Shown in pieces: positions 1 to 64,000 of a stretch of 64,000 bases of DNA (position 1 is the stretch's first letter; each line of letters starts with the position of its first letter). Under the pieces are notes generated by a model, which saw nothing but the letters and a program-made list of their open reading frames with translations, made no database searches and had not been told where the DNA came from. The stretch comes from Branchiostoma floridae. Lineage: Eukaryota; Chordata; Leptocardii; Amphioxiformes; Branchiostomatidae. The DNA lies in the NCBI RefSeq assembly GCF_000003815.2, contig NC_049980.1:31389470-31453469 (forward strand), written 5' to 3'. Made by a program: the position numbers and the translations under genes.

Positions 1-437
1 CCATAATCTGGGGAGAGGGAAGGGTTCGGTAGAGCTACACATAACAGCAGTTTTGGGACAGGCAAGGGCTTCTTTACACTTTTGTCTTGCAAAGGTACAA
101 TTTGTAGCCAGTCCATCATCGAAAAATACACCCAGACTGGCCCAGAAGACCAGTTTTTCAATTATTTTTCAAACACTATGGTATTACAGATTGTGCAATA
201 GAATGTATCAAGTTCATGACAGAAAAGAATAACCTAGTAAGTCGTAATTTTGCCAATGGATTTTATCTTTTGTCCTGACACTATAGTACTAAACCAAAGA
301 CAAATGCCACATTCTGTAACAGTTACACATTTGGCTCAATCAAGGATGTTTGGATCCAACAGCATTCAAGGTTTGCACAATCATGTTGGCACAATAAGCA
401 AACAGCAAAAAAAGCACTTGCTGCAGAAGTTGCTCAC

Positions 438-3400
438 CTTGTAAGCAGCACAGTTTGCTCTTTGGAGTCAGCAGGCAGTGACAAGACATAGTCTGCACAG
501 TACTGGCACACTGATGACCAACTCTCTGTCAACCCAGAAACACAAGATACAGTACATGTAGTAATGACAAACAATGGTGGAGTGTCTGGGGGACATTTTT
601 GTCTAAATGTTTGCAATAAAGTACTTGCATGCATGTACAATATTTTCTGTTTTATGAATTACTGATAACTGTCAGGGTAGAGAATCCCCAGTGCTACCAG
701 TAGAGATCCATGTTGGAGACTTGGAGAATTAAAGATGTCATAACTTTTCAACTTTGATATATGTCACTTGGGGTCTATGGAGTTCTTCTGTGTTGGTACA
801 ACCCATGTAAGAGTTTGCAACTTTTGTTCAACACAAGGACACCAAGCTTACCTCAAATTTTCGGTCGCACATCCGTCGACCTTCTTCAGCACACGACCAA
901 AAATTTGAGGTAAGCAAAAGTTACAAACTCCAAACATTACAAGTTTCATTGTCCAGGTTGTTAGTACAGGGCTCGAAATACTTTTTTTCTGCATACCTGC
1001 ACTGGTGCAGGTAACATTGAAAATTACCTGCACCAGACAGATTTTACCTGCGCCACTCTGAATTTAGGAAGTATGGATCATACTAAAATTGTTCAGGAAC
1101 CATTGCTATTTTTCTCTCTTATACTTAATAGGTGGTAACGGACAATGCAGCTAGTAACGATCCGCATATACCTACATCATAGGACATTTATCTATAAAAC
1201 CCAGTACATGGGCCAGTGCAGGTTAGGTGCAGGTAGACACCAGAAATGCCTGCACAGCTCCAATTTTACCTGCACTAACCTGCATATACAGGTGGTATTT
1301 CGAGCCCTGTAGTAAGAGAGACACCTACCATCTCCATCGATGTAGGGTACAGGGGGCAAACGTAGGGCCAGGATTCGCTCCTGTAGCAGAGTCAGCTGGG
1401 CCTCACTGTTCCAGTCCAGGGAGAGAAGGTCTGGAAAGACAGTTTCGGGGTTTATTTAAAAGAGACAGTTACTGTTACAGTAGTACAATTCAGGGTGCTC
1501 AGAAGCCAAACCATGATCCGTGCTAACATCTTACTTTCATTCTACTCTAATCAATAAAATGAACAGAAACAAATTATTTTACGTGGTATACTTTGTATAA
1601 AAGACAATCCTAACAGATGATACACAAATGTAGATATATGCCTATTCGTATAAAAAATATATATGTAAGACAGTATAATGTGGCTTAGCAGAAATGCCAG
1701 TGCATGGTTTCTTTCTGATGTATAACTACTGACTATACTACAGTAACTGTTCTGTCACGCAAGGCAAACTCAGCTAAAAGCTGGCTACGCAAAAAAAAAG
1801 GACTATCCTGTAAGATTACCAGACTGAGTGCAACTTACCAGTTCTGTGTCCAGCGGTGACAAACTCAGCGACAGGCCAGGACAAGGCTTGGAGGTTGTTG
1901 GAGCTGGCTACCCTGGCCAGGTGCTCCACTAGACTGTTGTACAGGCACACTATAGGGCCAGGGGTCTGCAACAAAAAAGATGGTTGTTTCTTTAGAAGGT
2001 ATTTATCTATTCCCCCAAACCTATTTTGAGACAAACAAGATTTAAAAAAAATGTGTTTAATAGGGATTAAGTATCATGGAACATTCAGGTCCAGTTCCAC
2101 ATAGTATCTTATCATTAAAAAAATGTATCTTTGGGGGTAGACACGAGTGCGAGTCTCAGTATATTGGTATTACAGTGATGTTTCACCTGATGTGGAACAA
2201 GTGCAAAGACCGAGTGGGTAGAGTGTTCGCTTTGCATTCGGTAGGTCGTGAGTTTGATCCCCGGCCCAGTCATACAAAAGACTTTAAAAATGGTACAATG
2301 CTGCTTTCCCTGCTTAGCACTCAGCATTCGGGAAAGACTATCATGGTAGTTGAACACATACACCACTACCAGTGGACTAGCCCCCTGCTGTAGTGATTGT
2401 GGAACAAAGTTGTGTGGTCCACAAAAAACTACTGAAAAGGAGATGGGTGCCACCCTATGCACCATCAGGCATGGGAAGGTTTGGACTCACCTGTTGTGGA
2501 AGTCCTGCTTTCCTCCTCTGTGCTGCGTCCTGGTACACCACAGAGGAGAACTCTCCTGCCAGGCTGTTCTCTATGTAGTCTCTCAGGGTCTCAGTCTCCA
2601 GACACGGGGGGAGGGGGGCGCGGTCACCCAACCAACTCAGTCCCTCACACAGCTGAAACACACAGGGAAAACACAAACTTTGTATAGGCAGAAAGAGAAC
2701 CGCTCTAATATATTCTTAGACTGTGTGACATTTTTACTTCCTTCAACATTGTGAAGGACAACAAAAATACAAAATTTTAAATGTACTTCGCTTGTTTTAG
2801 GGTAAGGCAAAAACCCAGTATACAAAGCAAATCATAATGTTCTGAAGTACACTTCTGTGTTTACCACAAAGAATTGTGTTTATCCATTTACCAACTAAGT
2901 CTTGATAAAACTCTTCACGGATGCATATGTTACCTTTCTGCCAGTATCTTCATCCTCCACATCACTGCCGATGTCCACGACTCGACAGTCTGACACCAGC
3001 TCCCCTTCTGTCAGCCCCCGGATGTCCAGGCACTCCCTGACTTCCTCCACAGGGTCTGTCCCCCACCCCAGGGGCATCTCCCCAGGGTCTGTTCCCCACC
3101 CCAGGGGCAGCATCAGCAGGGGTACGCTGGGGTGGAGCGGCTTGGCCTGCAGGAGTCGCACCAGTCGGAGCTGGCTCTCTAACCAGTACGTCTGCCAGAT
3201 ACAACAAAAATTAATGTCAGGTAAATTCTGGTGATTCTACATGTACCACAAGTTATATCATAGGAGAATTCCAATAAAAATGTTGAAAAACATGCGAAAC
3301 TCCCAAGTGGAAACACATGGGCTGAATTTGAAGCACATACATGCAATAAAAGCAAGCTAAATTCCATAGGGCTTATGAACTTTTTATCAGTTTGAGATTG

Positions 3401-3837
3401 TTGCATCAGATGTCTCATGGACTTTCATAAGAATTCAATATGCTTCACGCATGCTGTCACTGTCAAAAATTCAAATACCAACCTCAGAATTAGATGTCCT
3501 CACAACTTTTTATTTGAGAACACCAAATTTTCTCAACTTTTGGTGCATTTTGCATTGAGCAGAGTGTCTTCTCCATTTGTTAACTGTGCAAATTTCCACA
3601 TCAACCTCAGTCCCAGCCCTCCTGTGGGCCAAATCATAGTCAGACCGGAAACTCAGGTGATGCAGAATACACGGTCACCGTGTTGTATTGTCTAAAATTA
3701 TAAGTCTAACTCACCTCACGACTGTCCTGGTCCACAGGTGGAGGAGGCAGGGCCAGGATAACAGCTGATGTGCCCAGTAACATGTGTTCACTCTCTACTT
3801 CATCTGTGTCCTCCTGTTCTAACAACCCCTGCACTGC
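438..3837 (-). CDS. MCM3AP-like: GANP/MCM3AP-like gene copy 1, exons d to i
   Basis: Six exons read right to left: d 3715-3837, e 2934-3191, f 2491-2652, g 1839-1965, h 1329-1430, i 438-525. All have GT/AG borders and compatible phases. The peptides follow the C-terminal half of vertebrate GANP (MCM3AP) in order: a Leu-rich strand before PPPPVDQD in d; LLQAKPLHPSVPLL in e (vertebrate LLQAKPFQPALPLV); ENSLAGEFSSVVYQDAAQRR in f; LQALSWPVAEF in g; LDWNSEAQLTLLQERILAL in h. GANP is the metazoan scaffold of the TREX-2 nuclear mRNA-export complex, and this region was first described as the MCM3-associated/acetylating part. Exon e carries an extra in-frame 33 nt relative to copy 2. Bases 1-7 look like the start of exon j (acceptor at 8-9), so the gene continues outside the window. 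Exons a-c of the same copy lie at 27.4-29.0 kb. Confidence 0.85.
846..915. repeat. Perfect-arm hairpin in GANP copy 1 intron
   Basis: Bases 846-867 and 894-915 form near-perfect 22-bp inverted arms (gcttacctcaaatttt and its complement) around a loop of about 26 bases. It lies in the h-i intron. It looks like a small foldback element. No coding content was seen. Confidence 0.6.
967..1309. mobile_element. 343-bp MITE with TAGTA target duplication
   Basis: The ends are inverted copies (cagggctcgaaata at 967; tatttcgagccctg ending at 1309), flanked by TAGTA at 962-966 and 1310-1314. The interior carries repeated tacctgcac motifs in both orientations. The matching intron of GANP copy 2 has a single ttttTAGTAagag near 41113, a clean empty site. 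No transposase is encoded, so it is non-autonomous. The CAGGG start recalls hAT ends, but the 5-bp duplication does not fit hAT's usual 8 bp, so I leave the superfamily open. Confidence 0.8.
2190..2478 (+). mobile_element. tRNA-derived SINE
   Basis: A polymerase III style promoter is visible: an A-box-like gagtgggtagagtgttcgc near 2212 and a B-box-like gtgagtttgatcccc near 2248. An unrelated body follows. It sits in the f-g intron of GANP copy 1 and is absent from copy 2. The boundaries are approximate. Confidence 0.6.
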
Positions 3838-3902
3838 CTGTAGTCAGGAACAAAAAAAAAGCTTCATTAGGACATCTTACGGAGATATGTACACTCAGAG
3901 CC

Positions 3903-4008
3903 AGGGGTGCTGGATCCTGATGGTTGCTCTGCCAAAAACACTGACCACTAGGCCTACAGCCATCTGCAGTACTGGCGGTTGGGCCTCGTTTCCTTGTCCT
4001 GAGCCTTG
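3903..4008 (-). pseudogene. Inverted fragment of the plus-strand family exon 2
   Basis: Read on the minus strand, this stretch aligns with exon 2 of gene A (17640-17750). It has the Pro/Gln-rich linker, then the CAGATGGCTGTAGG run, then the ATCAGGATCCAG segment coding the conserved IRIQ motif. It lies just upstream of GANP exon d, joined directly to a remnant of the duplicated exon-d unit (acactcagagccagg). Nothing equivalent is present beside exon d of copy 2. The fragment is about 105 bp and truncated at both ends, so it is a dead gene piece moved and inverted relative to the intact paralogues. Confidence 0.65.
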
Positions 4009-4604
4009 TACATGCAAATGCCAAGGCAGAGATTAACAAGAAGGAAGAGTTGGGGATAAGCCATGACTTGGAAAAGAACAATGAGCAGAACATTGCTGAG
4101 ATGGGCTGCAGCATAAGAAAACAAGAAAGAGTGGAAATCAATGATGGCCCGCCGCAGTGCAAACATGGTGATGATGATGATGATAGTACACTCAGGATAG
4201 ACCAAGGGAATACAATTTAAGGATAGTGCAAGGGAAAAAAATTCCTCCACATTAACATAAAAATTTGGTATTTTCTAAAAACATTCAATAGTATGCAATC
4301 TTCAAATCAATTGTCTACTGTGTACTCTTTACATCATTGGGAATTCTTCCTGTGATGTTGACGACCCATTGTTGATAAAAATGACAGAATGACTGAAACT
4401 TTGTCAGTTCCAACACAGGGATGGATGAATGGATGCTGAAAACAGCACGTAACTAAGACCTGCACAGTTCACATGTTACTTTATTCTGTAATATATTATG
4501 CAGTATTTCTTGCCCAGATTTGCCCCTTAAAATGAACAGTGGCTTAAGTAGCACGGCTTACAACCAACACATTCTCAACTAAAACGAGAAATTCTCCATA
4601 CGAT

Positions 4605-4860
4605 ATCTGCAGATTGCAGTCACCTATCTGCAGACTGCATATACCTATCTGCACACTGCAGTCACTTATCTGCACACTGCAGTCACCTATCTGCACACTA
4701 CAGTCACCTATCTGCAGGTGCAGATAGGTATCTGCAGATAGCAGATACCTCACTGCAGACTGCAGTGAACTATCTGCACACTATAGTAAATGTGCTAAGA
4801 CTGCATACACCTATCTGTAGACTGCAGTTACCTATCTGCAATCTCCATACAGGTGAAAGC
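4605..4860. repeat. Left subterminal minisatellite
   Basis: Roughly ten degenerate ~21-bp units of the type cagtcacctatctgcacactg lie just inside the left end of the 11.95-kb element. The mirror array is at 16215-16480. Subterminal arrays like this often serve as transposase-binding sites in DNA transposons. That role is inferred here. Confidence 0.75.
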
Positions 4861-4995
4861 AATCAGAGTGCAGTTTCTATGGATATAGTCTGTATACTAG
4901 TTTGAAATGTATATGAGCCCTGTTAACCTGCATCAGGTCTGTCATACCTGACATCTCATCACAGTGTAATTAGTACAGTTACTCGATCAGCAGCT

Positions 4996-7900
4996 CACGT
5001 GCTGAAGGCTCAAGACCGGAAAATTTCTTTGTTATCATGCTATTTCCTATATTTTGCTAGGCTAGGCTCATTTCAAAGGGCTTATTGTAATTTTGACGCA
5101 AACACTGCCTCATATAACAATGTTCAGTAACTAATAAGAACCATTTAATGGCATCTCTCTCAGTCCCATGGGATATTTTCAGGAGTCGGTAATGCCTAAT
5201 AACCAACCTAAAATGGATAAATGAACAGATGAATAATTGGTTTCAATAGAACTGTCGCATGGGTCTGCAATGGCTGCCATTTGGCGCTAACTCAAGTGAC
5301 CTCAATATGACAGCAATTTCCCAGGTGCGGCCATAGGACTTTATGTTTTGAACCACTTACACCGGGAAGGACCCTTACTCTTTTCAACAAGTATGGCACA
5401 TTCTTTAAGTTGTTCACAGTTTTAAAAAAATTTCATTTAAAAGGTTTATCATAATGCACAAAAGACCTATAGCTATGTGGACTCTTCCCCTATCTCCACT
5501 GGCTTGAAGTCTTGTCATTCACCAGTAGCTGACACCCCTGCTGGTTTAGCTGCTGCTTGGATTTACTTAAGGATTAGTGTGTAACAGGGCATGGCTGATT
5601 GATTTGTATCAGTCCCATATGAGTGATAATGGGATCTCACTTAGCCTCTGACAGACTTGCAGAAAACTTTCAGGCTTGTGGATGTACTAGTACTGAGTCT
5701 ACTAGTAGTAGACTCAAAAGTCATCACAAAACTACCTTATTGTTTTCTTCTTGAAGAGTTGACCTTAAGCCCCTTTTGTCCTCATTCACATAAAGTTGCC
5801 CTTTTAATAACAGCATGTACACATGTACATGTATGCACACCTTGTACCATAGAGGAACAAGAAACCTGCTATTTTCATTAGTATCTTTGGTCTGGCTCTA
5901 AATAGGCTGAAGTGACCATTATAAGTTTGATTTACTGTTTGTCATATTTGTCAGTCTGGCTGAAGACTGCCCAACTACCTACACCACAGTAGATGGATCT
6001 TTGTACTGTAGCAGCCATCTGTTTTGTGTTGACTGTCCAGGCCTGCTTCAACCAATCCAACCGGGAAATATGATACAGTTCAGACCAGGTCACAGGGGAA
6101 ACCACTGGGGAACATTAGACATTCCAAGTCACCTACATGTAAGGAAGGCAAACAAATCAGGAAAAGGTCACCAAAAATCATGTTTTTCTTTAAAAGTATT
6201 CTTGTCATGTTTTTAAACCAGGAGTTAATTTAACTTAAATAGGATGTACTTAAACTTTTTTCCTGGCTTTAATCCCTTCCTGTGGTGCACATCCTTGGTT
6301 GAGCCAAACCATGTATAATTGATCTGCCTGTGATAAAATCCCCAACTTTTCACTGGCTGCATGTCAGTTTCCACATGGAAACTTTAGTGGAGAAATCATG
6401 CACAGAAAGAGAGTCTGCAAGGGGTCATTGTTTTGTGTCTCTTGTCATGTCACTGTGAAACTTTCTGAGTATTGCAAGCGTGATTCATATGAATTGTACG
6501 TGAAGCATAATCAAAATTTCTTTTATCAAACTTAACTTGTCTACTGGGAAACTTTAACAGTGAAAATGCAAGTTGTGTCCCTTAAGCACTGGACATGACG
6601 AAAATATGTTGCTGAAGCATCGCCCCAAAAATGTTTTTAACTAATAGAAGTTTCATCATCAAAATTAATTTAGTTTACGAGCAAAATGTGCCCTTCAAAT
6701 GCAGGAAATAATGTTTCAGATGGTCAATATTTCAATTTTTTCCCTGGATGGCCCATATGACGGCTTTCGACGCTCCGTTGCTCTCCCAGCACCCTCTAAC
6801 AGAAATGTAAGCTAGGTCTGCCAGCAAAATTGGTCCTTCAAAGTACCGTAGTACAGGAAATGGCGTCCAGATTTCAAAATTTTCCTGAACTTACCTTGCA
6901 AAAGCTCGTGAAAAAATATGTTTGGGGGCATTACTCTCAATAACGCTAAAACTATGAGAATTTCTGATAAAAATACCATTCCAGTTTAGCAAATACCATT
7001 CAACTTAGCTTTCTACCAGCAGGAAATAGCATTTTAGAGGGTCAATATTTCACAGCTTTCAGACTATCATTTACAATGTAAATGAATATTTCTGGTCTGC
7101 ATGACTGCCTTGTGGAAGCTAGAATCGTGAGTCACTTGTAGACCATGGCACGCAGTCTTGTGGTGGTGGTGGTGGTGGGGGGGGGGGGTTCAAGGGCCAA
7201 GAATCAGACCTACAACAAGTGTTCTGATTTGGAAAAAGTCTTCCTTTATCGACTATTACTGATCTACTTGCAATTTTAAGGAAGCCCAGGGGCTATCAGT
7301 GGACCTTATCGGGCATAAACTCCCCAGGTCTTAAAACTTAAACAGGGCTGACTGTCCTGTTGGGCCAATAAACTGTCCTACATGTAGCTGCCTGATACTG
7401 GCTGGCCCCTAGGGTACCAAAAGCTGGGTAACCTCAAGGAGTTCTGCTCAGATGATGTACAGAGTAAAAATGCATTTGTGCAGATAGACTATTTATTGTT
7501 TTGTGAAAGGAAATTCTTCTTAAAACAAAAATGTCCTTTTACAAAAAATACTGTACAAGTTATCTGAGTCAGACACATGTCTGAACCAAGGCTCCTTGTT
7601 TGAACAAATTGAGGGCACAGGACATATGATACGGTCACATGTGGTCACCTCTCTGTGACCTCAGATATGGCCACCATGTAGGGAAACACCAGGGTCTTTG
7701 TTCTAAGGGAAGGCTGGTGGTGATTTCTCCCTTTCACACTGATTGAAGAAAAAGATACTACATGAGAGCTGCTCAGTGCACCTTGAATAGAATTAACATA
7801 TAGAATTTACCTTTTATCCATCACTTTGGACAAAAATTGAAGGCAAAATGGTTTTAACAGATTTCCACAGATTATAACTCAAACCCTAAATTAAAGCTGA

Positions 7901-8227
7901 CTTTTAGATGGATTCTTAACACCTCATCAAAAAAGAAATTTTCCTTTGGAATGATGAACGTTTGTGCTTCCTGTGTAATATGTAGCCCTTGCACTTCATA
8001 CTTGTACAATTTGTAAGAATTTTCTAGTATTCTTTTTATAATAAGTTCCCTAATCTTTAGACTCTACATTATGAAGATTCCCTCTATGGTATGTGGAACT
8101 CTTTTTCATGTTTAGTTGTCTTATACAATACTGACCAGTCCTATGTTTGCCTTACTTTGTACTAGTTTTACAATTAACTTTGACTTGACTTGTTAAATGA
8201 CTTGTTATCCAGTATCCGTCCTTTGTA
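4996..8227. other. Non-coding interior of the 11.95-kb element
   Basis: Only short ORFs without recognisable motifs are present. Between about 6640 and 7060 are diverged copies of a dispersed unit built around gcaggaaat...tttcagagggtc, the same unit seen at 8455-9080 and 13120-13150. A ggt/G simple-sequence run occurs near 7160-7190. I see no gene. Confidence 0.5.
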
Positions 8228-9420
8228 GGGGGCCCCAAAGCCCTTTTCCGTAGAGCGTAATCGGCGGTTTTAATTCTACGTACTCCGTAGCGGGACCGCT
8301 CGAATTCAACGTAGAGCGTAATCGGTGCATTTTGCGTCGAGCGATATTGGCCCCTTTAATTTAACGTATTACATAGAAGCTAACCGGATTTTACCGTAAA
8401 ACGTAATTCATATCAATTTTTCGTCAAGCGTAATCAAAGTTTAAATAGTCTACCGGCAAATTTTACCCGCAAAAATGCTGGAAATAATGCGTTTCAAAGG
8501 GTCCAGATTTCAAAATTTCGCCGGACATTCCTTGCTATGGCTCAACACTTCGGCACTGGACATGGTGAAAATATGTTGCGGGAGTGTCGTCCCCCAACTA
8601 ATAGAAATCTTTTTACCGACCTTAGCTTAGTTAACAAGCAAAATGTGCCCCTTAAATGCAGGAAATGGCATTTCAGAGGGTCGAGATTTCAATTTTTCTT
8701 CGGCTTGGGCCTCCGGCGCTCACGACTCTCCGGCGCTCGTCGCCCTCAAAGCCTTTTCTCAGACAGAAATGTCATTACATTGAGCATATGGTCTGCCAGC
8801 AAAATTTGCCCCTCAAAATGCAGGAAATGGTTCAGAGGGTAAAAATTTCCAAATTTTCCCGTACCTACCTGCGGCAGTTCGACTGTTCGTGCTTTCGGCA
8901 CTCGAAATCTGAAAATGATGTTTGGGGGCGTTGCCCAGCTTAAAGCTAAAACCATGTGAATTTCTAATTGGATGCTATTTAACTTAGCTTAGTCTGTGAG
9001 CAAAATTTGCCCTTCAAAATGCATAAAATGGCGTTTCAGAGGGTCAGGATTTCACGATATTCCCGGGGGAGCATGCCCCCGGACGGCCTAGGATTGTCGC
9101 GCCTCTGCTTTCGGTGCTACAAGTGCTGAAAATTACGTCACATGAGAAATTTGCTGTCGCCGCCTTTGGCCAGCAAGACGTCTTTAGAAGTTAAGTTTTA
9201 ATCTTATTGATGGAATTATCAGTTTTGTTTAGATCTCATCTTCACATGTTCTGCCGTCGGCAGAGTTCAGCCAAAAGACCATAAATATTTACATAATGCA
9301 TTATGAAATTTCGTAATTTAGCGTAGAGCGTAATAAAGTGTCCATAATTTAGCGTATTACGTAGCCGGCCCTCCCGAATTTAGCGTAGAGCGTTGTCGGT
9401 ACCCCCCCTTGGGGGCCCTC
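8228..9420. mobile_element. Nested ~1.2-kb element with G/C-rich ends
   Basis: The ends are short imperfect inverted repeats (gggggccccaa at 8228; ttgggggccctc ending at 9420), flanked by tttgta on both sides (8222-8227 and 9421-9426). Near both ends the motif gtagagcgtaat recurs several times. The middle holds three or four diverged tandem units with the caggaaatggc/tttcagagggtc core. No transposase was seen. Confidence 0.55.
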
Positions 9421-9426
9421 TTTGTA

Positions 9427-10400
9427 TAGCTCCTATGCAGTCCTGGAGCAGAAAGAAGCTAAATTTATCTTCAATAATAGGAGAAAGATTATAATAAGAT
9501 GGCAATGTTTTTTGACCTGCAGCTAGGTTTTCTGTCAGCCCTTCTTTCCAAGTTGGGGTAGTGGTTTACAGAGAAACTTCCAGAAGACTCATGAAGAAGA
9601 CATATAACATTTGTCTAGCCCAACATCTGCTTAGAGTTAGAGATTAGATCCTAGATGTCAGCAAGACAGCCTGATGTCCTGTGCCACGAGGGTCTACTGC
9701 CAAATCTAAACAATCACCAGTGGTAATGATATCATAGTATCTGTGTAATATATCATGTACTCTAACTTGAAAACTTGTAGAACTGAAGCAAAACAAAGCA
9801 TTGAATGTTGTTTTTTCTTACACAGTAGTGAGTGAACAAACTTTGAATTTAAATTAAAGTTCCACCACAGGCCACAGCAAGTAGAGATTTCGTGGATGAT
9901 ACCCCCTGCAGACTGCAAAAATAGTGATATACTGTACGGAAAAAACAAAATGACTAAAAAACATTTGATGGCTGAATCCTCAAAATAGACATCATAAATT
10001 TCAGTCTTCAACTACAGTCATTTCCACATCCCTCAGTGTCACTTGTTCAAGTACAACCATTAGGCTACAACACAACATAAAGTACTTGCTATGGCCTAAT
10101 GCTACAGTGTGGGTGTGCCAGCTTACATGTCTTGGAGATGAAAGCTGCATCAGCTTTTTAAGCAATGAGATTTTAGTATAAGCATTTCCAGTCAGAAGTG
10201 TTGGGAATATCATGTTGGGCCTGGGACAACCAAACCTTCACATAACTTCCCTCATGAGGTTCTGAGATCAGCCCCCAGAGAACATCGTTTACTTAAGAGA
10301 GCAGTCTGATTTCATGGCCGATTGCTCAAAGATAACAGCAGTTGGTAGCCTGCCCAGTCAGTTTTTGTGTCTATTTCACATATAGACGATGACATTAGCT
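9427..10400. repeat. Diverged direct repeat, left member
   Basis: This tract resembles 13850-14970. Both contain a related ctatgcagtcctgga/ctatgcaatcttgga stretch, then cccaacatctgctt, and later ccagagaacatcgtt/ccagagaacattgtt. It looks like an old internal duplication inside the 11.95-kb element. No coding potential was seen. Confidence 0.4.
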
Positions 10401-10989
10401 ACATGTACATGTAGTGCCACAAAGTCACCTAGACACAGGGTATTGCAATAACATGACTTCAGCGCACTCCTCTGGCTCTTATTCCCGCATTCCCATTGGT
10501 CTTTACACGCATAGCCAAAATGTTGGGTAACAGGGCCTGCCCAGGGTGTTGGTAATACTCATCCTACGGAGCTGGATTAGAACTCACTCGTGTAAAACTC
10601 AGAGGCACCCAAACTAGCTATTAGTATGGGCGCTTAAATGGTGGACTTAGGAACCAAAATTCAATGAAAAGTCAAATATGGCCTATCCCCTGTGATTCTG
10701 ATATAGATTTACTTTTATTTGCAAGTTCTTTCCTGGGGGCTAATTGCAGCATGACACATACAGAATATATAGTAAACATACTGAAAATAAAAGACTTTGG
10801 AATAGATAACAATGGTGACAAGTAAAAACCGTGGCTATTCTAGAAATACAGGTAATATGGACTGCTGAGAGCTACATGTACAGTCTAAGCTTTTGGGGTT
10901 TGACTTCTTTTCTGGAAGCAGTATAAGACTGTGAAAGTGTCCTACTTTTCTATAATGAGTTATGTGACCTGAACAGGGTTATAGTTCAA

Positions 10990-11170
10990 TGAATTTTGAA
11001 CTTAATCCAAGTAGCACTTAGCAGTTCAATGCCACCAGTTCAAATCCCGGGAGTTAGGAAACTGTTTCTACTCACCTCTTAGTGTTTCAGTGATTGCACT
11101 GACCCTATGAGAAATGGCAAAGTATGCCGGATAGCCATTAGGAATATCAGACTTGGAGAGTCGAGGATGA
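10990..11170 (+). mobile_element. Possible decayed tRNA-type SINE
   Basis: A B-box-like cagttcaaatcccggg occurs near 11037, with a weak A-box-like stretch about 30 bp upstream. No clear boundaries or target duplication were found, so this is tentative. Confidence 0.3.
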
Positions 11171-11920
11171 ATTTAAAAAAGAAAAGGGGGAGTAGTGTAA
11201 CAGGACAGTGGTGTTCAAGTGCCACCAATCAAACCATTTGGCCTATATAGTGGTAATAGTGTGGGCCCATGCATGTGCGATTTCCAGGAGCCAGAAGAGG
11301 ATTTTTCTACTCTCTTCCTGTCTTTCAAGAAGGGTCAAAAAGAGGTGAAAGTCCTCTTCTAAATCCCCTGAGAAACATAAGGCCAGGACAATGATGAATA
11401 AAATGCTCAACAGTTGCCTGACCAGTTCGTGAGAATCTAAGGAAGTATCAAATACAGGGATTGTCTCAAACACATTTCAAGGCAATATTCACTGTTATTG
11501 TTAGATATTTACAAATTCCTTTTGTAATAGCAAAATGGTTACAGTTTTTTTATGAAAGTTTATCTTTAATCATAGCATGCGTCAAATACTTGCAGAGTAG
11601 AGTACTTGTCTTTTCTCTCAAGATTCAATGGTACAATCAGAATCATAGTACAGTACCTGTAATGTGAGGCCAAGCATGACTAATCTGGTCCTGGTGACTC
11701 CCATATGCATGTTGTCCTCAACCCAGAGAAGGAGTACTGTTGTATTACACACATGTTAACACTTCGGAAGAACCCCACACACATGCCGAAAAGGTCCACT
11801 TTTTCACGCTCAAAGGTCTGCTTTTTACAGTCCGAGATTTATTTTTCAAAGCCGGACTGACTGGCATTTTTCACTGATAGAAATTTCATTCAATCTAAGC
11901 GAGTCTATCAGCAAAATTTA

Positions 11921-13109
11921 GACCCCGTTCACATGGGAAAAAAGCAAGTGAGTTAAACGAGGAATCCGATTAAAATGACCAATCCAAAGCCATGTGAACA
12001 GAACTAATCCGATTGGATTGCCCATTTTGGATTGGATTGACTTGGATTGCAATCCACCTCGCGAGGTGGATTCAGCGCGCGCAATCCGATTGCCGCGCAA
12101 TCCGATTGACCACAATCGGCCATGTGAACACATTTGGATTGGATTCGGGCTTGTTTCATGGTTTTGACGTCATACATACGGGTACAGTGGACATAAGACA
12201 TACAACCATACCTACAACATGGCAAAAAAAGTATGATACACGGATTAGTAAAGAAGTTTATGGGAAAGTTTGCTTGCAAAATCATCTTACCGCTATGGTT
12301 AACAACCGGACGCCGCAAGGTTCGCCGGAACATGTGCACCGGTTCTTTCCAAAAATCGGCAGTGTGGCAGAAGACCAACTGGTTAATTTTGGCAATATTG
12401 CCCATGAAAATAACATGTATGGTTTTGTTTCTCTCCTGTTGTTGGAGTCAATGTCCCAAAACCACTAAAAAAGCAAATATTCTACGAGAAAAACAGTCGG
12501 AAGCGTGTCTAAACAGAAATTTCGAGCTTGGGTCACTTCACTGCATGCAAGCATGGGCGAGCAGTTTTTTTAAACGAAACACAGACTTTTATTTCAGATA
12601 AATACGTGATGAAATCAAATTTTTTGGTAGAAGTTTGCCTTATTCATGCAACTTCTGCAACAGATACATTTTATATAGTTAAATGTAGAGTATAATCACA
12701 CCGCGCGTATCATTTCCACCCCCAGTCTAATAGACTATCCCAATGACCCCGTATGACCTAGAAGCCGCCACTTTCGTCAGTGTGTGTAGCGAACCATCGA
12801 CGCGTCAAAATCTGACCAAAGCCGGCCGATTTCTCAACAGTTATAATCAATATCGATGTCGCTACATCCTTCAAAATTATGAGGTAGCCTGGCAACATTT
12901 TGGAAAAACTACGCGTGCCCGCGGTGGTCGTTAGAAACACGACGCGTGCCGTGGCAAAGAGTTTAATCCGATTGTGTGGTCGCGGTCGCAAGTTTGAGTT
13001 TAATCCGATTGTATAAAACTCATGTGAACACATTTTTTTTAATCCGATAGAAAATTTCAATCGGATTCCTTGTTTAACTCACTTGCAATTTTTTCATGTG
13101 AACAGGGTC
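11921..13109. mobile_element. PIF/Harbinger-like non-autonomous element
   Basis: About 50 bp of inverted terminal sequence (gaccccgttcacatggg at 11921; ccatgtgaacagggtc-like end at 13109) is flanked by TTA at 11918-11920 and 13110-13112. A TTA duplication is characteristic of PIF/Harbinger. The subterminal parts repeat aatccgatt many times in both orientations. It splits a copy of the dispersed caggaaat repeat (tcagcaaaattt | gtctatcggtcaaaatgcag). An open frame of 151 codons crosses it at 12013-12468 but shows no Harbinger nuclease or Myb motif. Confidence 0.7.
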
Positions 13110-13623
13110 TTAGTCTATCGGTCAAAATGCAGGAAATAGTGTTTCAGAGGCCCTCCATGGTCCCACAAGTACTGAAAAGAACGCCCCCAATCAAAATTCT
13201 GGCTACGGGCATGAGTCTGTTTGTCCAGTAGATACCAGAATCAAATTGTAAAGGATAGATCAACTCTACTCATATCATTGTCCTGGAGCTAGCTCCTCTG
13301 TGTCTGGGCCAGTCATGTACATGCTACAGGCCACAAAGACAAAGAAGTTGTGCGAGTCTGTTTGACCAAGCCCCCTAAGGGATCAGTCAGGGCAGCATTT
13401 CCCTGGCCTGCCTGGGACAATCCATGTGGAACTGACCACATCTGGAATGTACTGGAGACATAGCCTCTTGAGTACCTTCTAAATTGCTTTGACAAGATTT
13501 ATTCTAACCTTGTCCAGCAATGTCAAAAAGTCATCTTTTACTTACTTAGAAAAATATGATGATGTTAGCCGCAACTTTGCCATGAGCAAATTTACAGGTT
13601 GCATATTTACCTGTAAGGTATTA

Positions 13624-13822
13624 ACGCTAGTTCACCTTTATTCGCGGGGTAACCTTTATCCGTTGTATTTAACACCAGGGTATTTCAGGATATCAAGTCG
13701 ATGGACGGTGGTCTCAAACTGCATTATATTGAAAAAAAAATGCAATTTGAAACTACCGTCCATCAACGTGATATCCCTAGGTATCCTGTTTTTAGGTACA
13801 ACGGATAAAGGTGAACTAGCGT
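13624..13822. mobile_element. Palindromic TA-flanked MITE
   Basis: Almost the whole 199 bp is a foldback: acgctagttcaccttta at the left, its complement at the right, with matching inner arms (ggacggtggtctcaaactg). TA flanks both ends, as expected for Tc1/mariner-type MITEs. Confidence 0.65.
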
Positions 13823-14374
13823 TATGTTGAATATCAAGTTAACTCTTGCATTTTTTTTAGATTCCAAACACCTCAGAGACAGAGGAGAATGTAAAGAAAC
13901 TTCTTCAGAATTTTCTAGTGCTAGTCTACAGTTTCTGGAGAATAGAATCTCTCTGTGGGAAGCCTTTTTCCCATATACTTTCAGCTTCTATGCAATCTTG
14001 GACAAGACAGAAGCTAGAACTGATCTTGGGGTAAAAGATCGTACTGTTTTTTGAGCAGCAAAAGTGGCTACCAGAGGAACCTCTTCAGGTCAGAAAACAT
14101 CATATATTTTCCCAACATCTGCTTGAACTATAGATCTGGAAGCAAGGACACCTGATACATCCTGTCCAGTATGTCAGTGCCCTGCATGCCCGAACATCTG
14201 CTGCCCATCTATTCTAAACAATGAGGGTATTATGGTACATGTGTGTATATGTGTATTGTGCTCCTTGGAATTTGAAAACTATCATAAGGCACAACAAAAA
14301 TTTTGAATTATTGGATATGGCTTGTGCACTAACTTGTAGTGAACTTGATGAAGGAACTTTGAATTTCGACCTAG

Positions 14375-14734
14375 GGCCACATCAATTTAATTTCTTGGTT
14401 CACGGATTCGCTCGCTCCTATTTTTTGGAAAAAAAATAAAAATAAAAATTACCACTCAGCAAATTTTCACCACTAATGAAACCATTCATCAACTTTTTGG
14501 TGTAGCAAATTAACCTTTATATCATAAGCTCTTTAAAATGTGGGTACAGGTGCTGTTACTGTACAATAATAGTGTTTTTGTACTTTTTTCAAGCTGAAAA
14601 CATTTTTTCTTTATGTTTTGGATTAGCCGTTACCTTTACCCCAACCATTTTACAATTTTTATTTTTATTTCGCCCTTTCGCTCCATATTTTTCATGAAAA
14701 AATCCGTGAACCAAGAAATTGAATTGGTGTGGCC
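14375..14734. mobile_element. 360-bp MITE with TAG flanks
   Basis: Inverted ends (ggccacatcaatttaatttc; its complement ending ggtgtggcc) extend about 40 bp and include cttggttcacggatt. TAG flanks both ends (14372-14374 and 14735-14737). The interior is A/T-rich and non-coding. Confidence 0.65.
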
Positions 14735-16214
14735 TAGTGGTACACATAAGTGTGTCAGCTTACATTCCTTAATAGAGACAGTGTTTATATTGTATAGTAC
14801 AAACAGTTACAGTGCTGGTGCTGGGAATATATCATGCTGCCTCTGAGACAGATTTCAAGATACCCCACCCCCAGAGAACATTGTTGACTTAAGCCATTTC
14901 ATGGCCAATTAATGATGACAGGAGTAACAGGGGCGTGAGGAATATATCCTCTAGCCTGTCCAAATCAGATTGGATCTTGGAAGAAACAAAATCTTTCTTT
15001 TAGAGCACTTAATTCTCTGAAAAGAAAGCAATAATGAAGTATTCCACATCATTTTACAATGCTGTAATGTTATGGATGTTAACACAACTTTCATATCTGT
15101 TCCAATCTCTTTTGCTTTCTATTCATCTTTTCAAAGGGACTTGACTCGAGAAGGGAGTATTATTTTCAACAGATTATGTATCAAAGAATATATTGTATAA
15201 ACACCTGAATTTTTGCAGCATTCCGCAGCATGTGTGTTTGTAAAATAATATGACATTAAATAAACCCAGGCAGACCCTACCCAGGCATTTCCTATATGTA
15301 TACCTTACCTTACCTAGTCCCATCCTCATGTCTGAGGGTCGGGGACTATGGTAGCATCCAGTATAGACACTTGGAATTCTTTCATAATGAATATTTTTGG
15401 CATAAATGAGGGGCAATATGCACACCAAGAAGGCCAATTGTTCACAAGACATTAAGGAACATATAACAAGGGTTTTCATGTCGCCCCTCAAAAATTGCCT
15501 TTATTTGTAAGACTAAGGGTCTGCCTAAACACTTAAAAGGACCTCAAACTTTCAAAGAGCCAAAAAATAAACACCTGCATGGACTCGTGTGTTTAGCGGT
15601 GAGAAATAAATCCCCCTTTGCCAGCGGAACTAATCTCAAAAGTTAGATTGGTGAGCTTCTTTGTAACTGAATAAATTAGCAGGTAAAGTTTTGCAGCCGC
15701 GCGCCAGGTCGGAGGTATACAGTGCTAGCCACCTGGGTTCTGAGTGGTGCGGTTCTACAATAGCAGGGAAAAAGAGCCTTCTGTGGGGATTTACTAATCA
15801 TAAAAAAAAGAACTTGACCTATGTATAGTTGACGTTGGCAATTTTTTGGGTATAGGGTAAATGTGCTCAACAAAGAATGAAAAATCTGCTGAAATTTCAC
15901 ATAGCTTCATTATGAACGCGCCCAAGTAAACCACGAATTATATGGGAAGAAAAAACTCATCAATGAGACCTTAGGTGTCCAAATTACAATAACCCCTTTG
16001 AAACGAGCATAGCAAACAAAATACAGGAAAGCCATTACAGAGATTTCCACCAGAAGTCACTTTGGCTGCTCGTCAGTAACTGTAATTAGAAGTCAGGTAT
16101 GACAGATCTGATGCAGGTTAACAAGGCTCTTTGTTCTCTTATTTTCGTAAGTAAACATTAACTTGACAATTTAACATACTTTTGATGTACATATACAGCC
16201 TACAGCCTGAACTG

Positions 16215-16480
16215 ATTGCATTCACCTGAGTGTATGGAGATTGCAGATATGTAACTGCAATCTACAGATAGGTGTATGCAGTCTTATAAATTTACTGTGG
16301 TGTGCAGATAGGTGACTGTAGTCTGCAGTCAGGTATCTGCTATATGCAGATACCTATCTGCACCTGCAGATAGGTGACTGCAATGTGCAGATAGGTGACT
16401 GCAATGTGCAGATAGGTGACAGCAGTGTGCAGATAGGTATATGCAGTCTGCAGATAGGTGACTGCAATCTGCAGATATCG
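16215..16480. repeat. Right subterminal minisatellite
   Basis: Tandem ~21-bp units such as gcagataggtgactgcaatg form the mirror image of the array at 4605-4860 and mark the right end of the 11.95-kb element. Confidence 0.75.
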
Positions 16481-16618
16481 TATGGAGAATTTCTCGTTTT
16501 AGTTGAGAATGTGTTTAACCATAGCGTACAGGACTGCCAAAATAAAGGCATATTGTAAACTTTATGAAGGGTCTCATGTTAAACATTAAACAAGAAGTTA
16601 AACATTAACAGTACTACA

Positions 16619-16769
16619 ATTTCCCGTATGTGGGCCAAACTGTGATCAACTGCTTGCAGGTCAATGTACAACATCAGCCACTGTTTCTACGCAGTTTGAG
16701 GACAGCTGGAAATTTTGCTTCAAACATCCAGAAATCTTGTGAGGCATCTGGTAAACATTTTCCAGTAAA
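16619..16769 (+). promoter_or_regulatory. Conserved upstream module of gene A
   Basis: This stretch contains tttcccgtatgtggg (16620-16634), then ttgcaggtcaatgtac, then agctggaaattttgct before the ATG. The same order recurs before genes B, C and D, and more weakly before E. Conservation across paralogues while introns drift suggests a promoter plus 5' UTR. The bound factors are unknown. Confidence 0.55.
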
Positions 16770-19700
16770 ATGGCTGATGGAACAGCAAGACAACCACTGC
16801 CAGGTGATGAAGGCCAGCAGACTCCAGCTGAGGCTGAGAGAGAGGTACACGAACTGCAGCCTAGACAGGTGGGAAGGGGGGGGGGGGGCATTCAACTTCT
16901 CCTGTAATTGGAAGGGTGTGGGCGACAGAGCTTTTCGAGTGGCGGAAATTAATGGTAGACAGGATGTATGTTCTTAAAGCAATTTATATAGGATAGTTGA
17001 CCAGATAAAGGGAGGGGTCTAGGTTTCATTTTATTGTTGTCTTCAATCACTTATAAAAAAGATTGAAATACTAAAGCAATTAGATAAATCATGTACTATA
17101 AGCAATATCTATATTCATAGCTGTATTGAGAATCGAGAAGTTGAACCTGTACATACTAGTATATTGTATATTGTAGAATCTGAATATCTTAGGATTAACA
17201 CAGTTTCTAACTGATAAAATACGTGTGGTGGTGGTTTTATGTTTTCACTGAGAAACAATGTAAACAGAGCAAGCAAAGTTGAAAGTGAAAGTTGTATTTT
17301 GACATGTCTCAACTGTTATGTTTCACCGATAATAAAGTTTCCTTTGTAGCATCATTACTATAATTGTTCCATTTAGCACCATTTCACAAAAATTCATGGT
17401 CAAAAGCTGTGTCAGAATGGCGGTAAAATGACTATTTACAGCGCCGCTTATTGGCTAACTTGAGAGCCATTGAATACAGAGCCTGATTGTTTCATTCCCC
17501 AAAATTGGAGGTTTTAAAATTTTCCTTCCAAATGGGTATTTCGAACAGTCTGCATTATGTAGTCAGATACCACATTCTTATATGACTTCTACTTTGAGAT
17601 TTAAATTATCACCATGGTCAGGCTGGACAACAACGGCCCCAAGCACCGGGACAAGAAAACGTGGCCCAGCCGCCAGCACTGCAGATGGCTGTAGGGAAAG
17701 TAGGGGATTTTTTCGGAGGAGCGATCATCAGGATCCAGAGCCAAGCCCTCGCAGCAGCGGGCCTCGTGGGAGGCCTTGTGGCAGGATCATCTGGTGCAGC
17801 TGCGTTCGCAGCCAGCAAGGTTTGTTTGTTTGCTTGTTTATTTATTTATAGGTTTGGCTGTTCAGCACGCACAGCCAGGGCTGCCCAACAAGCCTTTGGC
17901 TATTACAAACTTTAAGGGCTAGGCTGATGCTTCTTATAATGACATATCAATTATGCAAATTGGTATCTAATTTGCATAATTAATCAGGAAATTTTCTAAA
18001 CATGCTCAGTTCTATTATAAGACCATTGCAACATTTGACATTTGTAACTGAGGAGGAGAAGAATATTGATTGATATATATCATGCAAAATAAATACCTAA
18101 TTTGCATAATTAATCAGGAAATGCTATAATTTCATTGTGGAAAATGACGGGAAGTTCTTATTTATAGCATTTAAAAGTTATGTATAGGTGAACATCGTTA
18201 AACATTAATTATCAAAATGAGGTTCTCATTTGCATAAATTATCTTAAAATGCGATAAAAGCCTTCTTTCTTAACATGGATTGTGTACGTCTGTTGTCTGG
18301 TAGAGGAGATGATTAACTGATATAATTTATGCAAATGAGAACCTTATTTGCATAATTTATTACACACAATCAACGCAGCAGTTGTAAAGGTTAAGATCAT
18401 TTGGCAAAGGTATGGGGTCGTGGAACTCTAGTTTTCATCTAAGTTGAGTGGGGAAACAGTTGTGAAGTACCATTCCCAGGGTCAAAACTTTTTTTAGGCA
18501 CTCGAACCAGCAGAATTAAGATTCTACAAGATTACCTCGTTGTCTCACAGGTTACGGATTCCCCTGGGGCCATTGTGGGAGCAGGTTTGGCTACAGGCCT
18601 GGCTACAGGAGTGACGACCCTGGCAGCCTTCTACTTGGCTAACAAGCAACAAACAGAGGAAGCCCTCCGAAGGGCGGTAGAGCGGGAACGGCACATTCAA
18701 GTAGAAGAGATAGAGGAAGGGTCACTTCTAGTGAGGGTCAAGTTTCTAACACTGGTGAGACATTGAATTGTTATCGCCATTGCAATGTGATAGTTCGACG
18801 TTTAGAAATCAGCATATACTCACATGTTGTAAATGTATGTGTTATCCATTTTCCAGCTTCTCATCAATAATTGTAAAGCACTTGGCAGTGTGTTTAAATC
18901 CACCATCACAGAGTGTCAATGACAGGGAGTCACATTCGAGAATTCATCCTTGTCACAATAATTACGTCACAGTACAACAATGAGAAAGATTATTTTGCCA
19001 GATGAAGGCAGTTAAGAGCAGCTGCCCAAACCACTGGTGGAGAAAAATATAATGTTGTGTACCTACATGTAGGAAAACTATGGTGAACTGATTTATCAAA
19101 CTATTTATTACTACAGGCTGGGTACTGGGTGATGCGCAGCTTGAACGAGAGAATCCACGCGGGGACCGACCGCACCTGTCTGCAGCTGCTACTGGAGGAT
19201 GAGCTGCAGAGGATCGGCTGGACCGGACCGATCCAAGTGGGGCTGGAGGGGTGGTGGTTTGCTGAGGAGGAGGGACAGGAGGAGGAGGAGGAGGCAGGGA
19301 TGGAGCAGGAGGAGAGATGGGAGTGGGCAGGGATGGGGGAGAAACAGGTGGGCTGAGAGGTGCTTTGTTATGATTGGATGATGAACTACTTGTATTTGCT
19401 GACTGACATTTTCTCAATATGTTTCCAAAGGAAAACATTTAGTTTTTGCTGGCCTACTGGCCTGCATTCTTTTTCTTTCTTCTGTCGTCAGCCAATCAAA
19501 GCTCAGTAGTGTAGTGTAGTGTAGGTACAAGTACCTCAGTCGACAGTGCAAACATCTATGTTGATATCTAAGGACGAGGGTTCGTGTCCCACCTTGGAAT
19601 TTTTTTATCTATTCTTCTTTTTTTCCCTCCTTTTTTTGATAATTGACTTTCAAATCAACAGCTAGCTAGCTGCCTAGTGTCCTCATTGTATTGTTCCTGT

Positions 19701-20825
19701 TGCAAATTTGGAATAAAGTCAAAGTCTAATCAATACAACAATAAGCTGTAAATAGTAAAAAGTGGGTAATGCATAAAATTAAACATATAAAACTGGTGAC
19801 TTGGATAGTAACTTAGTTAATAAATCCCCACTCTGTTTATACACTTAATATTACAGTCAGTACCAGGCAGTGTGACAACAGAAGGAGACTCAGGCCTGCC
19901 TGAAGACGTGTCCTCTGTAGCAGCCATGTCCATCTCTTCAGCTGGAGAGGTGGAGGAGGGGCCACTCAAGCCGTCCAGAGCCAGCCTACAGAAGCACAAG
20001 GACTCACCAACAGCACAACGTTACATCAAGGCCTACAGGTCCTGGGAGGAAGGAGCAGAAATCCTGACAAGTAGTGGGTACTCAGATGTGGCGGGAGTGA
20101 AGGCCTTGGTACTTGGATTCATGCAGCGTGACACAGTACCATCATATCACACAAGTACAGTACTGTATGAACAGTCATGGTTAAACCTGAATAAAGCCCA
20201 ACTGAAGAAGCTGACGATCTCCCAGCTACAAGCTGACCCCACGGACAGCACCTGTCTGCTGCTGACAGCCCTACAGCTGCCACATGGAGACAGCCGGGTG
20301 CAGACCCTGCAGCAGGTGGTTGATGCTGTCCTACAGCACGGACCTGGAGACTGGCTGTACCAACACCTGCACCACATCTACCTCTACCTGGGGTGGACCA
20401 TATGGGAGGCAAGTCCTAAGCCAAAGCCAACAATGATGTCAAAGCTTTTCAAGAGGTCTGACCTACCAACTACAAATCTGTCTGCTCTAGCCAAAGCCCT
20501 GTCTGCCATGGCGAGTTCCCTTATGTACAAACAGGACCATTTGGAGACTGTGTACTCCACAGCCCTACTGTCTAAGGAAGTGTCTGAGACAGAAGCAATC
20601 AGACAGTTGGAGCACTTCCTCAGGCTGGCACCAGAGTGTGATTGGTTTGTGCCACTTGCTCACTACCGCCTGACCACCCTGTACGGACATCAGCAGGACA
20701 GGCAGAAGGTGATTCACCACTTCACCACAGGGCAGCAGAGGGAGGCCAACAGGCTACCTGTGTTTCCTGAGGTCCCCAAACACACCAAAGATCCTGCTAG
20801 AAAGGCATATGAACAGTTTAACTGA
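16770..20825 (+). CDS. Family gene A: TRADD-N-like/TPR membrane protein, unnamed
   Basis: Five phase-0 exons: 16770-16868, 17622-17819, 18551-18754, 19117-19347, 19857-20825, predicting 566 residues. I do not recognise a named gene. What can be seen: a Pro/Gln-rich N-terminus (1-75); a Gly/Ala-rich hydrophobic segment (about 76-97) after the motif IRIQSQAL; a second with glycine-zipper spacing (about 105-129); a charged helix (ERERHIQVEEIEEG); a strand SLLVRVKFL (157-165) followed by helices and the strand PIQVGLEG, an order and hydrophobicity resembling the TRADD N-terminal domain; an acidic Glu run; and a 322-residue last exon whose final ~90 residues have TPR-like helices (EAIRQLEHFLRLAPE, HYRLTTLYG). 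The Kozak context aaaATGG and paralogue conservation support the start. The exon 2 acceptor (17620-17621) is chosen by phase. Membrane topology and the TRADD-N assignment are inference. Confidence 0.8.
17836..17923 (-). mobile_element. 3' end fragment of a non-LTR retrotransposon
   Basis: The tatttatttata tail followed by cagccagggctgcccaac matches the 3' end of the LINE at 45974-47208, in the same orientation. It is a short, dead-on-arrival copy in intron 2 of gene A. Confidence 0.65.
17930..18370. repeat. A/T-rich repeat with recurrent ATTTGCAT cores
   Basis: Four or more related units contain taatttgcataattaat or its complement, in intron 2 of gene A. Related sequence recurs at 48010-48120 and 57170-57730. 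It looks like a dispersed foldback family. The octamer-like cores are probably incidental. Confidence 0.5.
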
Positions 20826-22256
20826 TGAGTCTTTTCTGCCCAAATTACATACATGATTGCATATGGTATTTTGTGAATGTTATATCATATACATGTATGG
20901 AAGAGCTGTACACTTTCTCACTTAATATGCAAATAGTAAATTACACTATCTTACATATCACAAGTATGAAAATCCATGCCTATTAGGAATTGTCCAAGAC
21001 AGAAGCAATCAGACAGTAGGAGCACCTCCTCAGGCTGGCACCAGAGTCTGGTCTATATGTGCCACTTGCTATCTACGACCTAGTCATCCTGTATGCTAAA
21101 TGCTTGTACGATGGTTCCATGTTCTTGTAGGTGGGGAAAGGAGGTTGTTGCTGTCTTCAATTTACAGTTGAAACAATTCTGAAGTGAAGTATTACAAATA
21201 TTATTGATGGAACTGCATAAAATCTGGGTCATGACTTCGTGTTTGAAAGGTCATCACAAAAACCAACACAGATATTTCAATATCTACAGTATCATACACT
21301 GTCAGGTAAAATAATGGGAAAATGAACGAATGCCTTAAAGTTAAACAGTTCTATACCTATACATGTACATAGAGCCAATATAGAATGTGTCAACAAAAAG
21401 TTTGGAACTATCACTGTTCTACAATATGATTCGTTGATCTATCCTCTGCATTGAGTACCAATAATTCAAATACATTTCTAACCTGTGTAGTTTGCATTGC
21501 AAATTCCGAACCAAACATGTGAAATGGAAATTGTTAAGTCAGTGCAAATCAATTTTTATTACAATACAAGACAGATTTTATTCCAAACAAGAGTTTGAAG
21601 ATCTATTAGTAATACCCCCATGAAATAAGTTTCTTATATGTCTTGTTTACTTCTGGTTCATCAAGTATGAAAAATGGTTTAGATTAACATTATACATGTC
21701 CATTGATCACACACTTCTGGTCCCTCTAAAGTGACGATGACGTAGCATATGGAAAATATACAACAGTACAGTTACAAAAGCACAGTCATCAAACAGACCG
21801 AACACCTCCCCATGAATTAATAGCCCATTCCATTGACCCCAGGACCTGGAACGTTCTATCAGCTGTCAGAATGCAAATAAGCTTTAGCCTTGATAAATGA
21901 CTAATGCTACCAACACTGGAAGTCTAAAACCCCTTCCTGTCACTATCTCAAATTCCTCTTCATTTCCTGCCAATCTGTGGTGAAATGTACTTCTATATAT
22001 AACGTTATATATATCAGCCTGGCAACATACCAAAATACATTAATTTTTTAACTTCAGAAACACAGACTAACAGAAAACAATACCTCCATACATGGAAGTA
22101 ACATTACTAACACAACAATCAGTGGCAGAGATTCCATCTAACAAGTATCCCAGACTTCACATTATGATACTGGTAGCCTAGCCTATTCAGACACAATCAC
22201 ACATAATGCACAGGCAGCGCATACTAATGCTTTCTGAAGTGTTTCAACTTAATCAT
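20826..22256. other. A-B intergenic region, collinear with the C-D intergenic region
   Basis: Long stretches match 50769-52165 in order, including ctaacctgtgtagtttgca, gtcagtgcaaatcagtttt and acctccatacatgga. It holds a decayed piece of the family last exon near 20990-21100 and nothing else recognisable. Confidence 0.6.
20990..21100 (+). pseudogene. Remnant last-exon cassette behind gene A
   Basis: The start of the TPR-like cassette is visible (gacagaagcaatcagacag, then ctcaggctggcaccagag), but an in-frame TAG and divergence break it. It is preceded by tatgaaaatccatgc, as behind gene C. Confidence 0.65.
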
Positions 22257-22413
22257 TAACTACCATTTCCCGTATGTGGGGTAAAATGTGATTGACTGCT
22301 TTGCAGGTCAATGTATGTTAGCCATTGTTCCTACGCAGTTTTAGCACAGCTGGAAATTTTGCTTCAATCACCCAGGAATCTTGTGTGGTATCTGGTGAAC
22401 ATTGTGCAAGAAA
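22257..22413 (+). promoter_or_regulatory. Conserved upstream module of gene B
   Basis: tttcccgtatgtggg at 22266-22280, then a tgcaggtcaatgta element and agctggaaattttgct, in the same order and spacing as before genes A and C. Confidence 0.55.
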
Positions 22414-25400
22414 ATGGCTGATGGGACGGCAAGGCAACCACTAGCAGGTGACCAAGGACATCAGCCCCCAGCTGAGGCACAAGAAGAACTGCAGCCTGCT
22501 GGACAGGTGGGGAGGGGGGCATTCGAGTTTTTCTAGAAACAAGTACTTTCGAAAAAGTTGGCATTATGGCAGCAAAGTTGCTATGAACATTATTCACATT
22601 CCTGAACAAGACTAATAAAAGTGACTATCAAATATTTTAGTTGAATGTTAACAAAATGTCCCAAAGCTGGGTTTCAAAATGAAGATCTTCGATTAGCAAG
22701 ATTTAAGAATTATGTTGAATGAATGTTTCAAAAGACTACATTAGAAACAGTCACATGGATGGGAGTGGCACCTCTGACATACTGTTCCCCATACAGAAAC
22801 TTTATCGACTGCGCTACATGCTAGCGTTAGGATTTTAAAGTGATATTGTGCGTTTACACCGGCCACGTACAGTAACATTAAAGAATAAACATTTGCGATG
22901 GTCCTAAAAAGTGCCACATTCCTGAGCAAGACTTATTAAGTATGAACATGTATATCAAATGGATTTTTAAAACAGAAAAAAAATGAGACTAAGGCAATTT
23001 TAGATTTCAGCTCCTCTTAGGAAAACAAGATACCATATATTTTCAAAATAATATACCATAAAAATTCTAAAAACAATTAGAGTGTCATTCATCAATCCAT
23101 TTACTGCAGTGGCAAGAAATGTCATCACTATGAGCCAACAAGTCTTTTACTGCTGTGATTAAGAGTCTAGTAGACTAGCATCACTTATCAAGTCAGAAAC
23201 TACACTCAAGGCTACCAAAGAGGTGTCACTTCTACAACTAAGCAACTAGTTTTGCTTCTACAACTGTTACACTGCATGTGCAGTCATGGCTATTTCACTA
23301 GTGTAACCTCTACAACTACACTCATGGCTACCTCACAAGTGTCACTTTTACAAGACAATTAAGGATATTTTTCCATTTTGGTATTTTGTCATCATGTTGA
23401 CCATCTCCTGAATGAGACAATGTCTTTTTCTTTTTTTAAATATTGAGCGTGCAGATGTCATCCATGCCATCACCTAGTACTGTGATACATGGAACAATGC
23501 TTTGCCTTTCATATGATTGTAGTTGTTAAAATCGTTGTGCTATATGCATGTACTTTGACTTCAGGCTTTGCAGCCTGGCGACCATCACCATGGACAGGTA
23601 GGCCAACAGGTGCCCCAGGCTCCGGGACAAGGAAACCAGGCCCCACCGCCAGCTGTGCAGATGTCTGTAGGTGCTTTCGGTGGAGCGACCATCCGGATAC
23701 AGGATCAAGCCCTTGCAGCGGGAGGCCTCGTGGCTGGAGCTTCTACTGCAGCTGCACTTGCAGCTGGCAGGGTTTGTTTTTGTCATTTTGTTTTGTTTGT
23801 TTCTTTGGCATAGCCAGTAAACTGCCAGGTTTGTAAAGTAAGTTCATCTGCATCAGACTAGACTGTAAGGTTTGATCTACTCACACCTGGATGGAACCCT
23901 ACTATTTTCAAGAAGTGCGTTGGGTTCTTAAACATGCTCAAGGCTCTCCTCCAACATGGGACTTCTAGCTTTACATGTATGTCCCATTCAAGAAGACGTC
24001 CCTAACTAAAGATGGAAGGCATTTTTCCCCATGAGTCAAGTAGGGAAATAGGTGCACAACTTTGAGGCCTTCTAACTTAAGGATTCAAACCCTGAACCTT
24101 TAGATTCTAAGTCAACAAACCTAACTAAACCTAAACCACCTTGCAATCTTTAAGGTTACAGACTCTGCTGCAGGAGTTGTAGGAGCAGGCCTGGCTGCAG
24201 GAGTGGCAACAGGATTTACCACCCTGGCAGCTTTCTACTTGAGATACAGGCAAGAAACAGAGGAGGCAATACGCCGGACGTTGGAGCGGGAACGACATAT
24301 CGAGCTAAAGAAGATAGAGAAAGGGTCGCTTCTGGTGCAGGTCAAGTTTCTAACACTGGTGAGACACAGTACAATATGAAACTTTTCTCATTGCATTGTC
24401 ATTGCCATATTGAGCACATAGTGATTGGGGCACCCACTTTGGTTTGACTAGCTCTGCCCAGCTGTAAGGATATTGTCAGCGCCACGGGTGTAAAATATGT
24501 ACAAATTCATATTATCACTTCATTTTGTTTATTCTTGTTTTTCTGCACTATGCTTTATTGGTCATCTTATACACCACCAGTCCACCACCAGCCACACTAA
24601 GGCACAATCTGCACTCCTCCATGCATAAAGAAAAAAATTAAAAGCTTTATTTCTGTTCACTTTTTCCCCAGGCTGGGTACTGGGTGATGCGCAGCTTGAA
24701 CGAGAGAATCCATGCGGGGACCGACCGCACTTGTCTGCAGCTGCTGCTGGAGGATGAGCTGCAGAGGATCGGCTGGACCGGACCAATCCAAGTGGGGCTG
24801 GAGGGGTGGTGGTTTGCTGAGGAGGAGGGACAGGAGGAGGAGGAGGCAGCAGGGCCGGAGCAGGAGGAGAGATGGGAATGGGCAGGGATGGGGGACAAAC
24901 AGGTGTGCTCACAGATGCTTTCATTCTATATTTTCCTTATGAACTACTGTAAATAAGTTCGCGGGGATTTAATTTCGGGGTATCGGGAAAAGGGACTGGT
25001 CGCAATGGTTTTAATTTAACAGTAGCACCATGCACTGTAGTCTCTTACTGCCATGGAAAAAATGTTCACAGTGGTTTTAAGTTTGTGGCATAAAACCACT
25101 GCGAACATTTCTGCATTTACAGTATGCATTTGCTAACTGATGTTTTGCTTAAAACTGATTTGCAAATCAATAGAACCATTGGCTGTAAATAGTCAAAAGG
25201 ATTATAATTAATTCATACAATATAAACTGATCACAGTGTCTTGGATAGTCAGAGTACTTATTTTGTCACTTTGTTTACACTTATATTACAGTCAGTACCA
25301 GCGAGTGAGACAACAGAGGGAGACTCAGGCCTGCCTGAAGACGTGTCCTCTGTAGCAGCCATGTCCATCGCTTCAACTGGAGAGGTGGAGGAGGGGCCAC

Positions 25401-26266
25401 TCAAGTGGGCCAGAGCCAGGCTACAGAAGCACAAGGACTCACCAACAGCACAACGTTACATCAAGGCCTACAGGTCCTGGGAGGAAGGAGCAGACATCCT
25501 GACCAACAGTCGGTACTCAGACATGGGGGGAGTAACAGCCTTAGTACTGGGATTTATGCAGTATGGCATGGTATCACCAAGTTTCACAAGCACACTACTG
25601 TATGGACAGTCATGGTTGAACCTGAATAAAGCCCAACTGAAACAGCTGACGATCTCCCAGCTACAAGCTGACCCCACGAACAGCACCTGTCTGCTGCTGA
25701 CAGCCCTACACCTACCAAACGGAGACAGCCGGGTGCAGACCCTGCAGCAGGTGGTTGATGCCGTCCTACAGCACGGACCTGGAGACTGGCTGTACCAACA
25801 CCTGCACCTCATCTACTGCTACCTGGGGTGGGCCATATGGGAGGCAAGCCCTCAAAGCCCTCAGCCAAAGCCATCAATGATGTCAAAGCTTTCCAAGAGT
25901 GACATACCAAATACAAATCTGCCTGCTCTAGCCAAAGCCCTGTCTGCCATGGCTAGTTCCCTTATGTACAAACAGGACCATTTGGAGACTGTGTACCATA
26001 CAGTTGTACTGTCTAAGGAAGTGTCTGAGACAGAAGCAATCAGACAATGGGAGCACTGGCTCAGATTGGCACCAGAGTGTAATATCCGTGTGCCACGTGC
26101 TCACTACCACCTGGCCACCCTGTACGGACATCAGCAGGACAGGCAGAATGTGATTCACCACTTCACCAGGGGGCAGGAGACTGAGGACACGAGGCTACCT
26201 GGGTTCAAAGAGGTCCCCAGAGTCATCAAAGATCCTGCTAGAAAGGCATATGATCATTTTAACTGA
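22414..26266 (+). CDS. Family gene B: TRADD-N-like/TPR membrane protein, unnamed
   Basis: Exons 22414-22506, 23565-23771, 24155-24358, 24672-24902 and 25292-26266, all phase 0, predict 569 residues with no breaks. The layout is that of gene A: MADGTA start, GATIRIQDQ followed by a Gly/Ala hydrophobic segment, second hydrophobic segment with AGLAAGVATG, TRADD-N-like strand SLLVQVKFL, GWTGPIQVGLEGWWF, acidic Glu run, then the long C-terminal exon ending RKAYDHFN. Residues that differ from A in exon 3 (RYRQETEEAIRRT, LKKIEKG) make this the most divergent membrane/charged-helix exon of the set. Two extra last-exon cassettes follow. Gene B aligns best with D, and A with C, in flanking DNA. Function is unknown. 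The gene lies wholly within the c-d intron of GANP copy 1, on the other strand. Confidence 0.82.
24945..25124. mobile_element. MITE with tactgtaaat ends, intron 4 of gene B
   Basis: The element starts tactgtaaataagttcgc and ends gcgaacattt...atttacagta, forming inverted termini. The core agtagcaccatgcactgtag is shared with the copy at 49102-49296. Confidence 0.6.
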
Positions 26267-26424
26267 GGGCCCTCTCTACCCGGATTACATATTGTATTGT
26301 GGAAATCCTATCCTATGGCAGAATTCAATTTTGACATTTCATAACCCATGCAAATGACTTCCAAATCTAGTAATTACATATCTCTACAATGTCACAACTA
26401 AAAACCCAACCTGCCTAAGGACGG

Positions 26425-26670
26425 TTTCTGAGACAGAAGCAATCAGACAGTTTGAGCACTTCCTCAGGCTGGCACCAGAGTGTGATGTCTGTGTGCCTGA
26501 TGCTCACTACCACTTGGCCATCCTGTACGGACATCAGCAGGACAGGCAGAAGGTGATTCACCACTTCCCCAGGGGGCAGCAGACGGAGGCCAGCAGGCTA
26601 TCTATATTTGCTGAGGTCCCCAGATATGTAAAAGATCCAGCTAGAAAGGCATATGAACATTTTAATTGAT
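26425..26670 (+). pseudogene. First extra TPR-like last-exon cassette behind gene B
   Basis: About 80 codons stay open and match the last quarter of the gene B terminal exon (VSETEAIRQFEHFLRLAPE ... ARKAYEHFN, stop). The upstream three quarters are missing. No initiator or strong acceptor precedes it, so it is probably a tandem-duplicated gene end. An alternative terminal exon cannot be excluded because the frame is undamaged. Confidence 0.6.
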
Positions 26671-26800
26671 GTTTTTTCCTGCCGAAAATTCCTATCCTAT
26701 GGCAGAATTCCATTTCCACATTTCATCACATCTGCAAGTGACTTCCAAATTTAGTAAAATACATTATCTAATTAGTATGTCACAAGACTTAGTATGAGAA

Positions 26801-27064
26801 TCTAAGCTGTTGAAGGAAGTGTCTGAGACAGAAGCAATTAGACAGTTTGAGCACTTCCTCAGGCTGGCACCAGAGTGTGAGTTCTATGTGCCTGATGCCC
26901 ACTACCACCTGGCCACCCTGTACGGACATCAGCAGGACAGGCAGAAGGTGATTCACCACTTCACCAGGGGGCAGCAGAGGGAGGCCAACAGGCTACCTGT
27001 GATTCCTGAGGTCACAAGATTTATCAAAGATCCTGCTAGAAAAGTATACGAGCATTTCAACTGA
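26801..27064 (+). pseudogene. Second extra TPR-like last-exon cassette behind gene B
   Basis: A second intact copy of the terminal segment (KEVSETEAIRQFEHFLRL ... ARKVYEHFN, stop) lies about 390 bp further on. The spacer shares ggcagaattccatttc...gacttccaaat with the preceding unit and with the region behind gene D. The sequence tctaag just upstream could act as a weak acceptor. Confidence 0.6.
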
Positions 27065-27441
27065 CAGCCTACTCTCAGATTCTACTCTTGATATCAGTGA
27101 TTCATTCCTTTACCAGGCCTAAATACAATACAATTCAACATACATACAAGTCATACAGTTCTACCAACCTTCTACCAAGCTTCTACAGGGCAACCTAACC
27201 TAGCTACCACTCAGGGCAACCTAGCCTATAGCCAGGGCAAAACGAAACCCTTTACACTGATTGGTCAATATCTAAACTCAGGTTAGACTTAGAGCGCCCT
27301 GCACTAGGGAGGCACAGAAAAGGTATGAAAGGATGAGTGGTTTGATCTCTGCCATTCTGGAGAAAGATGAAGTCGAAACCGGTAGAATATCGTCGTCTCT
27401 GAGCTGTCATTTTCCCAAGCTACGAATGAGCTTCTACCGAC

Positions 27442-29013
27442 CTTAGTGCAGATGCAGATCTTCTTGCCCGGAACCCCAGCCTCTGCAGTGTACAGGGACA
27501 GGGTCTGTAGCTTGTGTGAGTCTGTAGACAGGGAGGGCCCTAAGGAGTCTGGGATGGAGCCTTTCTTCAGCTTAGTCTGTAGCCATTTACACAGCTGGGC
27601 AGTGGCTGGGGATTCTTCCTCTGTGGGAAGGAATCATAAAGTAATTGATTAATCAATTATCAATAACTTAATTGCAAGCTCATGCCCAAAGGCTAATTGC
27701 TAACAAAGCAAAATAGTGATACACAGAATTGTACACTTCAACAACGAAGGGATATACTATTAGATAAATGAAGAGGAAATGCTACATGTGTCTATTCTAA
27801 ATCTATTTCTACACTTAGTCTACTTGAGGGGTTTGACTAAATTAACAATAACTGCAACAACAAAGCATAAGATTTTCTAATTGAAAATAACATTTGTCAG
27901 GAAAGCGAATGGAACAACATTATACATCATTCAATGTCATTCATGTTAGCAGATTTCAATGTATCTTTAATTGTGACAATGCTCACAATGCAAAATAGGT
28001 AACTTTGTAACATAAAAGAATTGATGCACCTGACTGTAACATGATATTATGAATCTGCTCAGTCTTTATTGTTTGATAATTTTCATACTTGTTCTGTATT
28101 TCTATTTTGCAGTTTATTGCATCAAAGTTGCTGTATTTTGCTTAGTCAATAAAACTTATTCATGCTAGACTTGTCTATCTTCATCTAAGAGCAAAATGTA
28201 ACACTAGGATAAAACAACATGCAAATGATACTATGACCAACCTATATCTGGTAAAGACAACACCAGTTTCCAGTAGACATTTGCGTGTTGTCTGACGGCT
28301 GGTTTGGACTGGTTTGCTCGTGTCTTCGTCAGCTGTTCTCCAACAATGGCGGCCAGGTCGAGAGGAGCCCACGCCCGCTCTCTCCTCACCCTAGCCTGGA
28401 GTCTCCGCATGTCGATAGCGAGGGACGTCACCTCCCAACTCTTCACAAGACTGGGAGAGAGAACAAAATCTCCTATAGCATACACAATTTCTTCCCCTAG
28501 AGAGCCTCATTGCCAAAACGTAATATGGCCACAGCAATTGAATTTGTTGCTTCTCGGATTTTTTTCGTTTAAACTAGCCCGGCAGGTCAAACAAAAAAAT
28601 GGATTATTTTTGCAAAAAGTCTGGGGTGGAGAGATTGAGGGGCTTACTAAAGTTACACAGCATAAATAACAACAGATTTAACAAATGATAAGTTTTAGAT
28701 TCCTTGGCGCAACAACAAAATCAATGGTGGTCCCTGAGAAGCAAAGCCCCAATGCAAATTAATGATGGTATTTCTATCCCATCATGCAGCATGTCCAATG
28801 TATTTGTTTTCGATGTATGGCACACATCATAATCTTGTCTCTAGAGAAGGAAAAATCCCAACCTTCTCCAGAGCCGTGCAGTTTGCATCAGCTGTACACA
28901 CTGCTCCAGGTCAGCTAGGTGCTGGTCCCTCAGCTCTTCTGCAGCCCTTACCACCTCCTGACATACATCCCGCTCACCCTCTACTACTACCTCCTCCTGT
29001 ACAGCTCTCAATC
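27442..29013 (-). CDS. MCM3AP-like: GANP/MCM3AP-like gene copy 1, exons a to c
   Basis: Exon a 28863-29013 codes a charged helix (CQEVVRAAEELRDQHLADLE). Exon b 28242-28450 has RAWAPLDLAAIVGEQL and ANVYWKLVLSLPDIG, matching vertebrate GANP (VAWASLDLPSLVAEHL; VFWKLVLVLPDVE). Exon c 27442-27620 has LCKWLQTKL and KLQTLSLYTAEA...KKICICTK, again in GANP order. Phases run a(2)-b(1)-c(0), and c ends in the phase at which exon d (3837) begins, so a 23.6-kb intron containing genes A and B is implied. The acceptor of exon a is weak (ttaag). The GANP SAC3 domain and FG-like N-terminus should lie further 5', but only 1.45 kb separates exon a from the stop of copy 2. This copy is therefore truncated or wrongly placed. 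Confidence 0.8.
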
Positions 29014-29789
29014 CTTAACACCAGTGCCAATAGCACACTGGATGGCGGCAACGTAAACTCGGACCATTCCATTGAGTTTTTAAAAAACTAGGTGCTCCCG
29101 GTCTGTATGATACTGACAAGGTAATTATTTGCTTGTGTGCTGAAGGAAAATCGCATAGAGGATGACAACTTGGATTGATTAAATTCCACCTTTATTTCAT
29201 CTTCCTGTGTGTTTGTGCTTTGTGTTTGTTTTTGGGCCGCCCCAGTCTAATCTCTTGGTTCATTAACAAGGCCTGCTTCATTCTTACTGATTTAAAAAAT
29301 GTCCATGTTTTGGAACCATTAAATGGTTGAAGAAAATCTTAGATACATGTATCAAAATGTTGCCATTGATAACGCACTTAATGTTTAATTTTAGTCTCCG
29401 TTGTCATTTAGTTGCGTAGTCTTATCTGTATAGACTGACAGTACTTAGTAGTAGTAATGTTCAAAACTAAAGAAACATTAAAAAAGCTTAGCATGCCTCC
29501 TTCGAGGCTCTTGCAACATTTGGATCTATCACAGGATTCCTGTTTTGTACTTTTTCTCAAGTTTTCTCTTACTAGTATTTCCTGGACAAATCCAAGAAAT
29601 TAAATTGCTGTGCCCTTTTTCTTCACAAAGCGGACAATATTTCATATAATGTACAGGCATGTAGTTTTCTTTGAACAAGAGAAATCACTGAACTTTTCTT
29701 TTATAATCTTCTAAATGAAAATTCATCAGAAAATTCTATTCTTCCACTGTTTGCACATACTGTACATACTGAATGAACTAATTCATTAC

Positions 29790-30570
29790 CTTAGGCAAGG
29801 GTCACATTTCCAAACCAGTGCTCAGCCAGAGTTTGTGGGAATGAAACATAAAAGTGTCTAATACAGAAATGCTTGTGAATAATTCTTTTTCTTTAATCTA
29901 AATTGTGTTTTCTTGTCTTTTATATCATTTATATCAATTATTCCCACCAACTACCTGACCAGGCCCCAGTTTGGCAATGTGAACCCAGCATAACAGTGAA
30001 CATTTAATGGTTGTGGCTGAACCCTTTATAAAACTCTGTGGAGTAAAATCCTATAACCAGTGATAACTTTCATGAGTACTGGAAGTGTTTAGCTTGGAAG
30101 TCCCCCATGTCCAACAGTGAGTTCAGTCTAAGCTCCGACAAGCGGAAGTTTCTCTTCCCGGCAATGATTCTCCATCAAAGCTCCTCCACTGCCTTAGACA
30201 AGGGTCACATTTCCAAACCAATGCCCAGCCAGGGTTTGTGGGAATGAAACATAAAAGTGTCTAATGCAGAAATGCTTGTGACACCTTTTTTTCTTTAATC
30301 TTAATGTGTTTTCTTGTCTTTTACATCATACCTTTCATTCCCACCAACTGCTCGACTGGGCCCCAGTTTGCAAATTTTACCCATTCATTGCAGAGAACAT
30401 TTCATGGTTGTGGCTGAACCCTTTACAAAACTCTGGAGTAAAATCCTATACCCAATGATGAATTTCTTATGAGTACTGGAAGTGTTTAGCTTGGAAGTCC
30501 CCCATGTCCAACAGTGAGTTCAGTCTGAGCTCCGACAAGCGGAAGTCTCTCTTCCCGGCAGCGATTCTCC
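29790..30570. repeat. Tandem duplication of the GANP last-exon region
   Basis: About 395 bp repeats twice: 29790-30180 and 30185-30570 share ggtcacatttccaaacca, atgaaacataaaagtgtc and gagtactggaagtgttt. The copy nearer 30.1 kb keeps only the tail of the final coding exon (about 30075-30180), with substitutions. The complete exon is at 30467-30667. Confidence 0.65.
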
Positions 30571-33500
30571 ATCTCAACTCCTCCAGATTCTCCTCCAGGG
30601 ACAGTCTCCGGGGCTGGGCGGTCAGATCCAGGAGGTCCGGACCGGGGGGGCTCGCTGGTTGTTCTCTCTGGAAGGAGAAAGATATTTAAGGGGGTACATT
30701 TTAGAATCAATGTTTTAGTATTAGGAGTCCTCTCAATACCACCCTGCAGACTTTATCACAACTTTTCTATTTTATAATCCGTATCAAACTTAACTTTCTG
30801 GAAGGAGAAAGATTATGGGGGTACATTTTAGAATAAATGTTTTAGATTAATATTATAAGATATGCCTTCAAGTACCAGTGTTACCAACCTAGGATTGATG
30901 TGGTCAGATATTCATATTTTCTCTCTATGATAGAGTGGAACTTGTTATCACCAAGCACAGTAGGGCCATCTTTGCTCGATGCTTGCAGCTAGATGTGCAA
31001 AAGTTACGTTTGACAGGTTGCTCAGTAACCAGCTACTGCCACGATTAAAAAGCTGGTGTGTTACACCTAGAGGCTGTTAAACCAGCAATATAGATGCAGA
31101 CACAGACAAGTCCTCACAATTTCTCAATGTCACAATCTGTATGCCTGTACTTAACCGGTTGATATCATCATCATTAAAAACACAATGGAGTAACACCCAC
31201 CATGTCCTCTGGTGAACTGAAAGGAGAGACCCCTGGTGGCTGATGCTGGTACTGCCCATCCTCCACATAAACCTGGAGCCAGTCTTCATAGCTGGAGAGA
31301 CGATCAGAAAAAAACATCGGAAGGGAAGCTTGACAACATTTACCAGTACAGGTACAAAACTGAACCTGAAGCAGCTAATCTTCAAAGTGATAGTGAAAGT
31401 GATCTCAAACCAGTTTTAGCTCACTGAAGAGCTAATCTTCCACTGGTCGTGACAGAGGACAGATGCATTGTACAGTATTTACAGGTTCATTGTACCGGGG
31501 AAATTCCCCTAGCTCTTTACGACAAGCACAATGAACCAGTGGACCACGGCTTAACATCCCATCCTAAGGACTGCAACCCTTTCCGGTTGCGTGCATGTTG
31601 GGTGAGTGACACAGCTGGAATCAAACTCACGGCTTGTAGGTCCAGAGGCAGGGCCTCTAACCACTGGACTACGCATGCTACCATATACACGCTTCAACAC
31701 AAAGGTCATGTGAACTGTACATTGTCAGACTGTCTTCCAGGGCCTACACAGGCCAGCACATCTGCTTTCGTTGAGGGCATTCTGGCAATGGAGCCCAGAA
31801 GCTGGCCTGTGTGGGCCATGGAAACAGCCTGGCTCTGGGTCTAACTCAAGAAGGGCTGTGGTAATAGCTCATTGCGGGTATGTTGGCCATAGAGCCAAGG
31901 AGCTGGCTTGTGTTGGCCCTGGAAACAGTCTGGCATACAGGCTATACCTCTGATGGTATTTCCTGTCGTTTACAGATCAGGTACAGTACATTGTAGGTAG
32001 TAACAGGCATAATATACATATACTGGAGTCAGACAGCATGGGAAAAACTTCTGGGTAGCCGCAGTGGATCGGGTGGCAGGGAAGAAGTTTTTTGTTTGAT
32101 TTGTTTGTTTGAACTCATTGTTGGAGTGGCACCTGACATAAGTCAAGTAAGTCATACAATTAATGTACATTTGTATCAGACATCAATGCTGTACTACAAT
32201 GTAGTAAGTGCTGAACACAAGATTTATAGATCACCTTTTTGTCTGCACCCTCTCCTGAGCAATTTTTTTCCTGAGTTCCTCAGCCTTCCTGATGAGTGCC
32301 GACACTGCAGGGGACAACTTGTCCTCCAGTTTCAGATTTCCATCTAACGGGGAGAACCACTCAGTGAAATATGAAAGTCACCTCAAACAAATTAGAGCTG
32401 GTCGTGACAGAAGACGGACACTACATGTTGTATGATTTGAGTTCTTAGTAAAAATCATGCAAATGAGATCAAGCAACACTGTTGTTAGTTTACAGGTGAT
32501 TCATTCAACAACATTCAATCCCTGAGAAGCAAAATTACATCTACATTGGGTATGAATAATTCCATTGTTAACTGATATGGACAATGTCATGTAGGCTAAT
32601 CTCCAAGCAGATCTTACAGCAGCACAAGATAGTATCAAAAGCTGGCAGAGGAGTAAAGCTGGCTTGGGAGTGTGTTTCGCTACAAGGCAAATGGACACCT
32701 TTTGGCTGACTACACTTCTTGGCCAGTTTGGTACTATTCTATGCCATTGTAGGATCTGCTTGGAGATTACTAGTAGGCCACTGACCTGTTGTGTCTGCTG
32801 TAACAGTATCTATGGTCTCCACTCTAGACAGCTCCTGATGTTTCTTCCTCACACTCTGCTGTGTTGCTACAACCAAACTGTACAGGCATGCAAAACAACA
32901 GTTATGCCAACACACACCATTGAAACATAAACAGGGCATACTTTCTATGAATTGTATTGGAGTTGGCATTGACACATTCACACATAATGTTAAGGTTAAC
33001 AAAACATCAAGGTTTTTGAACGTTATATATGAGATATGTAGCAGCATGAAGTCCAGTTTACCTGTGTGGCTGTTCCAGGACCTCAGCTGAAGTGTTCCCG
33101 ACCGCAGCCCTCCACTCCGGGGGCTGGGTGAAGCCTGACAGCTCCTCGGGGAGGTAGTGTACAGTCAGCACACTGCCGTCTGGGGGAGTAACAATGGAAG
33201 GGCCATTCTGTTAAATAAGTTTACTTGTTTTTAAAAACATGGCATTAAGTGCTAATATGAAGATGAAACCACTAGCGTCAACATGATATCCTTGAAAAAA
33301 CAAACAAAACCATACAGACATAGGTTACCCTGCGGATAAAGATTAACTAGCTATAATTTTCTAACGACATTTTGGTGACTGCCTGACCTTCCTCTGGACA
33401 AAGCTGATTAAGTTTATATGCCCCGTCATCACGGTTCACTTGTAGGATTAAAGTGAAGTGAATGAATAAATATAAAAATCTACTCCAGTCACAAAAAGTG

Positions 33501-36500
33501 ATGAGGGAGATATAAACTCAGTCACACATGGCAACTTATATTACTTGAATGTAAAGTTACTAAAACAAGAAAGCTGAATACAAAGAGAATCAGACCACTC
33601 TACCTTGCCCTGCCCAGTCCAGTCTCTGCACCATGTGGCTCACACACATCTCCACCAGGCGAGTCCAGGGGACGTGAGCAGCCGTGGGCTCACAGTTAGG
33701 GACATCGTAGTCCAGGTAACACGTGTCCTCAAACTCTGTCTGTACTCTGTCTAACAACCACCGCAGTCTGGGGACAGGCAAGGGGTAATACTTTACATCA
33801 TTGGATTCACACTGACGTCACAATTATGAAGTCTCGCGAGAATCCATTTCTCGCGAGACTTCTACACCAGTGACGTCATTACATATCTTCATCTCCCCAT
33901 TCGCAGCGAACCCAGCTAGGAGAGCGGACGTGTACTAGTTTTTCTCTTCCCTCACTTCATGATGCATGGCGTGCTTGAACGACTGAGAACTTCGAACTGT
34001 ATCGTCGGCGTCTCCTAGAGTTTGAGGCCGCAGCGATTTTACACTAAGGCAGTTCGAGTAAGATATATATGGTTTGTGAAAGCTTTGCAGTATTTTGCAC
34101 GTCATTTTGCAAATTTTCGTGAATTGTTGGACGGTTGAGGCCTCGCACGTTTTCCCGCTCGTTTTCCCGTCGGTGTTTCATTCCAGGTTGGGCGCCAGGT
34201 GGGGAATTTCTTTGCGTAATTACGTGTGGCTATGTTTGTTGGCCCTTTGTGTGAGCCTCCATTTTTTGGTACAATAACGTGTTATTTATTCCGGGAGTTA
34301 GGTTCCTCTACCAGTTTGTCAAAACGGCGTTGGATGTCAAGAGAGCTGTGCAGAGCGGCGGGCGCCAGGTCCGGGGGAGCTTCGGCAGAGGCACGACGAT
34401 GACGTCCAGTCTACATGTCCATCCCTCGTTCCCATTAGAAGCCTCTCTTGGTTTTGGTCAGTTTTGTCTCGTTGAGTTTATATTTCTTTGTAATGGAAGT
34501 GGGTGCATATTTCTGTGTTGTGTAACCACTTTGCTTGCGTCGTATGGATGTAATCCATTTGTCTCAGCTCGGTGAGTTTTGTATTTTACAGCCGAGGGAC
34601 GCTGGTGCACATGCTTTGTTGTGCAGCCACGAGGCTCGCGTTTCTGGGGGAAACATTCATGTTGTAGACTCACAGTTGCCGTTCCATTTTTTATGGCAGG
34701 TTCCATGTTGGGGTCTGCGTTTTCTTTTCAGTTTCTTCAGTTCGAGGGGCTACCTAACCTTTGTGTTTTCCTGATACCCGTGAACTCTTGTTGGTATTTT
34801 TAAGTTGCTTTAGACGCCTCCTCCGTGAGAAGGACCACGAGTTGCCAGTAGCTTGGAAATTGTGAAGTGCTGGTATGTATGACGGCCTAAAACGGGAGCC
34901 ACCAACCGACACCGCAAGGGTAACAAAACCGGCGAACCCTGTAGCGTGGCGGGACTACGTAGGCGATTGCTCCGGCCTGCGGCGACCGTAGTACTACCGA
35001 GAACGTCTAGGTTCCGACTCGGGGAGGTAGCAAGGCAAAATTTTTCCAGAGCATGTAGGCATGGAGCCACATGGAAGCCGAGTCTGGCAAGGCGCCGACT
35101 CGGGCTGCACTGGTAAGTATGCAGGCCTGGCACCGCAGTAACACCGAGAACGTCCAGCGGCCGACTCAGGAAGGCAGCGAGGCTACACTGCGGAACATGT
35201 AGGCATGGAGCCACATGGAAACCGAGTCTGGTAAGGCGCCGACTCGGGAATTTAGTAGGCTACACTGGTAAGTATGCAGGCCTGGCACCGCAGTAACACC
35301 GAGAACGTCCAGCGGCCGACTCAGGAAGGCAGCGAGGCTACACTGCGGAACATGTAGGCATGGAGCCACATGGAAGCCGAGTCTGGCAAGGCGCCGACTC
35401 GGGAATTTAGTAGGCTACACTGGTAAGTATGCAGGCCTGGCACCGCAGTAACACCGAGAACGTCCAGCGGCCGACTCGGGAAGGTAGCGATGTTTACACT
35501 GCGGAGCATGTAGGCATGGAGCCGCATGGAAGCCGAGTCTGGCAAGGCGCCGACTCGGGCTGCACTGGTAAGTATGCAGGCCTGGCACCGCAGTAACACC
35601 AAGAACGTCCAGCGGCCGACTCGTGAAGGTAGCGAGGCTACACTGCGGAGCATGTAGGCATGGAGCCGCATGGAAGACGAGTCTGGCAAGGCGCCGACTC
35701 GGAAATGTAGTAGGCTGCACTGGTGTGTAGCCGAGCATGTAGGCATGGACCCGCAGGGAAGCCGAGTCTGGCAAGACACCGACTCGGGAAGGTAGTAGGC
35801 TGCACTGGTGTGTAGCCGAGCATGTAGGCATGGACCCGCATGGAAGCCGAGTCTGGCAAGGCGCCGACTCGGGAATGTAGCAGGCTGCACTGTTGTGTAG
35901 CCGAGCATGTAGGCATGGAGCCGCATGGAAGCCGAGTTTGGCAAGACGCCGACTCGGGAAGGTAGTAGGCTGCACTGTTGTGTAGCCGAGCATGTAGGCA
36001 TGGAGCCGCATGGAAGCCGAGTCTGGCAAGGCGCCGACTCGGGAATGTAGTAGGCTGCACTGGTAAGTATGCAGGCCTCGGACCGCAGTAACACCGAGAA
36101 CGGCCAGCGGCCGACTCGCATCGGGAAGGTAGCAAGGCTACACTGCGCAGCATGTAGACATGGAGCCGCATGGAAGACGAGTCTGGCTAGGCGCCGACTT
36201 GGGAATGTAGCAAGGCTACACTGCGTAGCATGTAGGCAAGGGGCCGCATGGAAGCCGAGTCTGGTCAGCGGCCGACTCGAGGTAGCAAGGCTGCACTGTG
36301 GAGCATGTAGGCAAGGGGCCGACTCGGGAATGTAGCAGAGCTACACGGGCAAGTATGCAGGCCTGGGGCCGGCTAGGAAGCAGGGATCGGCACGGGGCTG
36401 ACTCGGGAATGCAGTAGGTTACCATCTAATACTTAGTATGCAGGCCTGCGGTCGCAAAGACGCCGAGGCTGGCCAGGGACCGACTCGGTCGGTAGTGGGA

Positions 36501-39500
36501 CCACACTAATAGGGGTGCAGACCTGGGGACGAAAAGAAGCCGAGCGGGGCCCGGGGCCGACTCGGGCTGTACCGGAGATACACGAGTATCACAGGCCTGA
36601 CACTACAAGGACTCCGAGATTGGTCCGGGACCGACTGGGCAGTATAGCAGGGCTACTCTTTCAAGTATGCAGACCTGGGACTACAAGCACGCCGAGATCG
36701 GCCTGCGGAGCCGACACAGGAACATATATATATAGCAGGGCTACTCGAGTAAGGATGCCAGCGGCCGACCTGATGGCGTGGTCGAACTACGCTGGTAAGT
36801 ATGCCGGCTGATTGCGGTAGTGTAGCCGCCCTGGTGTAGTACTCTGAGGCCAAAGAACACTTATGGTCTAAGGTACAAATGTAGGCCAGGTGTCCAGTAA
36901 TCTCTGACATCGATTAACCGCTGGGTAGATCTTGAGGCCCTATGCCCGTGTGGGCTGTAGTTTTTCTCAAAGAACTTTTTCCGGGTAGAAGGATAGGCGG
37001 TAGATCGAGGAGTTATTGTTGAATTCCGACGGCGTGTACCAATGGATGTCGAAGGCACTCAAATGACGAAAAAGACAAGGCTTGTTTTCTTGCCCATGGT
37101 AGTAGACGGACGAGCAGGAACTGTGATTCCGGATGTAGATTTTAGCATACGCGTTTGGTCTCCGGCTTGTATTTTCCGCCAATTTTTCTTCCTCTCGCAG
37201 ACCGTGTGTAGGCCCAACTAAGGACCTCGCCATCCAACCTGATGGTCCGGGAAGCGAGCGGGAGCACCCCCTCCAAATTTTTACTTGCCAAATTGCGCAC
37301 CTTTTGTTCCCGTGGTCCGTAGTGACCGATCTGCAGTCCACGGTGATAATTATTTTCTGAAAGGTTAATGGCAGTTCCTATGTGACACGTTTATAAGAGT
37401 ACATACACACAGTTGAAAGTTGGACATAATGGGTGAATTGGAGGGGGACAGCTCCCGCTCCGTCCGGACCATGGCACGTGACGCTCAGGCGAACCATTTG
37501 GATTGGCGCAGTCGGATGTCAACAGGGGGCAAAGGTCTCCATGGATGTTACTGGATTGTCAAAACGACAGTTTTCTCACGCAATATGTTATTTTGGTACG
37601 AGAAAGATTGTACATCCTGTATGCTGAGCGTTGAGCATTATGACTCGCGAAAGTCGTCCCTGACTGCGTGTAGCATTCCATATCGGGAATAGGAGTCTGT
37701 TGCCACGGTTAGAAGTGTACGGTGACGTGCTCCTCTCTAAAGACTGTTATATGAGAACATTTGAAGAATAGAGACACATTTAAGTAATCAAAACGACCAC
37801 AAAGGAAGGAGAACGAAGGGGAAAAGACAAGGACCAACCCTAGCACCGTCGTTGTCTGCCCGATGTGTGAAAACATACACATCGGCATTTGGATTGCGAG
37901 CACACCTGCGGCGCCATTGAAGTCATCATCAATGATGGACATCTGACAATTAAAAAGGAAGTCATCGACAATGGGCAAGCTTAATTACGAACCAGGGCTA
38001 GGGAAAGGTGATCAGTGCTGCTGAACGTTTTCCATAAAACTGTTTCATTGTGCAAAGTCCCGAAAATTTTTACCAATACGAACCTACGAGAGAGAAAATT
38101 GGGGAAAGCTAAAAAATACCTTATGGCTGTACGAAGACTTCGATGGGACGCTGGGTGAGTTAGAAGCGTGGCCATAGTAAGGGAGCATTTCTTAAAAAAT
38201 GTATTAACTATTGCATACCTCTGACAAACCTAGGTAGGAACACTTTAAGTTTGAATATGTTAAGTTCTATGAACCAGTAGAGCATGGTCGAAGCATATAT
38301 CGGGACTTTGATGGAGGTACCTCAGCTCAGATATTTAGGGAAGTTGGAAGTTTATGGTGTCAGTGACAGGCTACGTATGTAATCGCATAACGTCTTATTA
38401 TTAGATAAAGGGACACATGGTGTAGGAATTATATAAATGGCACGCATGTCTCCACGGTGTAGAGTGAGTGAATAGAGGAATTCCTCAAGGTGTCAGTCTG
38501 GGGCTAACTTTATTATTTGTGTACATTACTAGAGGTAGTCAAAGGTACAGTGAAGATATTTTTTTCTCAGATGATAGTGGGGTGCACAGGACGATTCATG
38601 TTTATAGCGACTAAGAAGCATTTCAGCTAGACATCAATGCAGTTGGGAAATTGGTTGAAAGTAGGCAGCTACCATTTAATGTAATGAGTAATTTGAGAAT
38701 GACAATCAGAGGGCCAAATACGGGCTCGGAGGTCAAGAACGGAACACTGTAGCTGTAAATGATCAACTCAAGTTTCATGAAAACAATGCCGGAAGATACC
38801 AGAAGGCCAACCAGATACTTGGGCTAGTAAGAATATCTTTTCCAAACTTAAATTAGTAGTCCCCATTCTTGAAATGTATGGTTAGGACGTACTTGGGAGG
38901 ATTTGAAGGAAGTTCGGTGACCTCACCTTGTGGGGATGAAAAGTTGATTGATAAAGTGCAGCGAACGGGAAAAAAGACTAGAATCGACGCTACATGAAGT
39001 ATCGTAAAAAAAGAGCTTGAAGTTGCAACCACCTAAGTATAGAATAGAGAGCGGTGATATGATTATTACATGAGATCATGACTAAAACGGAGGGAAGCCA
39101 ACCCAAAAGCTTCGGCGAACTGGGTCATCTAGAAAAAATAATCAAAGAACACTGCAAGTTAAAGGTTCTATTGGCTTAAAACTACACACAGTAAGATGGT
39201 AGTCCTACCCAAAAAGATCGATGATGTAAAACTACTCAACGTTTACGGGGAGTCTAAAACTTAACAGGCGCGTACAAGAACACAAGTAATAGAATGTTCG
39301 AACCTGAATGAACAGGTACAGTTTAGGTTTGGAGAAGATAGGATTGAGGTTTGGGAGAAGTGAGGATTGGAGAAAGTAGGGGTAAGATAGTATCCAAGGA
39401 AGAGTGCGAATCTCGGTCTCGTTATGGCTTAAACAAAGAAGACTCCTCGGTCATTTGTGCCCATTCCTTAACCTTCATCGAGGTCCATCAGTGTAAACAT

Positions 39501-42500
39501 ATTAGGATTCACACTGACGTCACAATTATGAAGTCTCGCGAGAATCCATTTCTCGCGAGACTTCTACACCAGTGACGTCATTACATATCTTCATCTCCCC
39601 ATTCGCAGCGAACCCAGCAGAGGATAGGGAGTGGAGAGTTTTGCTCGCAGGGTATTTGTGTTATGGAGTATGAGCAAAGAGGGGGTGGTAGAAAGGGGCC
39701 AAGGGAGAAGCAGTAGTTGTACGTGATTCTAGATACATGTACTTGTACTCACACGAGGGGGCTTCTTCTAAGTATAGTCCTATAGTCTTCATGGCGGGAA
39801 GTTGATATAACAAGTGTTTTCGATTTTGGCCCACCCCCCTCCGTCTATTTGGGGGGGGGGGTGAATTGGCGTTTCCAATTGGTTCTTACAAGAAAGCCCA
39901 CCCACCCGCCCACCCACTCAAGCTCTGTTCTCTGTCGGCTTCTCGCTTTTTACTGGACCTCGGTCATTTGTGCCCATTCCTTAACCTTCATCGAGGTCCA
40001 TCAGTGTAAACATATTAGTCTTTCAAACTAGAGTTCACAACAAACTTGTACTACAGTAGTCCAGGTAACAGGTGTCCTCAAACTCTGTCTGTACTCTGTC
40101 TAATAGCCACCGTAGCCTAGGAAGAACAAAAGGGTTACTTTTTTTGTCTCACAAAAGTAGAGCAGTTGGGCACATCATACAGTCATGTAGTTCGGGTCTG
40201 TATTACTGACAAGTGTCCTCAAACTCAAAGCTGTGCTCTATTTACAACCACTGACTGCAGTCTGAGAAGAGACAAGGGTTTCCTTTACATCTTTGTCTTA
40301 CAAAAAGAGGTCTAGTTGACAACAGTTGGGCACATCATACAATGTACATACAGGTAACGTGTCCTCAAATTACGTCTGTATCAGGGCTGTCTCTAGCTTA
40401 AATTTTATTCCGTCCCCCACGAGTTTTTGGAAGTCTATGTTTGTTGGTTTTTATTGTTAAATCTGTCATTTTAAGCTGATGAAAATACATTGAAGATGCT
40501 TACCTTGTCAGAAGCACAGTTTGCTCTTTGGAGTCCGCAGGCAGAGACAAGACATAGTCTGTGCAGTACTGGCAGACTGATGACCAACTCTCTGTCAACA
40601 CAGAAACACAAGATACATGTAGCAACGACAAACAACTGTGGGGTGTTTGGGGGACATGAGCAATTTTTCTGAATGTTAAACTTTGCATTTACATATTTGC
40701 ATACATGTATAGTATTTTCTATGATATGACTTATTGTAGATGAGTCAGGGTAGAGAATTCTGCCGGTAGAGATTCCCAATTGGGAGCTGTAAATTTTTAG
40801 ATGTTCCCTAAAAAGGTTAACTGTTACATGTAGTAACAGTCTTTCAACTTTGATTCATGTCACTTGCGATCAATGGATTGTCTTCAATATTAGGGACTTA
40901 TAATGAGACACCACCATGATAGCATCCTGATCAGAATCTCTATCGACAGAGACTCTGATTTTCCCAGACAACGATTTCTACACTGACATGTACATATGTA
41001 TATGTATGTTCATACAATATACACATCCAAAATGACTACAATACATAAATCTTTCTTTCAAAAAGGCAAAAATTACTGGCTAAAAAAGGTGATAATTTTT
41101 GGCTTCAAGTTTTTAGTAAGAGAAGAACCTACCGTCTCCATCGATGTAGGGTACAGGGGGCAGACGCAGGGCCAGGATTCGCTCCTGTAGCAGAGTCAGC
41201 TGGGTCTCACTGTTCCAGTCCAGGGAGAGAAGGTCTGGAAAGACAATTTTGGGTTTATTCAAAAGAGACAGTAGTACAATTCAGAGTGCTCAGAAGCAAA
41301 ACCACGATCCTTGCTAACATCTTTCTTTCATTCTACTCTAATGCAATAAAATGAATAGAAACAAGTTATATCATTTTACATGGTATACTTTGTTTACAAG
41401 ACAATCCTAACAGATGATACACAAATGTAGATAAACGCCTATTCGTGTAAAAAAAAATATATGTAAGACAGTATGTGGCTTAGTAGAAATGCCAGTGCAT
41501 GGTTCCTTTCTGATGTGTAACTACTTAGACTGTTTCAACAGTCAACAGCAATCTTAAAACACCACAGAAATCTCCTTTCCACTTATGCCACTTAAAGTCA
41601 GTCCCTGCAAAAAAAGAAATAGAATCACAGTAACTGTTCTGTCACGCAAGGCAAACTCAGCTAAAAGCTGGTTACGCAAAAAAAAAGAACTATCCTGTAA
41701 GATGAGACTCAGTGCAACTTACCAGTTCTATGTCCAGCCATGACAAACTCAGCAACAGGCCAGGACAAGGCTTGGAGGTTGTTGGAGCTGGCTACTCTGG
41801 CCAGGTGCTCCACTAGACTGTTGTACAGGCAAACAATAGGGCCGGGGGTCTGGAACGAGAAATATTAAAAATTCAAAAAAGATAAAATGCAAAAGTTACA
41901 ATTTTGAATAGCCTTTATGAACATCAAAATTACACACATATTTGACAAGCAAATTATCCTTATCATACAATGTAAATGGCTTAATCATTATGACAACATA
42001 GAAGTAGTTGGCAAAGTTTGGTCTCGTAAGATTACGAATACTACTGAATTCTACACAATGTATAATTACTTATTGTTTGTTTTTACGCTTTGAGCATCTT
42101 TATCATTATGACAACATACAATTTCAAGATATCGAATCCTGGACCTCTATGTCCTGCCAAATAGATAAATATAAATTGTAACACTAGTACTGTTCACCTG
42201 TTGTGGAAGTCCTGCTTTCCTCCTCTGTGCTGCATCCTGGTACACTACAGAGGAGAACTCTCCTGCCAGGCTGTTCTCTATGTAGTCTCTCAGGGTCTCA
42301 GTCTCCAGACACGGGGGGAGGGGGGCACGGTCACCCAACCAACACAGAGCTTCACACAGCTGAAATATACAGGGAAAAAAACACAAGGAAGATAATCACT
42401 CATCATTATCATCATCATCATCGGTCATCCTCTGACTAATGTATTAAAAACATAAACTCAAAAGTAGCAACAAAGCACACAAAAAGCTAGAAGATCCATT

Positions 42501-43552
42501 CTCTATTAATGAAAATTGTCATTTATAAATTATGTGGTTGCTTAGCAGCTGTAGCACAGTTGTGGCCTCTAGTGGAATGGGGGTGTAAGAAGTAGCTAGT
42601 ACTCCCTGCAAATCATTGTATTTGAATGTGAAAATATTACCTTTCTGCAAGTGTCTTCATCTTCCACATCACTGCTGATGTCCACGACTCGACAGTCTGA
42701 CACCAGCTCCCCTTCTGTCAGTCCCCGGATGTCCAGGTACTCTTGGACATCCTCCCCAGGGTCTGTCCCCCACCCCAGGGGCAGCACCAGCAGGGGAACG
42801 CTGGGGTGGAGCGGCTTGGCCTGCAGGAGTCGCACCAGTCGGAGCTGGCTCTCTAACCAGTACGTCTGCCAGATACAACAAACGTCAGGTAAATTCAGAT
42901 GATTCTACATGCACCACAAGTTACAAACTACGCCGTCATAGGAGAATTCCAATAAAAATGTTGAAAAACATGCCACTTTAACTCCCAAGTGGAAACGCCT
43001 GGGCTGAATTTGAAGCACGTATACATGCAAGAAAAGGAACTAAGTTCCATAGGACTTATGAACTTTTTATTATCAGATTGAGATTGTTGTATCAGATGTC
43101 TCATGGGCTTTTATAAGAATGCTTCATGCATGCTGTCACTGTCAAAAATTCAAATACCAACCGCAGAAACTGATGTCCTTACAACTTTTTTTAGGACACC
43201 AAATTTTCACAACTTTTGGTGCATTTTGCATTGAGCAGAGTGTCTTCTCCATTTGTTACCTGTGCATTCCATATCAACCTCAGTCCCAGCTTTTCTGTGA
43301 GCCAAATCATGGTCGGGCCGGAAACTCAGGTGATGCAGAATACATGTTTACCGTGTTGTATATTGTCTAAAGTATGGTCCAGTAACTATTGTCCCAAGGC
43401 CTGTAACTATGATTATGAGTCTAACCCACCTCAAGATTGTCCTGGTCCACAGGTGGAGGAGGTAGAGCCAGGATAACAGCTGATGTACCCAGTAACAAGT
43501 GTTCACTCTCTACTTCATCTGTGTCCTCCTGTTCTAACAACCCCTGCACCGC
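30467..43552 (-). CDS. MCM3AP-like: GANP/MCM3AP-like gene copy 2, C-terminal half with stop
   Basis: Twelve exons: d 43430-43552, e 42641-42865, f 42198-42359, g 41723-41849, h 41133-41234, i 40504-40591, j 33604-33767, k 33062-33179, l 32786-32877, m 32235-32343, n 31201-31291, o 30467-30667. Lengths and phases sum to an unbroken 533 codons. Exon l needs the acceptor before TTTGGTTGTAG to keep frame. Vertebrate counterparts are visible throughout: j HVPWTRLVEMCVSH (IPWDDLIALCINH), k DGSVLTVHYL (DGQICVYFF), n YEDWLQVYVEDG (FEDQLQQWLSED), o LRLNSLLDMGDF near the stop (LHLSALLDMVDI). GANP scaffolds TREX-2 for nuclear mRNA export, and the SAC3-bearing upstream exons must lie beyond 64 kb. The i-j intron is swollen by a 5.8-kb block, and exons d and j have partial tandem duplicates. 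Confidence 0.88.
31455..31690 (-). mobile_element. tRNA-derived SINE, reverse orientation
   Basis: On the minus strand an A-box-like tagtccagtggttagaggc is followed by a B-box-like gtgagtttgattcca, the classic tRNA-head spacing. It lies in the m-n intron of GANP copy 2. The boundaries are approximate. Confidence 0.6.
33803..33916. promoter_or_regulatory. 114-bp repeat with paired CRE and TCTCGCGAGA sites, left copy
   Basis: It contains two full CRE palindromes tgacgtca (33813-33820, 33871-33878) and two tctcgcgaga palindromes (33832-33841, 33849-33858), inside 13-bp hairpin arms gaagtctcgcgag. In vertebrates the first is bound by CREB/ATF factors, and the second is a promoter motif linked to BANP and ZBTB33. 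The same 114 bp recurs identically at 39505-39618. A promoter role is inference. Confidence 0.6.
34860..36830. repeat. Two-monomer satellite array
   Basis: Two related monomers of roughly 75-85 bp alternate between about 35080 and 35700 to give a 144-156 bp higher-order unit (starts near 35191, 35346, 35502, 35646). From 35731 to 35986 only one monomer repeats, with an 85-bp period. Both centre on ccgactcggg. Outer units on each side are increasingly degraded. The long minus-strand open frames here (up to 266 codons, in all three frames) arise because the unit lacks stops. They repeat the same peptide in shifted frames and are not considered genes. Confidence 0.8.
38195..39120 (+). pseudogene. 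Dead non-LTR retrotransposon reverse transcriptase
   Basis: Broken frames give the ordered RT hallmarks: YCIPLTNLG (consensus YRPISLT), KLEVYGVSDRL, GIPQGVSLGLTLLFVYI (GVPQGSVLGPLLF), then FFSDDSG (the YADD/FADD catalytic box), and later EKLIDKVQRTGKK (LIEKVQRRATK). Several stops and frameshifts make it non-functional. It is a different and older element than the LINE at 46-47 kb. Confidence 0.65.
39445..40018. repeat. 61-bp exact direct repeats around a 450-bp spacer
   Basis: 39445-39505 and 39958-40018 are identical (cctcggtcatttgtgccc ... catattag). The right-hand 114-bp CRE/TCTCGCGAGA repeat begins at the last base of the first copy. The spacer includes a G-run and cccacccgcccaccc. Confidence 0.75.
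39505..39618. promoter_or_regulatory. 114-bp repeat with paired CRE and TCTCGCGAGA sites, right copy
   Basis: Base-for-base identical to 33803-33916, although paralogous DNA around it differs by about 10 percent. It has two tgacgtca and two tctcgcgaga palindromes in the same arrangement. Confidence 0.6.
40043..40400 (-). pseudogene. Partial tandem copies of GANP exon j
   Basis: Three degrading copies of the 5' part of exon j are visible near 40043-40117 (best: LRWLLDRVQTEFEDTCYLDY), 40200-40262 and 40355-40385. Each is followed by a similar tract such as ttcctttacatctttgtctta. Only the exon at 33604-33767 is complete. A decayed duplicate also appears at 40-60 in copy 1. Confidence 0.6.
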
Positions 43553-43604
43553 CTGTAGTCAGAGATAAAGGAGAATTTATTAGAACATCTTACTAAGCTA
43601 TGTA

Positions 43605-44195
43605 CATTCAGAGCCAGGATAACAGCCGATGTGCCCAGCAACATGTATTCGCTCTCCACTTCATCTGACAGGTGTCCTCCTGTTAAACAACCCATGCACT
43701 GCCTGTAGTCAGGGACAAAACAGAATTATAGGACATCTTACAAAGTAATAATATGTACACACAGAGCCAGGATGACAGCTGATGTGCCCAGCAACATGTG
43801 TTCTCTCTCTACTTCATCTGTGTCCTCCTGTTCTAACAACCCCTGCACTGCCTGTAGTCAGGGATATAGGAGCATTTATTAGGACATCTTACAAAGCTAT
43901 GTACACTCAGGGCCAGGATAACAGCTGATGTACCCAGCAACATGTGTTCTCTCTCTACTTCATCTGTGTCCTCCTGTTCTAACAACCCCTGCACTGCCTG
44001 TAGTCAGGGACAAAATAAAGCTTCATTAGGACATCTTATAGTCAGGGAAATAGGAGTAATTATTTAAGGACATCTTACAAAGCTATGTACACTCAGAGCC
44101 AGGATAACAGCTGATGTACCCAGTAACATGTGTTCACTCTCCATCTCATCTGTGTCCTCCTGTTCTAACAACCCCTGCACTGTCTGTAGTCAGGG
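43605..44195 (-). repeat. Four extra partial copies of GANP exon d
   Basis: Units near 43610-43720, 43760-43866, 43905-44010 and 44095-44190 repeat the acceptor and first ~90 nt of exon d (AVQGLLEQEDTDEVE ... SAVILAL), then run into ctgagtgtacatagc instead of the PPPPVDQD end and donor. The period is about 150-190 bp. Only 43430-43552 has both splice sites. Copy 1 retains one full exon plus a trace of the array. Confidence 0.75.
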
Positions 44196-45005
44196 ACAAA
44201 GGAGCATTAGGAATCTTATAAAGCTATAAGTACATGCAAATGCCAAGACTGAGACTTCCCAGGGTGGCACTTACAAGAAAAAGGAAGAGTTGGGGACAAG
44301 CTATGACTTGGAAAAGAACAGTTTATTGGAAAATTGTTGAGATGGGCTGCAGTCGGGAGGGGGCTCAGTGGAATGCTGAAAAAGAACAAAAAACAGACTT
44401 TGAGGAAGTCAATGATGGTCCGTCTCAGTGCAAGCATGGCGATGAAAATGATGATGATACTCTTTGTTACAGTAACTGTTGTAGACTTAGGAAAGACCAA
44501 GGTTAAAATACAATGTAAGGAAAGTGCCAATGAAATGAAATTTCCTCCATCATTCATGTAAAAATGTTGTCTTTTCTGAAAACAACTGTTAACCCAGACC
44601 TGTACTCTTTGGTGGGAGAAATTGGCAAGGAGAGGTGACATTAGGAGGGAATTCTTCCTGTGATGTCATGACCCATTACTGATAGAAATGATGAAGTTTC
44701 CCCTTGATGGAATGACTGAAATTTTGTCAGTCCCGAAATCAATTACTGCACATGTGCCTAGGTATGGATGGATGGATAATGGAAACAGCATGTAACTAAG
44801 ACCCGCACAGTTCACATTTTATTTTATGTCAAAGTCAAAATCATGCAGTATTTCTTGCCTAGATTACCTCATTTGAAAATATGCTTGTCCCTATGAACAG
44901 CTACTAAAGTAGCACGGCTTACGCAACCACAGCGTAAAGGCTAAATAAAGGCATCAGTACATTGTAAACTTCCTGAAGGGTCTCAAGTTAAACATTGAAC
45001 AATAA

Positions 45006-45182
45006 GTTAAACATTAACTACAATTTCCCGTATGTGGGCCAAAATGTGATCAACCGCTTGCAGGTCAATGTACAACGTCAGTCACTGTTTCTACACAGCA
45101 TCAGCACAGCTGGAAATTTTGCTTAAAACATCCAGAAAATTTAGCCTTCTGTGGCAATTTCTGCAGAACAGTTTCCAGGAAA
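45006..45182 (+). promoter_or_regulatory. Conserved upstream module of gene C
   Basis: tttcccgtatgtggg at 45024-45038, then cttgcaggtcaatgtacaac and agctggaaattttgct. This is the closest match to the gene A module. Confidence 0.55.
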
Positions 45183-45973
45183 ATGGCTGATGGAACAGCA
45201 AGACAACCACAGCCAGGTGCTGAAGGCCGGCAGCCCCAACCTGAAGCTGGGATGGAGGCACAAGGAGAACTGCAGCCTGGACAGGTGGGGGAGGGGGGCA
45301 GGCAGCCTGTGGTGCATGGACAGACTGGCCAACTGGTGCCCCAGCCTCCAGGACAAGGTAACCAGGCCCAACAGCAGGTAGCACTTATACAGCAGGGACA
45401 TCTGGTGCCCCAGGTTCCAGTACAAGGCTACCCGATCCCACAGCTGACACCACAGTTCCCTCAGCAGGCTGCACCCATGCAGCTGTACCACCCCAGTCAG
45501 CAGGGCTACGGTGCTCCAACAGCCATGATATATCCGTACCAGGGCTACCTCATGGCTCCCCAACCAGCTGGGCACTACAACGTCCCACCTGTAGGTGCAA
45601 GCGTTAGTCAGCCGTCATCAGTTCTGCAGACGCAAGTGTATGCAGGCCAAGGGCCAGGGGGTGTTTTTGGTGGAGCGACCATCAGGATTCAGGATCGAGC
45701 CATTGCAGCGGGAGGCCTTGTGGCTGGAGCTGCAGCTGCAGCTGCATTTGCCGCTGGCAAGGTTTGTTTGTTTCATATAACCCTTAAACTGCCTTTTAAG
45801 GTGTAACACACCACTTTTGTACAGTAAGTACAAGCTGCATAATTATGACACTCAGCCTGAGTTCTAGCTAGTGCACTTTTAGCGTAACGGGCCATCATGC
45901 TATAAATAGTATAATTTGCAACCACCACGCTAAAATCTCAGAGAACTACTTGCGTAGTAGTACTTTGCTAGTA

Positions 45974-47208
45974 TTTATTTTTATTTATTTATTTATTCGT
46001 TCGGCTGTTTACAGACAGCCAGGGCTGCCCAACTAGCCATAGGCTATTGCCAAGGGCTAGCCCTGAGAAAGAACAATACATGTTACATATAAAATCATTG
46101 TAGTAAACATTGTCAATATAAAAGCACTATCATTAACATAGCAAAATGGTTACAAATTTACAAATGTGCATCGTATATATATATACACATCATGTACAAT
46201 ATGTACACATAGGAAATCACATAGCATGGTGTAATAAATGTTAGTTAACGGAGAATGGGTCTCCAAGAGAGAGCCAGGCTTTGGCCTTGAAGGAGGACAA
46301 TGAGCGAGCTGTCTGAGTTTCAAGTGGGAGAATGTTCCACAACTGGGTGGCTCTGTGGAAGAAGGTTTTCTTGTGGGAAGGTTTTCTGGGTTCGCGCACT
46401 TTTGGGAATTGGTATTGTCAGGTTGTTTCCGTTTCTAAGAGGGTATCTAGATTGAATGGCTGATGACCTGGTAGTGGGTAGGAGATTGCAAAGGTGGGGT
46501 GGGCAGTGTCAATTCGTCAGTTTGTAGAGGGCAGTCAGAGAGTGGAATTTGCGACGGAAGATGAGCGATGGAAGACCAAGGTGGGCGTAGAAAGCCGTGG
46601 AGTCCGCTAATCACTCTGGCGACCCGTTACTGAACAGATTCGATGAGTTTTTCGTCCTGTTTGGTGAGGCCGGACCAAACGATGTCTGCGTATTCCAGCA
46701 CCAGTCTAGTCAAGGTCTTGTACAACTGTAGTAGTGTCGTCTTGGGGATTTTCTTCCGTAGGCAGCAGAGCATGCCGGCTGTACGTCTGGCTTTGCTTGT
46801 TGTAGCTTCAACATGGAGGGACCAGGTAAGTTTGTGAGTCATGGTCACGCCTAGGTGTTTGAAGCTATAGACAATCTGTAGTGTGGTACCAGCCAGGATG
46901 ACTGGTGGGATCGTACGTGGGAGGGGGCGGGAAGTGAGGTACATGACCTTACACTTGTCTCTGTTGGCCTCGAGTTTCCAGCATAGGAGCCAGTCGGATA
47001 CAGTGGCCAAATCCTTGTTCAGTGAGTCTGTGACGATGGAGATGGAGCGGTGGGCTGTTGAGACTGAAGTGTCATCTGCGAACAAGTTCGCTTCACATGC
47101 AGTACATCTGTAGGGTAGATCGTTTATGTATAAGATGAAAAGTGTAGGCCCAAGGACAGAGCCCTGTGGGATGCCAGCAAGGGGGGTCTTCCAGTCGGAG
47201 GTCGCACC
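45974..47208 (-). mobile_element. 5'-truncated LINE with 12-bp target duplication
   Basis: Actttgctagta occurs at 45962-45973 and 47209-47220. Reading leftwards, the body codes the RT segment GIPQGSVLGPTLFILYINDL, the catalytic LFADDTSVS, then FKHLGVTMTHKLTW, and ends with an (AAAT)n tail at 45974. An in-frame TAA near 46630 and a later frameshift show it is inactive. It looks CR1/Jockey-like, which is tentative. It sits in the intron after the first exon of gene C. Confidence 0.8.
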
Positions 47209-47688
47209 ACTTTGCTAGTACACTGTATTTACCTCCCGAACAAAGTCTGATCAAATTTGAAAAATGATGATATGCCACTCCAAACTGGTCAAAAATTCCT
47301 TCAAGTTACAGAAGTAAATCCTCTCATGGGTAGAATGCCAACATTTTGCAAGGGCCAAGACCCCCTTCCACACCATCCCTTTGTTTGGCCGCTTTGCTAC
47401 CTTGCCAATTTACCATTCGCTAAAATAAAATTCTGGCTACAACCCTGCTACATGCAAAACATGGTTTGATTCACTCTCACCGAGATGGACCCCTACTATT
47501 TTCACGTGTGGTGGGTTATCATACAATAATCACACACAGTGAGTCCAATTCAAAATAATGTCTCTAGCTGGAGCTAGCTAGACACTCATTTTCAGAGTCA
47601 AGTAGGAAAAAACATAAAAGAAGTGACTTTTCCATTGAGGCTCAATGACTCAAACTCAAAACCTTCAGATTATCAGTCAACAAACGTA

Positions 47689-48561
47689 TATGTCACAGGG
47701 GAGATTGGAATCCAGGGGGATTCGGAATCCTCCTAGGGGAGATTGGAATTCCAATCTCCCCTAGGGGAGATCAGAATTTCAATCTCCCCTAGGGGAATCT
47801 GGAATCCTCCTAGGGGAGATTGGAATTCCAATCTCCCCTAGGGGAAATTGGAATTCTTCTGTCATTCTACTGCAATTCCAATCTCCCCTAGGAGGATTCC
47901 GAATCCCCCTAGGGGAGATTGGAATTCTAATCTCCCCTAAGGGAAATTGTAATTCTACTTTATGCTGTTAATTTTGTCAAATTTTGAACTGGCTTCGATT
48001 GGAAAATGACCTCTAAAGTACGGAGTCACTAACTTATAACGACATATGCAAATGTAGCTAATTTACATATTGGTGACATTTGCATACCATTATATGATTA
48101 TGAGTTAGTGACTCAAATGATTCAGTCTACTTTCCAAAACAATTTCATCCATTCTGATTATTGGTAAAATCAAAGATTATCCTGGTAGAATTCTGGATTG
48201 TCCTCTATTACTAAATGTTTGAAAATGTGATGTTTAATGAGCTATAGTACAGGATAAGATGCTATTGTACACTATAGAGAAGTATTCTTAACCTTTAATT
48301 GTCAGAAAAATAAGTGTTAGATATAAAGCATAAGACATGATTTATTCTTAGAAATAATTGTAAATCCTTTGTTGTATTGTTTGAAACTTTGAATCCACTC
48401 CTGGTACATTCAAAGATTGTCCTGGTAGAATTCCAATCTCTCCTAGGAGAATTCTGGATTCTCCTAGGAGGGATTGGAATTCCAGTAGAACACCAGAAGA
48501 ATTCTAATCTCCCCTAGGAGGATTCCGAATCCCCCTGGATTCCAATCTCCCCTGTGACATA
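47689..48561. mobile_element. Foldback element rich in ggggagattggaattc
   Basis: The ends are tatgtcacaggggagattgg and its complement, continuing as inverted repeats with ggggattcggaatcctcc for 60 bp or more. The inner left part is itself a chain of palindromes (ggaattccaatctcccctag). Between arms lies A/T-rich DNA with a smaller foldback (gagtcactaacttata). Gene B's corresponding intron lacks it. No coding content was seen. Confidence 0.65.
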
Positions 48562-49101
48562 AACATCAACAAGACCACCTTGCTACCTTTCACTTTTTTT
48601 CAGGTTGCAGAGTCCCCTGCAGCCATTGTAGGAGCAGGCCTAGTTGCAGGTGTGGCTACAGGTCTTACAACACTAGCAGGTTTCTACATGGGCAACAAGC
48701 AACAAACAGAGGAGGCCATCCGCAGGGCGGTGGAGCGGGAACGACATGTCCAAGTGGAGGAGATAGAAGAAGGGTCGCTTCTAGTGCGGGTCAAGTTTCT
48801 AACACTGGTAAGACGTCACAGAAGAAGATGTAAGTTTTTTCATTGAATTGTTACTGCCCTCGCAATTTTATGCTAGTTTGATGCGTAGTTTTAGCATGCA
48901 TTATATTCATGATCAAAATCATGTTGCATATCTTGTTTTTCTTGTGTTTAACAGCTATGAAAATCACCATCATAAAGTGTCAATTTAAAAGAGAAGTCAC
49001 AATCGAGAACACCTCCTTGCCATGATAAACACTTCACAATATGGCATCCCAATGAAGGCAGCAGAGTAGCTGACAAAACCATTGGTTGAGAAAAAAATTG
49101 T

Positions 49102-49296
49102 TAACTGTCAATGCATTTAAGTTAAGGTAGCGGGAAAATGACTTTTGGAGGTGGTTTTAACTTTGCGGTAGCACCATGCACTGTAGTCTCTTAGTGTTAT
49201 GGAAAAATGTTCGCAGTTGTTTTAAATTCGCGGTGAAGCGGCCGCCGCAAAAACTGCGAACATTAAACCACTGCGAACATTTCTGCATTTACAGTA
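49102..49296. mobile_element. MITE related to 24945-25124, intron 3 of gene C
   Basis: It shares agtagcaccatgcactgtag and the right end gcgaacatttctgcatttac with the element in gene B. The left end is degraded. It lies in a different intron from the B copy, so the two insertions are independent. Confidence 0.55.
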
Positions 49297-50999
49297 TCTA
49301 GGAAAACTAGACTACATTGAACTGATTTAACAACCAGATGAAAATATTTCACTGTCACTCTGTCACCAGGCCGGGTACTGGGTGATGCGCAGCTTGAACG
49401 AGAGAATCCACGCGGGGACCGACCGCACCTGTCTGCAGCTGCTGCTGGAGGATGAGCTGCAGAGGATCGGCTGGACCGGACCGATCCACGTGGGGCTGGA
49501 GGGGTGGTGGTTTGTTGAGGAGGAGGGACAGGAAGAGGAGGAGGCAGCAGGGACGGAGCAGGAGGAGAGATGGGAGTGGGCAGGGATGGGGGACAAACAG
49601 GTGGGCTGAGAGATGCTTTTGTTCTGATTTTTCTTATGAACCTACTTATTTGTATTTGCTGACATTTTTCTCACCAACAAGTAAGTAAGTAGGTAATAAC
49701 TGACTATCAAATCAACAGCGAGTGTCCACATTGTCCCTGTTGCAATTCGAATAATGTCAAATTCAAATCAATACATTCAACCATATTAAGCTGTAATAGT
49801 CAATTCATATGACATATAAAACTGGTGACTTGGATATTTAGAGCAGTTGATAATGTCCCACTCTGTTGATACACTTGTATTACAGTCAGTACCAGCCAGT
49901 GTGACAACAGCGGGAGACTCAGGCCTGCCTGAAGACGTGTCCTCTGTAGCAGCCATGTCCATCTCTTCAGCTGGAGAGGTGGAGGAGGGGCCACTCAAGT
50001 GGCGGAGAGCCAGGCTACAGAAGCACAAGGACTCACCAACAGCACAACGTGAGATCAAGGCCTACAGGTCCTGGGAGGAAGGAGCAGAAATCCTGACCAA
50101 CAGTGGATATTCCGACATGGCGGGAGTCATGGCCTTGGTACTGGGATTCATGCAGGATGACACGGTATCACCAGATGGCACAACTACAGTACTGTATGGA
50201 CAGTCATGGCTGAACCTGAACAAAGACCAACAGAGACAGCCGGGTGCAGACCCTGCAGCAGGTGGTTGATGCCGTCCTACAGCACGGACCTGGAGACTGG
50301 CTGGACCAACACCTGCACCACATCTACTGCTACCTGGGGTGGGCCATATGGATGGCAAACCCTCACCCAAAGCCAACAATGACATCAGAACTTTCCAAGA
50401 GTGACATACCAAATACAAATCTGTCTGCTCTAGCCAAAGCCCTGTCTACCATGGCGAGTTCCCTCATGTACAAACAGGACCATTTGAACACTGTGTACTT
50501 CACAGCCGAGCTGTCTAAGGAAGTGTCTGAGACAGAAGCAATCAGACAGTTTGAGCACTACCTCAGGCTGGCACCAGAGTGTGATCTCTATGTGCCTGAT
50601 GCTCACTTCTACCTGGCCACCCTGTATGGACATCAGCAGGACAGGCAGAAGGTGATTCACCACTTCACCAGGGGGCAGCAGACGGAAGCCAACAGGCTAC
50701 CTGGGTTTGTTCAAGTCTCCAGATCCATCAAAGATCCTGCTAGAAAGGCATATGCACAGTTTAACTGATGGACTTTTCTGCCCACATTGCATATAATGTA
50801 TATTGTATTCTGTGGAAATCCTATCCTATAAGAAAGAATTCCATTTCAACACATCCAAATTCAGTAAATTATATATTATAGATAGAGAATTATATATATA
50901 TAATTTATAATCTATAGAAAGAGAATTTATAGATTAGAGATATGTAATTGTACATTATCATAGTAAAAACATGTTCATCTAACATATCACATTATGAAA

Positions 51000-51060
51000 A
51001 TCCATGCTGCCGAAGAAATTTTCTGAGACAGAAGCAAGTAAAATGTTGGAGTACTTTCTA
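51000..51060 (+). pseudogene. Trace of a last-exon cassette behind gene C
   Basis: tatgaaaatccatgctg followed by tttctgagacagaagcaa marks the start of the same trailing cassette seen after genes A and B. It decays within 60 bp. Confidence 0.5.
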
Positions 51061-52165
51061 CACTGTCTTTGGTGTTTCCAGTTAAAACAATTCTGTAAAG
51101 TATACAAATTGATGGAAATGCATAATTATTCTCAATCTCAGTGTCCTGATTTCATGTTTGAGAGGTCACTATGAAATAATCAACACAAATATTTCAATAG
51201 CTACAGTATCATACAAGTAAAATGAAGGAAAGACATTTAGGAATACCTTGAATTTTAAACAGTCTTAATAGACCTACATGTACATTGAGCCAAAAGGAAA
51301 TGTGTAGACAAAAACATTTTGAACTGTCAGTGTTCTACAATATGATTTGTGGATCTATCCTCTGCATTGAATACTAATAAAAAGTTCAATACATTTCTAA
51401 CCTGTGTAGTTTGCACTGTATTCAGAGCCAAACATATGAAATGCTAATTGTTATGTCAGTGCAAATCAGTTTTTATTACAAGACAGATGTTACTCCAAAC
51501 AAGAGTTTGAAGACATAGTAATACCCCCATGAAAAAAGTTTCTCGTATGTCTTGTTTAGATCTGGCTCATCAAGTATGAAAAATGGTTTAGATTAACATT
51601 ATACATGTCCATTGATCACTCATTTCTCACAGGTCACTCTACAGTGAATCTGACGTAGCATAAGGAAAATATACAGCTGTTACTGTTACAGTAAAAACAA
51701 ATTCATCAAACAGACCAAACACCTCCCCATAAATCAATAGCCTCTTTCATAATTGACCCCGTGACCTGGCATATTCTATCAGCTGGCAGATAAGGTTGAT
51801 AAATGACTAATGCTACCGACACTGTAACTCCAGAACCCCTTCCTGTCACTATCTCAAACTTTCCCTTCACTTCCTGCCAGTATGTGGTGAAATGTACTTT
51901 TATCTTATTTAATCATCATGTAACGTTATATTATACTAGTCTGGCAACATATCCAAATACATTAATGTTCCAACTGCAGAAACACAGACTGACAGAAAAC
52001 AATACCTCCATACATGGAGGTAACAACTAACAATCAGTGACAAATATTCCATCTAACAAGTATCCTAGACTTCATTATGATAGCCTAGCCTATTCAGACA
52101 CAATCACACACAATGCACAGGTAGCAATTACACTAATGCTTTCTGAAGGGTGCCAAGTTAATCAT

Positions 52166-52318
52166 TAACTACCGTTTCCCTATGTGGGGTAAAACGTCAT
52201 CAACAACTTTGGAGGTCAATGTACAAACTCAACCACTGTAGTTCTTACTGCTAAAGGTTTTGCTCCACACATCAAGTTATCTTGCTTGTGTGGTATCTGG
52301 TGAACATTTTCCAGGAAA
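52166..52318 (+). promoter_or_regulatory. Conserved upstream module of gene D
   Basis: tttccctatgtggg (one base shorter than in A-C) at 52175-52188, then ggaggtcaatgtacaa, then ggtgaacattttccagg before the ATG. Confidence 0.5.
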
Positions 52319-55300
52319 ATGGCTGATGGGACAGCAAGGCAACCACAACCAGGTGCTGAAGGCCAGCTGCCCCCAGCTGACACTGAGATAGGAGCACAAG
52401 AACTGCAGCTGGGACAGGTGGGGGAGGGGGGCAGGCTTCTACAGGTAAGTGCATTTTAGCTATAAGGCATTGAATATCACTTGCAACCATCATGCTAAAT
52501 TGAGGACCATTATGCTTATTTTCAGCTATAGTGTAATGCTCATTAGAAGTTTAATGTCAGGTCAAATGTAAAAATCTTGATATGACCCTATTACGATGGA
52601 CAACCAAGAACCATGTAGCATGGGTATCCTCGGGTATCATTGGAATGATGACTTCATACTTTCAATTTTCATAATTTTCTAACTTACAGTGAAGTGCCAT
52701 GCCTCTCCTTCCATATCAACCTCCTATCACTGTATTCAGTTAATTTAGTTGCTTTAGTTTGCTCCTTTGCCATTACCATTATATGTACTATTTAAAACAT
52801 TAAGAAAGAACTAAATCAACGCATGATCAAGTGTAAGACTAGTCTGCAACATTATCCAAGGCAGGTAGACAAAATGATGTTTAATGTACATAGTATGTTA
52901 TGTCCCAACTCAATCTCTGTGTATCTACATGTAAATGCAACATAATGTAGCTGTATAGTAGACATACAACACCTAATTATGTCTTCCATCAATATTTTAA
53001 AGCTTAGAATCTACAGAGTATGATTGTGTAGAGTGTATTTCAATTATCTTTAATGTAACCTAAGTCAGTCTTTGTCTTACATTGTACCTGGTACAATTAT
53101 TGTACAGCATGGGGACCATCATGGGCAGGCAGACCTACCAGCACCCGAGGTTCCAGGACAAGGTTACACCCCGGTCCCACGGCAGCCACCACAGTTCCCT
53201 TTGCTGTACCACCCCGGTCAGCAGGGCTACAGCACCCACACACATCCACACCCATACATGTACCAGGGCTTCCCCATGGCTCCCCACCCTGCTGGACAGG
53301 TGCATCACAACGTCCCACCTGCGGGCCTAGCACCTGCAAACACTGGTCAGTCGCCAGCTCTGCAGGTGTCTGTAGGTGCTTTTGGTGGAGCGACCATCAG
53401 GATCCAGAGCCAAGCCCTCGCAGCAGGAGGCCTTGTGGCTGGAGCATCTGCTGCAGCTGCCTTCGCAGCCAGCAAGGTCGGTTTGTTAGCTTGTTTATTT
53501 ATAAACCACTTTTGTACCAACTACAACCTACCATTAAAACTGGACTGTGCAATTTGATCCAGTCCCACATCGTGTATCACCTTCTGTGAGGAGAGCGGAG
53601 GGTTCTGCTTGAGATGTGCCTCTCCTCAAACATGCATAGGACCTTCTTTACGTTCCATCTGAGAGCCTCCGGACATAATCCCTAATCAAATCTGGGTACT
53701 CATTTTCACCAATCCATATGGGGAACAGGTGTTAAGTGCCTTTCAAAACAAGGGTGCTAGGGATTCATACGCAAATCCCAATAATAATCCTAACCAAAAG
53801 TCCACCTTGCCCCCACTAAGGTTGCAGACTCTGCCTCAGGTGTGGTAGGAGCAGGTCTGGTTGCAGGTGTGGCTACAGGAGTGACAACCCTGGCAGCTTT
53901 CTACATGGGCAACAAGCGAGAAACAGAGGAGGCAATCCGCAGGGCGGTGGAGCGGGAACGACATGTTCAAGTGGAGGAGATAGAAGAAGGGTCACTTCTT
54001 GTGCGAGTTAAGTTTCTAACACTGGTGAGTGGTACCCTCAGGCACTGAAGAATATCAAAGTTATATCATTGGATTGTTATTGCCATTGCAATATAATAGC
54101 TTGTATCAATCTGCATATATTCACATGCTACATATTTTACTTGTTTCTTATTATTATCGACAGTATGTTAATCACTCGAGTTCAACAGCTATCAAAACCC
54201 ACCATCACAGAGTGTCAAGAAGACATTATAGTCCCTTTCGAGAACACGTCCTTGTCTAATAAATTTACTTCCTAATACATAAATAGTACATACATAACCT
54301 TTAGTTTGACTTGATGGCCCTGTAGGTCAAAGCCACTTTATCCAGTGTAAGGGGGTACTGGAAGGAGAAAGATCATTTTGACCGATGAAGGCAGCAGAGC
54401 AGCTGACCAAACCATTAGTTGAGGAAAAAAAAAGGTTTTGTACCTAGGAAAATTGATTTTATCGACCAGATGAAACCATGATCTATCCCTATTTCCCAGG
54501 CTGGGTACTGGGTGATGCGCAGCTTGAACGAGAGAATCCACGCGGGGACCGACCGCACCTGTCTGCAGCTGCTGCTGGAGGATGAGCTGCAGAGGGTCGG
54601 CTGGACCGGACCGATCCAAGTGGGGCTGGAGGGGTGGTGGTTTGCTGAGGAGGAGGGACAGGAGGAGGAGGAGGAGGCAGCAGGGATGGAGCAGGAGGAG
54701 AGATGGGAGTGGGCAGGGATGGGGGACAAACAGGTGTGCTTATTATCCTTTTTTTTGATATAATTTGATAGCATTTTTATGTCATACATGGGCTATGATA
54801 ACATTTGATATTGGTGTTCAAGACCAGTCTTCTATCTATCACAAGGGCTCCCATTTCATTAATTTGAAAAATGAATTTGGGCACTTGAATCTATATTCTC
54901 ACAATTTTTTTTTTTCAGGACCCCATATTCTCACAATTTTAGCAGATTTTGCATTGAAATGTGAGTTTGAGTGGCTATGCCATAAAAAGAACAGACCACA
55001 GTGTATTCTGCATTAAACTTGGTCACGTTGCTCTTCAGCCATAGTGGCAATTCAACCCATGGTAGGCTCTATTACTTGTAATTAGATTTCCTAACTGACG
55101 TTTTTTTTCTTACTAACAAATAAATAGACTAGAAGTATTAGCACCAATAAGTGAATACAATACATAAAAGTGAAGATTTGAACAGTAAGAGCGGTTATCA
55201 ATAATTCCCCCTCTATTTATAGTCAGTACCAGCCAGTGTGACAACAGAAGGAGACTCAGGCCTGCCTGAAGATGTGTCCTCTGTAGCAGCCATGTCCATC

Positions 55301-56191
55301 ACTTCAGCTGGAGAGGTGGAGGAGGGGCCACTCAAGCGGTTTAGAGCGATCCTACAGAAGCACAAGGACTCACCAACAGCACAACGTCACATCAAGGTCT
55401 GCAGGTCCTGGGAGGAAGGAGCAGGCATCCTAACCAACAGTGGGTACTCAGACATGGAGGGAGCTAAGGCCTTGGTACTGGGATTCATGCAGCGTGACAT
55501 GGTACCACCAAGTTTCACAAGTACTATACTGTATGACCAGTCATGTTTAAACCTGGATAAAGCCCAACTGAAACAGCTAACGACCTCCCAGCTACAAGCT
55601 GTCCCCACGGACAGCACCTGTCTGCTGCTGACAGCCCTACAGCTGCCAGATGGAGACAGCCGGGTGCAGACCCTGCAGCAGGTGGTTGATGCCATCCTAC
55701 AGCACGGACCTGGAGACTGGCTGTACCAACACCTGCACCACATCTACTGCTACCTGGGTATTGCTATATGGCAGGCAAGCCCTCAGCCAAAGCCAACAAT
55801 GACGTCAGAACTTTCCAAGGAAACTGACCTGCCAATTACAAATCTGCCTGCTCTAGCCAAAGCCCTGTCTGCCTTGGCTAGTTCCCTTATGTACAAACAG
55901 GACCATTTGAATACCATGTTCATCACAGCCGAACTGTCTAAGGAAGTGTCTGAGACAGAAGCAATCAGACAGTTGGAGCACTACATCAGCCTGGCACCAG
56001 AGTGTGATTACTATGTGCCACGTGCTCACTACCACCTGGCCATCCTGTACGGACATCAGCAGGACAGGCAGAAGGTGATTCACCACTTCACCAGGGGGCA
56101 GCAGAGGGAGGCCAACAGGCTAACTGGGTTCGGTGAGGTCCCCAGACATGTAAAAGATCCAGCTAGAAAGGCATATGAACATTTTAATTGA
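52319..56191 (+). CDS. Family gene D: TRADD-N-like/TPR membrane protein, unnamed
   Basis: Exons 52319-52444, 53108-53476, 53821-54024, 54500-54733 and 55223-56191, all phase 0, give 633 residues. This is the longest complete member that keeps the exon 1-2 intron. Exon 1 reads through the A/B donor position and uses a later GTAAGT. Exon 2 adds a Pro/His/Tyr-rich linker (GYSTHTHPHPYMYQGF) before GATIRIQSQAL and the first Gly/Ala segment. The second segment (GAGLVAGVATGVTTLAAFY), the charged helix, SLLVRVKFL, GWTGPIQVGLEGWWF and the acidic run follow, and the last exon ends RKAYEHFN. TPR-like helices are clear at the end (EAIRQLEHYISLAPE; HYHLAILYGHQQD). The function is unknown and the domain reading is as for gene A. 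Confidence 0.82.
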
Positions 56192-56304
56192 TGTTTTTTC
56201 CTGCCGAAAATTCCTATCCTATGGCAGAATTCCATTTCCACATTTCATCACATCTGCAAGTGACTTCCAAATTTAGTAAAATACATCAATATAATTACCT
56301 AACA

Positions 56305-56364
56305 TGTCAGAGTCATCAAAGATCCTGCTACAAACTTTAAAAAGGCATATGAACATTTTAATTA
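56305..56364 (+). pseudogene. Trace of the family gene end behind gene D
   Basis: gagtcatcaaagatcctgct and aaaggcatatgaacatttta repeat the coding end of the last exon, with a small insertion between them. Confidence 0.6.
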
Positions 56365-59300
56365 ATTATACAAGGAATTCCCAATGCTACAAGGAATAAA
56401 AAAGCTTTTTAAAAAAGCTGACTTACAGCAAACAGGGCATGAGTGTGATGACATCACCTGATCCAAGTACTATTGATCACTTCATAATTTAAATCAGACT
56501 AAACACCCGTTCTCATTGAAATGTAAATAAATGGCATTTTTTGGTCAGAAAATAAATCGGCTTCATTTTTAGTGAAAACTACCTGGTTGTTTAGGAAAAT
56601 TCCTCTTTTAACCAGCTAACAAGACTGGACTCCTGTGCAGTGCTTATGATGAATAGTGGATGTCAATGGTATTTGCTTTCTTTTAGCATTATACAATACT
56701 CTTTGCCTTGCAAGTCCTTCTTCAAATAAAATGGCACCAGAAAAGGGTCTATTGTTGTTGTTGTTGTAAGTAGTTGTTGTTGTAAGTTGTTGTTGTTACC
56801 TGAAAAGCAGGTCGTAAGACCTGAGCAGTATCTGGCAAAACTTAAAAGTGAAAGTAATATCTAAGTAATTAACACTCTGAGGTAAAACCAAGGGGAGAAA
56901 AAGCAATGTTTTTAATGGTGCTAGACCTACACTGAGCCAACACATTTACATCCCCGTGAATGAGTAAACTATTCCATTCACATTATGACCCTGAATGCCC
57001 TTTACTTCCTCCCACTATGTGCTGAAATGTGCTGATATGTATACAGCTTATGGCAATAACTACAGAAACAAGCAAACAGACACACTGAAAACTAGAGTTC
57101 GGCGACCTCATACCTCCATGAAAATTTAGAGCTTTCGTAAATTTCATGCAATCGACTAACCCATTAATATAATTTATGCATAGTGTTGTTCATCATTGAC
57201 TAAGGTACACATGTCACAGTTATAAAATTCCCATTATTAATCATAAAGCGGTTTTGCAATTTTTACATAAATTATGCAAATAAGTTCCTCATTACCGTAT
57301 TTGGAATCTGCTTATATTCCACCTATCGTAATTAACATGTGTTACATGTATTTAGGTCCAGTTATTGAAAACAATGGAACTATACAATTTTCTCATTAAT
57401 TATGCAAATTAAGTCCTCATTTGCATAAAATTTATATCATTATGAACATCTTTGTCTAAGCTACCCGCATGCCTAAAATGCAGGCAATCCGTCGTTCCTT
57501 TCTGCAGTTATCCTCTTTGGAGTGTCTTGACAAAAACACCCATGCAGTTCCACAATTAAATGTTAGGGGGCTGAAACTTGCCCCACTTTGTCATGACACC
57601 AAAAGCTATCTACCACCAAAATGTCAAGACCATAGCATGTCTGGAACAAGAGATACATTGAAAAAACTGCTATGATAGAATATTCTCATTAATTATGCAA
57701 ATGTACTCCTGTTTTGCATAATTTGTATCTTATCTTGTAAAACATTGTCTAAGGTACAGCGGCGTTCGCGCCATAGTTAACACCCGTCACTGACGCTGAC
57801 GATTTCTGACGCGTCACTGACGATTTCTGACGGACATTATTCCGTCACAGCATTTTTCTGACGCGTCACTGACGGAGACTGTCGCTTTTCTGACTGGTCA
57901 GCGTTATCAAATGACGAACCATTCATATGCAGGCCGCGGTAACATCACAGATTAGTGGGAGGAGAAGTAATTTGCGTCATGCTGCGCAGAAACTTGCCGA
58001 TACAAAAACTGAACAGCGGAAAGAGACGGCGATCTTGCCTGCATTTGAGTAGATCGAATTGTACAGACATTTTCTTCTGTTACTGCTTGCTAAGAGTGGA
58101 GCTGTTTTATCTTACTTTATCAATTACTTATTTTGCTCATTAGCTCTTCATTTGCCTGTTAATTATTGTTGTTGATTTTATCACGAAAGTATCATTCCTC
58201 GATAAAACTCCCGGCCGGGAGGTAGTGTAACGTTACATTTGCAAAAAAATCGGAGCAAAATTGTCAACAGCAATCATGTTCAAAACATCTCGTAGTAAAA
58301 GAGTTCTGTGGTAGGGAAACATTCTCTGGATACCTATTTCTTTGAATAGAATAAAGGTGAATTCAAAAAGTCAACCCGAAGAACGCGGAAATATATATTT
58401 TTTTTTTATAACGCAAAGCGCTAAGCACGCCCATCGGTCAAACACTGGCGGCAGACAAAACAAGCGAGCTGCAGGCCATAATCGACTACAACAATACATT
58501 TTTGGCTGGGCTACCTTCATATAATTATTGTGCAAGACGTAAAAATATCATATAAGTTCGAGTCCTGGTATTTTTAAGTTAAATACGGCGTAAACTTCAA
58601 CTGAAAACTTTGCCATGTTTAGCTGCTCCATTACGGACAACGGGCCCACCATTGCGTAACAGTATGTAAATATTACATGACGCTTGCAGGAATTACGTCT
58701 ATGGCTATGTTTATATCAGTGAATTTAACGGCACAGCACTGAAAAAAGGAGTTCTCTGTCTAATAATCCGCTTTGAAGAGGTTTTGGTGTGTTTTTATCG
58801 AAGATTTTGCCGCCGAATTTGTGATCAGCGATCGGGAACTTCGAACATCCGCACGAACGCACGCGGAAAACCTACGAATTTTGATAGGAATATCTTTGCA
58901 CCATTAACGTTCGACAAATACATACCTGGAATGGTGGAGCTATTTTAGAGCTACTTCGTCCTCGCTTCCTATTAATTATAACCAAAGATTCTATAGTGAG
59001 ACAATTTTCTCCTCGGTATGACACGCGCAGTCGGTGTGTACACGCCGTAATTACGATGTCACAGCCGAGGATAGAGTTTTGTGTGGCGTTTAGAAAGTGG
59101 GAAATGTTGTCAATCTTTGTGGTTTTGGGTGAAAATATGAGACCTGCATTGTTAAAATCAAAATCAATAGATGTTTTGTGCATGTGAATATGTTTATTAG
59201 ATGTTCAGATACCGGTAGAATTGTAGCAAAAATGGGTCTGACCCGGGCTCCCACCGCGCCGCTCAATTGATTGACACATGCGGCCGGGGCGCGGCTTCTT

Positions 59301-59879
59301 TGAGTTTCACCAAGGACCTTGGTTTGGCGGCATTCTCAAAGAACGGGCCCGCGGGTACTGTACTTGATATCCCGGCGTGGCAAAATGTGCAATATGTCAA
59401 TGTGTTCATTCATTTATTGTAAGAACAATCAGCACGGTGCATGTTTTTCCACGTACCGTGTTTGATTTTTTTTCTTGGTTTATTCTACTTGATAGCGATA
59501 TTTAATGTCGATGAATATATTTTGAATATTTTTGAACGACATTTATCGTAAACCCACATCGTTATGTTCCACACAAAGCGTCTCTCTTAGTTAGACAGAT
59601 TCAGTTGCGGTTTATACTGAAACATTTTGTATGTGGTACCACCGCGACTCGAGATGACAAAGGCATTGGGTTTCTTCATACACTAGTGCATTTAGCAACG
59701 TACTTACCGTATTTCCAACACTCGGAATAGATGATTTTCGATCGGATAGCAGCAGAATGATGATGGAAAACCTGGTGTAAACTTACCTTCCAGGTTTTAA
59801 ACGTTATATGTTATGATGAAGCGTACATAAGTTGCACACACGTAAGATTTCTCAACGATCATCATTGTGCCAAGGAAGC

Positions 59880-60500
59880 TACGCAACGGATGGAAACCCG
59901 AATCCATTTATCCATAGTAGAAATAGAACCAATGTTAGTTAATACAACTGAACTTTTCAACTAACAGCAGACAAAACACAATAAATAGATTAAAAAACAC
60001 ATAAGGTTGAATATATGCCCTGGAGTATTGTTTCGTCGGTCGACTGCCCGACGATCAGGAGCGGCCGTCAGCGATGTTCTGTCCCGAGAGCTCCGCCAGG
60101 AACAGGTAGGTCTTGGCCGAGTTGCAACCTCGACAACTGCCAAGGAAGCCGGCGGATGGTGATCTGAATCCTACTTTTCTAGCCTAGCTACCGTTAAAAA
60201 AAGTGGAACTAGAACTGGTGTTAGTGAATTTAACAGAACTTTTGAACTGATATCAGACAAAACACACTTAATAAATAGATTCAAAAACACATAAGGTTGA
60301 AAATATGCCGTGGCGTATGGTTGGAATATGCCCTGGTCGACTGTACGATGAGCAGGAACGTCCGATGGCGATGTTCCGACCCAAGAGCTCCCTCGGGAAC
60401 AGGTAGGTCTTCATGCTTAGTTGCGCCCTCGACAGTACGAGCAGCAGTGTTTCCAGGAAAAAGCCGGCGGACGAAAACCTAAATTTCTAGCATACAAAAG
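59880..60500. repeat. ~283-bp tandem repeat inside the 4.9-kb element
   Basis: Two full units (about 59955-60230 and 60238-60500) share acataaggttgaa, gagctcc...ggaacaggtaggtctt and aagccggcgga. The tail of an earlier unit precedes them at 59870-59950. Confidence 0.65.
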
Positions 60501-60996
60501 TAGCTATAAATGATGTCTAATTGATAATCAACTTATCGTAATTACGGTGATCTTTAATATGGCGGTAAAATGTATTGTACACGTTTACCATGGACTCAAA
60601 AGTCTAAGGATTTAATAAATCCGCCTTGAGGAACCATATAGTAGTAACTCTACTCAAAACATTAATTAATAACAAGAGATTTCACCGGATCAATTCTTGT
60701 CTTCCACTTACCGCCAAACACGATAATGTTTTGTTTTGTTTACAACAATCCCCTGTAATCACCCGCGAAAACTCGCACGCCGGCGGGAAACACGCCCTTG
60801 TAGTTTCCAGAGCCTAAACAGAAATTCGTTACCCTCATAATTGCGAGCACAAGTAATGTACTAGATAAAGCATCGTATATGTTGATCATGCATAAATTTG
60901 ACAGAAAGAGACAGTTGGCTCATTCAATGTTTCGGCGGACACGGCTGGTGGACAAAACATTTATTTCTGCATGGGCCCGTCCCTCTTTTAGATTTA

Positions 60997-61096
60997 NNNN
61001 NNNNNNNNNNNNNNNNNNNNNNNNNNNNNNNNNNNNNNNNNNNNNNNNNNNNNNNNNNNNNNNNNNNNNNNNNNNNNNNNNNNNNNNNNNNNNNNN
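60997..61096. other. Assembly gap
   Basis: Exactly 100 N. The size is likely a placeholder. Confidence 0.98.
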
Positions 61097-63614
61097 TGTC
61101 CGTCTTACCGGTCTTAAGATTTCGAACTGCAAGTCTTTCGTTAATTTTTTTGAACCATATTTCGGGGTTCTTCGAGCGACAGAACCTCATTTGTAGACGA
61201 GTATCAAGTTATTTTGGCTGTCAGTTTTTCTCTTTGATGATTGGCTGTCAAAAATGATTGAATTAGCGTCCTGCAAAGTTTCAGACAGTCCGGCGCGGGC
61301 GGCACGATCTTCAAACAACCGCGATCTGTCAATCAAGATCGCGCATCGTGGGAGAGTGTACATTTGTAGTGGCCGTCCTCGGAGCTGCTGTTTCGCGCGC
61401 GATCAGAAGCCGATGTATCATATCGTATAATCTATAGTTCAGTTTCATCCAGATCCCAAACGATTCTCGCTGTTTTTGTTACAGTGCACAAATTTTAGTT
61501 AAATCTTCGGCTTAATAAATCGTAGTTTGAACCCACAGAGAAGTTGTACCGCTAGCATTCATGCTTGTTTACACGTAAGGTACGTTCGGGTCCAACATTT
61601 TTTTTAACATGTGCTTTGCTTTACATTTTGCCGTATTTTTCTTTGTTCCGTGGATACATAAAAACGCTGACACAGTTTTGTAACATCGGATATCATTGCT
61701 AGCTTTTTAAACTGCGTTACAATCATATACGAGTATTCACTTAGCTACTACGTAGATCGCAGTTTTGTGAGCTAATCGCACGGACTGTTTCGGCTCGGGA
61801 AATTGGAAACTTCACGTGTTTCCCGTCGATGTGCGAGTTTTTGAAGCAAGACAAAAAATATTCGTATTTGCTGACAAGTGCAAGACAAGAATCGATCTCG
61901 ATAAAAGCTGTCATTTATCTGCTAAAGAATATAACAATTGGTTTCTCAGGCCGGCTTTTCTTCACCCGTACCTGGAAATTTTGCATGATCAAAATGTCGA
62001 TTGTACCCGGCCGTGTAAGACAACTTCCCCGGTGTCATTCTCGACCACGATGCCATTTTCTTACATTTATCAAATGAAACCAGTAGAAAATAACGATCTA
62101 ACAAATGAGTCGCTAAAGCACTGAAAGTCCGTATATAAGTCCCACCCAGTCTCAGATCGGTCGAGCGGTTAGAGCCCAAATAACAACGTGATAAACAACA
62201 TGGCCACAGTCGGTTCGAGAAGACAACACTGAATTTTTTTTTTTTTAGCAATCAATCTTCAACTAAAAATGACTCATACTCTAATGATCTAATCATTGCC
62301 AATTCCTTTTAGTCTTATGTGTGTATTTAAGCTGTTCAGAAGAGCAACTTTCCCCTCCCAGAAGCGCGCAGCATATCACGTACATGTAAGCTGCGTATTT
62401 CGGGGTCAACGACCTGACGCAACATCGCAACGAAAACTCGCACACTAGGAGGTGACAAAATTGCTATTGTCTTGTCGGGGTACAAAATAAACATGAAACC
62501 TGACCCCATCTCATACATATCATTAACGCTGACGCTGACTGGTCAGCGTTTGACTCTGACGAATTCTGACGGGCATCTGACGATGTCTGACGGTTTCTGA
62601 CCAGTCACTGACGATTTAATAGTACTGACGCGTCACTGACGATTTCTGACGCGTCACTGACGCTGACGGGTGTTAACTATGACGCGATCGCCGCTGTACC
62701 TACATACCAAAAATGATGAAAATCCGTTGTTCCCTTCTTGAGTTATTGTCTTCAGAAGTTTTTGACAAAAATGCCCCTGCTTTCCCAAAACTAGACGCTA
62801 GGGGGCCCAAACTTATGTCACTCATTCCTGAGCACAAGAGCTATCTAACACTCCAAAATCGTGACCATAGCTTGCTCAGAAGACGAGATAGCAAACCCGG
62901 AAGTTGGGCTGGAGAACCAAGGGAAGCCGCTAGGGTGCCCAAAATCTAATCATTTCCAGCTTTCATCACACCCTGCCAACACACCAAGTATGAAACCAAT
63001 CCACGAAGCCGTTCTTGAGTTATCTTGTTTACACACAGACAGACAGACAGACAGACACACAGACATACAGACAAACACAGGGTAAAATATAACCTCCATG
63101 ACATTTCATGGAGGTAATAATACCTTTGTACAAGGAGGTGACATTACCAATGAAAAATCAAAAACTTTATCCCAAAAGTACTGCAGACTTTACATCATGA
63201 TAGCCTTGCCTATTCACACTCAGACAGACTTGGAATTGACTCTACACACCAAAATACCCATCAATGATTATCATTTATCGATTATGTAACATTGAGACAT
63301 TCCATTTCAATGACCACAATTACATCTGGTTCAGAGTGCTCAGGGTTTAACTTTAAAGTCACAAGAATGCACACATGACCCCACAGCTATGCGTTTGCCT
63401 AATTGTATTATGGCAATGGAGCAGCATGGCTGACAAGCATTTGTACTGTCTGAATGGTTTCAAGTTTCCCGTTTGCAGGCAAAGTCAACAACTCTTTTGT
63501 GCAAACTCAGTCACTGTTAGTTCTTACAGGTTGAGCGCTGCCGAAGATTTTGCTACAAACATTGAAGTAATTTTGTGTGGTACAACATCTACCCAGTAAA
63601 TATTTTCCAAGAGA

Positions 63615-64000
63615 ATGGCAGATGGGACAGCAGGGCAACCACGGCCGGGTTCTGAAGGCCAGACTCCCCCTCCTGACCTTGAGATGGAAGCACAAGCACT
63701 GCAGCCTGGACAGGTGGGGGAGGGGGGCAGGCAGCCTGTGCTGCATGAACAGACTGGCCAACTGGTGCCCCAGGCTTCAGGACAAGGTAACCAGGCCCAA
63801 CAGCAGGCACCACCTGTAAACCATGGACAACTGGTGACCCAGATTACAGGACAAGCCTACCCGATCCCACAGCAGGCACCACCTTTGCAGCATGGCGACC
63901 ACCACTATGGACAGACAGGAGCACTGGTGCCCCAGATTCCCGTACAAGGCTACCCGATCCCACAGCTGACACCACAGTTCCCCATGCAGCTGTACCATCC
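63615..64000 (+). CDS. Family gene E, 5' part, continues past the window
   Basis: The frame is open from ATG 63615 to the last base: MADGTAGQP, then VGEGGRQPV and repeated LVPQ, YPIPQ and PPxxHG motifs. As in gene C, the position used as exon 1 donor in A and B is read through (CAG GTG GGG GAG), so exon 1 and the Pro/Gln linker are fused. The linker is already longer than C's at the same point. Upstream sequence matches the family module only loosely (agtttcccgtttgcagg near 63466). The membrane and later exons lie outside. Confidence 0.75.
   Translation, partial: MADGTAGQPRPGSEGQTPPPDLEMEAQALQPGQVGEGGRQPVLHEQTGQLVPQASGQGNQAQQQAPPVNHGQLVTQITGQAYPIPQQAPPLQHGDHHYGQTGALVPQIPVQGYPIPQLTPQFPMQLYH

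Follow-up and report, generated by a model that had tools for sequence, protein, structure and literature searches.

Here we describe a tandem gene family of the amphioxus Branchiostoma floridae in which a constant TRADD-N-like module is joined to a TPR-like helical domain that has diversified at a few positions, matched between two gene clusters. The protein runs from a Pro/Gln- or Ala-rich stretch through a Gly/Ala hydrophobic stretch (two segments to none), the module and an acidic linker to the helical domain. We think it probable that these genes encode a lineage-specific family of recognition receptors, most likely intracellular, pairing a constant TRADD-N-like adaptor with a diversifying helical sensor and having a role in innate defence or non-self recognition. 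The original prediction had proposed a lineage-specific immune or death-signalling scaffold; we prefer 'receptor-like' because particular positions of the last exon are strongly driven to diversify by selection.

Gene organization

The window analysed here, a 64-kb stretch of NC_049980.1, contains four five-exon paralogues (A to D) and exon 1 of a fifth (Table 1). Exons 3, 4 and 5 follow one another in the same order in A to D, with GT/AG junctions in phase 0 (tblastn and splice-site inspection), whereas the exon 1/2 boundaries are approximate. Five paralogues with the same exon order had been predicted: four have their five exons in the window, but only exon 1 of the fifth falls within it, its exons 3 and 4 lying just outside (C2:31455239 and C2:31455795). 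A degenerate DNA pattern for PIQVGLEG (up to two mismatches) matches four times in the window, as against a mean of 0.03 over 100 shuffles. The SLLVRVKFL strand, PIQVGLEG, the acidic run and a helical-looking C-terminus all stand at the predicted positions; the Pro/Gln-rich stretch, predicted to be a tail, is instead N-terminal (exons 1–2). Part of exon 5 is missing in copy C and the reading frame shifts near 50235; homology resumes in another frame up to 50768, and this last exon is thus truncated.

Table 1. Exons, relics and cassettes of the family in the window (window positions)
Feature	Position	Strand	Remarks
Copy A exon 1	16770..16868	+	starts MADGTARQPLPG, Pro/Gln-rich; tblastn; donor CAG/GTGGGA; end approximate
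Copy A exon 2	17598..17819	+	end of Pro/Gln-rich part, GG-x-IRI strand-like stretch, hydrophobic segment 1; start approximate
Copy A exon 3	18551..18754	+	hydrophobic segment 2, helix-like stretch, IEEGSLLVRVKFLTL
Copy A exon 4	19117..19347	+	helix-like stretch, GPIQVGLEG, acidic run
Copy A exon 5	19857..20825	+	TPR-like hypervariable C-terminal domain, with stop
Relic of terminal unit 3' of copy A	20987..21097	+	internal stop
Copy B exon 1	22414..22518	+	end approximate
Copy B exon 2	23559..23771	+	start approximate
Copy B exon 3	24155..24358	+	
Copy B exon 4	24672..24902	+	
Copy B exon 5	25292..26266	+	hypervariable TPR-like domain, with stop
Extra open cassette 1	26418..26669	+	final ~83 residues of exon 5; stop present
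Extra open cassette 2	26807..27064	+	final ~85 residues of exon 5; stop present
Copy C exons 1+2	45183..45761	+	single open stretch: Pro/Gln-rich part and hydrophobic segment 1
Copy C exon 3	48604..48807	+	
Copy C exon 4	49370..49600	+	
Copy C exon 5	49886..50269	+	open only to 50269
Copy D exon 1	52319..52435	+	end approximate
Copy D exon 2	53144..53476	+	start approximate
Copy D exon 3	53821..54024	+	
Copy D exon 4	54500..54733	+	
Copy D exon 5	55223..56191	+	hypervariable TPR-like domain, with stop
Fifth copy exon 1	63615..64000	+	cut by window end

Outside the window, the same architecture was found again in clusters on C10, C14 and C15, and our genome searches give a count of at least 34 family loci in the 513-Mb genome. 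In C10- and C15-type proteins a single exon encodes the module. A scan of prokaryote genomes with one C15-type module returned 363 pattern stretches, none of which was confirmed as a relative. The family is probably lineage-specific and expanded in tandem.

N-terminal region

The N-terminal stretch is Pro/Gln-rich or Ala-rich, depending on the copy. The proteins begin MADGTA..., and by eye no leader is present in exon 1, so that they look intracellular. No death-fold or enzymatic domain exceeded the Pfam cut-offs in the stretches scanned.

The membrane hairpin of the original prediction is real as a hydrophobic pair in each of the six copies examined from the C2, C4 and C17 types; of the 21 copies tested, however, 9 have one segment and 6 have none (segments were called from hydropathy alone, and other copies such as L041 were left out). 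A conserved pair of transmembrane segments is thus not a trait of the family as a whole: by hydropathy, two segments are present in 6 of 21 copies, and a hairpin found in a minority cannot define the family. These numbers bear on a membrane-pore effector, in which engagement of the TPR-like sensor would lead the hairpin to oligomerize and perforate membranes. Perforating membranes is an established route to cell death (PMC8195603), and the paired segments reach a mean hydropathy of 1.5–1.9; this is only moderate, however, and with the hairpin missing from the other 15 copies we regard such an effector as unlikely. In favour of such an effector, the second segment shows GxxxG spacing by eye.

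A TRADD-N-like module in exons 3 and 4

The module was predicted to be TRADD-N-like, and when compared with a merged bacterial and animal TRADD-N profile it aligns in the register expected for TRADD-N, β2-(Gly-Ser)-β3-α2, with the signature Ser turn aligned (P=7.5e-4, probability 25%; shallow profiles without secondary structure, the strand order of the module being deduced from sequence). The score of 24.2 was equalled by none of 400 shuffles (closest single shuffle, 22.4) and stayed between 22.7 and 24.8 when any one clade was dropped from the merged profile. Accepted TRADD-N clades treated by leave-one-out score 38.7 (DEDD2-like), 24.3 (human TRADD), 16.2 (bacterial) and 9.2 (NCOA6-like), a range within which the family falls. 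The bacterial set comprised 16 of 21 loci (L180, L184, L188 and L189 closely resembled others and the frame of L190 was not recovered), the DEDD2-type set 17 sequences and the NCOA6-type set 8 plus human TRADD, drawn from 77 and 67 genome matches, respectively.

The TRADD-N signature is a tiny-Ser (occasionally Cys) turn between β2 and β3 (Kaur et al. 2021, PMC8195603). In the family this Ser is invariant (14 of 14 aligned members, and 12 of 12 in a second alignment), is preceded by Gly or Asp, and aligns with the Ser/Cys of the DEDD2-like, bacterial and merged sets.

The same comparisons leave a substantial, though minority, possibility that the module is another small α/β domain (RRM-, ACT- or acylphosphatase-like) that converged on a β-Gly/Asp-Ser-β turn, in which case the receptor reading would otherwise stand. 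Single comparisons with individual TRADD-N sets are weak (P 0.0042 to 0.12); the NCOA6-like set alone gives no match (P 0.12) and aligns out of register, and human TRADD has its strand in register, yet its own Ser three residues earlier. The fold itself is common to ACT and similar domains (Kaur et al. 2021, PMC8195603). None of the three Pfam TRADD-N models (PF09034, PF13820 and PF20694) matched the family in hmmscan of spliced modules from 14 members or in genome searches, and the 67 and 77 places in the B. floridae genome matched by two of these models do not include the family loci. A PDB search with the module gave non-significant matches only. Against convergence stand the coincidence of the Ser turn with that of the DEDD2-like and bacterial sets and a score against the union comparable to those of accepted clades; shared descent with TRADD-N is therefore plausible. 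Pfam matches of the module to DUF559, MatE, VIT1, KleA and others were discarded, being below cut-offs where shown, inconsistent and present in at most 4 of 14 members.

The module evolves under purifying selection: dN/dS is 0.24 in 6 C2-type copies and 0.25 in 10 C10 copies, and is below 1 for exons 3 and 4 in all 12 pairwise comparisons. We do not read positive selection into either set, as the fast class in codon models reaches a dN/dS of only 1.0 (C2-type; the accompanying 2ΔlnL of 17.3 reflects a simpler model that was not fully optimized) and 1.5 (C10; 2ΔlnL 5.5).

A hypervariable C-terminal domain

Exon 5 behaves quite differently. Under model M2a, 11.1% of codons fall in a class with a dN/dS of 6.3 in the C2-type set (7 copies, 322 codons; 2ΔlnL 139.9) and 10.7% in a class with a dN/dS of 10.3 in the C10 set (8 copies, 316 codons; 2ΔlnL 160.4), as fitted with our own code, not PAML, using fixed FastTree branch proportions. 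Star trees keep the signal (2ΔlnL 161.6 and 216.1, respectively), as does each half of the exon tested alone (2ΔlnL 56.9 to 92.8). Over the 282 columns common to both clusters, 22 are selected in the C2-type and 21 in the C10 set; 13 coincide where 1.6 would be expected (hypergeometric P 9e-12). In a tree built without the selected sites, C2-type and C10 copies fall apart into separate groups. Diversification of exon 5 thus arose at matched positions in two separately expanded clusters. This hypervariability, our main finding, was absent from the original prediction, which was made from sequence alone.

The C2-type set is without copy C, a copy at 31372735 (whose match covers just residues 1–220) and the C4 copy (incomplete at the end of its locus), and includes a C136 copy from a small scaffold that may duplicate another locus. 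The C10 set represents 8 of 16 loci, three of which (L031, L036 and L037) are truncated by the end of the locus; it omits L033 (exon 5 outside the locus), L043 (masked), L044 (linker repeated) and five unfetched loci. The C14 copy L034 was also omitted from the codon test.

It is highly improbable that these are ordinary duplicated scaffold genes under relaxed constraint whose hypervariability is noise, misalignment or recombination. The copies are indeed in tandem, one of them is frameshifted, exon 4 looks homogenized by exchange, and cassette 1 and copy D differ equally at both kinds of site (dN 0.096, dS 0.097). Exchange between copies is likely, because dS is unequal between exons, and would inflate codon-selection tests somewhat. 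However, the fast class has a dN/dS of 5.0 to 14.5 in every fit, not 1; nearly neutral simulations reach a 2ΔlnL of at most 2.9 (12 runs), or 19.5 when four segments are given permuted tips to mimic heavy recombination (12 runs), as against 158.4 for the real C10 data in the same code; identical columns are selected in two clusters; and conserved columns stand between the fast ones, which argues against misalignment. Positive selection at particular sites of a putative ligand-binding domain, next to a constrained signalling-type part, is what marks a diversifying recognition receptor, and the family shows it. Targeted mutation of the DGR type, suggested by third positions that often look fixed at fast codons, was rejected because third positions vary more there than elsewhere (C2-type, 12/18 fast against 82/280 other codons; C10, 9/20 against 54/285).

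The predicted TPR-like end is borne out as a helical-looking C-terminus, but the TPR label itself goes back to one sub-threshold match (TPR_2/TPR_1, E 0.035–0.072) in copy D, 1 of 9 members scanned; Pfam gave no above-cut-off tandem 34-residue TPR repeats in exon 5 of these nine, and a PDB search with the TPR-like part gave non-significant matches only.

Cassette 1, downstream of copy B, is identical to copy D over 98 nt from the stop codon onward. No match to the splice donor GAGGTGAGTGA was found for the cassettes in the window and no convincing acceptor tract was seen; we therefore reject alternative splicing of cassettes 1 and 2 and prefer duplication or conversion.

Discussion

From the features described above we infer the fold, the kind of ligand and the immune role of the family. 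The helical domain would use its selected positions to bind a range of ligands that change fast, namely molecules of pathogens or of non-self origin; binding may free or re-orient the TRADD-N-like module, whose conserved Ser turn could then be the point around which it recruits or assembles a signalling complex. In the window copies, the Gly/Ala hairpin may anchor the protein to a membrane or perturb it. Most likely, the family would serve innate defence or the recognition of non-self, with an output of the cell-death type.

The fast positions could instead tell self from non-self within the species, as in allorecognition or gamete recognition. Such proteins are expected to show identical selection signatures, and the fungal NLR families with positively selected concave-side repeat sites include incompatibility genes (PMC4986451). 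The intracellular look of the proteins nevertheless fits cytosolic sensing better than a surface role, and the TRADD-N link points towards defence and cell death, making allorecognition, in our judgement, a rather remote prospect beside a defence receptor.

In animal conflict proteins, including those of amphioxus, TRADD-N tends to join constant and variable parts (Kaur et al. 2021, PMC8195603). The Branchiostoma DEDD2/TRADD and NCOA6 TRADD-N clades resemble our family in having a small α/β module with a Gly-Ser(Cys) turn between constant and variable regions, large lineage-specific expansions and variable C-terminal repeats (amphioxus DED-TRADD-N-WD40; PMC8195603). Unlike them, the family has no Pfam TRADD-N match and, in the stretches scanned, no Pfam DED match, many of its copies carry a hydrophobic stretch N-terminal of the module, and the part that varies is TPR-like, not WD40, with positive selection focused on particular positions. 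The accessible part of the TRADD-N superfamily account of Kaur et al. 2021 (PMC8195603) does not describe it. Fungal NLRs with TPR, ANK or WD repeats likewise combine conserved repeats, few positively selected positions and a recognition role; models of their TPRs place the selected positions on the concave side, and concerted evolution has been suggested (Dyrka et al. 2014, PMC4986451). The family differs in lacking a Pfam NACHT/NB-ARC-type domain, in having degenerate repeats and not near-identical tandem units, and in belonging to an animal genome. TRADD-N conflict proteins of filamentous cyanobacteria (L180–L200) share a centrally placed IE-x-GS or similar inter-strand motif; by eye, they have DNA-binding-like or caspase-like N-termini and pentapeptide C-termini, and we noticed neither a Gly/Ala hairpin nor a hypervariable TPR-like domain in them. 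We know of no N-terminal adaptor module in vertebrate IFITs, and Pfam and PDB searches of the family gave no IFIT match. IFITs are similarly an expanded TPR family, interferon-induced and linked to the interferon response (PMC3688568).

Invertebrates lack antibodies, and fast positions amid an otherwise fixed C-terminal domain are the pattern expected of receptors for ever-changing targets. To our knowledge, sequence reveals exact recognition positions in few animal receptor families beyond the LRR, Ig and lectin types. In the present family the selected residues are identified, recur across two expansions and adjoin a module resembling a TNF-receptor death-signalling adaptor, which opens the surface that would bind the ligand, the ligand itself and the signalling output to direct tests. 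It is quite possible, if short of probable, that the genes amount to a receptor repertoire, cytosolic and germline-encoded, that has not been described before, with a TRADD-N-like core fused to a TPR-like sensor hypervariable in each cluster and with the cassettes acting as gene-conversion donors that swap recognition residues. If so, animals would have in this repertoire a counterpart to the variable-repeat conflict receptors of fungi and bacteria, and the TRADD-N principle of a constant core plus a variable sensor would gain a new type of sensor.

Organization of the family

The window carries on its forward strand four paralogues (copies A, B, C and D, starting at positions 16770, 22414, 45183 and 52319), in which phase-0 GT/AG junctions delimit exons 3–5, and a fifth of which exon 1 alone precedes the window end, the remainder lying outside. 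The predicted tandem family is real. Exon 5 of copy C has a missing stretch and a frame change. Downstream of copy B, two additional open copies of the terminal 83–85 codons (hereafter cassettes) are present. Other elements of the window are listed in the table; the two MCM3AP_GANP fragments are likely to be a segmental duplication.

Genome searches (513-Mb assembly) with the spliced module (exons 3 and 4) and with the module of the second expanded cluster, on contig C10, returned 40 and 34 matches, respectively. Merged by hand, these define at least 34 family loci: 16 on C10, 7 on C2 (the contig of the window, which spans C2:31389470-31453469), 4 on C14, 3 on C15, 2 on C3 and 1 each on C4 and C17. 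Beyond these, C136 and C177 carry fragments, and C10 has a further, partial piece. In the C10, C14 and C15 copies examined, no intron interrupts the module; this supports the junction assigned between exons 3 and 4 in the copies of the window. These copies share one order: a Pro/Gln-rich or Ala-rich start, a short strand-like x-L-x-I and a hydrophobic or linker stretch, followed by the module (helix-like, beta-(G/D)S-beta, helix-like, beta) and an acidic or Glu-containing linker. Wherever the downstream exon is readable, the TPR-like exon (exon 5) comes next.

The membrane hairpin of the original prediction holds for part of the family. Using Kyte–Doolittle hydropathy (19-residue windows, threshold 1.3) on 21 copies, two hydrophobic segments were found in six (A, B, C, D and those on C4 and C17), but one in nine and none in six. 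The hairpin is therefore restricted to a C2-like subfamily.

Coordinates of features in the window and of TRADD-N clusters elsewhere in the genome
Feature	Position	Strand	Remarks
MCM3AP_GANP domain fragment	2898-3236	-	E 5e-8; before the gene cluster
395-nt tandem unit with both cassettes	26306-27064		After copy B; each cassette reads through to a stop codon at the corresponding position
Cassettes	26418-26669, 26807-27064
397-nt tandem unit	29789-30585		Two copies
Complex tandem repeat array	35049-36321		Units of ~85 and 155-170 nt
MCM3AP_GANP domain fragment	42599-42904	-	E 5e-11; inside the gene cluster
RVT_1 reverse transcriptase fragment	46627-47214	-	E 6e-14; between exons 1/2 and exon 3 of copy C, opposite strand
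NCOA6-type TRADD-N exons, large cluster	C17:18299498-18904146		Used as reference; probably the reported Branchiostoma NCOA6-type expansion
DEDD2-type TRADD-N exon cluster	C215:527215-718059		C-terminal halves very constant, N-terminal halves variable

Relationship of the module to TRADD-N

The Pfam TRADD-N models did not match the family, either in module scans or in genome searches; elsewhere in the same genome PF13820 matched 67 places and PF20694 77. From these matches we built DEDD2-like and NCOA6-like amphioxus reference sets, to which we added a cyanobacterial set (matches in 14 of 20 genomes, 21 loci) and human TRADD, whose sequence is identical to 1f3v. Individual profile comparisons with the family gave P = 0.0042 for the bacterial set, 0.011 to 0.036 for the DEDD2-like set, 0.09 to 0.1 for human TRADD (strand in register, TRADD's Ser three residues earlier) and 0.12, out of register, for the NCOA6-like set with human TRADD. 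Among the known sets, the values were 1e-4 (DEDD2-like and human TRADD), 0.071 (bacterial and DEDD2-like), 0.077, out of register (bacterial and human TRADD), and 0.4 (DEDD2-like and NCOA6-like).

Against the union of all sets, the family scored 24.2 (P = 7.5e-4, probability 25%), its Ser turn falling on the union's Gly-Ser turn. The reversed family scored 8.2, and the best two of 400 column-shuffled families 22.4 and 17.2. Sets left out in turn and compared with the rest scored 38.7 (DEDD2-like), 24.3 (human TRADD), 16.2 (bacterial) and 9.2 (NCOA6-like). At this profile depth, the distance between the family and TRADD-N is thus about the same as that separating several accepted clades. The predicted TRADD-N-like module receives support from the merged profile but not from Pfam, and homology appears plausible from these profiles, supported short of proof.

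Diversifying selection on exon 5

Pairwise dN/dS is 0.75–0.85 in exon 5, against 0.12–0.45 in exon 3 and 0.12–0.51 in exon 4. Columns with four to eight residue types are interleaved with invariant ones in the exon-5 alignment. In our own implementation of the M1a and M2a site models, M2a assigned dN/dS of 6.3 to 11.1% of exon-5 codons in the C2-type copies (the window kind) and of 10.3 to 10.7% in the C10 copies. Star trees and half alignments gave the same outcome, and the module, as negative control, had an overall dN/dS of 0.24–0.25. The test statistic was 158.4 for the real C10 data, compared with at most 2.9 in 12 nearly neutral simulations and at most 19.5 in 12 with heavy recombination.

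Thirteen selected columns are common to the two clusters, where 1.6 were expected (copy D exon-5 numbering: F40, H56, S97, F98, D143, I234, E237, Y263, Y264, R267, H271, G304 and H309). Several lie 3–4 residues apart in stretches resembling the first helix of TPR units, a spacing that would be expected of one helix face. Recent exchange between clusters could also place the same columns in both; however, in a tree built without the selected sites the C2-type and C10 copies stand apart, and C15 joins along the branch leading to the C2-type copies, making such exchange an unlikely source.

Within the same genes, dS is 0.04–0.14 in exon 4 and 0.13–0.15 in exon 5, against 0.34–0.77 in exon 3, so exons 4 and 5 look homogenized or more recently exchanged. 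Cassette 1 and copy D share 98 identical nucleotides starting at the stop codon, and 14 non-synonymous and 4 synonymous codons differ among 81 (dN 0.096, dS 0.097). The identical flank and near-equal rates point to flank exchange rather than selection within this pair; one idea is that the terminal cassettes serve as conversion donors.

A proposed mode of action

In other TRADD-N proteins, the domain bridges constant and variable parts, and in TRADD its Ser turn touches a partner, according to PMC8195603. For the present family, the sequences show the architecture, the constancy of the module and the pattern of selection. By our proposal, the fast-evolving exon-5 positions would bind a ligand, upon which the module would be released and a complex assembled; in the window copies, the Gly/Ala hairpin would provide membrane association. 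Titles and abstract openings of the papers retrieved on Branchiostoma or amphioxus TRADD-N, TPR, IFIT, death-domain or innate-immune expansions give no account of the family, and supplementary files might list members. Our confidence in the main reading is slightly lowered by two points: the Ser turn is shifted relative to that of human TRADD, and cassette 1 and copy D differ with equal dN and dS. We nevertheless favour, as a fairly likely reading, a conflict receptor of known kind, whose new and key feature would be a diversifying TPR-like sensor joined to a constant module.
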